Source: Ianthella basta
Lineage: Eukaryota > Porifera > Demospongiae > Verongiida > Ianthellidae
Reading direction: 5' to 3'
Assembly (NCBI GenBank): GCA_964019415.1
Contig: OZ025872.1
Location: 3,212,004-3,276,003 of the forward strand
DNA length: 64,000 nt
Below are positions 1 to 64,000 of this stretch, in pieces. A model generated the notes under the pieces. That model was given only the letters and a program-made list of their open reading frames with translations, searched no databases and was not told the origin of the DNA. A program made the position numbers and the translations under genes. How positions within the stretch are numbered: position 1 is the stretch's first letter; every line of letters starts with the position of its first letter.

Positions 1-379
1 TTTTTGTTCAGTCACACACTTCGTATACATGTCCACGCACCCCTCATTTTGTTCAGTCATTTACATTTTGTCCCGTCGATCAGAATTGTGTCTCCTAGGA
101 AGCATTGCCTTCTTAGCAACTTTGTTATATAATGTTGATGCAAGGCTAATGGGCTACAAGCTGGAACAGTTCCAATCTCCTAGGATGCACAGTAGTGTCA
201 CTACTGGAAATGGTAACACTATCAAGAAAACAAGTCAACTTCCTATAGGCACTGCTTATAAAATTGTGGTCACAAACATGCCACTGCCCTACAAGTGAAA
301 GCTGTTGTGTAAACAACGTAATATGAGCTGGCTGTGGTGGTGTGCAGTGCGGTTGCAGCCTGCACAATCAGCCACCGGG

Positions 380-446
380 ACAGGATGTGACGTCACACCA
401 CTACACGTAGCGGTATGTAAACGTCACAATAAGATGGCCGCCACGT
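380..446. promoter_or_regulatory. Possible CpG-rich promoter patch with CRE palindrome
   Basis: A perfect cAMP-response-element palindrome TGACGTCA lies at 388-395, a second ACGTCA half-site at 421-426, and AAGATGGCCGCC, close to a YY1-type site, at 431-442. The patch is richer in CpG than its surroundings. CRE and YY1 sites are typical of TATA-less animal promoters, but no gene could be attached on either side, so the regulatory role is inference from motifs alone. Confidence 0.25.
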
Positions 447-682
447 AGCGAAGACAGCGCTTATCGATTAAGTGCCAATTTAGTAGTCTGTACTTCATAC
501 AATTGTCATTAGTACCCTTCATCCAATAGCCAGTGAACATGGGAGTCCTTTGGGGAATATTGGTCCAGCTATAGGCTGAAAAATCTGATCGGTCACATTT
601 ACTGACCGCTTGAAGCAATGCGCGGTCATTTAACTAAAACGCTCGGAAATTGACCGATGACCGACCGTTATTTCGACCTCTG

Positions 683-716
683 CACACACACACACACAGG
701 CACACACACACACACA
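683..716. repeat. Short (CA)n microsatellite
   Basis: An interrupted CA dinucleotide tract of about 34 bp, broken by one AGG. It is far shorter than the CA/TG tracts in the gene block and spacers. Confidence 0.9.
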
Positions 717-952
717 GTCGTGCACACGCAACCATCCCTCCCACAACCATTGGAAACATGCCATCTGTAAGATGCTAAATTGCATAAGTTTAGCTATTAT
801 TAATGTGAGTCTAGCTATAGCCATACTGTTTACTAACTGATCTCATGAATGTGAAGAGTGGACGCCATGTTCATCTTATGATAGGTGCTATGGGTCACCT
901 GGCACTTTAGGTGTATGACTGCACTGCAGCCAAGACATATCATGTGAGCCCC

Positions 953-973
953 CAGCAGCAGCAGCAGCAGCAG
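953..973. repeat. (CAG)7 trinucleotide run
   Basis: Seven perfect CAG units with no coding frame around them that I can support. Confidence 0.9.
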
Positions 974-1240
974 CCAACTGGACCACACTGTACATAGCCT
1001 AGAGCACACAGGAGTGGATGAGTAGGCACATAATGAGATTCATGACAAGCTCTGGGACTGGACCACCATGAAGTTCCTAAACCATGAATATGATTAACTG
1101 TAGGGTGGTGACCAGATGGTCATGTGAGCTTATGTCAGCATTCCAGTAGTGGGTTACTGGTGGAGTGCATGAGAGTTAGGAGACAAAGGCTAGGAGGTTG
1201 TACAGGCCATAGCTGAGCCTACATTGTGCTGAAGAGTTAA

Positions 1241-1350
1241 AAGGAAATAAGGGCACCTCCCTAATGAGGGCAGCCGACTGTCCCAACTACATACATAACT
1301 ATGTACATGGACGTGTGTACAAACTACCAAACAAGAACACCTGTCTAATC
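1241..1350 (+). repeat. Short dispersed repeat, copy 1
   Basis: GGAAATAAGGGCACCTCCCT at about 1241 is followed by AATGAGGGCAG and then by a weaker echo (GTACAAACTACC, then AACACCTGTCTAATCAGA). The same block occurs at about 1564-1622 with a few substitutions, so it is a small dispersed or locally duplicated repeat. No terminal repeats or coding capacity are visible. Confidence 0.5.
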
Positions 1351-1563
1351 AGACCACTCAATGCAGTCCATAACTGTCGTGTCACCATATTTCCACTACA
1401 CATATACACCCATACTGAAGGGTAGTCTCACATACACACACACACCTCCAGCCAACCTCAGAGGACAGCAGCAACCAAAAGAATGCACAATGACACTTAT
1501 GACCTTCCCTCACCTCCCTCACCCCCCTCCATCCCTTCCCTTCCCCAGTACATAGAGATGTGC

Positions 1564-1622
1564 ACAAAACTACCTTGGAAATAAGGACACCTCTCTAATG
1601 AGGACAGTGCCTACTATCCTTA
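1564..1622 (+). repeat. Short dispersed repeat, copy 2, resembling the 34-bp minisatellite
   Basis: This copy reads GGAAATAAGGACACCTCTCT followed by AATGAGGACAGTGCCTA. It shares the order GGACACC, a short AT-rich step, TAAATG or TAATG, GG, CAGTG and CCTA with the 34-bp unit that fills the arrays. It sits directly beside the truncated spacer that leads into the first array. Confidence 0.45.
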
Positions 1623-1623
1623 C

Positions 1624-2464
1624 TTGTTTGGAAACAATAGACACTTGCAAGCACAGAGTGAGCCCGAGACGGGCGACTTCGTACAGAGGACAGCAGCAAC
1701 CAAAAGAACACACAATGAAGGTAGGTGAGCAATATACGTAGGTGGTTGACAGTGGGAAATTATTATACGCAGACAGTCACCACTGCATGAGCAAACCTGG
1801 TGTATTAGTATCAAACGTACACAAGTTTTAGGATGCAAAATCAAGAGAAAGAATGCCAGTTAACAGCCACCATCCTCAACATGAATGTTGCGAGCAATTA
1901 TCTCAGAGAGACCCTACACATGAATGTTCCACCATTGTTGTATACACTACATGGCAGTGTGGTCACTGTCTTTACAACTGCACCAAACCTCCATATGAAA
2001 GGGACAGATAAACAGGTTTTGTGGAGATCCTCTGAGCGGCACAGATTATTATCTAGAACAAACAAACACACTAACATTGGTGCATTATAGTAAGAGTCAC
2101 TGAAGGCTTGGCAGAAGGAAGGTATGTATAGGGAGGACTGACTCACATGTTACACTGAGTACCCTATAGAGTAGTCTGACTACGTATAGGGAGGACTGAC
2201 TCACATGTTACACTGAGTACCCTATAGAGTAGTCTGACTACGTATAGGGAGGACTGACTCACATGTTACACTGAGTACCCTATAGAGTAGTCTGACTACG
2301 TATAGGGAGGACTGACTCACATGTTACACTGAGTACCGTATAGAGTAGTCTGACTATGTATAGGGAGGACTGACTCACATGTTACATTGAGTACCCTATA
2401 GAGTAGTCTGACTATGTATAGGGAGGACTGACTCACATGTTACATTGAGTACCCTATAGAGTAG
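1624..2464 (+). repeat. Macrosatellite spacer, right part only (copy A)
   Basis: From about 1624 the sequence matches the right-hand part of the full spacers at 26228-28101 and 50053-51932, running into the array that starts at 2465. The match starts with TTGTTTGGAAA (27460s in the full copy), then skips about 87 bp present in the full copies before continuing at GACACTTGCAAGC. It therefore has a truncated left edge plus an internal deletion. It carries six copies of the 58-bp repeat before the array. A five-base difference from the other copies near 1973 breaks any shared reading frame there. Confidence 0.8.
2126..2464 (+). repeat. 58-bp tandem repeat, about six copies
   Basis: Units start at 2126, 2184, 2242, 2300, 2358 and 2416, exactly 58 bp apart, each opening with GTATAGGGAGGACTGACTC. 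The last unit is cut short and passes straight into the 34-bp array. The same position holds one unit in the spacer at 28053 and two in the spacer at 51827. Confidence 0.95.
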
Positions 2465-5400
2465 TAAATAGGCAGTGTGCTAGAAGACACCACGTATTAA
2501 ATGGGCAGTGTGCTAGGGGGACATCACGTATTAAATGGGCAGTGTGCTAGGGGGACACCACGTATTAAATGGGCAGTGTTCTAGGGGGACACCACGTATG
2601 AAATGGGCAGTGTGCTAGGGGGACACCACGTATTAAATGGGGAGTGTGCTAGAGGGGACACTACGTATTAAATGGGCAGCGTACTAGAGGGACACCGCGT
2701 ATTAAATGGGCAATTTGCTAGGGGGACACCACGTATTAAATGGGGAGTGTGCTAGGGGGACACTACGTATTAAATGGGCAGTGTGCTAGGGGTACACTAC
2801 GTATTAAATGGGCAGTGTACTAGGGGGACACCACGTATTAAATGGGGAGTTTGCTAGGGGGACACTACTTATTAAATGGGCAGTGTACTAGGGGGACACC
2901 ACGTATTAAATGGGCAGTTTGCTAGGGGGACACCACGTATTAAATGGGGAGTGTGCTAGGGGGGCACCACGTATTAAATGGGCAGTGTCCTAGGGGGACA
3001 CTACGTAATAAATGGGCAGTGTCCTAGGGGGACACCATGTAATAAATGGGCAGTGTCCTAGGGGGACACTACGTATGAAATGGGCAGTGTGCTAGGGGTA
3101 CACTACGTATTAAATGGGCAGTGTACTAGGGGGACACCGCGTATTAAATGGGCAATTTGCTAGGGGGACAGCACGTGTTAAATGGGGAGTGTACTAGGGG
3201 GACACTACGTATTAAATGGGCAGTGGACTAGGGGGACACCGCGTATTAAATGGGGAGTATGCTAGGGGGACATTATGTATTAAATGGGCAGTGTACTAGG
3301 GGGGCACTACGTATTAAATGGGCAGTTTGCTAGGGGGACACCACGTATTAAATGGGGAGTTTGCTAGGGGGACACTACGTATTAAATGGGGAGTGTACTT
3401 GGGGGACACAACGTATTAAATGGGCAGTTTGCTAGGGGGACACTACGTATTAAATGGGGAGTGTGCTAGGGGGACACCACGTATTAAATGGGCAGTGTCC
3501 TAGGGGGACACCACGTATTAAATGGGCAGTGTCCTAGGGGGACACCACGTATTAAATGGGGAGTTTGCTAGGGGGACACCAAGTATTAAATGGGCAGTGT
3601 GCTAGGGGGACACCACGTATTAAATGGGGAGTTTGCTAGGGGGACACAACGTATTAAATGGGCAGTTTGCTAGGGGGACATCACGTATTAAATGGGGAGT
3701 GTGCTAGGGGGACACCACGTATTAAATGGGCAGTGTACTAGGGGGACACCACGTATTAAATGGAGAGTGTGCTAGGTGGACACCACGTATTAAATGGGCA
3801 GTGTCCTAGGGGGACAGCACGTATTAAATGGGCAGTTTGCTAGAGGGACACCACGTATTAAATGGGCAGTGTGCTAGGGGGACACCACGTATTAAATGGG
3901 CAGTTTGCTAGGGGGACACCACGTATTAAATGGGGAGTGTGCTAGGGGGACACCACGTATTAAATGGGCAGTGTCCTAGGGGGACACTACGTAATAAATG
4001 GGCAGTGTCCTAGGGGGACACCATGTAATAAATAGGCAGTGTCCTAGGGGGACACTACGTATGAAATGGGCAGTGTGCTAGGGGTACACTACGTATTAAA
4101 TGGGCAGTGTACTAGGGGGACACCGCGTATTAAATGGGCAATTTGCTAGGGGGACAGCACGTATTAAATGGGGAGTGTACTAGGGGGACACTACGTATTA
4201 AATGGGCAGTGTACTAGGGGGACACCGCGTATTAAATGGGGAGTGTGCTAGGGGGACACTATGTATTAAATGGGCAGTGTGCTAGGGGGACACCACGTAT
4301 TAAATGGGCAGTGTACTAGGGGGACACCACGTATTAAATGGGGAGTGTGCTAGGGGGACACCACGTATAAAATGGGCAGTGTCCTAGGGGGACACTACGT
4401 AATAAATGGGCAGTGTCCTAGGGGGACACCATGTAATAAATGGGCAGTGTCCTAGGGGGACACCGCGTATTAAATGGGCAGTGTGCTAGGGGTACACTAC
4501 GTATTAAATGGGCAGTGTACTAGGGGGACACCGCGTATTAAATGGGCAATTTGCTAGGGGGACAGCACGTATTAAATGGGGAGTGTACTAGGGGGACACT
4601 ACGTATTAAATGGGCAGTGGACTAGGGGGACACCGCGTATTAAATGGGGAGTATGCTAGGGGGACACTATGCATTAAATGGGCAGTGTGCTAGGGGGACA
4701 CCACGTATTAAATGGGCAGTGTACTAGGGGGACACCACGTATTAAATGGGCAGTGTACTAGGGGGACACCACGTATTAAATGGGGAGTTTGCTAGGGGGA
4801 CACTACGTATTAAATGGGCAGTGTACTTGGGGGACACAACGTATTAAATGGGCAGTTTGCTAGGGGGACACTACGTATTAAATGGGGAGTGTGCTAGGGG
4901 GACACCATGTATTAAATGGGTAGTGTCCTAGGGGGACACCACGTATTAAATGGGCAGTGTCCTAGGGGGACACCACGTATTAAATGGGGAGTTTGCTAGG
5001 GGGACACCAAGTATTAAATGGGCAGTGTGCTAGGGGGACACCACGTATTAAATGGGGAGTTTGCTAGGGGGACACAACGTATTAAATGGGCAGTTTGCTA
5101 GGGGGACACAACGTATTAAATGGGGAGTGTGCTAGGGGGACACCACGTATTAAATGGGCAGTGTACTAGGGGGACACCACGTATTAAATGGAGAGTGTGC
5201 TAGGTGGACACCACGTATTAAATGGGCAGTGTCCTAGGGGGACAGCACGTATTAAATGGGCAGTTTGCTAGGGGGACACCACGTATTAAATGGGCAGTGT
5301 GCTAGGGGGACACCACGTATTAAATGGGCAGTGTACTAGGGGGACACCACGTATTAAATGGGCAGTGTGCTAGGGGGACACTACGTATTAAATGGGCAGT

Positions 5401-8400
5401 GTTCTAGGGGGACACTACGTATTAAATGGGCAATGTACTAGGGGGACACCATGTATTAAATGGGGAGTGTGCTAGGGGGACACCACGTATTAAATGGGGA
5501 GTGTACTAGGGGGACACCACGTATTAAATGGGCAGTGTGCTAGGGGGACAGCACGTATTAAATGGGCAGTGTCCTAGGGGGACAGCACGTATTAAATGGG
5601 CAGTTTGCTAGGGGGACACCACGTATTAAATGGGCAGTGTGCTAGGGGGACACCACGTATTAAATGGGCAGTGTCCTAGGGGGACACCACGTATTAAATG
5701 GGCAGTGTGCTAGGGGGACACCACGTATTAAATGGGCAGTGTCCTAGGGGGACAGCACGTATTAAATGGGCAGTTTGCTAGGGGGACAGCACGTATTAAA
5801 TGGGCAGTTTGCTAGGGGGACAGCACGTATTAAATGGGCAGTGTCCTAGGGGGACAGCACGTATTAAATGGGCAGTTTGCTAGGGGGACACCACGTATTA
5901 AATGGGCAGTGTGCTAGGGGGACACTACGTATCAAATGGGGAGTGTACTAGGGGGACACCACGTATTAAATGGGCAGTGTGCTAGGGGGACACCACGTAT
6001 TAAATGGGCAGTGTTCTAGGGGGACACCACGTATTAAATGGGCAGTTTGCTAGGGGGACACCACGTATTAAATGGGCAGTGTGCTAGGGGGACACCACGT
6101 ATTAAATGGGCAGTGTACTAGGGGGACACCACGTATTAAATGGGCAGTGTGCTAGGGGGACACTACGTATTAAATGGGCAGTGTTCTAGGGGGACACTAC
6201 GTACTAGGGGGACACCATGTATTAAATGGGGAGTGTGCTAGGGGGACACTACGTATTAAATGGGGAGTGTACTAGGGGGACACCACGTATTAAATGGGCA
6301 GTGTGCTAGGGGGACACTACGTATTAAATGGGCAGTGTGCTAGAGGGACACCACGTATTAAATGGGCAGTGTTCTAGGGGGACACCATGTATGAAATGGA
6401 CAGTGTGCTAGGGGGACACTACGTATGAAATGGGGAGTGTGCTAGGGGGACACTACGTATTAAATGGGCAGTGTGCTAGGGGGACACCACGTATTAAATG
6501 GGGAGTGTACTAGGGGGACACCACGTATTAAATGGGGAGTGTGCTAGGGGGACACTACGTATTAAATGGGTAGTGTACTAGGGGGACACCACGTATTAAA
6601 TGGGCAGTGTGCTAGGGGGACACCACGTATTAAATGGGGAGTTTGCTAGGGGGACACTACGTATTAAATGGGCAGTGTGCTAGGGGGACACCACGTATTA
6701 AATGGGCAGTGCGCTAGGGGGACACCACGCATTAAATGGGCAGTGTGCTAGAGGGACACCACGTATTAAATGGGGAGTTTGCTAGGGGGACACTACGTAT
6801 TAAATGGGCAGTGTGCTAGTTGGACACCACGCATTAAATGGGCAGTGTGCTAGGGGGACACCACGTATTAAATGGGCAGTGTGCTAGAGGGACACCACGT
6901 ATTAAATGGGGAGTTTGCTAGGGGGACACTACGTATTAAATGGGCAGTGTACTAGGGGGACACCACGTATTAAATGGGCAGTGTACTAGGGGGACACCGC
7001 GTATTAAATGGGCAGTGTCCTAGGGGGACACCAAGTATTAAATGGGCTGTGTACTAGTGGGACACCACGTATTAAAAGGGGAGTGTGCTAGGGAGACACC
7101 ACGTATGAAATGGGCAGTGTGCTAGGGGGACACCACGTATTAAATGGGCAGTGTGCTAGGGGGACACCATATATTAAATGGGCAGTTTGCTAGGGGGACA
7201 CTACGTATTAAATGGGCAGTGTGCTAGGGGGACACCACGTATTAAAAGGGCAGTGTGCTAGGGGGACACCACATATTAAATGGGCAGTTTGCTAGGGGGA
7301 CACCACGTATTAAATGGGCAGTGTACTAGGGGGACACCACATATTAAATGGGCAGTTTGCTAGGGGGACACCACGTATTAAATGGGCAGTGTACTAGGGG
7401 GACACCACGTATTAAATGGGCAGTGTGCTAGGGGGACACCACGTATTAAATGGGCAGTGTTCCAGGGGGACAGCACGTATTAAATGGGCAGTTTGCTAGG
7501 GGGACACCACGTATTAAATGGACAGTGTGCTAGGGGGACACCACGTATTAAATGGGCAGTGTACTAGAAGGACACCACGTATTAAATGGGCAGTGTGCTA
7601 GGGGGACACTACGTATTAAATGGGCAGTGTTCTAGGGGGACACTACGTATTAAATGGGCAATGTACTAGGGGGACACCATGTATTAAATGGGGAGTGTGC
7701 TAGGGGGACACTACGTATTAAATGGGGAGTGTACTAGGGGGACACCACGTATTAAATGGGCAGTGTGCTATGTGGACACCACATATTAAATGGGCAGTGT
7801 CCTAGGGGGACAGCACGTATTAAATGGGCAGTTTGCTAGGGGGACACCACATATTAAATGGGCAGTGTGCTAGAGGGACACCACGTATTAAATGGGCAGT
7901 GTTCTAGGGGGACACCACGTATGAAATGGGCAGTGTGCTAGGGGGACACTACGTATTAAATGGGCAGTGTGCTAGGGGGACACCACGTATTAAATGGGGA
8001 GTGTGCTAGGGGGACACTACGTATTAAATGGGTAGTGTCCTAGGGGGACACCACGTATTAAATGGGCAGTGTGCTAGGGGGACACCACGTATTAAATGGG
8101 GAGTTTGCTAGGGGGACACTACGTATTAAATGGGCAGTGTGCTAGGGGGACACCACTTATTAAATGGGGAGTTTGCTAGGGGGACACTACGTATTAAATG
8201 GGCAGTGTGCTAGAGGGACACCACGTATTAAATGGGGAGTTTGCTAGGGGGTCACTACGTATTAAATGGGCAGTGTACTAGGCGGACACCACGTATTAAA
8301 TGGGCAGTGTACTAGGGGGACACCGCGTATTTAATGGGCAGTGTCCTAGGGGGACACCACGTATTAAATGGGCAGTGTACTAGGGGGACACCACGTATTA

Positions 8401-11400
8401 AATGGGGAGTGTGCTAGGGAGACACCACGTATTAAATGGGCAGTGTGCTAGGGGGACACCACGTATTAAATGGGCAGTGTGCTAGGGGGACACCACATAT
8501 TAAATGGGCAGTTTGCTAGGGGCACACCACGTATTAAATGGGCAGTGTACTAGGGGGACACCACGTATTAAATGGGCAGTTAGCTAGGGGGACACCACGT
8601 ATTAAATGGGCAGTGTACTAGGGGGACACTACGTATTAAATGGGCAGTGTGCTAGGGGGACACTACGTATTAAATGGGCAGTTTGCTAGGGGGACACCAC
8701 ATATTAAATGGGGAGTGTACTAGGGGGACACCACGTATTAAATGGGCAGTGTGCTAGGGGGACACCACGTATTAAATGGGCAGTGTACTAGGTGGACACC
8801 ACGTATTAAATGGGCAGTGTACTAGGGGGACACTACGTATTAAATGAGCAGTGTACTAGGGGGACACCACGTATTAAATGGGTAGTGTCCTAGGGGGACA
8901 CCACGTATTAAATGAGCAGTGTACTAGGGGGACACCACGTATTAAATGGGCAGTGTACTAGGGGGACACCACGTATTAAATGAGCAGTGTACTAGGGGGA
9001 CACCACGTATTAAATGGGCAGTGTGCTAGGGGGGACACTACGTATTAAATGGGCAGTGTGCTAGGGGGACACTACGTATTAAATGGGCAGTGTGCTAGGG
9101 GGGACACCGCGTAATAAATGGGCAGTTTGCTAGGGGGACACCACGTATTAAATGGGCAGTGTGCTAGGGGGACACCACGTATTAAATGGGGAGTGTGCTA
9201 GGGGGACACCACGTATTAAATGGGGAGTGTACTAGGGGGACACCACGTATTAAATGGGCAGTGTGCTAGGGGGACAGCACGTATTAAATGGGCAGTGTGC
9301 TAGGGGGACACCGCGTATTAAATGGGCAGTTTGCTAGGGGGACACCACGTATTAAATGGGCAGTGTGCTAGGGGGACACCGCGTATTAAATGGGCAGTGT
9401 GCTAGGGGGATACCACGTATTAAATGGGCAGTGTGCTAGGAGGACACTACGTATTAAATAGGCAGTGTACTAGGGGGACGCCACTTATTAAATGGGCAGT
9501 GTCCTAGGGGTCACCACGTATTAAATGGGCAGTGTCCTAGGGGGACACCACGTATTAAATGGGGAGTGTGCTAGGGGGACACCACGTATAAAATGGGCAG
9601 TTTGCTAGGGGGACACCACGTATTAAATGGGCAGTGTGCTAGGGGGACACTACGTATTAAATGGGCAGTGTGCTAGTGGGACACCACGTATTATATGGGC
9701 AGTGTGCTAGGGGGACACCACGTATTAAATGGGGAGTGTGCTAGGGGGACACCGCGTATTAAATGGGTAGTTTGCTAGGGGGACACCACGTATTAAATGG
9801 GAAGTGTGCTAGGGGGACACCGCGTATTCAATGGGCAGTTTGCTAGGGGGACACTACGTATTAAATGGGCAGTGTGCTAGGGGGACACCACGTACTTAAA
9901 TGGGCAGTGTACTAGGGGGACACCACGTATTAAATGGAGAGTTTGCTAGGGGGACACTACGTATTAAATGGGGAGTGTGCTAGGGGGACACCACGTATTA
10001 AATGGGCAGTGTGCTAGGGGGACACTACGTATTAAATGGGCAGTGTACTAGGGGGACACCACGTATTAAATGGGGAGTTTGCTAGGGGGACACTACGTAT
10101 TAAATGGGCAGTTTGCTAGGGGGACACCACGTATTAAATGGGGAGTGTCCTAGGGGGACACCACGTATTAAATGGGCAGTGTCCTAGGGGGACACCACGT
10201 ATTAAATGGGCAGTGTCCTAGGGGGACACTACGTATGAAATGGGCAGTGTGCTAGGGGGACACTACATATTAAATGGGCAGTGTACTAGGGGGACACCGC
10301 GTATTAAATGGGGAGTGTGCTAGGGGGACACTACGTATTAAATGGGCAGTGTACTAGGGGGACACCACGTATTAAATGGGCAGTTTGCTAGGGGGACACT
10401 ACGTATAAAATGGGGAGTGTGCTAGTGGGACACCACGTATTAAATGGGCAGTGTCCTAGGGTGACACCACGTATTAAATGGGCAGTGTCCTAGGGGGACA
10501 CCACGTATTAAATGGGCAGTGTCCTAGGGGGACACCACGTATTAAATGGGCAGTGTACTAGGGGGACACCACGTATTAAATGGGCAGTGTACTAGGGGGA
10601 CACCACGTATTAAATGGGGAGTGTGCTAGGGGGACACCGTGTATTAAATGGGCAGTGTACTAAGGGGAAACTACGTATTAAATGGGCAGTGTACTAGGGG
10701 GACACCACGTATTAAATGGGCAGTGTACTAGGGGGACACTACGTATTAAATGGGCAGTGTACTAGGGGGACACCACGTATTAAATGGGGAGTGTGCTAGG
10801 GGGACACCACGTATTAAATGGGCAGTTTTCTAGGGGGACACCACGTATTAAATGGGCAGTGTCCTAGGGAGAAACCACGTATTAAATGGGCAGTGTACTA
10901 GGTGGACACCACGTATTAAAAGGGCAGTTTGCTAGGGGGACACTACGTATTAAATGGGCAGTTTGCTAGGGGGACACCACGTATTAAATGGGCAGTGTCC
11001 TAGGTGGACACCACGTATTAAATGGGTAGTGTGCTAGGGGGACACTACGTATTAAATGGGCAGTGTACTTGGGGGACACCACGTATTAAATGGGCAGTTT
11101 GCTAGGGGGACACCAAGTATTAAATGGGCAGTGTCCTAGGGGGACACCACGTATTAAATGGGGAGTGTCCTAGGTGGACACCACGTATTAAATGGGCAGT
11201 GTCCTAGGGGGACACCACGTATTAAATGGGCAGTGTACTAGGGGGACACCACGTATTAAATGGGCAGTGTCCTAGGGGGACACTATGTATTAAATGGGCA
11301 GTGTCCTAGGGGGACACCACGTATTAAATGGGGAGTGTGCTAGGGGGACACCGTGTATTAAATGGGCAGTGTGCTAGGGGGAAACTACGTATTAAATGGG

Positions 11401-13373
11401 CAGTGTACTAGGGGGACACTACGTATTAAATGGGCAGTGTACTAGGGGGACACCACGTATTAAATGGGGAGTGTGCTAGGGGGACACCACGTATTAAATG
11501 GGCAGTTTTCTAGGGGGACACCACGTAATAAATGGGCAGTGTCCTAGGGGAGGACACCACGTATTAAATGGGCAGTGTCCTAGGGGAGGACACCACGTAT
11601 TAAATGGGCAGTGTCCTAGTGGGGACACCATGTATCAAATGGGCAGTGTACTAGGGGGACACTACGTATTAAATGGAGAGTGTACTAGGGGGACACCACG
11701 TATTAAATGGTTAGTGTACTAGGGGGACACCACGTATTAAATGGTTAGTGTACTAGGGGGACACCAGGTATTAAATGGGCAGTGTGCTAGTGGGGACACT
11801 ACGTATTAAATGGGCAGTGTCCTAGTGGGGACACCACGTATTAAATGGGCAGTGTCCTAGGGGAGGACACCACGTATTAAATGGGTAGTGTACTAGGGGG
11901 ACACCATGTATTAAATGGGCAGTGTCCTAGGGGGACACCATGTATTAAATGGGCAGTGTGCTAGGGGGATACCACGTATTAAATGGAGAGTGTGCTAGGG
12001 GGACACCACGTATTAAATGGGCAGTGTCCTAGGGGGACACCACGTATTAAATGGGCAGTTTGCTAGGGGGACACCACGTATTAAATGAGCAGTGTCCTAG
12101 GGGGACACCACGTATTAAAGGGGCAGTGTCCTAGGGGGACACCACGTATTAAATGGGCAGTGTCCTAGGGGGACACCACGTATTAAAGGGGCAGTGTCTT
12201 AGGGGGACACAACGTATTAAATGGGCAGTGTCCTAGGGGGACACCACGTATTAAATGGGCAGTGTCCTAGGTGGACACCACGTATTAAATGAGTAGTGTG
12301 CTAGGGGGACACCGTGTATTAAATGGGCAGTGTACTAGGGGGACACCACGTATTAAATGGGCAGTGTACTAGGGGGACACTACGTATTAAATGGGCAGTT
12401 TGCTAGGGGGACACCACGTATTAAATGGGCAGTGTCCTAGGGGGACATCACTTATTAAATGGGCAGTGTACTAGGGGACACCACGTATTAAATGGGTAGT
12501 GTCCTAGGGGGACATCACTTATTAAATGGGCAGTGTACTAGGGGACACCACGTATTAAATGGGCAGTGTCCTAGGTGGACACCACGTATTAAATGAGTAG
12601 TGTGCTAGGGGGACACCGTGTATTAAATGGGCAGTGTACTAGGGGGACACCACGTATTAAATGGGCAGTGTACTAGGGGGACACTACGTATTAAATGGGC
12701 AGTTTGCTAGGGGGACACCACGTATTAAATGGGCAGTGTCCTAGGGGGACATCACTTATTAAATGGGCAGTGTACTAGGGGGACACCACGTATTAAATGG
12801 GCAGTGTCCTAGGGGGACATCACTTATTAAATGGGCAGTGTACTAGGGGACACCACGTATTAAAGGGGCAGTGTCCTAGGGGGACATCACGTATTAAATG
12901 GGCAGTGTGCTAGGGGGACACCACTTATTAAATGGGCAGTGTCCTAGGGGGACATCACGTATTAAATGGGCAGTTTGCTAGGGGGACACCACGTATTAAA
13001 GGGGCAGTGTACTAGGGGGACATCACGTATTAAATGGGTAGTGTGCTAGGGGGACACCACTTATTAAATGGGCAGTGTCCTAGGGGGACACCACGTATTA
13101 AATGGGCAGTGTACTAGGGGGACACTACGTATTAAATGGTAGTGTCCTAGGGGGACACCACGTATTAAATGGTAGTGTCCTAAGGGGACATCATGTATTA
13201 AATGGACAGTGTACTAGGGGGACACCACGTATTAAATTGGCAGTGTACTAGGTGGACACCACGTATTAAATGGACAGTGTACTAGGGGGACACCACGTAT
13301 TAAATTGGCAGTGTGCTAGGGGGACACCACGTATTAAATTGGCAGTGTACTAGGTGGACACCACATATTAAAT
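2465..13373 (+). repeat. 34-bp minisatellite array 1, about 320 copies
   Basis: Uninterrupted head-to-tail copies of a 34-bp unit built from TATTAAATGGGCAGTG followed by a variable GTGCTAG-type step and GGGGACACCACG. Frequent variants are C, G, A or T before CTAGG, TTTGC for GTGTGC, GGGGAG for GGGCAG, CACTACG for CACCACG and CTTATT for CGTATT. A few units gain or lose one to four bases, such as the GGGGAGGACACC forms near 11550. Because 34 is not a multiple of three, open frames inside it (for example 11498-11722) arise by chance. The left edge follows the 58-bp repeats; the right edge passes into spacer copy B. Confidence 0.98.
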
Positions 13374-13376
13374 GGT

Positions 13377-14466
<1,090 letters not shown>

Positions 14467-14489
14467 AAACCTACTTTCAGCTACCAGCC

Positions 14490-14490
<1 letters not shown>

Positions 14491-14539
<49 letters not shown>
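14491..14539. repeat. (AC)n at the edge of the gene block
   Basis: About 49 bp of AC lies just inside the point where the spacer match ends. It sits between the spacer and the last SLC9B-like exon, so the left junction of the gene island falls beside a simple repeat. Confidence 0.95.
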
Positions 14540-14540
<1 letters not shown>

Positions 14541-14610
14541 CTCACCATCCTTGTTTATTCAATCTGCTGACACTTCTCATTCATCTCAGCAATCTGTAGA
14601 GGATACCCAC

Positions 14611-14757
14611 TGTTGGCAGCCTGGATGGTCGCCTTTGGCAGCCAGCCAATGCAGATGAACAGGTGCTCCTTCCAGTTGAACTTGAAGGGCAGTGTAATGA
14701 GGAAGACAACAAGGAGATGAACCGACACACCGCTAAACACAGCTGCTAAAGCTTGAC
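14611..14757 (-). CDS. SLC9B: SLC9B/NHA-like antiporter, second exon of the fragment
   Basis: After an acceptor at 14758-14759 (CCCTGCAG) this exon encodes a membrane segment (VSVHLLVVFLITLPF), then FNWKEHLFICIGWLPKATIQ and AA. The WLPKAT-V/I-QAA block is a strong signature of SLC9B (NHA1/NHA2) cation/proton antiporters, which exchange Na+ or Li+ for H+ across membranes. The entering phase (two bases complete the split codon) fits the exon at 15009-15281. The donor is GTGGGT after 14611, or alternatively GTATCC after 14607. Reading past the donor meets a TAA at about 14555 that overlaps an AATAAA. The following exon expected for the family is not in the window. Confidence 0.8.
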
Positions 14758-14803
14758 CTGCAGGGAGGGGAGTGAGGATGTGTCATCACTCTGTAAGCTG
14801 TAA

Positions 14804-14806
14804 GCA

Positions 14807-14866
<60 letters not shown>

Positions 14867-14947
14867 GCATACACGCACGCACACACACATGCATACACGC
14901 ACACACACACACGCGTGCACGCACACGCGCACGCACGCACACGCACA

Positions 14948-14995
<48 letters not shown>
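14804..14995. repeat. Compound (AC)n microsatellite in SLC9B-like intron
   Basis: About 190 bp of AC with CGCACGCA and ATGCATAC interruptions fills almost the entire intron between the two SLC9B-like exons. Confidence 0.95.
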
Positions 14996-14998
<3 letters not shown>

Positions 14999-15008
14999 AT
15001 TCACTCAC

Positions 15009-15281
15009 TGGCCGCAAAGTTCACTTCTGCTCCGATGAGTCCAAACAGCAGAGGCTCAATAAACTGCCAAAGGATGAAGAAGGTCCTGTCAATGATGTGC
15101 TTGGTGCAGAGTCCCCTCTTCCAGCTGATGCTAGCCACAAAGGCGACAGTGAGGATGGAGAGTGCTCCTGCCCCAATGAACCCAGGGTTGTTGTAGAATA
15201 CCATTCTCTTTGCTCCAAAGAAGGCAAAAAGTGCCAGACTGATGAGAAGTACGAGTCTGTTTCTGACAATGGAGCCTTTTT
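15009..15281 (-). CDS. SLC9B: SLC9B/NHA-like antiporter, first exon of the fragment
   Basis: Acceptor CTCCTCAG at 15282-15283; donor GTGAGT from 15008. The 273-bp exon enters needing one base from a previous exon and leaves in phase 1, matching the next exon. It encodes about 90 residues: a membrane segment around LVLLISLALFAFFGA, a second around GFIGAGALSILTVAFVASI, then WQFIEPLLFGLIGAEVNFAA. The PLLFGLIGAEV block is nearly identical to vertebrate NHA2 (SLC9B2). The upstream two-thirds of the family is absent: directly upstream lies the end of the CKAP5-like gene. The AG acceptor shows this is an internal exon, not a start. B1 and B2 paralogues cannot be told apart from this piece. Confidence 0.85.
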
Positions 15282-15479
15282 CTGAGGAGAGGGTGAGGAG
15301 ATGGTGAGGAGAGATGGACGGAGGAGATTAGGAGGAACAGGAGAAAAGGGGGAGAGAAGATGATTGGTTGATTCAGCTGTGCTTATGAATTAGGTCTCAC
15401 TAAATTAGCACCACATTCTTGTGAACCAGTGACACACTCTGCACATTGACAGGGACAACACAGATCACACATTGAGCAC

Positions 15480-15485
15480 TTTATT
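15480..15485 (-). terminator. Candidate poly(A) signal AATAAA for the CKAP5-like gene
   Basis: AATAAA on the minus strand lies 67 bases beyond a TGA (15553-15555) that ends the CKAP5 frame if the last donor is not used. It is followed by a GU-rich stretch (TGTGTGATCTGTGTTG), the usual downstream element of animal cleavage sites. This supports a real transcript end here, but no transcript evidence is available. Confidence 0.45.
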
Positions 15486-15552
15486 GTCCTAAGAAAAGCA
15501 ACTGCTTCAAATACTATGTCACGCTGTGCATGTGTGTGTTTGTGTGTAATCT

Positions 15553-15709
15553 TCACCAGTCTTTTACCTCTCTGGCGCCCTCCTTAGGTGAGGTCTTGGT
15601 CTGTGGTGCTGCACCCTCTCCACTCAGCCTCTTCTTGGCAATGGTCTTGCAGAGGTACTTGTACATGGCACTCTGTCGGCTGTCCTCCACCATGGTCAGG
15701 TGGTCCAGG

Positions 15710-15711
<2 letters not shown>
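15553..15711 (-). CDS. CKAP5: CKAP5-like exon 18, end of TOG5
   Basis: The exon opens with VLDHLTMVEDSRQSA, matching the human ILDHLTMID stretch that ends TOG5, followed by a Lys/Ser/Gly tail. The acceptor CAG at 15712-15713 directly ends a (CA)n tract, with no ordinary pyrimidine tract. A GTAAAA donor lies at 15567, which would end the exon at 15568 in phase 0. If unused, the frame adds VKDW and stops at TGA 15553-15555, with AATAAA downstream. No exon for the CKAP5 C-terminal domain follows before the SLC9B-like exon. Confidence 0.8.

Positions 15712-15712
<1 letters not shown>

Positions 15713-15779
<67 letters not shown>
15713..15779. repeat. (GT)n microsatellite abutting exon 18 acceptor
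   Basis: About 65 bp of GT on the plus strand, so CA on the transcribed strand, running straight into the CAG acceptor of exon 18. Confidence 0.95.
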
Positions 15780-15782
<3 letters not shown>

Positions 15783-15912
15783 CGAAAGTGGGCATGTGTG
15801 CCCATGTGCACAGAAGGGTACAGATTGGGAAGCTGCTGAACACTAATCCAACCCACTGCACACAATCAGAAACACCCAGTGCTCTAAGCAAGCTGAGCAC
15901 CAAAGGATTCAC

Positions 15913-16104
15913 GCTGTCCCCCATGATGGTGACCAGGTGGAAGAGGATGGTCTTCACAGTGCGAAAGGGTGTGTCATCTTGGACCCACCCCTCTGCAGTG
16001 CGGTCGTTGTAGCCGGTGAAGAAGTGGTGCACATTGAGGAGAAGCTGGTCAACGTTGACTTGAGGAAGGATCTGGGAGAGCTGACGTGTCAGCTTCCAGA
16101 GGCA
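15913..16104 (-). CDS. CKAP5: CKAP5-like exon 17, TOG5
   Basis: The 192-bp exon (64 codons, phase 0 to 0) starts CLWKLTRQLSQILPQ, aligning with human CLWRMVRLLPD, and includes DTPFRTVKTILFHLV, matching the IRTLKTLLHTL helix. Acceptor TCTCTAG at 16105-16106; donor GTGAAT from 15912, a weaker site than its neighbours. Confidence 0.85.
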
Positions 16105-16386
16105 CTAGAGAGGAAAGAGGAGACGGACAAGGAAGTACACTGACACAGAGGTACTGCTGAAAAGTGTTAAACTAAATACACTTGACCATTGTTCGACTGA
16201 TTTCTGAACATAATTATATGCAAGCATCAAATTTCAGCCAACTATCGTTGAAGCTACTACACACCATGATGCCAGTACTACACTCACTAGTTGACTATCC
16301 ACACAAAACTGTTGACCAATTGGTCCATCAGAGAGGTGCCATACTCCTCAGAACATTACACCATAGTGCATGTATCCGGTACTCAC

Positions 16387-16462
16387 CTTCATGGCCATTT
16401 CAGTTAGCTTGGAGGGGTTGCCGTCCTGTCCAAGAGACTCCAACATCACATGTAGAAGGGAA
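16387..16462 (-). CDS. CKAP5: CKAP5-like exon 16, TOG5
   Basis: A 76-bp exon completing a split Cys codon and then encoding SLLHVMLESLGQ through LTEMAMK, aligned with the helix of TOG5 before the CLW block. Acceptor CCTTCTAG at 16463-16464; donor GTGAGT from 16386. Phases 2 in and 0 out agree with both neighbours. Confidence 0.8.
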
Positions 16463-16629
16463 CTAGAAGGAAGTGTGAGGAGAGCAAGCAGATCACTTAA
16501 AGCATCAGGTGTGTGTCCAATACAAACTCTGACATGAAGTGTGGGGTGGGTGGAGAGGAATGCATACAAACACACTGTGACGAGTTTAACGATACTTCCT
16601 TTTTTCTTGATACCATACAAACATGCAAG

Positions 16630-16630
<1 letters not shown>

Positions 16631-16699
<69 letters not shown>
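16631..16699. repeat. (AC)n microsatellite in CKAP5 intron 15
   Basis: About 69 bp of pure AC between exons 15 and 16, starting about 35 bases downstream of the exon 15 donor in transcript order. Confidence 0.95.
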
Positions 16700-16700
<1 letters not shown>

Positions 16701-16734
16701 ACAGACGGACAGACTGACAGACAGCCGGACTTAC

Positions 16735-16964
16735 CAAAACAGTGCATTCTTTTCTCCGTTCTCAATCACTTTCAACATGAGAAAGTTGAAGGACCTATTG
16801 AGTTGAGCCACATCCTCCAACCTCAGCATCCTCTCGTCCTGGAGGAGGGTCATCACATCACGCTCTGTCTCCACCAAGGTGTCTTGAGAGGCGGCAGCTG
16901 CTAGCTCCGGTTGACTGAAGGTGTTGAGGAGACAGCTTGTGAGCCGCTTGCCCAGTAACATCAC
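16735..16964 (-). CDS. CKAP5: CKAP5-like exon 15, TOG5 core
   Basis: The longest TOG5 exon (230 bp, phase 0 in, 2 out). It encodes VMLLGKRLTSCLLNTF, the acidic loop TLVETERDVMTLLQDERM, and the hallmark LNRSFNFLMLKVIENGEKN, which aligns with human IRSVNLLVVKVLEKSDQTN. Acceptor CCTCAG at 16965-16966 and strong donor GTAAGT from 16734. Confidence 0.88.
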
Positions 16965-17075
16965 CTGAGGAGAGAGGGGGTTGGAGAGGGGGAGAGAAAG
17001 GAGTGGAGAGGAGCTTAGGGAATAGTCAAAAGTCAAAACACAGCCAGTCCACACCCTGTCCTGCCTTGCGCCTAC

Positions 17076-17159
17076 CTGTTTCAGACTCTCCGGAGAGTTA
17101 GCCTGCTGGAGCTGGGTGTTGAAGTTCATCCTCATCTGCATTAGGATGGCCCTCAGGAG
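17076..17159 (-). CDS. CKAP5: CKAP5-like exon 14, TOG5
   Basis: An 84-bp exon (28 codons) encoding LLRAILMQMRMNFNTQL then QQANSPESLKQ, matching human FLIATFMQLRLIYNTHM. Acceptor CTCCAG at 17160-17161, donor GTAGGC from 17075, phase 0 on both sides. Confidence 0.85.
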
Positions 17160-17279
17160 CTGGAGGGAGAGAGGGGCAAGGAATGAGGAGGCCTTAAGAA
17201 ATTAGAAAATAATTTTAAATTGCACTGCTAACCAGTGAGATAATCTTTCCAGCAGGGTGGAAGCACTATCTGGGGATCG

Positions 17280-17283
17280 TGTG

Positions 17284-17324
<41 letters not shown>

Positions 17325-17398
17325 ATGTGTGTGTGCGCGTGTGTAATGTGTACGTGTGTGTGTGTGTGTGCATGTGTGTGTGCGCGTGTGTAATGTGT

Positions 17399-17450
<52 letters not shown>
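17280..17450. repeat. Compound (TG)n microsatellite in CKAP5 intron 13
   Basis: About 170 bp of TG in which a TGTGCGCGTGTGTAATGTGTACG block occurs twice, 58 bp apart (GTAATGTG at 17343 and 17391 region), so the tract itself has grown by local duplication. Confidence 0.85.
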
Positions 17451-17451
<1 letters not shown>

Positions 17452-17463
17452 GCAATGGCCCAC

Positions 17464-17523
17464 CTGATCCACATTTAGTTTGATTGTCGCAGTGTGCTCT
17501 GGCTTGGACAGAATCTGATCCAT
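17464..17523 (-). CDS. CKAP5: CKAP5-like exon 13, TOG5
   Basis: A 60-bp exon of 20 codons beginning MDQILSKPEHTATIKLN, corresponding to the human [20 protein letters not shown] helix. Acceptor CTACAG at 17524-17525, donor GTGGGC from 17463. It is identified by position, phase and the flanking matches as much as by its own sequence. Confidence 0.78.
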
Positions 17524-17620
17524 CTGTAGTCCAACAAGATAAGACATGTCATCACAACAACAAGAGCTGCTTTACATTCGTACTTGGCAGACTCAGTGCC
17601 ACTGATGGGCACTACAACAT

Positions 17621-18882
17621 GTATGTAGTTACTCATACTGTACTGTATGTCCCATATGTATGTAGTTACTCATACTGTACTGTATGTCCCATATGTATGT
17701 AGTTACTCATACTGTACTGTATGTCCCATATGTATGTAGTTACTCATACTGTACTGTATGTCCCATATGTATGTAGTTACTCATACTGTACTGTATGTCC
17801 CATATGTATGTAGTTACTCATACTGTACTGTATGTCCCATATGTATGTAGTTACTCATACTGTACTGTATGTCCCATATGTATGTAGTTACTCATACTGT
17901 ACTGTATGTCCCATATGTATGTAGTTACTCATACTGTACTGTATGTCCCATATGTATGTAGTTACTCATACTGTACTGTATGTCCCATATGTATGTAGTT
18001 ACTCATACTGTACTGTATGTCCCATATGTATGTAGTTACTCATACTGTACTGTATGTCCCATATGTATGTAGTTACTCATACTGTACTGTATGTCCTATA
18101 TGTATGTAGTTACTCATACTGTACTGTATGTCCCATATGTATGTAGTTACTCATACTGTACTGTATGTCCCATATGTATGTAGTTACTCATACTGTACTG
18201 TACGTCCCATATGTATGTAGTTACTCATACTGTACTGTATGTCCCATATGTATGTAGTTACTCATACTGTACTGTACGTCCCATATGTATGTAGTTACTC
18301 ATACTGTACTGTATGTCCCATATGTATGTAGTTACTCATACTGTACTGTATGTCCCATATGTATGTAGTTACTCATACTGTACTGTATGTCCCATATGTA
18401 TGTAGTTACTCATACTGTACTGTACGTCCCATATGTATGTAGTTACTCATACTGTACTGTACGTCCCATATGTATGTAGTTACTCATACTGTACTGTATG
18501 TCCCATATGTATGTAGTTACTCATACTGTACTGTATGTCCCATATGTATGTAGTTACTCATACTGTACTGTATGTCCCATATGTATGTAGTTACTCATAC
18601 TGTACTGTATGTCCCATATGTATGTAGTTACTCATACTGTACTGTATGTCCCATATGTATGTAGTTACTCATACTGTACTGTATGTCCCATATGTATGTA
18701 GTTACTCATACTGTACTGTATGTCCCATATGTATGTAGTTACTCATACTGTACTGTATGTCCCATATGTATGTAGTTACTCATACTGTACTGTATGTCCT
18801 ATATGTATGTAGTTACTCATACTGTACTGTATGTCCCATATGTATGTAGTTACTCATACTGTACTGTATGTCCCATATGTAC
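17621..18882 (+). repeat. 37-bp minisatellite in CKAP5 intron 12, about 34 copies
   Basis: Exact 37-bp units (starts at 17621, 17658 and onward) opening GTATGTAGTTACTCATACTG and ending TACTGTATGTCCCATAT. Copies are almost identical; the only variation I see is TACGTCCC in five or six units and TCCTATAT in two. The near-identity points to recent expansion or ongoing homogenisation. It has no similarity to the 34-bp unit and occupies most of the intron between exons 13 and 12. Confidence 0.98.
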
Positions 18883-19255
18883 GTACGTCTATATATGGTG
18901 TACATCTACAATACACCACTACTAGAACAGTACAACCAGATCCTACAGACTGGTCCTCTTATGATACAGTGGAGCTTTGTGAAGGGCACCTCTCTACAAA
19001 GGGCACAGCACCTCTGTAAACAGTGCAGAGAGGCCAGTCCCACCTACCCGCACTGTATGTGGCTTAAGTGCAGAGTCACAGTACACCGTACAGTGTTGGT
19101 GTGTGTTAGGTAGTTGTAGCCAGGGCAGCTGGCTGATGTGTACAATAGTGCTACAGTTAGGTGGCTGCATTACAGAGTGACCATTAGAGACAGGTCCCAA
19201 CACAGGAACAGTTGGCTATTGCTTTGCAGTAGTACCCTTGAGCATTCCTTCCCAC
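18883..19255. other. Remainder of CKAP5 intron 12
   Basis: Unique sequence between the 37-bp array and exon 12. No match to the missing second half of TOG4 is visible in any minus-strand frame, and no repeat longer than a few units. Confidence 0.5.
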
Positions 19256-19387
19256 CTGTCTAAGGGCTGAGATACAAGCCTGCCCGTCACTGCTGGCAAT
19301 CTGTGACACTATGAAGCTGATGGCGGCTGAAGTGGTGGCCATTCGACTTGGGAGAAAGTGAGCGAGGGAGGGGGGTTTGCTAGTAAC
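19256..19387 (-). CDS. CKAP5: CKAP5-like exon 12, start of TOG5
   Basis: The 132-bp exon (44 codons) contains TSAAISFIVSQIASSD and CISALRQ, matching human STINFIISQVASGD and SIQALTQ, the first helix pair of TOG5. Acceptor TTTGCAG at 19388-19389, donor GTGGGA from 19255. An alternative acceptor, CTAG nine bases inside, is possible depending on which donor exon 11 uses. Confidence 0.85.
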
Positions 19388-19715
19388 CTGCAAACATTGG
19401 AAAGGGAGACAGCCACAGTGTGATTACAGAGAAGTCAGACAAGAGTGATAGGAGAGAGAGACACACTGAGGACACATGTAGTACTGGAGCATACTGATGG
19501 AAACTGTGTACTTAAATATACACACACAAGCAAGCATACACAAAATCACACAAGCTACACACAGCACTAAAGTGCATAGACACAGAGATATACAACTAGT
19601 TTTGAAATTTCACACTGAAGCACCTCAAAGCTCTCCTACACACACACACACACACACAAACAACACACATGCTCGCACGCACACATGCACACGCACACAG
19701 AAACACCAGGCACAC

Positions 19716-19994
19716 TAACTTTGAAGTTTCATACTGCGGGACCTCATAGTCCTCCAAGAGGTCCTCCTGTTTGACAGCTGGCAGTTTGGCCAACTTGAGG
19801 ACGGGAGCAGCAGGGGAGCGATACTTGGAGAAGTCCATCTTGAGGGGACCGTCTGGGACAGGGATATAGCAGACTGCTTGGGGGGCGAGGCAGTAGGGGG
19901 TGGGGCCACTTCAGGCTCTGGCTCCTCGGCAGCAGGGGCAGGAGGCACAGGCGAGGGCTCCTTCGCTACAGTAGCATCAGGGTCTACTGCCAAC
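19716..19994 (-). CDS. CKAP5: CKAP5-like exon 11, TOG4-TOG5 linker with frame break
   Basis: The 5' part, after acceptor GTCTGCAG at 19995-19996, reads as a Pro/Glu/Ala linker (AVDPDATVAKEPSPVPPAP onward). The 3' part reads DGPLKMDFSKYRSPAAP, LAKLPAVKQEDLLEDYEVPQ and YETSK, resembling the pre-TOG5 linker. The two parts are in different frames. The change lies near 19855-19890, beside a run of six C on the coding strand (19879-19884 region); one more C there would join the frames, and an unrecognised small intron is the alternative. The donor could be GTGTGC (exon end 19716, fits exon 12 phase) or GTTAGT (exon end 19720). Confidence 0.6.
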
Positions 19995-20351
19995 CTGCAG
20001 ACAGACAAGGGGCGGGTAGGAGGTACACATGGGCAATCTGTAAAGGTACTGTCATACTAGATGCGTACATGTATGTATTGGAGATGTGTGAACAACTAGG
20101 GCTGCTAACATTATAAGCCACTACACACATGTAGCATACTATACCAGGAAATGGTACTTCTTCCATGGGCCCACACAGTGTAGAGTACCTCTTATTACAG
20201 TACATTAACATCCACATCACACCTTTGGCAAAAGGTGAGTGACTGGAGGAGGAGTGACTGAGAGTGGAAGGAGTGCACACACACACGGTGTCCACTACTT
20301 TAAGTTACTCACACCACAAGGTGGTGCAGTGCAAATTTGACAAGTTCTCAC
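19995..20351. other. CKAP5 intron 10, where the second half of TOG4 should be
   Basis: 357 bp between exons 10 and 11. In CKAP5 proteins about 80 residues of TOG4 helices (human block starting CLEELGCLVES) belong here. None of the three minus-strand frames shows them, and the outgoing phase of exon 10 does not suit exon 11, so coding exons are missing rather than overlooked. Confidence 0.6.
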
Positions 20352-20487
20352 CAAATCTCTGTCGAGAGTTCTTTGACTTGAGTCCATCTGCCACGTACCC
20401 AAACAGTTTGGGTGGAGCATAGAAGCAGCAGATCTGGTCAAACAGAGCACGAACCTCCTTGCAAACTGCATCCTTCGCATCACCACT
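20352..20487 (-). CDS. CKAP5: CKAP5-like exon 10, TOG4
   Basis: Encodes SGDAKDAVCKEVRALFDQIC, then YAPPKLFGYVADGLKSKNSR and QR, aligned with human GEPKDVIRKDVRAILNRM and FIMEGTKSKNSKQR. Acceptor CCTCCAG at 20488-20489, donor GTGAGA from 20351, leaving in phase 1. The TOG4 sequence stops here. Confidence 0.85.
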
Positions 20488-20616
20488 CTGGAGGGGGTTA
20501 GGAGGGGAAAGCAACATTACAGTTTAAACAAGCCAGAAGCACATAAAGACTGCACAACAGAGATGTGATGCCTTCTACAATTGCCAAATTGCCCACTCTC
20601 CAGTGTGCATACGTAC

Positions 20617-20740
20617 CTTTATGACGAGGAAGGGTAAGAAAGCTGTTGCCTCAAAGTCACTCATCCGGTATCTCTCCTTGATGAGGAGGGCAAAGAGGGA
20701 GGAGGACTTTAGGTTCACCGTGGTGTTGGTGTCACAGAAC
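20617..20740 (-). CDS. CKAP5: CKAP5-like exon 9, TOG4
   Basis: A 124-bp exon completing an Arg codon and then encoding FCDTNTTVNLKSSSLFALL through FEATAFLPFLVIK; human has [20 protein letters not shown] and EASSFIPYLVVK. Acceptor CTCCCAG at 20741-20742, donor GTACGT from 20616. One of the clearest family matches in the window. Confidence 0.9.
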
Positions 20741-20842
20741 CTGGGAGGGGAGGAGGGGAGAGGGAGAGGGATCAAGGGAGGGTCTACCATATTAGAGACA
20801 CACATGGGAATAGACGTACTGCAGATGAAAGACACTTGTACA

Positions 20843-20988
<146 letters not shown>

Positions 20989-21001
20989 ATATTCCCCTCA
21001 C

Positions 21002-21078
21002 CTCAGAGTCACCCATTTGAGCAGGAGGTCCACACATGCAATGGCCTCTGCCCCATACTGAGCACTACCACTGACACA
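21002..21078 (-). CDS. CKAP5: CKAP5-like exon 8, TOG4
   Basis: A 77-bp exon encoding CVSGSAQYGAEAIACVDLLL then KWVTL, aligned with human KEGVIGCLDLILKWLTL. Acceptor GTGCTGCAG at 21079-21080, donor GTGAGG from 21001. Its outgoing AG joins the G of exon 9 to make the conserved Arg of the WLTLRF motif. Confidence 0.88.
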
Positions 21079-21474
21079 CTGCAGCACAAGAGGGGAGCAC
21101 CACACTCACTACCAGGGACACACTAAAGTACTCACATGCATACAGTGTTTCCTTATACATGTATGTACATGTAACTGGAGCAATGTGGAGCAGTAGTCCA
21201 CCAAGTTGAACTCAATATATACTGTACAAAGTATTCCAGTGTTACCACAACTACACAATTGAGGCAGCAAACAGCTATCAACAGTAGTTATGTACTTCAG
21301 CTCAGCCAGTATTGCACCAAGTGGTGGTCTACTGTATCAACTGTCCTCTCAGCTACTAACAAGTTGTGTGCGTGCCTATGTACAGTGTATGTATGTACGT
21401 ATGTATGTACAGGAGTGTGTGTGTACATGACGTCCTGTTCTACACTCAATACAATAAATACACACACCACACAC

Positions 21475-21624
21475 CTCTTTGAGTGTGCCCAGAGCAGCGA
21501 TGTGGTGCTTGAAGTCGTCGTGAAAGAGCTGAGTCAGCAGTGGCCGTGAGACCCATGGCTGCATCTGATCTTTGAGCTGTTCTATAAACTCACTCCGTGG
21601 AGTCGAAAAGCTCCACTTTAAAAC
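21475..21624 (-). CDS. CKAP5: CKAP5-like exon 7, start of TOG4
   Basis: A 150-bp exon of 50 codons: VLKWSFSTPRSEFIEQLKDQ, then LLTQLFHDDFKHHIAALGTL. Human CKAP5 has [20 protein letters not shown] and EMFHSDFQHHNKAL at the start of TOG4. Acceptor TTTGCAG at 21625-21626, donor GTGTGT from 21474. Confidence 0.92.
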
Positions 21625-21758
21625 CTGCAAATGGGAATGAAAACGGGTCTAAAGCATACAATACACTGTACATACATACGTACATGTAGCTGCAACATGT
21701 GCAACTGCTCACATTAGTCTTGTAAACACTTGTACATACACAGCCACACAAAACTGAC

Positions 21759-22061
21759 CTTGAAGTTCTGTTCATCCTCCTGCCTCTGCTGCATGGTGGG
21801 CCCCTTCGTGAGTGGTGGTCCGAAGTCTTCTTCTGCTTCTTTGCCCTTCTTCGATGTTCCCTTCTTGCTCAGTGCCTTTGTGCCCGCCTTGGCTGTCTTG
21901 GCAGTCTTGGTCTCTTTAGCAGTAGGAGGAGAATCTGAAACCTCTTTACTCTCTGTCTTCTCCTTTGGTGCTGAGGTGGCCTTAGTTTTAGCTGACTTTG
22001 GTGGAGAGAGGGACGCTTTGTGCTTCTCCAACAGTCCAAGGATGGCTTGCTTAGAGGCAGG
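21759..22061 (-). CDS. CKAP5: CKAP5-like exon 6, basic linker between TOG3 and TOG4
   Basis: 101 codons. It opens PASKQAILGLLEKHKA, matching human PTSKDQVLAMLEKAK, then becomes a Lys/Thr/Ala/Ser-rich stretch (TAKETKTAKTAKAGTKA and similar) and ends with an acidic QQRQEDEQNFK. Basic disordered linkers between TOG domains help this family bind the microtubule lattice. Acceptor CTCTAG at 22062-22063, donor GTCAGT from 21758. Confidence 0.88.
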
Positions 22062-22334
22062 CTAGAGTGGAACATGATGTGTGGACAGGGGAGAGGTGAG
22101 GGGTGGAGGAAATGGTCATATCAAGCACACAGCGTCAGATTATGGTATGTGAGCCTTGCACATAGCTCATATCACTTCAGATAAAGGCCAGTACCAATCA
22201 CTAGTCATTGATGACTACAGCAACAGCTTCTTACTTAACCAACTAACACCTCACGCTCTCACCGTCCCATCCCTCAACCACTGTCACTGCAGCCCCTACA
22301 CCCTCACCCCTCACTCTCACCTCCCCTCACACAC

Positions 22335-22532
22335 CTTCAGCTTGCCTGCCTGCCGTGCCATTGCCTCATAGCCGACCCGAACCATGACTAGCGACAGTAC
22401 CGTCTGGCTGTGTTTCCTCACCTCCCCCGAGCGGTCCTCCAGGCAGGACAGCAATGGGGGAGGGATGACGGAGGAGAACTCTGAGGGGAGCTTGCCTGCC
22501 TCTGGGAACTTCTCTGCCAGCCATTGGAGGAG
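22335..22532 (-). CDS. CKAP5: CKAP5-like exon 5, end of TOG3
   Basis: 66 codons including LLQWLAEKFPEAGKLPS, LLSCLEDRSGEVRKHSQTVL and VGYEAMARQAGKLK; human has LLGWLAEKLP, YSCLEDRNGDVRKKAQDAL and LGYEKMAKATGKLK. CLEDR-x-G-x-VRK is the strongest TOG3 signature. Acceptor TCTCCTAG at 22533-22534, donor GTGTGT from 22334. Confidence 0.93.
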
Positions 22533-22672
22533 CTAGGAGAAATGAGGTACAAGGAGGGACAGATGGCAAGTGGAGGCCAAAGCATAAAAAAATGTCTTTA
22601 TAGCATCCTGACTTACATGTACATATGTATACAAGAAATCTTCACACACACCCTCACAGAAGTACAATGTAC

Positions 22673-22731
22673 GCACACACACACGCACACAGACACACAG
22701 ACACACAGACACACAGACACACAGACACACA

Positions 22732-22790
<59 letters not shown>
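22673..22790. repeat. Compound (CA)n/(CACAGA)n microsatellite in CKAP5 intron 4
   Basis: A run of ACACAGAC hexamer-octamer variants followed by about 50 bp of pure CA, close to the exon 4 donor. Confidence 0.93.
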
Positions 22791-22795
<5 letters not shown>

Positions 22796-22823
22796 GTGTA
22801 GCACACAGTATACATATGGGTAC

Positions 22824-22952
22824 CTCTGATCTGAGGTTGGGGTTCTCTGTGGCTAGAGCAGTGCTGATGATCTCTGCCTCCACCAGAGGAGTGAGCCCGA
22901 TCTGGTCATGCCATGCATTGAGGGCAGTGACTGCAGCAGCTCTCACTTGAGG
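22824..22952 (-). CDS. CKAP5: CKAP5-like exon 4, TOG3
   Basis: 43 codons: PQVRAAAVTALNAWHDQIGL, then EAEIISTALATENPNLRSE. Human: NVRAAALATVNAWAEQTG and ENPFLRQE. Acceptor ATGCCAG at 22953-22954, donor GTACCC from 22823. Phase 0 both sides. Confidence 0.92.
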
Positions 22953-22960
22953 CTGGCATG

Positions 22961-23318
22961 GGAGGAGGATGGGATGGAGTGAAGGGACAGCGGGAGGAGA
23001 ATGGAATGGAGGGAAGGGACAGCGGGAGGAGAATGGAATGGAGTGAAGGGACTGCGGGAAGGAGGATGGGATGGAGTGAAGGGACAGCGGGAGGAGGATG
23101 GGATGGAGTGAAGGGACAGCGGGAGGAGGATAGAATGGAGTGAAGGGACAGTGGGAGGAGGGTGAGATGGAATGAAGGGACAGTGGGAGGAGGATGGGAT
23201 GGAGTGAAGGGACAGTGGGAGGAGGATGGGATGGAGTGAAGGGACAGTGGGAGGAGGATGGAATGGAGTGAAGGGACAGTGGGAGGAGGATGGGATGGAG
23301 TGAAGGGAGAACGGGAGG
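22961..23318 (+). repeat. 32-bp purine-rich minisatellite in CKAP5 intron 3, about 11 copies
   Basis: Units of about 32 bp read GGAGGAGGATGGGATGGAGT then GAAGGGACAG with C/T before GG. Copies vary by small substitutions and the sequence is almost entirely purine on the plus strand, so the pre-mRNA is CT-rich here. Long Ser/Pro/Phe-rich open frames across it on the minus strand are repeat translations. Confidence 0.93.
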
Positions 23319-23483
23319 AGAAATGCATAATTGGAGAGAAGAGGTGTAGATGAAAAAGTGGAAAGGGATAGGATGTCAGGACACAGCATGAATGTACTGC
23401 ATGCACAAAATGACAATACATAATGTGTACGTATGTAGGAATGTGTACACCATGTCTGTGCACAGTGTGTACAGTACAGCTCA

Positions 23484-23486
<3 letters not shown>

Positions 23487-23563
<77 letters not shown>

Positions 23564-23609
23564 TGTGTGTGTGTGTGTGTGCGTGTGTGTGTGTGTGTGA
23601 GTGTGTGTG
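23487..23609. repeat. (GT)n microsatellite in CKAP5 intron 3
   Basis: About 120 bp of GT with a few GA or GC interruptions, ending some 12 bases from the exon 3 donor. Confidence 0.95.
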
Positions 23610-23620
23610 CATGCTCACAC

Positions 23621-23734
23621 CTTTGCATCTGCCAGTGTCCCAAACACTCCAGGAAGAAGTGTCTTAGCATATCGCCCACAACTTGAGCCCATGGCATTTG
23701 TAAGGGTGGCTGTGATATTGAGGGTGGTGGTGAC
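23621..23734 (-). CDS. CKAP5: CKAP5-like exon 3, TOG3
   Basis: 38 codons: VTTTLNITATLTNAMGSSCG, then YAKTLLPGVFGTLADAK, aligned with human VQQTLNILQQLAVAMGP and HVKNLGIPIITVLGDSK. Acceptor CCCCCCAG at 23735-23736, donor GTGTGA from 23620. Confidence 0.88.
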
Positions 23735-24043
23735 CTGGGGGGAGGGGGAGGGAGGGAAAGAGAGCTTACAACATTGTATAAATGTAAGTGTATCTCACGA
23801 AGTTATCCCCTACCATTCAACCAACTCAGTAGCCTGTACTATAGAAGGAACCCAGGGTTGGCTGTTGGACGGGCCCCACTCCATCCCACCCTCACACATG
23901 TATGTACATAAGTGTACAGGTACACACACACATTGTACATTTGCTCTGACATAAACAACAAATACAATCTCAACAGCACACAGTCCAGTCCAGTCATCCC
24001 TCAGCCTCAGCTACAACTACACTCTCAGTCCACTGGGCCTCAC

Positions 24044-24218
24044 CAGGTTCTTGTTGGAGTCCCCCAGTCTCCCTTTGAGCGCTCCAGGGAGGTCTCCCAA
24101 GGATGGCTCAATGAACTTAGCAGCAGCGAGTATCTCTGTCACCTTCTGCAGTGCCTCGCCCCTCACCTTCCAGTTCTTGTCACTGAGGTCATTCACAAGA
24201 GAGGAAGTGATCTGGGGA
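24044..24218 (-). CDS. CKAP5: CKAP5-like exon 2, start of TOG3
   Basis: 58 full codons: PQITSSLVNDLSDKNWKVRG, then AKFIEPSLGDLPGALKGRLG and DSNKNL. Human: [52 protein letters not shown]/I-R is the classic first-helix TOG motif. Two acceptors are possible seven bases apart; CCACCAG at 24219-24220 preserves the phase and gives DIS-PQITS like human EIS-DKITS. Donor GTGAGG from 24043. A purine tract on the plus strand supplies a very long pyrimidine tract for this acceptor. Confidence 0.93.
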
Positions 24219-24400
24219 CTGGTGGGGAAGGGGAGGGAAAGGGGAGGGGGAGGGGAAGGGGGAGGGGAGAGGGAGGGGAGGGGAAGCGGAGGGGGGAAGG
24301 GAGGGGGAGGAAGAGGGGAGGGGGAGGGGTAGGGGAGGGGGAGGGGAAGGGAAGTGGAGGGGGAGGGGAGAGAAGTAGAAGGGAGGGAAAGGGATGGAGA
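24219..24400 (+). repeat. Polypurine GGGGA/GGGGGA tract in CKAP5 intron 1
   Basis: About 180 bp of nearly pure G/A with many GGGG and GGGGG runs on the plus strand. On the transcribed strand it is a C/T tract leading into the exon 2 acceptor. The many close G-runs could fold as a quadruplex on the non-template strand. Confidence 0.9.
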
Positions 24401-24708
24401 ACAGTTAACGTAGTACACATTGATGCTGGAAACTGTACACGTGTAATATATTGAGCTCCTCTACACACTGTACATATGTATACAAGAGCATGCAGGATGG
24501 GGGTTGGTATACAAGCCTGATACTATGCACAGTGTATTGAATTTGTACATACTGTACACACATGCATACAGTACAAACTGTACAGTATACGTGTGGATCA
24601 CTTCCTAAACATTTTCATACACTAACATGTACATACATATGTACATAGATATTACATACATGTGTGTGTAGTTATTACATACATGCACTGCTGTTGTTCC
24701 ATGCTCAC
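24401..24708. other. Remainder of CKAP5 intron 1
   Basis: AT-rich unique sequence with scattered TACATGTA and TGTACATA motifs but no coding match or longer tandem repeat. Confidence 0.5.
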
Positions 24709-24878
24709 CTGATGTCCACTTTGGGCATTAGATCCGCTAGTGACATCTGGGGCTCCTTTCCCCCAGCCCCGCCCACTGCCCCCTCCACTTCCTCATCGCC
24801 TTCCTCATCCTCTGCCTCGTCCTCTTCTGTCCTGCAGTTTGGGCCACGCACTGGAGCAGGTGGAGCCTCATCAGATGC
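24709..24878 (-). CDS. CKAP5: CKAP5-like exon 1 of the fragment, acidic pre-TOG3 linker
   Basis: 56 codons plus two bases: APPAPVRGPNC, then a Glu/Asp-rich run (TEEDEAEDEEGDEEVEG) and SLADLMPKVDI. Human CKAP5 has PPAPTRGISK, DEGEDGDEPDDG and VDLLPRTEIS just before TOG3, so order and spacing agree. Acceptor TGTTAG at 24879-24880 shows it is an internal exon; donor GTGAGC from 24708. The preceding exon (end of TOG2) is not found upstream. Confidence 0.85.
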
Positions 24879-24940
24879 CTAACAGAGGAAACAGAACAGT
24901 ATCACAAGGAGAGGGGTGCCTGTGTGTGTGTTGTGTGAGT

Positions 24941-25025
24941 GGTGTGTGAAAGAATGCCACACAGACATCGTTGTTGACTGTGTGACTTGGAACAGTGCAG
25001 ATGTGGAGATAACCTGCAACACACA

Positions 25026-25096
<71 letters not shown>

Positions 25097-25141
25097 ACGC
25101 ACACGCATGCGCACACACATGCACACGCACACACACACACA

Positions 25142-25236
<95 letters not shown>

Positions 25237-25441
25237 TCCACATATATAAGGTGGGCTGAGCCCCCAGCCAACAGCACAGTTTAAGATGAGATGACATTTG
25301 TGCAGTGTATTTACGTGTGTACATACATAGAGTGTGTGTGTGGCTGTGTGTGTGGTGTGTGTGTGGTGTGTGAAAGAATGCCACACAGATATCGTTGTTG
25401 ACTGTGTGACTTGGAACAGTGCAGATGTGGAGATAACCTGC

Positions 25442-25521
<80 letters not shown>

Positions 25522-25544
25522 CACGCATACACACACACACACAA
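24941..25544 (+). repeat. 424-bp tandem duplication with large (CA)n tracts
   Basis: An 80-bp block beginning GGTGTGTGAAAGAATGCCAC occurs at 24941 and again at 25365, exactly 424 bp apart, with one clear mismatch (ACATCG versus ATATCG). Each copy runs into a CA microsatellite: about 215 bp at 25019-25234 (with CGCACGCA interruptions) and about 100 bp at 25441-25544. The unequal CA lengths account for most of the difference between copies. Confidence 0.9.
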
Positions 25545-25845
25545 ATCCAACAAAACTAGTTATCCTCACTTGAGAATACGTCCCAACTTGAACAAGATGT
25601 CATCGATCAAGTGCACAAAGAACCCAACAGATAGTCAGCACCGGCGCTCATGATTTATTAGAGGGGGAACCATTTTGGTTGTGTTTTGGCTCCACGAAGG
25701 TCATACTGTAATTAAAGGGGAAGCTATATTTGGTATGACAACCCAACACGCTCACACACACTCACACACATGCAGTACAAGATACCTCTAGTTCTCTGTC
25801 AGTATCACTCGTCTGTCAAATACTCACACACACAAAGTATGTAAC

Positions 25846-25975
25846 AGCAACATCAGTGTCACCATCGTCATCATAATAATCACCATTGTCAATAATGTTG
25901 TCATTGTCATGATCAACATCAATCGTCACCGTCACAATCATCACTGCCATCATCACCATCAACACCAACACACAC
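25846..25975 (+). repeat. Imperfect ATC/CAT trinucleotide-rich stretch
   Basis: About 130 bp of degenerate CAT, ATC and GTC triplets (CATCGTCATCATAATAATCA and similar). It is an old, decayed trinucleotide repeat with no supported coding role. Confidence 0.8.
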
Positions 25976-26378
25976 AGGACTACAGCACACACTCACATAC
26001 ATACTGAGTTTGCACATTTGAGGACTCGTAAGAAAGAACAAACAACTTGTGTTGGTAATTGAGAGACAGTAGAACAAAATGATCCTCTTGTTTTGTTAGA
26101 GGACAGGCCACAAGTGAGTGCACTGACTTGTCCTTTGTGCTGTGTGTGCTGGGACAGAGTAGGACTCTACAACTGACAACCACGACTGAGGGCCTTCTGG
26201 TCTGTTGTACAAGTTCACCTCACATACAGCTGTGGGGTGGGTTGTACAGATGTGTGGGGTGTAGTGCTAACAGCTAGACTCCACAGTGACAAAGATGACA
26301 CACTAGCCCCAGGTGGTGGGACATCTTTGGGCTATATCACACAAGGGAGCACTCTTTACAGACACATGAGACAGAAGG

Positions 26379-26558
<180 letters not shown>

Positions 26559-27325
26559 CAACTTAGTACACACAAAAGTTGCAAAATAACAAAGGTAAGG
26601 AGAGTGGGAGAGCACAGACAGGGTCAGGACAACTGTCCCAAACAGAACATGGCTGTAACAGGCTTTGAATACACTTGATAGACACCACTCAATTCCCAAG
26701 AGGTTACAAACAAACTTCAAAGAGTCCACTCTTAGATAAAGTTTACCAAACACTTGACCACATTTGTCACCTCTGTGCAGAGCTGAGGTCAAAGGCACTG
26801 CCTCCTATCCACCATGCACACTGTGACAAGAGTCTTTGCACAGGCAAGTAAAGAAGGGTGAGGGGACATGCTGAGAGACAAGGATCATGACAGGCTTTAG
26901 CTCCACTCAAAGAGGTTCTGATGGAAGCTCTTCTGTGTGAAAACTATGATCATATACGAGTGGTAGCCACTTTCAGTGAGTCAGTAACTTCTTTAAAGTG
27001 CTCTCGGAGAACTGCATTCCAACTTAACCCATGTCATGGCACATTCTGTAATGTATGTATGTCACAACTGTTCAAAGCGGGGGACTTTGTAACCTAGGAT
27101 ACGGGAAGGTGTTTGTAAGAGTTGCAACATCTCCCATTGGTCTACTCTGAGGTAATGAGGAACAGCAGGTTTGGAAGGTATGTAAGATTGTGCAACCATT
27201 GTAATCTGATTGGTGCATGTGACTGTTGAGTGAGGACATCACGTCCATCATGTCTACTGTAGAGCTGTTACTTGTATACAGGCAAGGAATTTTAGTACAC
27301 AGTAAAATGTATAAACCGACTACAC

Positions 27326-27766
27326 TCACATGCAAACCCACTGACAGGTGGCAGCTTCTCCTTCACTGTGCTGCATATTACTCTCAAGGAAGAATAGCTG
27401 ACCATCGGACAAATTGGGGACAATGTGAGAATAATATGACTTTTTCCCTAGCAGCTCGATTTGTTTGGAAATCTTAGCATCTACTGCTGCGGTAATGCCC
27501 ATCTTCATTAAACTGTCATTAAATGTGCCAACCAGATTTGTGTGGAACTTCAGAAATAAAAGACACTTGCAAGCATAGAGTGAGCCTGAGACAGGTGACT
27601 TCGTACAGAGGACAGCAGCGACCAAAAGAACACACAATGAAGGTAGGTGAACAATATACGTAGGTGGTTGACAGTGGGAAATTACTATACACAGAAAGTC
27701 ACCACTGCATGAGCAAACCTGGTGTATTAGTATCAAACGTACACAAGTTTTAGGATGAAAACTCAA
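27326..27766 (-). other. Exon-like open stretch in spacer copy C, hypothetical
   Basis: 146 open codons on the minus strand with no ATG at the upstream end. Inside is a good acceptor (TTTTATTTCTGAAG, ending near 27551), followed by FHTNLVGTFNDSLMKMGITA, AKISKQIELLGKKSYYSHIV and SDGQLFFLESNMQHSEGEAA. A GTGAGT donor lies just past WVCM near 27325. I do not recognise a family. Upstream of the acceptor the frame stays open and holds a hydrophobic LPSLCVLLVAAVL. Spacer D keeps the frame open with four residue changes; copy A lacks the exon-like core and copy B ends beside it. It could be a captured exon, part of an unknown gene or chance. Confidence 0.3.
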
Positions 27767-28101
27767 GAGAAAGAATGCCAGTTAACAGCCACCATCCTCA
27801 ACATGAATGTTGTGAGCAATTATCTCAGAGAGACCCTACACATGAATGCTCCACCATTGTTGTATACACTACATGGCAGTGTGGTCACTGTCTTTACTAT
27901 ACAACTGCACCAAACCTCCATATGAAAGGGACAGATATACGGGTTTTGTGGAGATCCTCTGAGCGGCTCAGATTATTATCTAGAACAAACAAACACACTA
28001 ACATTGGTGCATTATAGTAAGACTCACTGAAGGCTTGGCAGAAGGAAGGTATGTATAGGGAGGACTGACTCACATGTTACATTGAGTACCCCATAGAGTA
28101 G

Positions 28102-31100
28102 TAAATGGGCAGTGTCCTAGGTGGACACCACGTATTAAATGGGCAGTGTCCTAGGGGACACAACGTATAAAATGGGTAGTGTACTAGGGGGACACTACGC
28201 ATTAAATGGGTAGTATACTAGGGGGACACCACGTATTAAATCGGCAGTGTACTAGGGGGACACCACGTATTAAATGGGCAGTGTACTAGGGGGACACCAC
28301 GTATTAAATGGGTAGTGTACTAGGTGGACACCACGTATTAAATGGGCAGTGTCCTAGAGGAACACTACGCATTAAATGGGTAGTATACTCGGGGGACACC
28401 ACGTATTAAATGGGCAGTGTACTAGGGGGACACCACGTATTAAATGGGCAGTGTCCTAGGGGGACACCACTTATTAAATGGGCAGTGTGCTAGGTGGACA
28501 CCACGTATTAAAAATACAGTGTGCTAGGTGGACACCACGTATTAAATGGGCAATGTGCTAGGTGGACACCACTTATTAAATGGGCAGTGTCCTAGGGGAG
28601 GACACCACGTATTAAATGGGCAGTTTCCTAGGAGAACACCATGTAATAAATGGGCAGTGTACGAGGGGGACACCACGTATTAAATGGGCAGTGTGCTAGG
28701 TGGACACCACTTATTAAATGGGCAGTGTACTAGGGGGACACCACGTATTAAATGGGCAGTGTACTAGGGGGACACCACTTATTAAATGGGCAGTGTGCTA
28801 GGTGGACACCACTTATTAAATGGGCAGTGTGCTAGGGGGACACGACGTATCAAATGGGCAGTGTACTAGGGGGATACCACTTATTAAATGGGCAGTGTAC
28901 TAGGGGGACACCACGTAATAAATGGGCAGTGTCCTAGGGGTGGACACCACGTATTAAATGGGCAGTGTACTAGGGGGACACCACGTATTAAATAGGCAGT
29001 GTACTAGGGGGACGCCACTTATTAAATGGGCAGTGTCCTAGGGGGACACCACGTATTAAATGGGCAGTGTCCTAGGGGGACACCACGTATTAAATGGGGA
29101 GTGTGCTAGGAGGACACCACGTATAAAATGGGCAGTTTGCTAGGGGGACACCACGTATTAAATGGGCAGTGTGCTAGGGGGACACCACGTATTAAATGGG
29201 CAGTGTACTAGGGGGATACCACGTATTAAATGGGCAGTTTGCTAGGGGGACACCACGAATTAAATGGGCAGTGTACTAGGGGGACACCATGTATTAAATG
29301 GGCAGTGTGCTAGGGGGACATCACGTATTAAATGGGCAGTGTACTAGGGGGACACCACGTAATAAATGGGCAGTGTCCCAGGGGTGGACACCACGAATTA
29401 AATGGGCAGTGTGCGAAGGGGACAACACGTATTAAATGGGCAGTGTACTAGGGGGACACCACGTATTAAATGGGCAGTGTCCTAGGGGGACACCACGTAT
29501 TAAATGGGGAGTGTGCTAGGGGGACACCACGTATGAAATGGGCAGTTTGCTAGGGGGACACCACGCATTAAATGGGCAGTGTGCTAGGGGAACAACACAT
29601 ATTAAATGGGCAGTGTACTAGGGGGACACCACGTATTAAATGGGCAGTGTACTAGGGGGACACCAGTTATTAAATGGGTAGTGTACTAGGTGGACACCAC
29701 GTATTAAATGGGCAGTGTCCTAGAGGAACACTACGCATTAAATGGGTAGTATACTCGGGGGACACCACGTATTAAATGGGCAGTGTACTAGGGGGATACC
29801 ACGTATTAAATGGGCAGTTTGCTAGGGGGACACCACGAATTAAATGGGCAGTGTACTAGGGGGACACCATGTATTAAATGGGCAGTGTGCTAGGGGGACA
29901 TCACGTATTAAATGGGCAGTGTACTAGGGGGACACCACGTAATAAATGGGCAGTGTCCCAGGGGTGGACACCACGAATTAAATGGGCAGTGTGCGAAGGG
30001 GACAACACGTATTAAATGGGCAGTGTACTAGGGGGACACCACGTATTAAATGGGCAGTGTCCTAGGGGGACACCACGTATTAAATGGGGAGTGTGCTAGG
30101 GGGACACCACGTATGAAATGGGCAGTTTGCTAGGGGGACACCACGCATTAAATGGGCAGTGTGCTAGGGGGACAACACATATTAAATGGGCAGTGTACTA
30201 GGGGGACACCACGTATTAAATGGGCAGTGTACTAGGGGGACACCACGTATTAAATGGGTAGTGTACTAGGTGGACACCACGTATTAAATGGGCAGTGTCC
30301 TAGAGGAACACTACGCATTAAATGGGTAGTATACTCGGGGAACACCACGTATTAAATGGGCAGTGTACTAGGGGGACACCACGTATTAAATGGGCAGTGT
30401 CCTAGGGGGACACCACTTATTAAATGGGCAGTGTGCTAGGTGGACACCACGTATTAAAAATACAGTGTGCTAGGTGGACACCACGTATTAAATGGGCAGT
30501 GTGCTAGGTGGACACCACTTATTAAATGGGCAGTGTCCTAGGGGAGGACACCACGTATTAAATGGGCAGTTTCCTAGGAGGACACCATGTAATAAATGGG
30601 CAGTGTACGAGGGGGACACCACGTATTAAATGGGCAGTGTGCTAGGTGGACACCACTTATTAAATGGGCAGTGTACTAGGGGGACACCACGTATTAAATG
30701 GGCAGTGTACTAGGGGGACACCACTTATTAAATGGGCAGTGTGCTAGGTGGACACCACTTATTAAATGGGCAGTGTGCTAGGGGGACACGACGTATCAAA
30801 TGGGCAGTGTACTAGGGGGATACCACTTATTAAATGGGCAGTGTACTAGGGGGACACCACGTAATAAATGTGCAGTGTCCTAGGGGTGGACACCACGTAT
30901 TAAATGGGCAGTGTACTAGGGGGACACCACGTATTAAATGGGCAGTGTCCTAGGGGGACACCACTTATTAAATGGGCAGTGTGCTAGGTGGACACCACGT
31001 ATTAAAAATACAGTGTGCTAGGTGGACACCACGTATTAAATGGGCAGTGTGCTAGGTGGACACCACTTATTAAATGGGCAGTGTCCTAGGGGAGGACACC

Positions 31101-34100
31101 ACGTATTAAATGGGCAGTTTCCTAGGAGGACACCATGTAATAAATGGGCAGTGTACTAGGGGGACACCACGTATTAAATGGGCAGTGTGCTAGGTGGACA
31201 CCACTTATTAAATGGGCAGTGTACTAGGGGGACACCACGTATTAAATGGGCAGTGTACTAGGGGGACACCACTTATTAAATGGGCAGTGTGCTAGGTGGA
31301 CACCACTTATTAAATGGGCAGTGTGCTAGGGGGACACGACGTATCAAATGGGCAGTGTACTAGGGGGATACCACTTATTAAATGGGCAGTGTACTAGGGG
31401 GACACCACGTAATAAATGGGCAGTGTCCTAGGGGTGGACACCACGTATTAAATGGGCAGTGTACTAGGGGGACACCACGTATTAAATAGGCAGTGTACTA
31501 GGGGGACGCCACTTATTAAATGGGCAGTGTCCTAGGGGGACACCACGTATTAAATGGGCAGTGTCCTAGGGGGACACCACGTATTAAATGGGGAGTGTGC
31601 TAGGAGGACACCACTTATTAAATGGGCAGTTTGCTAGGGGGACACCACGTATTAAATGGGCAGTGTGCTAGGGGGACACCACGTATTAAATGGGCAGTGT
31701 ACTAGGGGGATACCACGTATTAAATGGGCAGTTTGCTAGGGGGACACCACGAATTAAATGGGCAGTGAACTAGGGGGACACCATGTATTAAATGGGCAGT
31801 GTGCTAGGGGGACATCACGTATTAAATGGGCAGTGTACTAGGGGGACACCACGTAATAAATGGGCAGTGTCCCAGGGGTGGACACCACGAATTAAATGGG
31901 CAGTGTGCGAAGGGGACAACACGTATTAAATGGGCAGTGTACTAGGGGGACACCACGTATTAAATGGGCAGTGTCCTAGGGGGACACCACGTATTAAATG
32001 GGGAGTGTGCTAGGGGGACACCACGTATGAAATGGGCAGTTTGCTAGGGGGACACCACGTATTAAATGGACAGTGTGCTAGGGGGACACCTCGTATTAAA
32101 TGGGCAGTGTTCTAGGGGGACACCACGAATTAAATGGGCAGTGTACTAGGGGGACACCACGTATTAAATGGGCAGTGTACTAGGGGGATACCACATATTA
32201 AATGGGCAGTGTACTAGGGGGACACCACGTATTAAATGGGCAGTGTCCTAGGGGGACACCACGTATTAAATGGGCAGTGTACAAGGGGGGACACCACAAA
32301 TTAAATGGGCAGTGTACTAGGGGGACACCATGTATTTAATGGGCAGTGTACTAGGGGGACGCCACTTATTAAATGGGCAGTGTCCTAGGGGGACACCATG
32401 TATTAAATGGGCAGTGTACTAGGGGGACGCCACTTATTAAATGGGCAGTGTACTAGGGGGGACACCACGTATTAAATGGGCAGTGTACTAGGGGGAAACC
32501 ACGTATTAAATAGGCAGTGTACTAGGGGGACACCACTTATTAAATGGGCAGTGTACTAGGGGGACACCACGTATTAAATGGGCAGTGTCCTAGGGGGACA
32601 CCACGTATTAAATGGGGAGTGTACTAGGGGGACACCACGTATTAAATGGGCAGTGTACAAGGGGGGACACCACAAATTAAATGGGCAGTGTACTAGGGGG
32701 ACACCATGTATTTAATGGGCAGTATACTAAGGGGACGCCACTTATTAAATGGGCAGTGTCCTAGGGGGACACCATGTATTAAATGGGCAGTGTACTAGGG
32801 GGACGCCACTTATTAAATGGGCAGTGTACTAGGGGGGACACCACGTATTAAATGGGCAGTGTACTAGGGGGACACCACGTATTAAATAGGCAGTGTACTA
32901 GGGGGACACCACTTATTAAATGGGCAGTGTCCTAGAGGGACACCACGTATTAAATGGGCAGTGTCCTAGGGGGACACCACGTATTAAATGGGGAGTGTAC
33001 TAGGAGGACACCACGTATTAAAAGGGCAGTGTCCTAGGGGGATACCACGTATTAAATGGGCAGTTTGCTAGGGGGACACCACGAATTAAATGGGCAGTGT
33101 ACTAGGGGGACACCACGTATTAAATGGGCAGTGTGCTAGGGGGACACCACGTATTAAATGGGCATTGTACTAGGGGGACACTACGTATGAAATGGGCAGT
33201 TTGCTAGGAGGACACTACGTATTAAATGGGCAGTGTACTAGGGGGACACTACGTATGAAATGGGCAGTTTGTTAGGGGGACACCACGTATTAAATGGGCA
33301 GTGTGCTAGGGGGACACTACGTATGAAATGGGCAGTTTGTTAGGGGGACACCACGTATCAAATGGGCAGTGTGCTAAGGGGACACTACGTATTAAATGGG
33401 CAGTTTGCTAGGGGGACACCACGTATTAAATGGGCAGTGTACTAGGGGGACACCACATATTAAATGGGCAGTGTCCTAGGGGGACACCACGTATTAAATG
33501 GGCAGTTTGCTAGGGGGACACCACGTATGAAATGGGCAGTGTACTAGGGGGACACCACGTATTAAATGGGCAATTTGCTAGGGGGACACCACGTATTAAA
33601 TGGGCAGTGTGCTAGAGGGACACCACGTATTAAATGGGCAGTTTGCTAGGGGGACGCCGCATATTAAATGGGTTATTTGCTAGGGGACACCACGTATTAA
33701 ATGGGGAGTGTGCTAGGGGGACACTACGTATTAAATGGGCAGTGTACTAGGGGGACACCGCGTATTAAATGGGGAGTGTGCTAGGGGGAAACTACGTATT
33801 AAATGGGCAGTGTACTAGGAGGAGACCGCGTCTAAAATGGGCAATTTAATAGGGGGACACCACGTTATAAATGGGGAGTGTACTAGGGGGACACCACGTA
33901 TTAAATGGGCAGTGTACTAGGGGGACACCACGTATTAAATGGGCAGTGTGCTAGTGGGACACCACGTATTAAAAGGTCACTTTGCTAGGGAGACACCACG
34001 TATTAAATGGGCAGTGTGCTAGGGGGACACCACGTATTAAATGGGGAGTGTGCTAGGGGGACACTACATATTAAATGGGCAGTGTGCTAGGGGGACACCA

Positions 34101-37100
34101 CGTGTTAAATGGGGAGTGTGCTAGGGGGACACTACGTATTAAATGGGCAGTGTGCTAGGGGGACACTACGTATTAAATGGTCAGTGTACTAGGGGGACAC
34201 CACGTATTAAATGGGGAGTTTGCAAGGGAGGCACTACGTATTAAATGGGCAGTGTACTAGGGGGACACCACGTATTAAATAGGCAGTTTGCTAGGGGGAA
34301 CCACGTATAAAATGGGCAGTGTACTAGGGGGACACCACGTATTAAATGGGCAGTTTGCTAGGGGGGCACCACGTATTAAATGGGGAGTGTGTTAGGGGGA
34401 CACCACGTATTAAATGGGCAGTGTACTAGGGGGACACTACGTATTAATTGGGGAGTTTGCTAGGGGGACACTACGTATTAAATGGGCAGTGTACTTGGGG
34501 GACACCACGTATTAAATGGGCAGTTTGCTAGGAGGACACCACGTATTAAATGGGCAGTTTGCTAGGGGGACACCACGTATTAAATGGGGAGTGTGCAAGG
34601 GGAACACCACGTATTAAATGGGCAGTGTACTAGGGGGACACCATGTATTAAATGGGGAGTGTGCTAGGTGGACACCACGTATTAAATGGGCAGTGTCCTA
34701 GGGGGACACCACGTATTAAATGGGCAGTTTGCTAGGGGGACACCACGTATTAAACGGGCAGTGTGCTAGGTGGACACCACGTATTAAATGGGCAGTGTAC
34801 TAGGGGGACACTACGTATTAAATGGGCAGTGTGCTAGGAGGACACCACGTATTAAATGGGCACTTTGCTAGGGGGATACCACGTATTAAATGGGCAGTGT
34901 GCTAGGGGGACACCACGTACTAAAGGGGAGTGTGCTAGGGGGACACTACGTATTAAATGGGCAGTGTACTAGGGAGACACCACGTATTAAATGGGCAATT
35001 TGCTAGGGGGACACCAGGTATTAAATGGGGAGTGTGCTAAGGGGACACTACATATTAAATGGGCAATGTACTAGGGGGACACCACGTATTAAATGGGGAG
35101 TTTGCAAGGGGGGCACTACGTATTAAATGGGCAGTGTACTAGGGGGACACCACGTATTAAATGGGCAGTTTGCTAGGGAGGCACCACGTATTAAATGGGG
35201 AGTGTGCTAGGGGGACACCACGTATTAAATGGGCGGTGTACTAGGGGGACACCACGTATTAAATGGGCAGTGTGCTAGGGGGGAACCACGTATAAAATGG
35301 GCAGTGTACTAGGGGGACACCACGTATTAAATGGGCAGTGTGCTAGGGGGACACTACGTATGAAATGGGCAGTGTGCTAGGGGGACACCGCGTATTAAAT
35401 GGGCTATTTGTTAGGGGAACACCACATATTAAATGGGGAGTGTGCTAAGGGGACACTACGTATTAAATGGGCAGTGTGCTAGGGGGACACTACGTATTAA
35501 ATGGGCAGTGTACTAGGGGGACACCACGTATTAAATGGGGAGTTTGCAAGGGGGACACTACGTATTAAATGGGCAGTGTACTAGGGGGACACCACGTATT
35601 AAATGGGCAGTTTGCTAGGGAGGCACCACGTATTAAATGGGGAGTGTGCTAGGGGGACACCACGTATTAAATGGGAAGTGTACTAGGGGGACACCACGTA
35701 TTAAATGGGCAGTGTGCTAGGGGGGAACCACGTATAAAATGGGCAGTGTACTAGGGGGACACCACGTATTAAATGGGAGTTTGCAAGGGGGACACTACGT
35801 ATTAAATGGGCAGTGTACTAGGGGGACACCACGTATTAAATGGTCAGTTTGCTAGGGGGGCACCACGTATTAAATGGGGAGTGTGCTAGGGGGACACCAC
35901 ATATTAAATGGGCAGTGTACTAGGGGGAAACCACGTATTAAATGGGCAGTGTGCTAGGGGGACACCACGTATTAAATGGGGAGTTTGCTAGGGGGACACT
36001 ACGTATTAAATGGGGAGTGTGCTAGGTGGACACCACGTATTAAATGGTCAGTGTCCTAGGGGGACACCACGTATTAAATGGGCAGTTTGCTAGGGGGACA
36101 CCACGTATTAAACGGGCAGTGTGCTAGGGGGACACCACGTATTAAATGGGCAGTGTACTAGGGGGACACCACGTATTAAATGGGCAATGTGCTATGAGGA
36201 CACCACGCATTAAATGGGCACTTTGCTAGGGGGACACCACGTATTAAATGGGCACTTTGCTAGGGGGACACCACGTACTAAATGGGGAGTGTGCTAGGGG
36301 GACACTACATATTAAATGGGCAATTTGCTAGGGGGACACCAGGTATTAAATGGGGAGTGTGCTAAGGGGACACTACATATTAAATGGGCAATGTACTAGG
36401 GGGACACCACGTATTAAATGGGGAGTTTGCAAGGGGGGCACTACGTATTAAATGGGGAGTTTGCAAGGGGGGCACTACGTATTAAATGGGCAGTGTACTA
36501 GGGGGACACAACATATTAAATGGGCAGTTTGCTAGGGGGGCACCACGTATTAAATGGGGAGTGTGCTAGGGGGACACCACGTATTAAATGGGCAGTGTCC
36601 TAGGGGGACACTATGTATTAAATGGGCAGTGTCCTAGGGGGACACCACGTATTAAATGGGCAGTGTGCTAGTGGGACACTACGTATGAAATGGGCAGTGT
36701 GCTAGGGGGACGCCGCGTATTAAATGGGCACTTTGCTAGGGGGACACCACGTATTAAATGGGGAGCGTGCTAGGGGGACACTACGTATTAAATGGGCAGT
36801 GTCCTAGGGGGACACCACGTATTAAATGGGGAGTGTGCTAGGGGGACACTACGTATTAAATGGGCAGTGTACTAGGGGGACACTATGTATTAAATGGGCA
36901 GTGTGCTAGGGGACACTACGTATTAAATGGGTAGTGTACTAGGGGGACACCACGTATTAAATGGGGAGTTTGCTAGGGGGACACTACGTAATAAATGGGC
37001 AGTGTACTTGGGGGACACCACGTATTAAATGGGTAGTTTGCTAGGGGGACACTACGTATTAAATGGGGAGTGTGCTAGGGGGACACCACGTATTAAATGG

Positions 37101-40100
37101 GCAGTGTCCAGGGGGACACCACGTATTAAATGGGCAGTGTCCTAGCGGGACACCACGTATTGAATGGGGAGTGTGCTAGGGGGACACCACGTATTAAATG
37201 GGCATTGTGCTAAGGGGACACCTCGTATTAAATGGGCAGTGTCCTAGCGGGTCACCACGTATTAAATGGGGAGTGCGCTAGGGGGACACCACGCATTAAA
37301 TGGGCATTGTGCTAGGGGGACACCACGTATTAAATGTGGAGTGTGCTAGGGGGACACCACGTATTAAATGGGCAGTGTCCTAGGGGGACACCACATATTA
37401 AATGGGCAGTGTCCTAGCGGGACACCACGTATTAAATGGGGAGTGTGCTAGGGGGACACCAAGTATTAAAAGGGCAGTGTCCTAGTGGGACACCACGTAT
37501 TAAATGGGCAGTGTCCTAGCGGGACACCACGTATTAAATGGGGAGTGTGCTAGGGGGACACCACGTATTAAAAGGGCAGTGTCCTAGTGGGACACCACGT
37601 ATTAAATGGACAGTGTCCTAGGGGGACACCACGTATTAAATGGGCAGTGTCCTAGCGGGACACCACGTATTAAATGGGCAGTGTCCTAGGGGGACACCAC
37701 GTATTAAATGGGCAGTGTCCTAGGGGGACACCACGTATTAAATGGGGAGTGCGCTAGGGGGACACCACGTATTAAATGGGCATTGTGCTAGGGGGACACC
37801 ACGTATTAAATGGGGAGTGTGCTAGGTGGACACCACGTATTAAATGGGCATTGTGCTAGCGGGACACCACGTATTAAATGGGCAGTGTCCTAGGGTGACA
37901 CCATGTATTAAATGGGCAGTGTCCTAGCGGGACACCACGTATTAAATGGGCAGTGTCCTAGGGGGACACCACGTATTAAATGGGCAGTGTACTAGGGGGA
38001 CACCACGTATTAAATGGGGAGTGTGCTAGGTGGACACCACGTATTAAATGGGCATTGTGCTAGGGGGACACCACGTATTAAAAGGGGAGTGTGCTAGGGG
38101 GACACCACGTATTAAATGGGCAGTGTCCTAGGGGGGACACCACGTATTAAATGGGCACTGTACTAGGGGGACATCACGTATTAAATGGGGAGTTTGCTAG
38201 GGGGACACTACGTAATAAATGGGCAGTGTACTAGGGGGACACCACGTATTAAATGGGCAGTGTGCTAGGGGGACACCACGTATTAAATGGGCAGTGTGCT
38301 AGGGGGACACCACGTATTAAATGGGCAGTGTACTAGGGGGACACTACGTATTAAATGGGCAGTTTGCTAGGGGGACACCACGTTTTAAATGGGCAGTGTA
38401 CTAGGGGGACACCACGTATTAAATGGGCAGTGTACTAGGGGGGACACCGCGTCTTAAATGGGCAATTTGCGAGGGGGACACCACGTTATAAATGGGGAGT
38501 GTACTAGGGGGACACTACTTATTAAATGGGCAGTGTGCTAGGGGGACACTACGTATTAAATGGGCAGTGTACTAGGGGGACACTACGTATTAAATGGAGA
38601 GTTTGCTAGGGGGACACTACGTATTAAATGGGCAGTGTACTTGGGAGACACCACGTATTAAATGGGCAGTGTGCTAGGGGGACACCACGTATTAAATGGG
38701 TAGTGTTCTAGGGGGACACCACGTATTAAATGGGGAGTGTACTAGGGGGACACTACGTATTAAATGGGCAGTGTGCTAGGGGGACGCCGCGTATTAAATG
38801 GGCACTTTGCTAGGGGGACACCACATATTAAATGGGGAGTGTGCTAGGGGGACACTACGTATTAAATGGGCAGTGTACAAGGGGGACACCGCGTATTAAA
38901 TGGGCAATTTGCTAGGGGGACACCACGTATTAAATGGGGAGTGTCCTAGTGGGGACACCACGTATTAAATGGGCAGTGTCCTAGGGAGACACCACGTATT
39001 AAATGGGCAGTTTGCTAGGGGGACACCACGTATTAAATGGGCAGTGTGCTAGGGGGACACCACGTATTAAATGGGCAGTGTACTAGGGGGACACCATGTA
39101 TTAAATGGGCAGTGTGCTAGGGGGACACCACGTATTAAATGGGCAGTGTTCTAGGGGGACACCACGTATTAAATGGGCAGTGTGCTAGGGGGACACTACG
39201 TATTAAATGGCAGTGTGCTAGGGGGACACCACTTATTAAATGGGGAGTGTGCAAGGGGGACACTACGATTAAATGGGCAGTGTTCTAGGGGGACACCACG
39301 TATTAAATGGGCAGTGTGCTAGGGGGACACTACGTATGAAATGGGCAGTGTGCTAGGGGGACGCCGCGTATTAAATGGGCACTTTGCTAGGGGGACACCA
39401 CGTATTAAATGGGGAGTGTGCTAGGGGGACACTACGTATTAAATGGGCAGTGTACTAGGGGGACACCGCGTATTAAATGGGCAATTTGCTAGGGGGACAC
39501 CACGTATTAAATGGGGAGTGTGCTAGGGGGACACCACGTATTAAATGGGCAGTGTGCTAGGGGGGCACCACGTATTATATGGGGAGTGTACTAGGTGTAC
39601 ACCACGTATTAAAAGGGCAGTTTGCTAGGGGGACACCACGTTTTAAATGGGCAGTTTGCTAGGGGGACACCACGTATTAAATGGGCAGTTTACTAGGGGG
39701 ACACTACGTATTAAATGGGGAGTGTACTAGGGGGACACCACGTATTAAATGGGCAGTGTACTAGGGGGACACCACGTATTAAATGGGCAGTGTCCTAGCG
39801 GGACACCACGTATTAAATGGGGAGTGTGCTAGGGGGACACCACGTATTAAATGGGCAGTGTGCTAGGGGGACACCACGTATTAAATGGGCAGTGTACTAG
39901 GGGGACACCACGTATTAAATGGGCAGTTTGCTAGGGGGACACCACGTATTAAATGGGCAGTGTGCTAGGGGGACACCACGTATTAAATGGGCAGTTTGCT
40001 AGGGGGACACCACGTATTAAATGGGCAGTGTGCTAGGGGGACACCACGTATTAAATGGGCAGTGTACTAGGGGGACACCATGTATTAAATGGGCAGTGTA

Positions 40101-43100
40101 CTAGGGGGACACCACGTATTAAATGGGCAGTGTGCTAGGGGGACACCACGTATTAAATGGGCAGTGTTCTAGGGGGACACCACGTATTAAATGGGCAGTG
40201 TACTAGGGGGACACCGCATACTAAATGGGCAGTGTGCTAGGGGGACACCACGCATTAAATGGGGAGTGTACTAGGGGGACACCACGTATTAAATGGGCAG
40301 TGTGCTAGGGGGACACCACGTATTAAATGGGCAGTGTTCTAGGGGGACACCACGTATTAAATGGGCAGTGTGCTAGGGGGACACTACGTATGAAATGGGC
40401 AGTGTGCTAGGGGGACGCCGCGTATTAAATGGGCACTTTGCTAGGGGGACACCACGTATTAAATGGGGAGTGTGCTAGGGGGACACTACGTATTAAATGG
40501 GCAGTGTACTAGGGGGACACCGCGTATTAAATGGGCAATTTGCTAGGGGGACACCGCGTATTAAATGGGCAATTTGCTAGGGGGACACCACGTATTAAAT
40601 GGGGAGTGTGCTAGGGGGACACCACGTATTAAATGGGCAGTGTACTAGGGGGACACCACGTATTAAATGGGCAGTGTCCTAGCGGGACACCACGTATTAA
40701 ATGGGCAGTGTACTAGGGGGACACCACGTATTAAATGGGCAGTGTACTAGGGGGACACCACGTATTAAATGGGGAGTGTGCTAGGGGGACACTACGTATT
40801 AAATGGGCAGTGTACTTGGGGGACACCACGTATTAAATGGGCAGTGTACTAGGGGGACACTACGTATTAAATGGGCAGTGTACTAGGGGGACACCACGTA
40901 TTAAATGGGCAGTGTGCTAGGGGAACACCACGTATTAAATGGGCAGTTTTCTATGGGGACACCACGTATTAAATGGGCAGTGTCTTAGGGGAGGACACCA
41001 CGTATTAAATGGATAGTGTACTAAGGGGACACCACGTATTAAATGAGCAGTGTCCTAGGTGGACACCACTTATTAAATGGGCAGTGTCCTAGGGGTGGAC
41101 ATCACTTATTAAATGGACAGTGTGCTAGGTGGACACCACGTATTAAATGGGCAGTGTGCTAGGGGGACACCACGTATTAAATGGGCAGTGTGCTAGGTGG
41201 ACACCATGTATTAAATGGGCAGTGTCCTAGGTCGACACCACGTATTAAATGGGCAGTGTACTAGGGGGACACTACGTATGAAATGGGCAGTGTGCTAGGG
41301 GGACGCCGCGTATTAAATGGGCACTTTGCTAGGGGGACACCACGTATTAAATGGGGAGTGTGCTAGGGGGACACTACGTATTAAATGGGCAGTGTACTAG
41401 GGGGACACCGCGTATTAAATGGGCAATTTGCTAGGGGGACACCACGTATTAAATGGGGAGTGTGCTAGGGGGACATTATGTATTAAATGGGCAGTGTGCT
41501 AGGGGGGCACCACGTATTAAATGGGGAGTTTGCTAGGGGGACACTACATATTAAATGGGCAGTGTACTAGGGGGAAACCACGTATTAAATGGAGAGTTTG
41601 CTAGGGGGACACTACGTATTAAATGGGCAGTGTACTAGGGGGACACCGCGTATTAAATGGGCAGTTTGCAAGGGGGACACCACGTATTAAATGGGGAGTG
41701 TGCTAGAGGGACACCACGTATTAAATGGGAAGTGTCCTAGGGAGACACCACGTATTAAATGGGCAGTGTACTAGGTGGACACCACGCATTAAAAGGGCAG
41801 TTTGCTAGGGGGACACCACGTATTCAATGGGCAGTTCGCTAGGGGGACACCACATATTAAATGGGCAGTGTCCTAGGTGGACACCACGTATTAAATGGGT
41901 AGTGTGCTAGGGGGACACTACGTATTAAATGGGCAGTGTACTTGGGGGACACCACGTATTAAATGGGCAGTTTGCTAGGGGGACACCAAGTATTAAATGG
42001 GCAGTGTCCTAGGGGGACACCACGTATTAAATGGGGAGTGTCCCAGGTGGACACCACGTATTAAATGGGCAGTGTCCTAGGGGGACACCACGTATTAAAT
42101 GGGTAGTGTACTAGGGGGACACCACGTATTAAATGAGCAGTGTCCTAGGTAGACACCACTTATTAAATGGGCAGTGTCCTAGGTGGACACCACGTATTAA
42201 ATGGGCAGTGTACTAGGGGGACACCACATATTAAATGGGCAGTGTGCTAGGTGGACACCACTTATTAAATGGGCAGTGTACTAGGGGGACACCACGAATT
42301 AAATGGGCAGTGTACTAGGTAGACACCACGTATTAAATGGGCAGTGTGCTAGGTGGACACTACGTATGAAATGGGCAGTGTGCTAAGGGGACACCACGTA
42401 TGAAATGGCCAGTGTGCTAGGGGGACACCACGTATTAAATGGGCAGTGTACTAGGGGGACACTACGTATTAAATGGGCAGTGTACTAGGGGGACACCACG
42501 TATTAAATGGAGAGTGAACTAGGGGGACACTACGTATTAAATGGGTAGTGTACTAGGGAGACACCACGTATTAAATGGGCAGTGTGCTAGTGGGGACACT
42601 ACGTATTAAATGGGCAGTGTCCTAGTGGGGACACCACGTATTAAATGGGCAGTGTCCTAGGGGAGGACACCACGTATTAAATGGGTAGTGTACTAGGGGG
42701 ACACCATGTATTAAATGGGCAGTGTCCTAGGGGGACACCATATATTAAATGGGCAGTGTGCTAGGGGGACACCACGTATTAAATGGAGAGTGTGCTAGGG
42801 GGACACCACGTATTAAATGGGCAGTTTGCTAGGGGGACACCACGTATTAAATGGGCAGTGTGCTAGGGGGACACCACGTATTAAATGAGCAGTGTCCTAG
42901 GGGGACACCACGTATTAAAGGGGCAGTGTCCTAGGGGGACACCACGTATTAAATGGGCAGTGTCCTAGGGGGAGACCACGTATTAAAGGGGCAGTGTCCT
43001 AGGGGGACACCACGTATTAAATGGGCAGTGTCCTAGGGGGACACCACGTATTAAATGGGCAGTGTCCTAGGTGGACACCACGTATTAAATGGGTAGTGTG

Positions 43101-46100
43101 CTAGGGGGACACCGTGTATTAAATGGGCAGTGTACTAGGGGGACACCACGTATTAAATGGGCAGTGTACTAGGGGGACACTACGTATTAAATGGGCAGTT
43201 TGCTAGGGGGACACCACGTATTAAATGGGCAGTGTCCTAGGGGGACACCACTTATTAAATGGGCAGTGTACTAGGGGGACACCACGTATTAAATGGGCAG
43301 TGTCTTAGGTGGACACCACGTATTAAATGGGCAGTGTACTAGTGGGGACACCACGTATTAAATGGGCAGTTTGCTAGGGGGACACCATGTATTAAAGGGG
43401 CAGTGTACTAGGGGGACATCACGTATTAAATGGGCAGTGTGCTAGGGGGACACCACTTATTAAATGGGCAGTGTCCTAGGGGGACATCACGTATTAAATG
43501 GGCAGTTTGCTAGGGGGACACCACGTATTAAAGTGGCAGTGTACTAGGGGGACATCACGTATTAAATGGGCAGTGTGCTAGGGGGACACCACTTATTAAA
43601 TGGGCAGTGTCCTAGGGGGACACCACGTATTAAATAGGCAGTGTACTAGGGGGACACTACGTATTAAATGGTAGTGTCCTAGGGGGACACCACGTATTAA
43701 ATGGGCAGTGTCCTAGGGGGACATCACGTATTAAATGGACAGTGTACTAGGGGGACACCGCGTATTAAATGGGCAATTTGCTAAGGGGACACCACGTATT
43801 AAATGGGGAGTGTGCTAGGGGGGCACTACGTATTAAATGGGGAGTGTGCTAGGGGGACACCACGTATTAAATGGGGAGTTTGCTAGGGGGACACTACGTA
43901 TTAAATGGGCAGTGTACTAGGGGGACACCACGTATTAAATGGGGAGTTTGCTAGGAAGACACTACGTATTAAATGGGCAGTGTACTAGGGGGACACAGCG
44001 TATTAAATGGGCAGTTTGCAAGGGGAACACCACGCATTAAATGGGGAGTGTGCTAGAGGGACACCACGTATTAAATGGGCAGTGTCCTAGGGAGACACCA
44101 CGTATTAAATGGGCAGTGTACTAGATGGACACCACGTATTAAAAGGGCAGTTTGCTAGGGGGACACCACGTATTAAATGGGCAGTTTGCTAGGGGGACAC
44201 CACATATTAAATGGGCAGTGTCCTAGGTGGACACCACGTATTAAATGGGTAGTGTGCTAGGGGGACACTACGTATTAAATGGGCAGTGTACTTGGGGGAC
44301 ACCACGTATTAAATGGGCAGTTTGCTAGGGGACACCAAGTATTAAATGGGCAGTGTCCTAGGGGGACACCACGTATTAAATGGGGAGTGTCCTAGGTGGA
44401 CACCACGTATTAAATGGGCAGTGTCCTAGGGGGACACCACGTATTGAATGGGCAGTGTACTAGGGGGACACCACGTATTAAATGGGCAGTGTACTAGGGG
44501 GACACTACGTATTAAATGGGCAGTGTCCTAGGGGGACACCACGTATTAAATGGGGAGTGTGCTAGGAGGACACCGTGTATTAAATGGGCAGTGTGCTAGG
44601 GGGACACCACGTATTAAATGGGCAGTGTACTAGGGGGACACTACGTATTAAATGGGCAGTGTACTAGGGGGACACCACGTATTAAATGGGCAGTGTGCTA
44701 GAGGAACACCACGTATTAAATGGGCAGTTTTCTATGGGGACACCACGTAATAAATGGGCAGTGTCCTAGGGGAGGACACCACGTATTAAATGGGCAGTGT
44801 CCTAGGGGAGGACACCACGTATTAAATGGGTAGTGTACTAGGGGGACACCACGTATTAAATGAGCAGTGTCCTAGGTGGACACCACTTATTAAATGGGCT
44901 GTGTCCTAGGGGTGGACACCACTTATTAAATGGGCAGTGTGCAAGGGGGACACCACGTATTAAATGGGCAGTGTGCTAGGTGGAGACCACGTATTTAATG
45001 GGCAGTGTCCTAGGTGGACACCACGTATTAAATGGGCAGTGTACTAGGGGGACACCACGTATTAAATGGGCAGTGTGCTAGGTGGACACCACTTATCAAA
45101 TGGGCAGTGTACTAGGGGGACACCACGAATTAAATGGGCAGTGTACTAGGTGGACACCACGTATTAAATGAGCAGTGTGCTAGGTGGACACTACGTATGA
45201 AATGGGCAGTGTGCTAGGGGGACACCACGTATGAAATGGCCAGTGTGCTAGGGGGACACTACGTATTAAATGGGCAGTGTACTAGGGGGACACTACGTAT
45301 TAAATGGGCAGTGTACTAGGGGGACACCACGTATAAATGGAGAGTGTACTAGGGAGACACTACGTATTAAATGGGTAGTGTACTAGGGGGACACCACGTA
45401 TTAAATGGGCAGTGTGCTAGTGGGGACACTACGTATTAAATTGGCAGTGTCCTAGTGGGAACACCACGTATTAAATGGGCAGTGTCCTAGGGGAGGACAC
45501 CACGTATTAAATGGGTAGTGCACTAGGGGGACACCATGTATTAAATGGGCAGTGTCCTAGGGGGACACCATGTATTAAATGGGCAGTGTGCTAGGGGGAC
45601 ACCACGTATTAAATGGAGAGTGTGCTAGGGGGACACCACGTATTAAATGGGCAGTGTCCTAGGGGAACACCACGTATTAAATGGGCAGTTTGCTAGGGGG
45701 ACACCACGTATTAAATGAGCAGTGTCCTAGGGGGACACCATGTATTAAAGGGGCAGTGTCCTAGGGGGACACCACGTACTAAATGGGCAGTGTCCTAGGG
45801 GGACACCACGTATTAAAGGGGCAGTGTCCTAGGGTACACCACGTATTAAATGGGCAGTGTCCTAGGGGGACACCACGTATTAAATTGGCAGTGTCCTAGG
45901 TGGACACTACGTATTAAATGGGTAGTGTGCTAGGGGGACACCGTGTATTCAATGGGCAGTGTACTAGGGGGACACCACGTATTAAATGGGCAGTGTACTA
46001 GGGGGACACTACGTATTAAATGGGCAGTTTGCTAGGGGGACACCACGTATTAAATGGGCAGTGTCCTAGGGGGACACCACTTATTAAATGGGCAGTGTAC

Positions 46101-49100
46101 TAGGGGGACACCACGTATTAAATGGGCAGTGTCTTAGGGGGACACCACGTATTAAATGGGCAGTGTACTAGTGGGGATACCACGTATTAAATGGGCAGTT
46201 TGCTAGGGGGACACCACGTATTAAAGGGGCAGTGTACTAGGGGGACATCACGTATTAAATGGGCAGTGTGCTAGGGGGACACAACTTATTAAATGGGCAG
46301 TGTCCTAGGGGGACATCACGTATCAAATGGGCAGTTTGCTAGGGGGACACCACGTATTAAAGGGGCAGTGTACTAGGGGGACATCACGTATTAAATGGGC
46401 AGTGTGCTAGGGGGACACCACTTATTAAATGGGCAGTGTCCTAGGGGGACACCACGTATTAAATGGGCAGTGTACTAGGGGGACACTACGTATTAAATGG
46501 TAGTGTCCTAGGGGTGGACACCACTTATTAAATGGGCAGTGTCCTAGGGGTGGACACCACTTATTAAATGGGCAGTGTGCTAGGTGGACACCACGTATTA
46601 AATGGGCAGTGTGCTAGGGGGACACCACGTATTAAATGGGGAGTTTGCTAAGGGGACACTACGTATTAAATGGGCAGTGTACTAGGGGGACACCACGTAT
46701 TAAATAGGGAGTTTGCTAGGGGGACACTACGTATTAAATGGGCAGTGTACTAGGGGGACACCGCGTATTAAATTGGCAGTTTGCAAGGGGGACACCACGT
46801 ATTAAATGGGGAGTGTGCTAGAGGGACACCACCTATTAAATGGGCAGTGTCCTAGGGAGACACCACGTATTAAATGGGCAGTGTACTAGGTGGACACCAC
46901 GTATTAAAAGGGCAGTTTGCTAGGGGGACACCACGTATTAAATGGGCAGTTTGCTAGGGGGACACCACATATTAAATGGGCAGTGTCCTAGGTGGACACC
47001 ACTTATTAAATGGGTAGTGTACTAGGGAGACACCACGTATTAAATGAGCAGTGTCCTAGGTGGACACCACTTATTAAATGGGCAGTGTCCTAGGGGTGGA
47101 CACCACTTATTAAATGGGCAGTGTGCTAGGTGGACACCACGTATAAAATGGGCAGTGTGCTAGGGGGACACCACGTATTAAATGGGGAGTTTGCTAAGGG
47201 GACACTACATATTAAATGGGCAGTGTACTAGGGGAACACCACGTATTAAATGGGGAGTTTGCTAGGGGGACACTACGTATTAAATGGGCAGTGTACTAGG
47301 GGGACACCGCGTATTAAATGGGCAGTTTGCAAGGGGGACACCACGTATTAAATGGGGAGTGTGCTAGAGGGACACCACGTATTAAATGGGCAGTGTCCTA
47401 GGGAGACACCACGTATTAAATGGGCAGTGTACTAGGTGGACACCACGTATTAAAAGGGCAGTTTGCTAGGGGGACACCACGTGTTAAATGGGCAGTTTGC
47501 TAGGGGGACACCACATATTAAATGGGCAGTGTCCTAGGTGGACACCACGTATTAAATGGGTAGTGTGCTAGGGGGACACTATGTATTAAATGGGCAGTGT
47601 ACTTGGGGGACACCCCGTATTAAATGGGCAGTTTGCTAGGGGGACACCAAGTATTAAATGGGCAGTGTCCTAGGGGGACACCACGTATTAAATGGGGAGT
47701 GTCCTAGGTGGACACCACGTATTAAATGGGCAGTGTCCTAGGGGGATACCACGTATTAAATGGGCAGTGTACTAGGGGGACACCACGTATTAAATGGGCA
47801 GTGTACTAGGGGGACACTACGTATTAAATGGGCAGTGTCCTAGGGGGACACCACGTATTAAATGGGGAGTGTGCTAGGGGGACACCACGTATCAAATGGG
47901 CCGTGTACTAGGGGGACACCACGTATTAAATGGGCAGTGTACTAGGGGGACACTACGTATTAAATGGGCAGTGTACTAAGGGGACACCACGTATTAAATG
48001 GGCAGTGTGCTAGGGGAACACCACGTATTAAATGGGCAGTTTTCTATGGGGACACCACGTATTAAATGGGCAGTGTCCTAGGGGAGGACACCACGTATTA
48101 AATGGGCAGTGTCCTAGGGGAGGACACCACGTATTAAATGGGTAGTGTACTAGGGGGACACCACGTATTAAATGAGCAGTGTCCTAGGTGGACACCACTT
48201 ATTAAATGGGCAGTGTCCTAGGGGTGGACACCACTTATTAAATGGGCAGTGTGCTAGGGGGACACCACGTATTAAATGGGCAGTGTGCTAGGGGGACACC
48301 ACGTATTAAATGGGCAGTGTCTAGGTGGACACCACTTATTAAATGGGCAGTGTACTAGGGGGACACCACGAATTAAATGGGCAGTGTACTAGGTGGACAC
48401 CACATATTAAATGGGCAGTGTGCTAGGTGGACACTACGTATGAAATGGGCAGTGTCCTAGGGGGACACCACGTATTAAATGGGGAGTGTCCTAGGTGGAC
48501 ACCACGTATTAAATGGGCAGTGTACTAGGGGGACACCACGTATTAAATGGGCAGTGTGCTAGATGGACACCACTTATTAAATGGGCAGTGTACTAGGGGG
48601 ACACCACGAATTAAATGGGCAGTGCACTAGGTGGACAGCACGTATTAAATGGGCAGTGTGCTAGGTGGACACTACGTATGAAATGGGCAGTGTGGTAGGG
48701 GGACACCACGTATGAAATGGCCAGTGTGCTAGGGGGACACTACGTATTAAATGGGCAGTGTACTAGGGGGACACCACGTATTAAATGGGCAGTGTACTAG
48801 GGGGACACCACGTATTAAATGGAGAGTGTACTAGGGAGACACTACGTATTAAATGGGTAGTGTACTAGGGGGACACCACGTATTAAATGGGCAGTGTGCT
48901 AGTGGGGACACTACGTATTAAATGGGCAGTGTCCTAGTGGGAACACCACGTATTAAATGGGCAGTGTCCTAGTGGGAACACCACGTATTAAATGGGCAGT
49001 GTCCTAGGGGAGGACACCACGTATTAAATGGGTAGTGTACTAGGGGGACACCATGTATTAAATGGGCAGTGTCCTAGGGGGACACCAGGTATTAAATGGG

Positions 49101-50051
49101 CAGTGTGCTAGGGGGACACCACGTATTAAATGGAGAGTGTGCTAGGGGGACACCACGTATTAAATGGGCAGTGTCCTAGGGGGACACCACGTATTAAAGG
49201 GGCAGTGTCCTAGGTGGACACCACGTATTAAATGGGCAGTGTCCTAGGTGGACACCACGTATCAAATGGGTAGTGTGCTAGGGGGACACCGTGTATTAAA
49301 TGGGCAGTGTACTAGGGGGACACCACGTATTAAATGGGCAGTGTACTAGGGGGACACTACGTATTAAATGGGCAGTTTGCTAGGGGGACACCACGTATTA
49401 AATGGGCAGTGTCCTAGGGGGACACCACTTATTAAATGGGCAGTGTACTAGGGGGACACTACGTATTAAATGGGCAGTGTCTTAGGGGGACACCACGTAT
49501 TAAATGGGCAGTGTACTAGTGGGGACACCACGTATTAAATGGGCAGTTTGCTAGGGGGACACCACGTATTAAAGGGGCAGTGTACTAGGGGGACATCACG
49601 TATTAAATGGGCAGTGTGCTAGGGGGACACCACTTATTAAATGGGCAGTGTCCTAGGGGGACATCACGTATTAAATGGGCAGTTTGCTAGGGGGACACCA
49701 CGTATTAAAGGGGTAGTGTACTAGGGGGACATCACGTATTAAATGGGCAGTGTGCTAGGGGGACACCACTTATTAAATGGGCAGTGTCCTAGGGGGACAC
49801 CACGTATTAAATGGGCAGTGTACTAGGGGGACACCACGTATTAAATGGTAGTGTCCTAGGGGGACATCACGTATTAATTGGACAGTGTACTAGGGGGACA
49901 ACACGTATTAATTGGACAGTGTACTAGGGGGACACCACGTATTAAATGGGCAGTGTACTAGGTGGACACCACGTATTAAATGGACAGTGTACTAGGGGGA
50001 CACCACGTATTGAATTGGCAGTGTACTAGGTGGACACCACGTATTAAATGG
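28102..50051 (+). repeat. 34-bp minisatellite array 2, about 645 copies
   Basis: The longest array, about 21.9 kb, same orientation and unit as array 1. Its left third is rich in CTTATT and CTAGGTGG variants and contains a 580-bp duplicated block (29211 and 29791, both starting GGGGGATACC). The middle carries GACGCCGCG-marked blocks spaced 1,054 bp (39362 and 40416). The right third repeats blocks of 2.8-3.5 kb marked by CTAGTGGGGACACT at 42588, 45418 and 48900. The final units (GGACAGTGTACTAGG, then AATTGGCAGTG) match the last units of array 1, so the two right ends share ancestry. Confidence 0.98.
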
Positions 50052-50200
50052 TAGCTGTGGGGTGGGTTGTACAAATGTGTGAGGTGTAGTGCTAACAGCT
50101 AGACTCCATAGTGACAAAGATGACACACTAGCCCTAGGTGGGGGGACATCTTTGGGCTACATCACACAAGGGAGCACTCTTTACAGACACATGAGACGGA

Positions 50201-50331
<131 letters not shown>

Positions 50332-51098
50332 CAACTTAGTACACACTAGAGTTGAAAATAACAAAGGTAAGGAGAGTGGGAGAGCACAGACAGGGTCAGG
50401 ACAACTGCCCCAAACAGAACATGGCTGTAACAGGCTATGAATACACTTGATAGACACCACTCAATTCCCAAGAGGTTACAAACAAACTTCAAAGAGTCCA
50501 CTCTTAGATAAAGTTTACCAAACACTTGACCACATTTGTCACCTCTGTGCAGAGCTGAGATCAAAGGCACTGCCTCCTATCCACCATGCACACTGTGACA
50601 AGAGTCCTTGTGCAGGCAAGTAAAGAAGGATGAGGGGACATGCTGAGAGACAAGGATCATGACAGGCTTTAGCTCCACTCAAAGAGGATCTGATGGAAGC
50701 TCTTCTGTGTGAAAACTATGACCATACACAAGTGGTAGCCACTTTCAGTGAGTCAGTAACTTCTTTAAAGTGCTCTCGGAGAACTGCATTTCAACTTCAC
50801 CCATGTCATGGCACATTCTGTAATGTATGCATGTCACAACTGTTCAAAGCAGGGGACTTTTGTAACCTAGGATACGGGAAGGTGTTTGTAAGAGTTGCAA
50901 CATCTCCCATTGGTCTACTCTGAGGTAATGAGGAACAGCAGGTTTGGAAGGTACGTAAGATTGTGCAACCATTGTAATCTGATTGGTGCATGTGACTGTT
51001 GAGTGAGGACATCACGTCCATCATGTCTACTGTAGAGCTGTTACTTGTATACAGGCAAGGAATTTTAGTACACAGTAAAATGTATAAACCGACTACAC

Positions 51099-51539
51099 TC
51101 ACATGCAAACCCACTGACAGGTGGCAGCTTCTCCTTCACTGTGCTGCATATTACTCTCAAGGAAGAATAGCTGACCATCGGACAAATTGGGGACAATGTG
51201 AGAATAATATGACTTTTTCCCTAGCAGCTCGATTTGTTTGGAAATCTTAGCATCTACTGCTGCGGTAATGGCCATCTTCATTAAACTATCATTAAATGTG
51301 CCAACCAGATTTGTGTGGAACTTCAGAAATAAAAGACACTTGCAAGCATAGAGTGAGCCCGAGACAGGTGACTTCGTACAGAGGACAGCAGCGACCAAAA
51401 GAACACACAATGAAGGTAGGTGAGCAATATACGTAGGTGGTTGACAGTGGGAAATTACTATACACAGACAGTCACCACTGCATGAGCAAACCTGGTGTAT
51501 TAGTATCAAACGTACACAAGTTTTAGGATGCAAACTCAA
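51099..51539 (-). other. Exon-like open stretch in spacer copy D, hypothetical
   Basis: Second copy of the 146-codon open stretch described for spacer C, with the same acceptor (TTCTGAAG) and the same GTGAGT donor. It differs at four residues (L/F, C/F, A/V, A/G in D versus C), and silent changes are also present. The mix gives no clear sign of selection on the protein. No recognised family. Confidence 0.3.
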
Positions 51540-51932
51540 GAGAAAGAATGCCAGTTAACAGCCACCATCCTCAACATGAATGTTGTGAGCAATTATCTCA
51601 GAGAGACCCTATACATGAATGTTCCACCATTGTTGTATACACTACATGGCAGTGTGGTCACTGTCTTGACTATACAACTGCACCAAACCTCCATATGAAA
51701 GGGACAGATTAACGGGTTATGTGGAGATCCTCTGAGCGGCACAGATTATTATCTAGAACAAACAAACACACTAACATTGGTGCATTATAGTAAGACTCAC
51801 TGAAGGCTTGGCAGAAGGAAGGTATGTATAGGGAGGGCTGACTCACATGTTACACTGAGTACCCTATAGAGTAGTCTGACTACGTATAGGGAGGACTGAC
51901 TCACATGTTACATTGAGTACCCTATAGAGTAG

Positions 51933-54900
51933 TAAATAGGCAGTGTGCTAGGGGACACCACGTATTAAATGGGCAGTGTGCTAGGGGGACATCACGTATT
52001 AAATGGGCAGTGTGCTAGGTGGACACCACGTATTAAATGGGCAGTGTTCTAGGGGGACACCACGTATGATATGGGCAGTTTGCTAGGGGGACACCACGTA
52101 TTAAATGGGGAGTGTGCTAGGGGGACACTACGTATTAAATGGGCAGCGTACTACAGGGACACCGCGTATTAAATGGGCAATTTGCTAGGGGGACACCACG
52201 TATTAAATGGGGAGTGTGCTAGGGGGACACTACGTATTAAATGGGCAGTGTGCTAGGGGTACACTACGTATTAAATGGGCAGTGTACTAGGGGGACACCA
52301 CGTATTAAATGGGGAGTTTGCTAGGGGGACACCACGTATTAAGTGGGCAGTTTGCTAGGGGGACACCACGTATTAAATGGGCAGTGTGCTGGGGGGACAC
52401 TACGTATTAAATGGGCAGTGTCCTAGGGGGACACTACGTAATAAATGGGCAGTGTCCTAGGGGGACACCACGTAATAAATGGGCAGTGTCCTAGGGGGAC
52501 ACTACGTATGAAATGGGCAGTGTGCTAGGGGTACACTACGTATTAAATGGGCAGTGTACTAGGGGGACACCGCGTATTAAATGGGCAATTTGCTAGGGGG
52601 ACACCACGTATTAAATGGGGAGTGTACTAGGGGGACACTACGTATTAAATGGGCAGTGGACTAGGGGGACACCGCGTATTAAAAGGGGAGTGTGCTAGGG
52701 GGACACTATGTATTAAATGGGCAGTGTGCTAGGGGGACACCACGTATTAAATGGGCAGTGTACTAGGGGGACACCACGTATTAAATGGGCAGTGTACTAG
52801 GGGGACACCACGTATTAAATGGGCAGTGTCCTAGGGGGACACTACGTATTAAATGGGCAGTGTACTAGGGGGACACCACGTATTAAATGGGGAGTTTGCT
52901 AGGGGGACACTACGTATCAAATGGGCAGTGTACTTGGGGGACACAACGTATTAAATGGGCAGTTTGCTAGGGGGACACTACGTATTAAATGGGGAGTGTG
53001 CTAGGGGGACACCACGTATTAAATGGGGAGTGTACTAGGGGGACACTACGTATTAAATGGGCAGTGGACTAGGGGGACACTACGTATTAAATGGGGAGTG
53101 TACTAGGGGGACACTACGTATTAAATGGGCAGTGGACTAGGGGGACACCGCGTATTAAATGGGGAGTGTGCTAGGGGGACACTATGTATTAAATGGGCAG
53201 TGTGCTAGGGGGACACCACGTATTAAATGGGCAGTGTACTAGGGGGACACCACGTATTAAATAGGCAGTGTACTAGGGGGACACCACGTATTAAATGGGC
53301 AGTGTCCTAGGGGGACACTACGTATTAAATGGGCAGTGTACTAGGGGGACACCACGTATTAAATGGGCAGTTTGCTAGGGGGACACCACGTATTAAATGG
53401 GAAGTGTGCTAGGGGGACACCGCGTATTCAATGGGCAATTTGCTAGGGGGACACTACGTATTAAATGGGCAGTGTGCTAGGGGGACACCACGTACTTAAA
53501 TGGGCAGTGTACTAGGGGGACACCACGTATTAAATGGAGAGTTTGCTAGGGGGACACTACGTATTAAATGGGGAGTGTGCTAGGGGGACACCACGTATTA
53601 AATGGGCCGTGTGCTAGGGGGACACTACGTATTAAATGGGCAGTGTACTAGGGGGACACCAGGTATTAAATGGGGAGTTTGCTAGGGGGACACTACATAT
53701 TAAATGGGCAGTGTACTAGGGGACACTACGTATTAAATGGGCAGTTTGCTAGGGGGAAACCACGTATTAAATGGGGAGTGTCCTAGGGGGACACTACGTA
53801 TTAAATGAGCAGTGTCCAAGGGGGACACCACGTATTAAATGGGCAGTGTCCTAGGGGGACACTACATATTAAATGGGCAGTGTACTAGGAGGACACCGCG
53901 TATTAAATGGGGAGTGTGCTAGGGGGACACTACGTATTAAATGGGCAGTGTACTAGGGGGACACCACGTATTAAATGGGCAGTTTGCTAGGGGGACACTA
54001 CGTATTAAATGAGGAGTGTGCTAGTGGGACACCACGTATTAAATGGGCAGTGTCCTAGGGTGACACCACGTATTAAATGGGCAGTGTCCTAAGGGGACAC
54101 CACTTATTAAATGGGCAGTGTGCTAGGGGGACACCACGTATTAAATGGGGAGTGTGCTAGGGGGACACCACGTATTAAATGGGCAGTGTACTAGGTGGAC
54201 ACCACGTATTAAATGGGCAGTGTGCTAGGTGGACACCACGTATTAAATGGGCAGTGTGCTAGGTGGACACCACGTATTAAATGGGCAGTGTACTAGGGGG
54301 ACACCATGTATTAAATGGGCAGTGTGCTAGGGGGACACTACGTATTAAATGGGCAGTGTACTAGGGGGACACCACGTATTAAATGGGCAGTGTGCTAGGG
54401 GGACACTACGTATGAAATGGGCAGTGTTCTAGGGGGACACCACGTATTAAATTGGCAGTGTGCTAGGGGGACACTACGTATGAAATGGGCAGTGTGCTAG
54501 AAGGACACTACGTATTAAATGGGCAGTGTGCTAGGGGACACTACGTATTAAATGGGCAGTGTACTAGGGAGACACCGCGTATTAAATGGGCAATTTGCTA
54601 CGGGGACACCACGTATTAAATGGGCAGTGTACTAGGGGGACACCACGTATTAAATGGGGAGTTTGCTAGGGGGACACTACGTATTAAATGGGCAGTGTAC
54701 TAGGGGGACACCACGTATTAAATGGGCAGTTTGCTAGGGGGACACCACGTATTAAATGGCGAGTGTACTAGGGGGACACTACGTATTAAATAGGCAGTGT
54801 GCTAGGGGGACACTACGTATTAAAAGGGCAGTGTACTAGGGGGACACCACGTATTAAATGGGGAGTTTGCTAGGGGGACACTACGTATTAAATGGGCAGT

Positions 54901-57900
54901 GTACTAGGGGGACACCACGTATTAAATGGGCAGTGTCCTAGGTGGACACCACGTATTAAATGGGCAGTGTCGTAGGGGGACACCACGTAATAAATGGGTA
55001 GTGTGCTAGGGGGACACCACGTATTAAATGGGTATTGTACTAGGTGGACACTACGTATTAAATGGGCAGTGTACTAGGGAGACACCACGTATTAAATGGG
55101 CAGTGTACTAGGTGGACACTACGCATGAAATGGGCAGTGTACTAGGGGGACACCACGTATTAAAAGGGCAGTGTGCTAGGGGGACACCACGTATTAAATG
55201 GGCAGTGTTCTAGGGGGACACCACGTATTAAATGGGTAGTGTCCTAGGGGGACACCATGTATTAAATGGGCAGTGTTCCAGGTGGACACCACGTATTAAA
55301 TGGGCAGTGTGCTAGGGGGACATCACATATTAAATAGACAGTTTGCTAGGGGGACACCACGTATTAAATGGGCAGTATACTAGGGGGACACCACGCATTA
55401 AATGGGCAGTGTACTAGGTGGACACTACGTATGAAATGGGCAGTGTACTAGGGGGACACCACGTATTAAATGGGCAGTGTGCTAGGGGGACACCACGTAT
55501 TAAATGGGCAGTGTTCTAGGGGGACACCACGTATTAAATGGGTAGTGTCCTAGGGGGACACCATGTATTAAATGGGCAGTGTTCTAGGCGGACACCACGT
55601 ATTAAATGGGTAGTGTCCTAGGGGGACACCATGTATTAAATGGGCAGTGTCCTAGGGGGACACCACGTATTAAATAGACAGTGTACTAGGGGGACACTAC
55701 GTATTAAATGGGCAGTGTACTGGGGAGACACTACGTATTAAATGGGCAGTGTGCTAGGGGTACACTACGTATTAAATGGGCAGTGTACTAGGGGGACACC
55801 ACGTATTAAATGGGGAGTTTGCTAGGGGGACACCACGTATTAAGTGGGCAGTTTGCTAGGGGGACACCACGTATTAAATGGGCAGTGTGCTGGGGGAACA
55901 CTACGTATTAAATGGGCAGTGTCCTAGGGGGACACTACGTAATAAATGGGCAGTGTCCTAGGGGGACACCACGTAATAAATGGGCAGTGTCCTAGGGGGA
56001 CACTACGTATGAAATGGGCAGTGTGCTAGGGGTACACTACGTATTAAATGGGGAGTGTACTAGGGGGACACCGCATATTAAATGGGCAATTTGCTAGGGG
56101 GACACCACGTATTAAATGGGGAGTGTACTAGGGGGACACTACGTATTAAATGGGCAGTGGACTAAGGGGACACCGCGTATTAAAAGGGGAGTGTGCTAGG
56201 GGGACACTATGTATTAAATGGGCAGTGTGCTAGGGGGACACCACGTATTAAATGGGCAGTGTACTAGGGAGACACCACGTATTAAATGGGCAGTGTACTA
56301 GGGGGACACCACGTATTAAATGGGCAGTGTCCTAGGGGGACACTACGTATTAAATGGGCAGTGTACTAGGGGGACACCACGTATTAAATGGGGAGTTTGC
56401 TAGGGGGACACTACGTATCAAATGGGAAGTGTACTTGGGGGACACAACGTATTAAATGGGCAGTTTGCTAGGGGGACACTACGTATTAAATGGGGAGTGT
56501 GCTAGGGGGACACAACGTATTAAATGGGGAGTGTACTAGGGGGACACTACGTATTAAATGATCAGTGGACTAGGGGGACACTACGTATTAAATGGGGAGT
56601 GTACTAGGGGGACACTACGTATTAAATGGGCAGTGGACTAGGGGGACACCGCGTATTAAATGGGGAGTGTGCTAGGGGGACACTATGTATTAAATGGGCA
56701 GTGTGCTAGGGGGACACCACGTATTAAATGGGCAGTGTACTAGGGGGACACCACGTATTAAATAGGCAGTGTACTAGGGGGACACCACGTATTAAATGGG
56801 CAGTGTCCTAGAGGGACACTACATATTAAATGGGCAGTGTACTAGGGGGACACCACGTATTAAATGGGGAGTTTGCTAGGGGGACACTACGTATCAAATG
56901 GGCAGTGTACTTGGGGGACACCACGTATTAAATGGGCAGTTTGCTAGGGGGACACTACGTATTAAATGGGCAGTGTCCTAGGGGGACACCACGTATTAAA
57001 TGGGGAGTTTGCTAGGGGGACACCACGTATTAAATGGGTATTGTACTAGGTGGACACTACGTATTAAATGGGCAGTGTACTAGGGAGACACCACGTATTA
57101 AATGGGCAGTGTACTAGGTGGACACTACGCATGAAATGGGCAGTGTACTAGGGGGACACCACGTATTAAATGGGCAGTGTGCTAGGGGGACACCACGTAT
57201 TAAATGGGCAGTGTTCTAGGGGGACACCACGTATTAAATGAGTAGTGTCCTAGGGGGACACCATGTATTAAATGGGCAGTGTTCCAGGTGGACACCACGT
57301 ATTAAATGGGCAGTGTGCTAGGGGGACATCACATATTAAATAGACAGTGTGCTAGGGGGACACCACGTATTAAATGGGCAGTATACTAGGGGGACACCAC
57401 GTATTAAATGGGCAGTGTACTAGGTGGACACTACGTATGAAATGGGCAGTGTACTAGGGGGACACCACGTATTAAATGGGCAGTGTGCTAGGGGGACACC
57501 ACGTATAAAATGGGCAGTGTTCTAGGGGGACACCACGTATTAAATGGGTAGTGTCCTAGGGGGACACCATGTATTAAATGGGCAGTGTTCTAGGCGGACA
57601 CCACGTATTAAATGGGTAGTGTCCTAGGGGGACACCATGTATTAAATGGGCAGTGTCCTAGGGGGACACCACGTATTAAATAGACAGTGTACTAGGGGGA
57701 CACTACGTATTAAATGGGCAGTGTACTGGGGAGACACCACGTATTAAATAGGCAGTGTACTGGGGAGACACTACGTATTAAATGGGCAGTGTACTAGGGG
57801 GACACCACGTATTAAATGGGGAGTTTGCTAGGGGGACACCACGTATTAAGTGGGCAGTTTGCTAGGGGGACACCACGTATTAAATGGGCAGTGTGCTGGG

Positions 57901-60900
57901 GGGACACTACGTATTAAATGGGCAGTGTCCTAGGGGGACACTACGTAATAAATGGGCAGTGTCCTAGGGGGACACCACGTAATAAATGGGCAGTGTCCTA
58001 GGGGGACACTACGTATGAAATGGGCAGTGTGCTAGGGATACACTACGTATTAAATGGGGAGTGTACTAGGGGGACACCGCGTATTAAATGGGCAATTTGC
58101 TAGGGGGACACCACGTATTAAATGGGGAGTGTACTAGGGGGACACTACGTATTAAATGGGCAGTGGACTAGGGGGACACCGCGTATTAAAAGGGGAGTGT
58201 GCTAGGGGGACACTATGTATTAAATGGGCAGTGTGCTAGGGGGACACCACGTATTAAATGGGCAGTGTACTAGGGGGACACCACGTATTAAATGGGCAGT
58301 GTACTAGGGGGACACCACGTATTAAATGGGCAGTGTCCTAGAGGGACACGACGTATTAAATGGGCAGTGTACTAGGGGGACACCACGTATTAAATGGGGA
58401 GTTTGCTAGGGGGACACTACGTATCAAATGGGCAGTGTACTTGGGGGACACAACGTATTAAATGGGCAGTTTGCTAGGGGGACACTACGTATTAAATGGG
58501 GAGTGTGCTAGGGGGACACCACGTATTAAATGGGGAGTGTACTAGGGGGACACTACGTATTAAAAGAGCAGTGGACTAGGGGGACACTACGTATTAAATG
58601 GGGAGTGTACTAGGGGGACAATACGTATTAAATGGGCAGTGGACTAGGGGGACACCGCGTATTAAATGGGGAGTGTGCTAGGGGGACACTATGTATTAAA
58701 TGGGCAGTGTGCTAGGGGGACACCACGTATTAAATGGGCAGTGTACTAGGGGGACACCACGTATTAAATAGGCAGTGTACTAGGGGGACACCACGTATTA
58801 AATGGGCAGTGTCCTAGGGGGACACTACGTATTAAATGGGCAGTGTACTAGGGGGACACCACGTATTAAATGGGCAGTTTGCTAGGGGGACACCACGTAT
58901 TAAATGGGAAGTGTGCTAGGGGGACACCGCGTATTCAATGGGCAATTTGCTAGGGGGACACTACGTATTAAATGGGCAGTGTGCTAGGGGGACACCACGC
59001 ACTTAAATGGGCAGTGTACTAGGGGGACACCACGTATTAAATGGAGAGTTTGCTAGGGGGACACTACGTATTAAATGGGGAGTGTGCTAGGGGGACACCA
59101 CGTATTAAATGGGCCGTGTGCTAGGGGGACACTACGTATTAAATGGGCAGTGTACTAGGGGGACACCAGGTATTAAATGGGGAGTTTGCTAGGGGGACAC
59201 TACATATTAAATGGGCAGTGTACTAGGGGACACTACGTATTAAATGGGCAGTTTGCTAGGGGGAAACCACGTATTAAATGGGGAGTGTCCTAGGGGGACA
59301 CTACGTATTAAATGAGCAGTGTCCAAGGGGGACACCACGTATTAAATGGGCAGTGTCCTAGGGGGACACTACATATTAAATGGGCAGTGTACTAGGGGGA
59401 CACCGCGTATTAAATGGGGAGTGTGCTAGGGGGACACTACGTATTCAATGGGCAGTGTACTAGGGGGACACCACGTATTAAATGGGCAGTTTGCTAGGGG
59501 GACACTACGTATTAAATGAGGAGTGTGCTAGTGGGACACCACGTATTAAATGGGCAGTGTCCTAGGGTGACACCACGTATTAAATGGGCAGTGTCCTAAG
59601 GGGACACCACTTATTAAATGGGCAGTGTGCTAGGGGGACACCCCGTATTAAATGGGGAGTGTGCTAGGGGGACACCACGTATTAAATGGGCAGTGTACTA
59701 GGTGGACACCACGTATTAAATGGGCAGTGTGCTAGGTGGACACCACGTATTAAATGGGCAGTGTGCTAGGTGGACACCACGTATTAAATGGGCAGTGTAC
59801 TAGGGGGACACCATGTATTAAATGGGCAGTGTGCTAGGGGGACACTACGTATTAAATGGGCAGTGTACTAGGGGGACACCACGTATTAAATGGGCAGTGT
59901 GCTAGGGGGACACTACGTATGAAATGGGCAGTGTTCTAGGGGGACACCACGTATTAAATTGGCAGTGTGCTAGGGGGACACTACGTATGAAATGGGCAGT
60001 GTGCTAGAAGGACACTACGTATTAAATGAGTAGTGTCCTAGGGGGACACCATGTATTAAATGGGCAGTGTTCCAGGTGGACACCACGTATTAAATGGGCA
60101 GTGTGCTAGGGGGACATCACATATTAAATAGACAGTGTGCTAGGGGGACACCACGTATTAAATGGGCAGTATACTAGGGGGACACCACGTATTAAATGGG
60201 CAGTGTACTAGGTGGACACTACGTATGAAATGGGCAGTGTACTAGGGGGACACCACGTATTAAATGGGCAGTGTGCTAGGGGGACACCACGTATTAAATG
60301 GGCAGTGTTCTAGGGGGACACCACGTATTAAATGGGTAGTGTCCTAGGGGGACACCATGTATTAAATGGGCAGTGTTCTAGGGGACACTACGTATTAAAT
60401 GGGCAGTGTACTAGGGAGACACCGCGTATTAAATGGGCAATTTGCTACGGGGACACCACGTATTAAATGGGCAGTGTACTAGGGGGACACCACGTATTAA
60501 ATGAGGAGTTTGCTAGGGGGACACTACGTATTAAATGGGCAGTGTACTAGGGGGACACCACGTATTAAATGGGCAGTTTGCTAGGGGGACACCACGTATT
60601 AAATGGCGAGTGTACTAGGGGGACACTACGTATTAAATAGGCAGTGTGCTAGGGGGACACTACGTATTTAAAGGGCAGTGTACTAGGGGGACACCACGTA
60701 TTAAATGGGGAGTTTGCTAGGGGGACACTACGTATTAAATGGGCAGTGTACTAGGGGGACACCACGTATTAAATGGGCAGTGTCCTAGGTGGACACCACG
60801 TATTAAATGGGCAGTGTCCTAGGTGGACACCACGTATTAAATGGGCAGTGTCGTAGGGGGACACCACGTAATAAATGGGTAGTGTGCTAGGGGGACACCA

Positions 60901-63900
60901 CGTATTAAATGGGTATTGTACTAGGTGGACACTACGTATTAAATGGGCAGTGTACTAGGGAGACACCACGTATTAAATGGGCAGTGTACTAGGTGGACAC
61001 TACGCATGAAATGGGCAGTGTACTAGGGGGACACCACGTATTAAATGGGCAGTGTGCTAGGGGGACACCACGTATTAAATGGGCAGTGTTCTAGGGGGAC
61101 ACCACGTATTAAATGGGTAGTGTCCTAGGGGGACACCATGTATTAAATGGGCAGTGTTCCAGGTGGACACCACGTATTAAATGGGCAGTGTGCTAGGGGG
61201 ACATCACATATTAAATAGACAGTGTGCTAGGGGGACACCACGTATTAAATGGGCAGTATACTAGGGGGACACCACGCATTTAATGGGCAGTGTACTAGGT
61301 GGACACTACGTATGAAATGGGCAGTGTACTAGGGGGACACCACGTATTAAATGGGCAGTGTGCTAGGGGGACACCACGTATTAAATGGGCAGTGTTCTAG
61401 GGGGACACCACGTATTAAATGGGTAGTGTCCTAGGGGGACACCATGTATTAAATGGGCAGTGTTCTAGGCGGACACCACGTATTAAATGGGTAGTGTCCT
61501 AGGGGGACACCATGTATTAAATGGGCAGTGTCCTAGGGGGACACCACGTATTAAATAGACAGTGTACTAGGGGGACACTACGTATTAAATGGGCAGTGTA
61601 CTGGGGAGACACCACGTATTAAATAGGCAGTGTACTGGGGAGACACTACGTATTAAATGGGCAGTGTGCTAGGGGTACACTACGTATTAAATGGGCAGTG
61701 TACTAGGGGGACACCACGTATTAAATGGGGAGTTTGCTAGGGGGACACCACGTATTAAGTGGGCAGTTTGCTAGGGGGACACCACGTATTTAATGGGTAG
61801 TGTGCTGGGGGGACACTACGTATTAAATGGGCAGTGTCCTAGGGGGACACTACGTAATAAATGGGCAGTGTCCTAGGGGGACACCACGTAATAAATGGGC
61901 AGTGTCCTAGGGGGACACTACGTATGAAATGGGCAGTGTGCTAGGGGTACACTACGTATTAAATGGGGAGTGTACTAGGGGGACACCGCATATTAAATGG
62001 GCAATTTGCTAGGGGGACACCACGTATTAAATGGGGAGTGTACTAGGGGGACACTACGTATTAAATGGGCAGTGGACTAGGGGGACACCGCGTATTAAAA
62101 GGGGAGTGTGCTAGGGGGACACTATGTATTAAATGGGCAGTGTGCTAGGGGGATACCACGTATTAAATGGGCAGTGTACTAGGGAGACACCACGTATTAA
62201 ATGGGCAGTGTACTAGGGGGACACCACGTATTAAATGGGCAGTGTCCTAGGGGGACACTACGTATTAAATGGGCAGTGTACTAGGGGGACACCACGTATT
62301 AAATGGGGAGTTTGCTAGGGGGACACTACGTATCAAATGGGCAGTGTACTTGGGGGACACAACGTATTAAATGGGCAGTTTGCTAGGGGGACACTACGTA
62401 TTAAATGGGGAGTGTGCTAGGGGGACACAACGTATTAAATGGGGAGTGTACAAGGGGGACACTACGTATTAAATGATCAGTGGACTAGGGGGACACTACG
62501 TATTAAATGGGGAGTGTACTAGGGGGACACTACGTATTAAATGGGCAGTGGACTAGGGGGACACCGCGTATTAAATGGGGAGTGTGCTAGGAGGACACTA
62601 TGTATTAAATGGGCAGTGTGCTAGGGGGACACCACGTATTAAATGGGCAGTGTACTAGGGGGACACCACGTATTAAATAGGCAGTGTACTAGAGGGACAC
62701 CACGTATTAAATGGGCAGTGTACTAGAGGGACACTACATATTAAATGGGCAGTGTACTAGGGGGACACCACGTATTAAATGGGCAGTATACTAGGGGGAC
62801 ACCACGCATTTAATGGGCAGTGTACTAGGTGGACACTACGTATGAAATGGGCAGTGTACTAGGGGGACACCACGTATTAAATGGGCAGTGTGCTAGGGGG
62901 ACACCACGTATTAAATGGGCAGTGTTCTAGGGGGACACCACGTATTAAATGGGTAGTGTCCTAGGGGGACACCATGTATTAAATGGGCAGTGTTCTAGGC
63001 GGACACCACGTATTAAATGGGTAGTGTCCTAGGGGGACACCATGTATTAAATGGGCAGTGTCCTAGGGGGACACCACGTATTAAATAGACAGTGTACTAG
63101 GGGGACACTACGTATTAAATGGGCAGTGTACTGGGGAGACACCACGTATTAAATAGGCAGTGTACTGGGGAGACACTACGTATTAAATGGGCAGTGTGCT
63201 AGGGGTACACTACGTATTAAATGGGCAGTGTACTAGGGGGACACCACGTATTAAATGGGGAGTTTGCTAGGGGGACACCACGTATTAAGTGGGCAGTTTG
63301 CTAGGGGGACACCACGTATTAAATGGGTAGTGTGCTGGGGGGACACTACGTATTAAATGGGCAGTGTCCTAGGGGGACACTACGTAATAAATGGGCAGTG
63401 TCCTAGGGGGACACCACGTAATAAATGGGCAGTGTCCTAGGGGGACACTACGTATGAAATGGGCAGTGTGCTAGGGGTACACTACGTATTAAATGGGGAG
63501 TGTACTAGGGGGACACCGCATATTAAATGGGCAATTTGCTAGGGGGACACCACGTATTAAATGGGGAGTGTACTAGGGGGACACTACGTATTAAATGGGC
63601 AGTGGACTAGGGGGACACCGCGTATTAAAAGGGGAGTGTGCTAGGGGGACACTATGTATTAAATGGGCAGTGTGCTAGGGGGATACCACGTATTAAATGG
63701 GCAGTGTACTAGGGAGACACCACGTATTAAATGGGCAGTGTACTAGGGGGACACCACGTATTAAATGGGCAGTGTCCTAGGGGGACACTACGTATTAAAT
63801 GGGCAGTGTACTAGGGGGACACCACGTATTAAATGGGGAGTTTGCTAGGGGGACACTACGTATCAAATGGGCAGTGTACTTGGGGGACACAACGTATTAA

Positions 63901-64000
63901 ATGGGCAGTTTGCTAGGGGGACACTACGTATTAAATGGGGAGTGTGCTAGGGGGACACAACGTATTAAATGGGGAGTGTACAAGGGGGACACTACGTATT
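51933..64000 (+). repeat. 34-bp minisatellite array 3, at least 355 copies, runs off the window
   Basis: Same unit and orientation. Its first units match those of array 1 (AAATAGGCAGTGTGCTAG, then an ACATCACG unit), whereas array 2 begins differently. Strong higher-order structure: blocks marked by GCAGTATACTAGG recur at 55380, 57386, 60174, 61261 and 62791, at distances of 59, 82, about 32 and 45 units. The last two blocks form a nearly identical 1,530-bp tandem pair. The array continues past the window end. Confidence 0.98.

Follow-up and report, generated by a model that had tools for sequence, protein, structure and literature searches.

In a report on great-ape chromosome ends (PMC12758386), subterminal caps consist of a 32-bp satellite, pCht (StSat), with segmental-duplication spacers, and the two halves of the spacers have different histories (P<0.001 in three species). 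A second report (PMC2588610) describes tandem arrays of LTRs on human chromosomes 13, 18, and 21, embedded in segmental duplications of mosaic structure, as well as the DXZ4 macrosatellite, which has 17 units of 3.0 kb at >99% identity.

The window, by which we mean the entire 64,000-nucleotide stretch of Ianthella basta DNA analyzed here, lies on an 11.29-Mb contig, C5; coordinates prefixed with C5 are contig positions, all other figures are window positions, and numbered L labels (e.g., L010) denote loci. Judged by its sequence, the C5 architecture appears close to that of the ape caps. Both have a unit of ∼32 to 34 bp in long arrays, irregularly broken by recurrent, duplicated genic spacers; the spacer halves differ in history in apes, and here the distances of the two main spacer pieces, L and R, are uncorrelated (r=-0.20, seven spacers). 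The ape caps are subterminal, whereas the present arrays are interstitial, with spacer modules on one chromosome-scale contig rather than on many chromosomes (L and strong R copies are found on C5 and C78 only). The ape spacers number about 413 to 700 per haplotype and measure 32 to 34 kb, compared with about ten modules here, whose spacers are either about 2 kb long or mixed and 15 to 39 kb long; the pCht and 34-bp sequences are unrelated by eye. The ape type further features methylated arrays whose spacers are less methylated. Like the human LTR arrays, these are tandem arrays set among related mosaic duplications, and in both cases individual arrays were rearranged in their own way once dispersed; the human unit differs in being ∼3.5 kb, transposon derived, and pericentromeric. 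DXZ4-type macrosatellites share large repeated units over tens of kilobases, but here the large unit is irregular.

Within the literature searched, three strings of the unit did not occur, and titles and abstract openings yielded no fitting report that combined a minisatellite and segmental duplication with ankyrin, CKAP5, or sponges. The locus is a further case, in a 209-Mb genome that is not an ape's, in which segmental duplications and a satellite with a short unit have grown together; the notion of a regular macrosatellite is corrected as well. Eight modules lie within about 265 kb, so compactly that reading all junctions could reveal in what order the events took place. Nothing that we saw points to a new function.

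A 34-bp satellite amplified array by array

With Tandem Repeats Finder, a 34-bp unit, GTATTAAATGGGCAGTGTGCTAGGGGGACACCAC, was detected in two tracts, 2461-13375 and 28098 onward to the end of the window; the second is broken by a spacer at 50052-51928, giving three arrays:

2461-13375, plus strand: array 1, 34-bp units, 10.9 kb
28098-50051, plus strand: array 2, 34-bp units, 22.0 kb
51929-64000, plus strand: array 3, 34-bp units, cut at the window end

Allowing ≤8 mismatches, a scan counted 1,290 units in the window, all on one strand; the reverse strand had none, and neither did a single copy of the window with its bases shuffled. Both methods bear out the preliminary description of three arrays of about 11, 22, and at least 12 kb that share one unit in one orientation; array 3 continues to C5:3296720 and totals 32.8 kb. 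These are many head-to-tail copies of a short noncoding unit, as in satellites and minisatellites. A coding or RNA function of the array was rejected because the longest open frame that array 1 has in any of the six frames is 74 codons, the window has no Rfam match at the gathering threshold and no tRNA gene, and two consensus units, folded as single-stranded DNA, are ordinary on either strand (z, -0.13 and 1.08).

Array interiors are amplified locally. Among sampled 340-bp blocks (ten 34-base units, from units of 30 to 40 bases, with every fifth block as a query), copies within an array are more alike than copies in different arrays. Partners at ≥97% identity were found within array 3 for 0.71 of its blocks (n=145) and in other arrays for 0.00 to 0.06. 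The excess is weaker in array 1 (n=44; 0.34 within, 0.00 to 0.18 in other arrays) and array 2 (n=51; 0.22 and 0.00 to 0.10); for an array on contig C3 (n=19, from 4.2 kb), the values are 0.16 within and 0.00 to 0.05 elsewhere. At ≥99%, 57% of the 145 array 3 blocks have partners in array 3 and 0% in array 1, array 2, or the 4.2-kb C3 stretch. Exact repeats inside array 3 reach 977 bp, with offsets of 1530, 2892, and 5507 among the longest; arrays 2 and 3 have no exact 150-bp stretch in common.

Array edges were compared for nine of 11 starts and seven ends against 20 internal pairs of arrays 1 and 2 (mean identity, 0.76; maximum, 0.93), a rough yardstick, as these control pairs are ungapped and the test pairs gapped. 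Over the first 300 bp, arrays 1 and 3, L019, and L024 are 98 to 100% identical and L015 and L023 are 99% identical, with the remaining pairs at 87 to 96%. The last 300 bp of the seven arrays are 87 to 95% alike, on a par with the top of the random internal pairs (0.93); thus, the right ends give no sign of recent copying. Small rearrangements at the right-hand ends differ among L016, L011, and L058.

A mosaic spacer

The 1.88-kb spacer is itself pieced together from L (∼1.08 kb), M (∼197 bp), R (∼0.5 kb), and 58-bp repeats (r58), whose extent differs from locus to locus. The pieces in the window are as follows:

720-1630: P2, precedes the R half-spacer; also precedes R at C5:3390485, and the P2-R junction is repeated in L023
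1631-2125, plus strand: R half-spacer ahead of array 1, 96% identical to 51326-51933
2126-2465, plus strand: r58 between R and array 1, 5.9 copies of 58 bp, 98% match
13376-14488, plus strand: L half-spacer behind array 1, 94% identical to 50052-51128
26050-26228, plus strand: X, the sequence directly before L in five of seven full spacers
26229-28097, plus strand: full L-M-R spacer ahead of array 2, preceded by X and not by an array
50052-51928, plus strand: full spacer separating array 2 from array 3 (L at 50052-51128, M at 51129-51325, R at 51326-51830, followed by 58-bp repeats)
51129-51325, minus strand: M, a ∼190-bp piece of a 743-codon exon of an ankyrin-repeat gene family

The spacer had been thought to join the arrays and to recur at a fixed place relative to them. 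The first part holds for the whole copy at 50052-51928, but the other whole copy follows X, and the copies that flank array 1 are halves. As to place, R leads into an array every time in the window, but L at 26229 does not follow one.

M is ∼81% identical to L048:1319-1505, within a 743-amino-acid open frame (L048:144-2375, minus strand). Both of its ends fall inside this exon; M is therefore a broken piece, and we rejected its reading as a whole exon in a giant intron. It has at least 40 matches (40 of 45 candidates scored), seven at 97 to 100% and 33 at 76 to 83%. Pfam searches returned no family for M (E up to 10) or for the 743-amino-acid exon (E up to 0.01), and a PDB search with the exon returned no match (E up to 0.01). 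A Roc/COR-type NTPase identity of the exon, suggested by motifs read by eye, was dropped.

Gene pieces between arrays 1 and 2

A stretch of 11.7 kb at 14489-26228, absent from the preliminary description, separates the L half-spacer from the next full spacer, and the supposed spacer-array repeat is therefore broken here. It carries pieces of CKAP5-like and exchanger-9B2-like genes, which occur at 16 and 5 places on C5, respectively:

14489-15327, minus strand: final part of a gene like sodium/hydrogen exchanger 9B2, in the stretches 14555-14782 and 15001-15327
15553-24460, minus strand: part of a CKAP5/ch-TOG-like gene with introns; named-protein match only for 24017-24460

The exchanger piece matches PDB entries 7p1i (2.5e-7) and 7b4l (2.4e-8). 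In Pfam, 14555-14782 reaches PF00999 below that family's cutoff (E, 0.0047), and 15001-15327 reaches no family. The stretch 24017-24460 matches the CKAP5 chain 4qmi (1e-16), and we take the rest of 15553-24460 to be CKAP5/ch-TOG-like as well; five stretches within 15553-24460 have no Pfam family, and 15553-16104 has no PDB match. The CKAP5 segment 21750-22640 is found at 16 places on C5 (82 to 100%), with a relative on C13 (68 to 80%).

Modules probably spread by segmental duplication

An assembly search placed L at 18 sites (94 to 100%) and R at 15 strong sites (91 to 100%), all on C5 and C78, an 11-kb contig that carries both; the spacer is thus not unique in the genome, a finding that the preliminary description had named as one that would refute it. 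Five weak R matches (76 to 79%) lie on C16, C52, and C75. On C5, L and R occupy 1.90 to 2.35, 3.21 to 3.48, and 7.97 Mb, the last with R only. The left junction, from the last r58 behind R into the array, is common to 11 places (eight forward and two reverse on C5, and one on C78), and the right junction, from array to L, is common to seven; backward control patterns gave none for either. Arrays so flanked therefore descend from one R-array-L module, which is present in several neighborhoods and in both orientations. Arrays 4 to 8 and the inverted cluster at C5:1.90-2.35 Mb are known from their edges or from search matches.

Around these modules, six junction types have identical parts in different orders (dinucleotide runs masked, matches of ≤35 bases dropped). 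Blocks L, R, X, N1, N2, N6, N7, and N10 recur at 88 to 100% in several loci, and L014 and L016 have blocks joined in identical order over >2 kb. These blocks fit segmental duplications, a class of kilobase-size, nontransposon sequences in multiple copies at ∼90% identity or more. Of the origins that the preliminary description had offered, the evidence favors a repeat dispersed by such duplication.

We conclude, with a probability of roughly three in four, that a 34-bp satellite amplifies locally within a mosaic segmental-duplication cluster and is carried along by it. Duplication and shuffling would proceed by nonallelic recombination and template switching between repeats, and array length may change by unequal exchange or replication slippage. 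The arrays most likely have no selected function and are by-products; at most, the homology that they contribute keeps the neighborhood unstable. Some observations count against this explanation. Module duplication does not explain the C3 arrays, two of which, with edges read, lack L, R, and r58. Nor does plain duplication of C5 modules predict a defined left end common to C5 arrays 1 and 3 and the array at C3:12.99 Mb.

The same in-phase homology, tens of kilobases long and flanking duplicated genes, could give the arrays a more active part, as a recombination engine that drives copy number change and shuffling of the ankyrin-repeat family and its neighbors. This resembles what has been proposed for satellite arrays and spacers at ape chromosome ends, but the arrays here are interstitial, and we regard such a role as tentative and unlikely.

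Arrays outside C5 and competing origins

The shared left end bears on a further possibility, that the array is a mobile element, or the inner part of one, that moves as an array and later expands in place. The odd first unit GTAAATAGGCAGTGT heads arrays 1 and 3 and the isolated C3:12.99-Mb array and is absent from array interiors in the 104 kb of C5 and in the other C2 and C3 arrays examined. Small isolated arrays elsewhere (six units on C2, 26 units at C3:12.99 Mb) and the fixed R-r58-array-L order on C5 fit this idea as well. The motif CCACTGC lies close to both edges of the C3:12.99-Mb array, at unequal distances, which was noted by eye and may be chance. On the other hand, L and strong R are confined to C5 and C78, X rather than an array precedes L in five of seven full spacers, and the three C2/C3 arrays with edges read (one on C2, two on C3) lack L, R, and r58 at their flanks and differ at their right ends. 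We consider a mobile origin unlikely.

A regular spacer-plus-array macrosatellite, the reading of the preliminary description, would consist of head-to-tail units that exchange unequally as wholes, a layout that the C5 cluster mostly lacks. The array-L-M-R-array order does occur twice in the same orientation, at 50052-51928 and near C5:3336190-3338240 (L010), but these are the only two of seven full spacers that lie between arrays, the other five being entered from X. The eight arrays at C5:3.21-3.48 Mb are separated by gaps of ∼14.7, 1.9, 36.6, 2.1, 38.1, 39.4, and 3.5 kb; only the 1.9- and 2.1-kb gaps correspond to the ∼2-kb spacer, four span 14.7 to 39.4 kb, and the remaining one measures 3.5 kb. 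Array lengths range from ∼2.8 to 32.8 kb. A true macrosatellite is improbable.

That the unit is a satellite with a centromeric or other structural role in C5 is very improbable: although it totals ∼0.4 Mb genome-wide (extrapolated from a listing of exact matches that shows 10 of the 68 present in the window), much of it on C5 among the places seen, L and R lie in separate regions of the 11.29-Mb contig, one of them in opposite orientation, and on C78, interleaved with gene pieces, which leaves the proposed centromeric or subtelomeric satellite unsupported, and C3 too has arrays, at 2.99 to 3.01, 3.08, and 12.99 Mb (among the matches listed, out of 130 in all).

The six units on C2 adjoin 333 bp with 98% identity to C5:2319805-2320135. 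This neighbor is sequence of the C5 cluster, and a transposon beside the C2 array was rejected for that reason. Eighteen diverged loci that match it (L059 to L076) have no 34-bp array. A ∼120-bp part of the 333 bp belongs to repeats of 77 to 81% identity on C1, C5, C16, and C21 (at least 42 rows; 40 of 100 candidates scored).

One 34-bp unit builds three arrays in a single orientation

As the preliminary description had claimed, the three arrays share one 34-bp unit and one orientation, and this is now well measured: with ≤8 mismatches allowed, 1290 units lie on one strand of the window and 0 on the other, and a base-shuffled control (one copy of the window) gave 0.

34-bp arrays (window positions)
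2461-13375, array 1 (A1), same orientation as the other two
28098-50051, array 2 (A2), same orientation as the other two
51929-64000, array 3 (A3), same orientation as the other two

A3 extends past the window (C5:3212004-3276003) to position 3296720 of C5, the contig carrying the window, and totals 32.8 kb. Across the assembly (209 Mb, 96 contigs), we found 5285 forward and 4780 reverse unit matches (≤3 mismatches) and 0 in a backward control. The window's share is 1116 of 10,065, which scales to a rough total of ∼0.4 Mb of 34-bp units in the assembly.

The satellite is probably embedded in mosaic segmental duplications

Arrays 2 and 3 are joined by a spacer of four parts (L, M, R, and 58-bp repeats, r58) that also occurs in halves.

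Spacer sequences (window positions)
50052-51928, full spacer, 1.88 kb, four parts, between arrays 2 and 3
50052-51128, L of the full spacer
51129-51325, M of the full spacer
51326-51830, R of the full spacer
downstream of R, continuing into the next array, 58-bp repeats (r58)
26229-28097, second whole spacer copy
1631-2125, R half only, before array 1
13376-14488, L half only, after array 1

The spacer had been read with the array as one macrosatellite. Its recurrence stands, but a regular unit does not: only two of seven full spacers are entered from an array, the other five being entered from a sequence termed X (26050..26228 in the window), and module parts meet in at least six types of junction. 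The macrosatellite interpretation gives way to that of a satellite lying within mosaic segmental duplications.

Junction types and where they occur (P2, sequence at 720-1630; N1 and N10, duplicated blocks; L numbers, retrieved loci)
P2-R-r58-array: window, L023
array-L-N1: window, L014, L016
N10-X-L-M-R-array: window, L013, L015, L019, L024
array-L-M-R-array: window, L010
array-short piece-X-L: L011
array-truncated L-CKAP5 segment: L047

The array-L boundary is identical in most loci; L016 has 13 additional bases, L011 has a short stretch of X duplicated, and L058 finishes in a different sequence. Such boundary variants and shuffled junctions are what non-allelic recombination and template switching between repeats would leave behind, and we infer this mechanism.

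Of the 18 places found for L, 17 are on C5 and the other is on contig C78. R was found at 15 strong places (14 and 1, respectively), with five weak R places (76 to 79%) on C16, C52, and C75. On C5, L and R lie forward at 3.21-3.48 Mb, reverse at 1.90-2.35 Mb, and, for R only, forward at 7.97 Mb. C78 (11,107 bases) holds N10-X-L-M-R-r58-array and is perhaps an unplaced copy or the other haplotype of the C5 cluster. As far as found, L-M-R spacers are confined to C78 and the duplications on C5.

A search allowing ≤3 mismatches gave 11 places for the r58-array junction and 7 for the array-L junction. Eight array starts in the forward cluster pair with eight ends (seven from the junction search plus the variant end of L011), giving arrays of ∼10.9, 21.9, 32.8, 2.8, 14.8, 14.8, 18.2, and 11.7 kb, of which the first three were fully read and the other five are deduced from edges and search hits. 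Together they occupy ∼128 of 265 kb, separated by gaps of ∼14.7, 1.9, 36.6, 2.1, 38.1, 39.4, and 3.5 kb.

Many copies of a conserved piece of ∼120 to 140 bp (77 to 81%) are also present on C5, between 0.39 and 8.0 Mb, with others on C16, C21, and C1 (loci L062-L068, L070-L073, L075, and L076).

Array edges and interiors

Among 145 sampled 340-bp blocks of A3, 57% have a partner of ≥99% identity inside A3, and none has one in A1, A2, or 4.2 kb of an array on contig C3. A1, A2, and C3 display the same within-array excess at the 97% level, more weakly than A3. Exact repeats within A3 reach 977 bp (offsets include 1530, 2892, and 5507 bases), and A2 and A3 have no exact stretch of 150 bases in common. 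Of nine array starts compared over their first 300 bp, those of A1, A3, L019, and L024 are 98 to 100% identical and those of L015 and L023 99%; the remaining pairs are at 87 to 96%. These edge identities and within-array partners show that some left edges were copied recently together with R and that interiors turned over locally. For seven arrays, identity over the last 300 bp is 87 to 95%, a level also attained by random internal pairs (up to 0.93), so the right ends bear no sign of recent copying.

Among the seven full spacers, L and R distances are uncorrelated (r = −0.20, permutation 0.65), M and R distances hardly correlated (0.14, permutation 0.31), and L and M distances more so (0.61, permutation 0.056). 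With n = 7, these values give no more than a hint that spacers are broken internally by exchange.

Among the published systems we found, the nearest is the ape subterminal cap, a 32-bp satellite irregularly interrupted by segmental-duplication spacers of genic origin, at which ectopic exchange is proposed to occur (PMC12758386). The plan of short-unit satellite plus duplication spacers is shared. Unlike the caps as described there, the present case is interstitial, and a single chromosome-scale contig carries most of its modules. A second parallel is offered by human LTR arrays that lie in mosaic duplications (PMC2588610). Strings of the 34-bp unit had no match in the literature searched.

Arrays outside C5

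The 34-bp unit is a multilocus satellite; contigs C2, C3, and C5 are among the matches listed, and others are possible. C2 (5.142 Mb; L054:2514-3055) has a ∼540-bp insert of six units plus C5-cluster sequence, the units adjoining 333 bp that is 98% like C5:2319805-2320135. The insert appears to be a C5-cluster fragment that was copied into C2, where it interrupts what we take, by eye, to be a Penelope-type reverse transcriptase sequence. On C3, matches span 2992495 to 3010538, and the first six units there are followed by ∼1 kb of other sequence. There are more matches at 3.08 Mb, where the 2 kb read consists entirely of array, and an isolated array of ∼26 units with its own variants lies at 12.99 Mb (L078:728-1610). 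The edges of the C2 array and of two C3 arrays contain no L, R, or r58. The first unit of the 12.99-Mb array, GTAAATAGGCAGTGT, equals the odd first unit of A1 and A3 and is absent from the rest of the 104 kb of C5 examined and from the other pieces of C2 and C3 that were checked, which argues against simple independence. Either the extreme left end of a C5-type array was the source from which the 12.99-Mb array was copied, or the left end of arrays is a defined one.

Gene pieces in and between the spacers

M appears to be a fragment broken from a multicopy ankyrin gene family, because it is ∼81% identical to part of a 743-codon open exon (L048, minus strand) with ankyrin-repeat coding sequence upstream at the same locus (Ank_2, 2.2e-14). 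The best 40 of 45 candidate matches to M comprise 7 at 97 to 100% and 33 at 76 to 83% identity. At L044:1520-1924 (C5:7.836 Mb), 58-bp repeats begin within ∼10 bases after an 84% relative of M, and the 1.3 kb beyond them contains neither R nor a 34-bp array; this is perhaps a stage that preceded the arrival of the array or one that followed its loss.

Between arrays 1 and 2 (14489-26228) lie parts of two genes. To judge from such intron-bearing gene pieces, the assembly is eukaryotic.

Gene parts (window positions)
24017-24460, minus strand, matched portion of a CKAP5-like gene part (4qmi, 1e-16)
within 14489-26228, minus strand, last part of a sodium/hydrogen exchanger 9B2-like gene

Further stretches, which we assume to be CKAP5-like, gave 0 Pfam or PDB matches. 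On C5, one CKAP5 segment occurs at 16 places (19 rows) and the exchanger exon in five copies, all stop free; the relatives found off C5 are one on C13 (68 to 80%) and two on C7 and C8 (48 to 49%).

Inside the CKAP5-like stretch, 17619-18885 is a very homogeneous tandem array (37-bp unit, 34 copies, 99% match). Many long CA/GT runs, of up to 108 copies, occur between arrays 1 and 2 (13527-26557). Window positions 1-600 are a dispersed repeat with at least 41 matches at 87 to 100% identity on many contigs (best 40 of 150 candidates scored).
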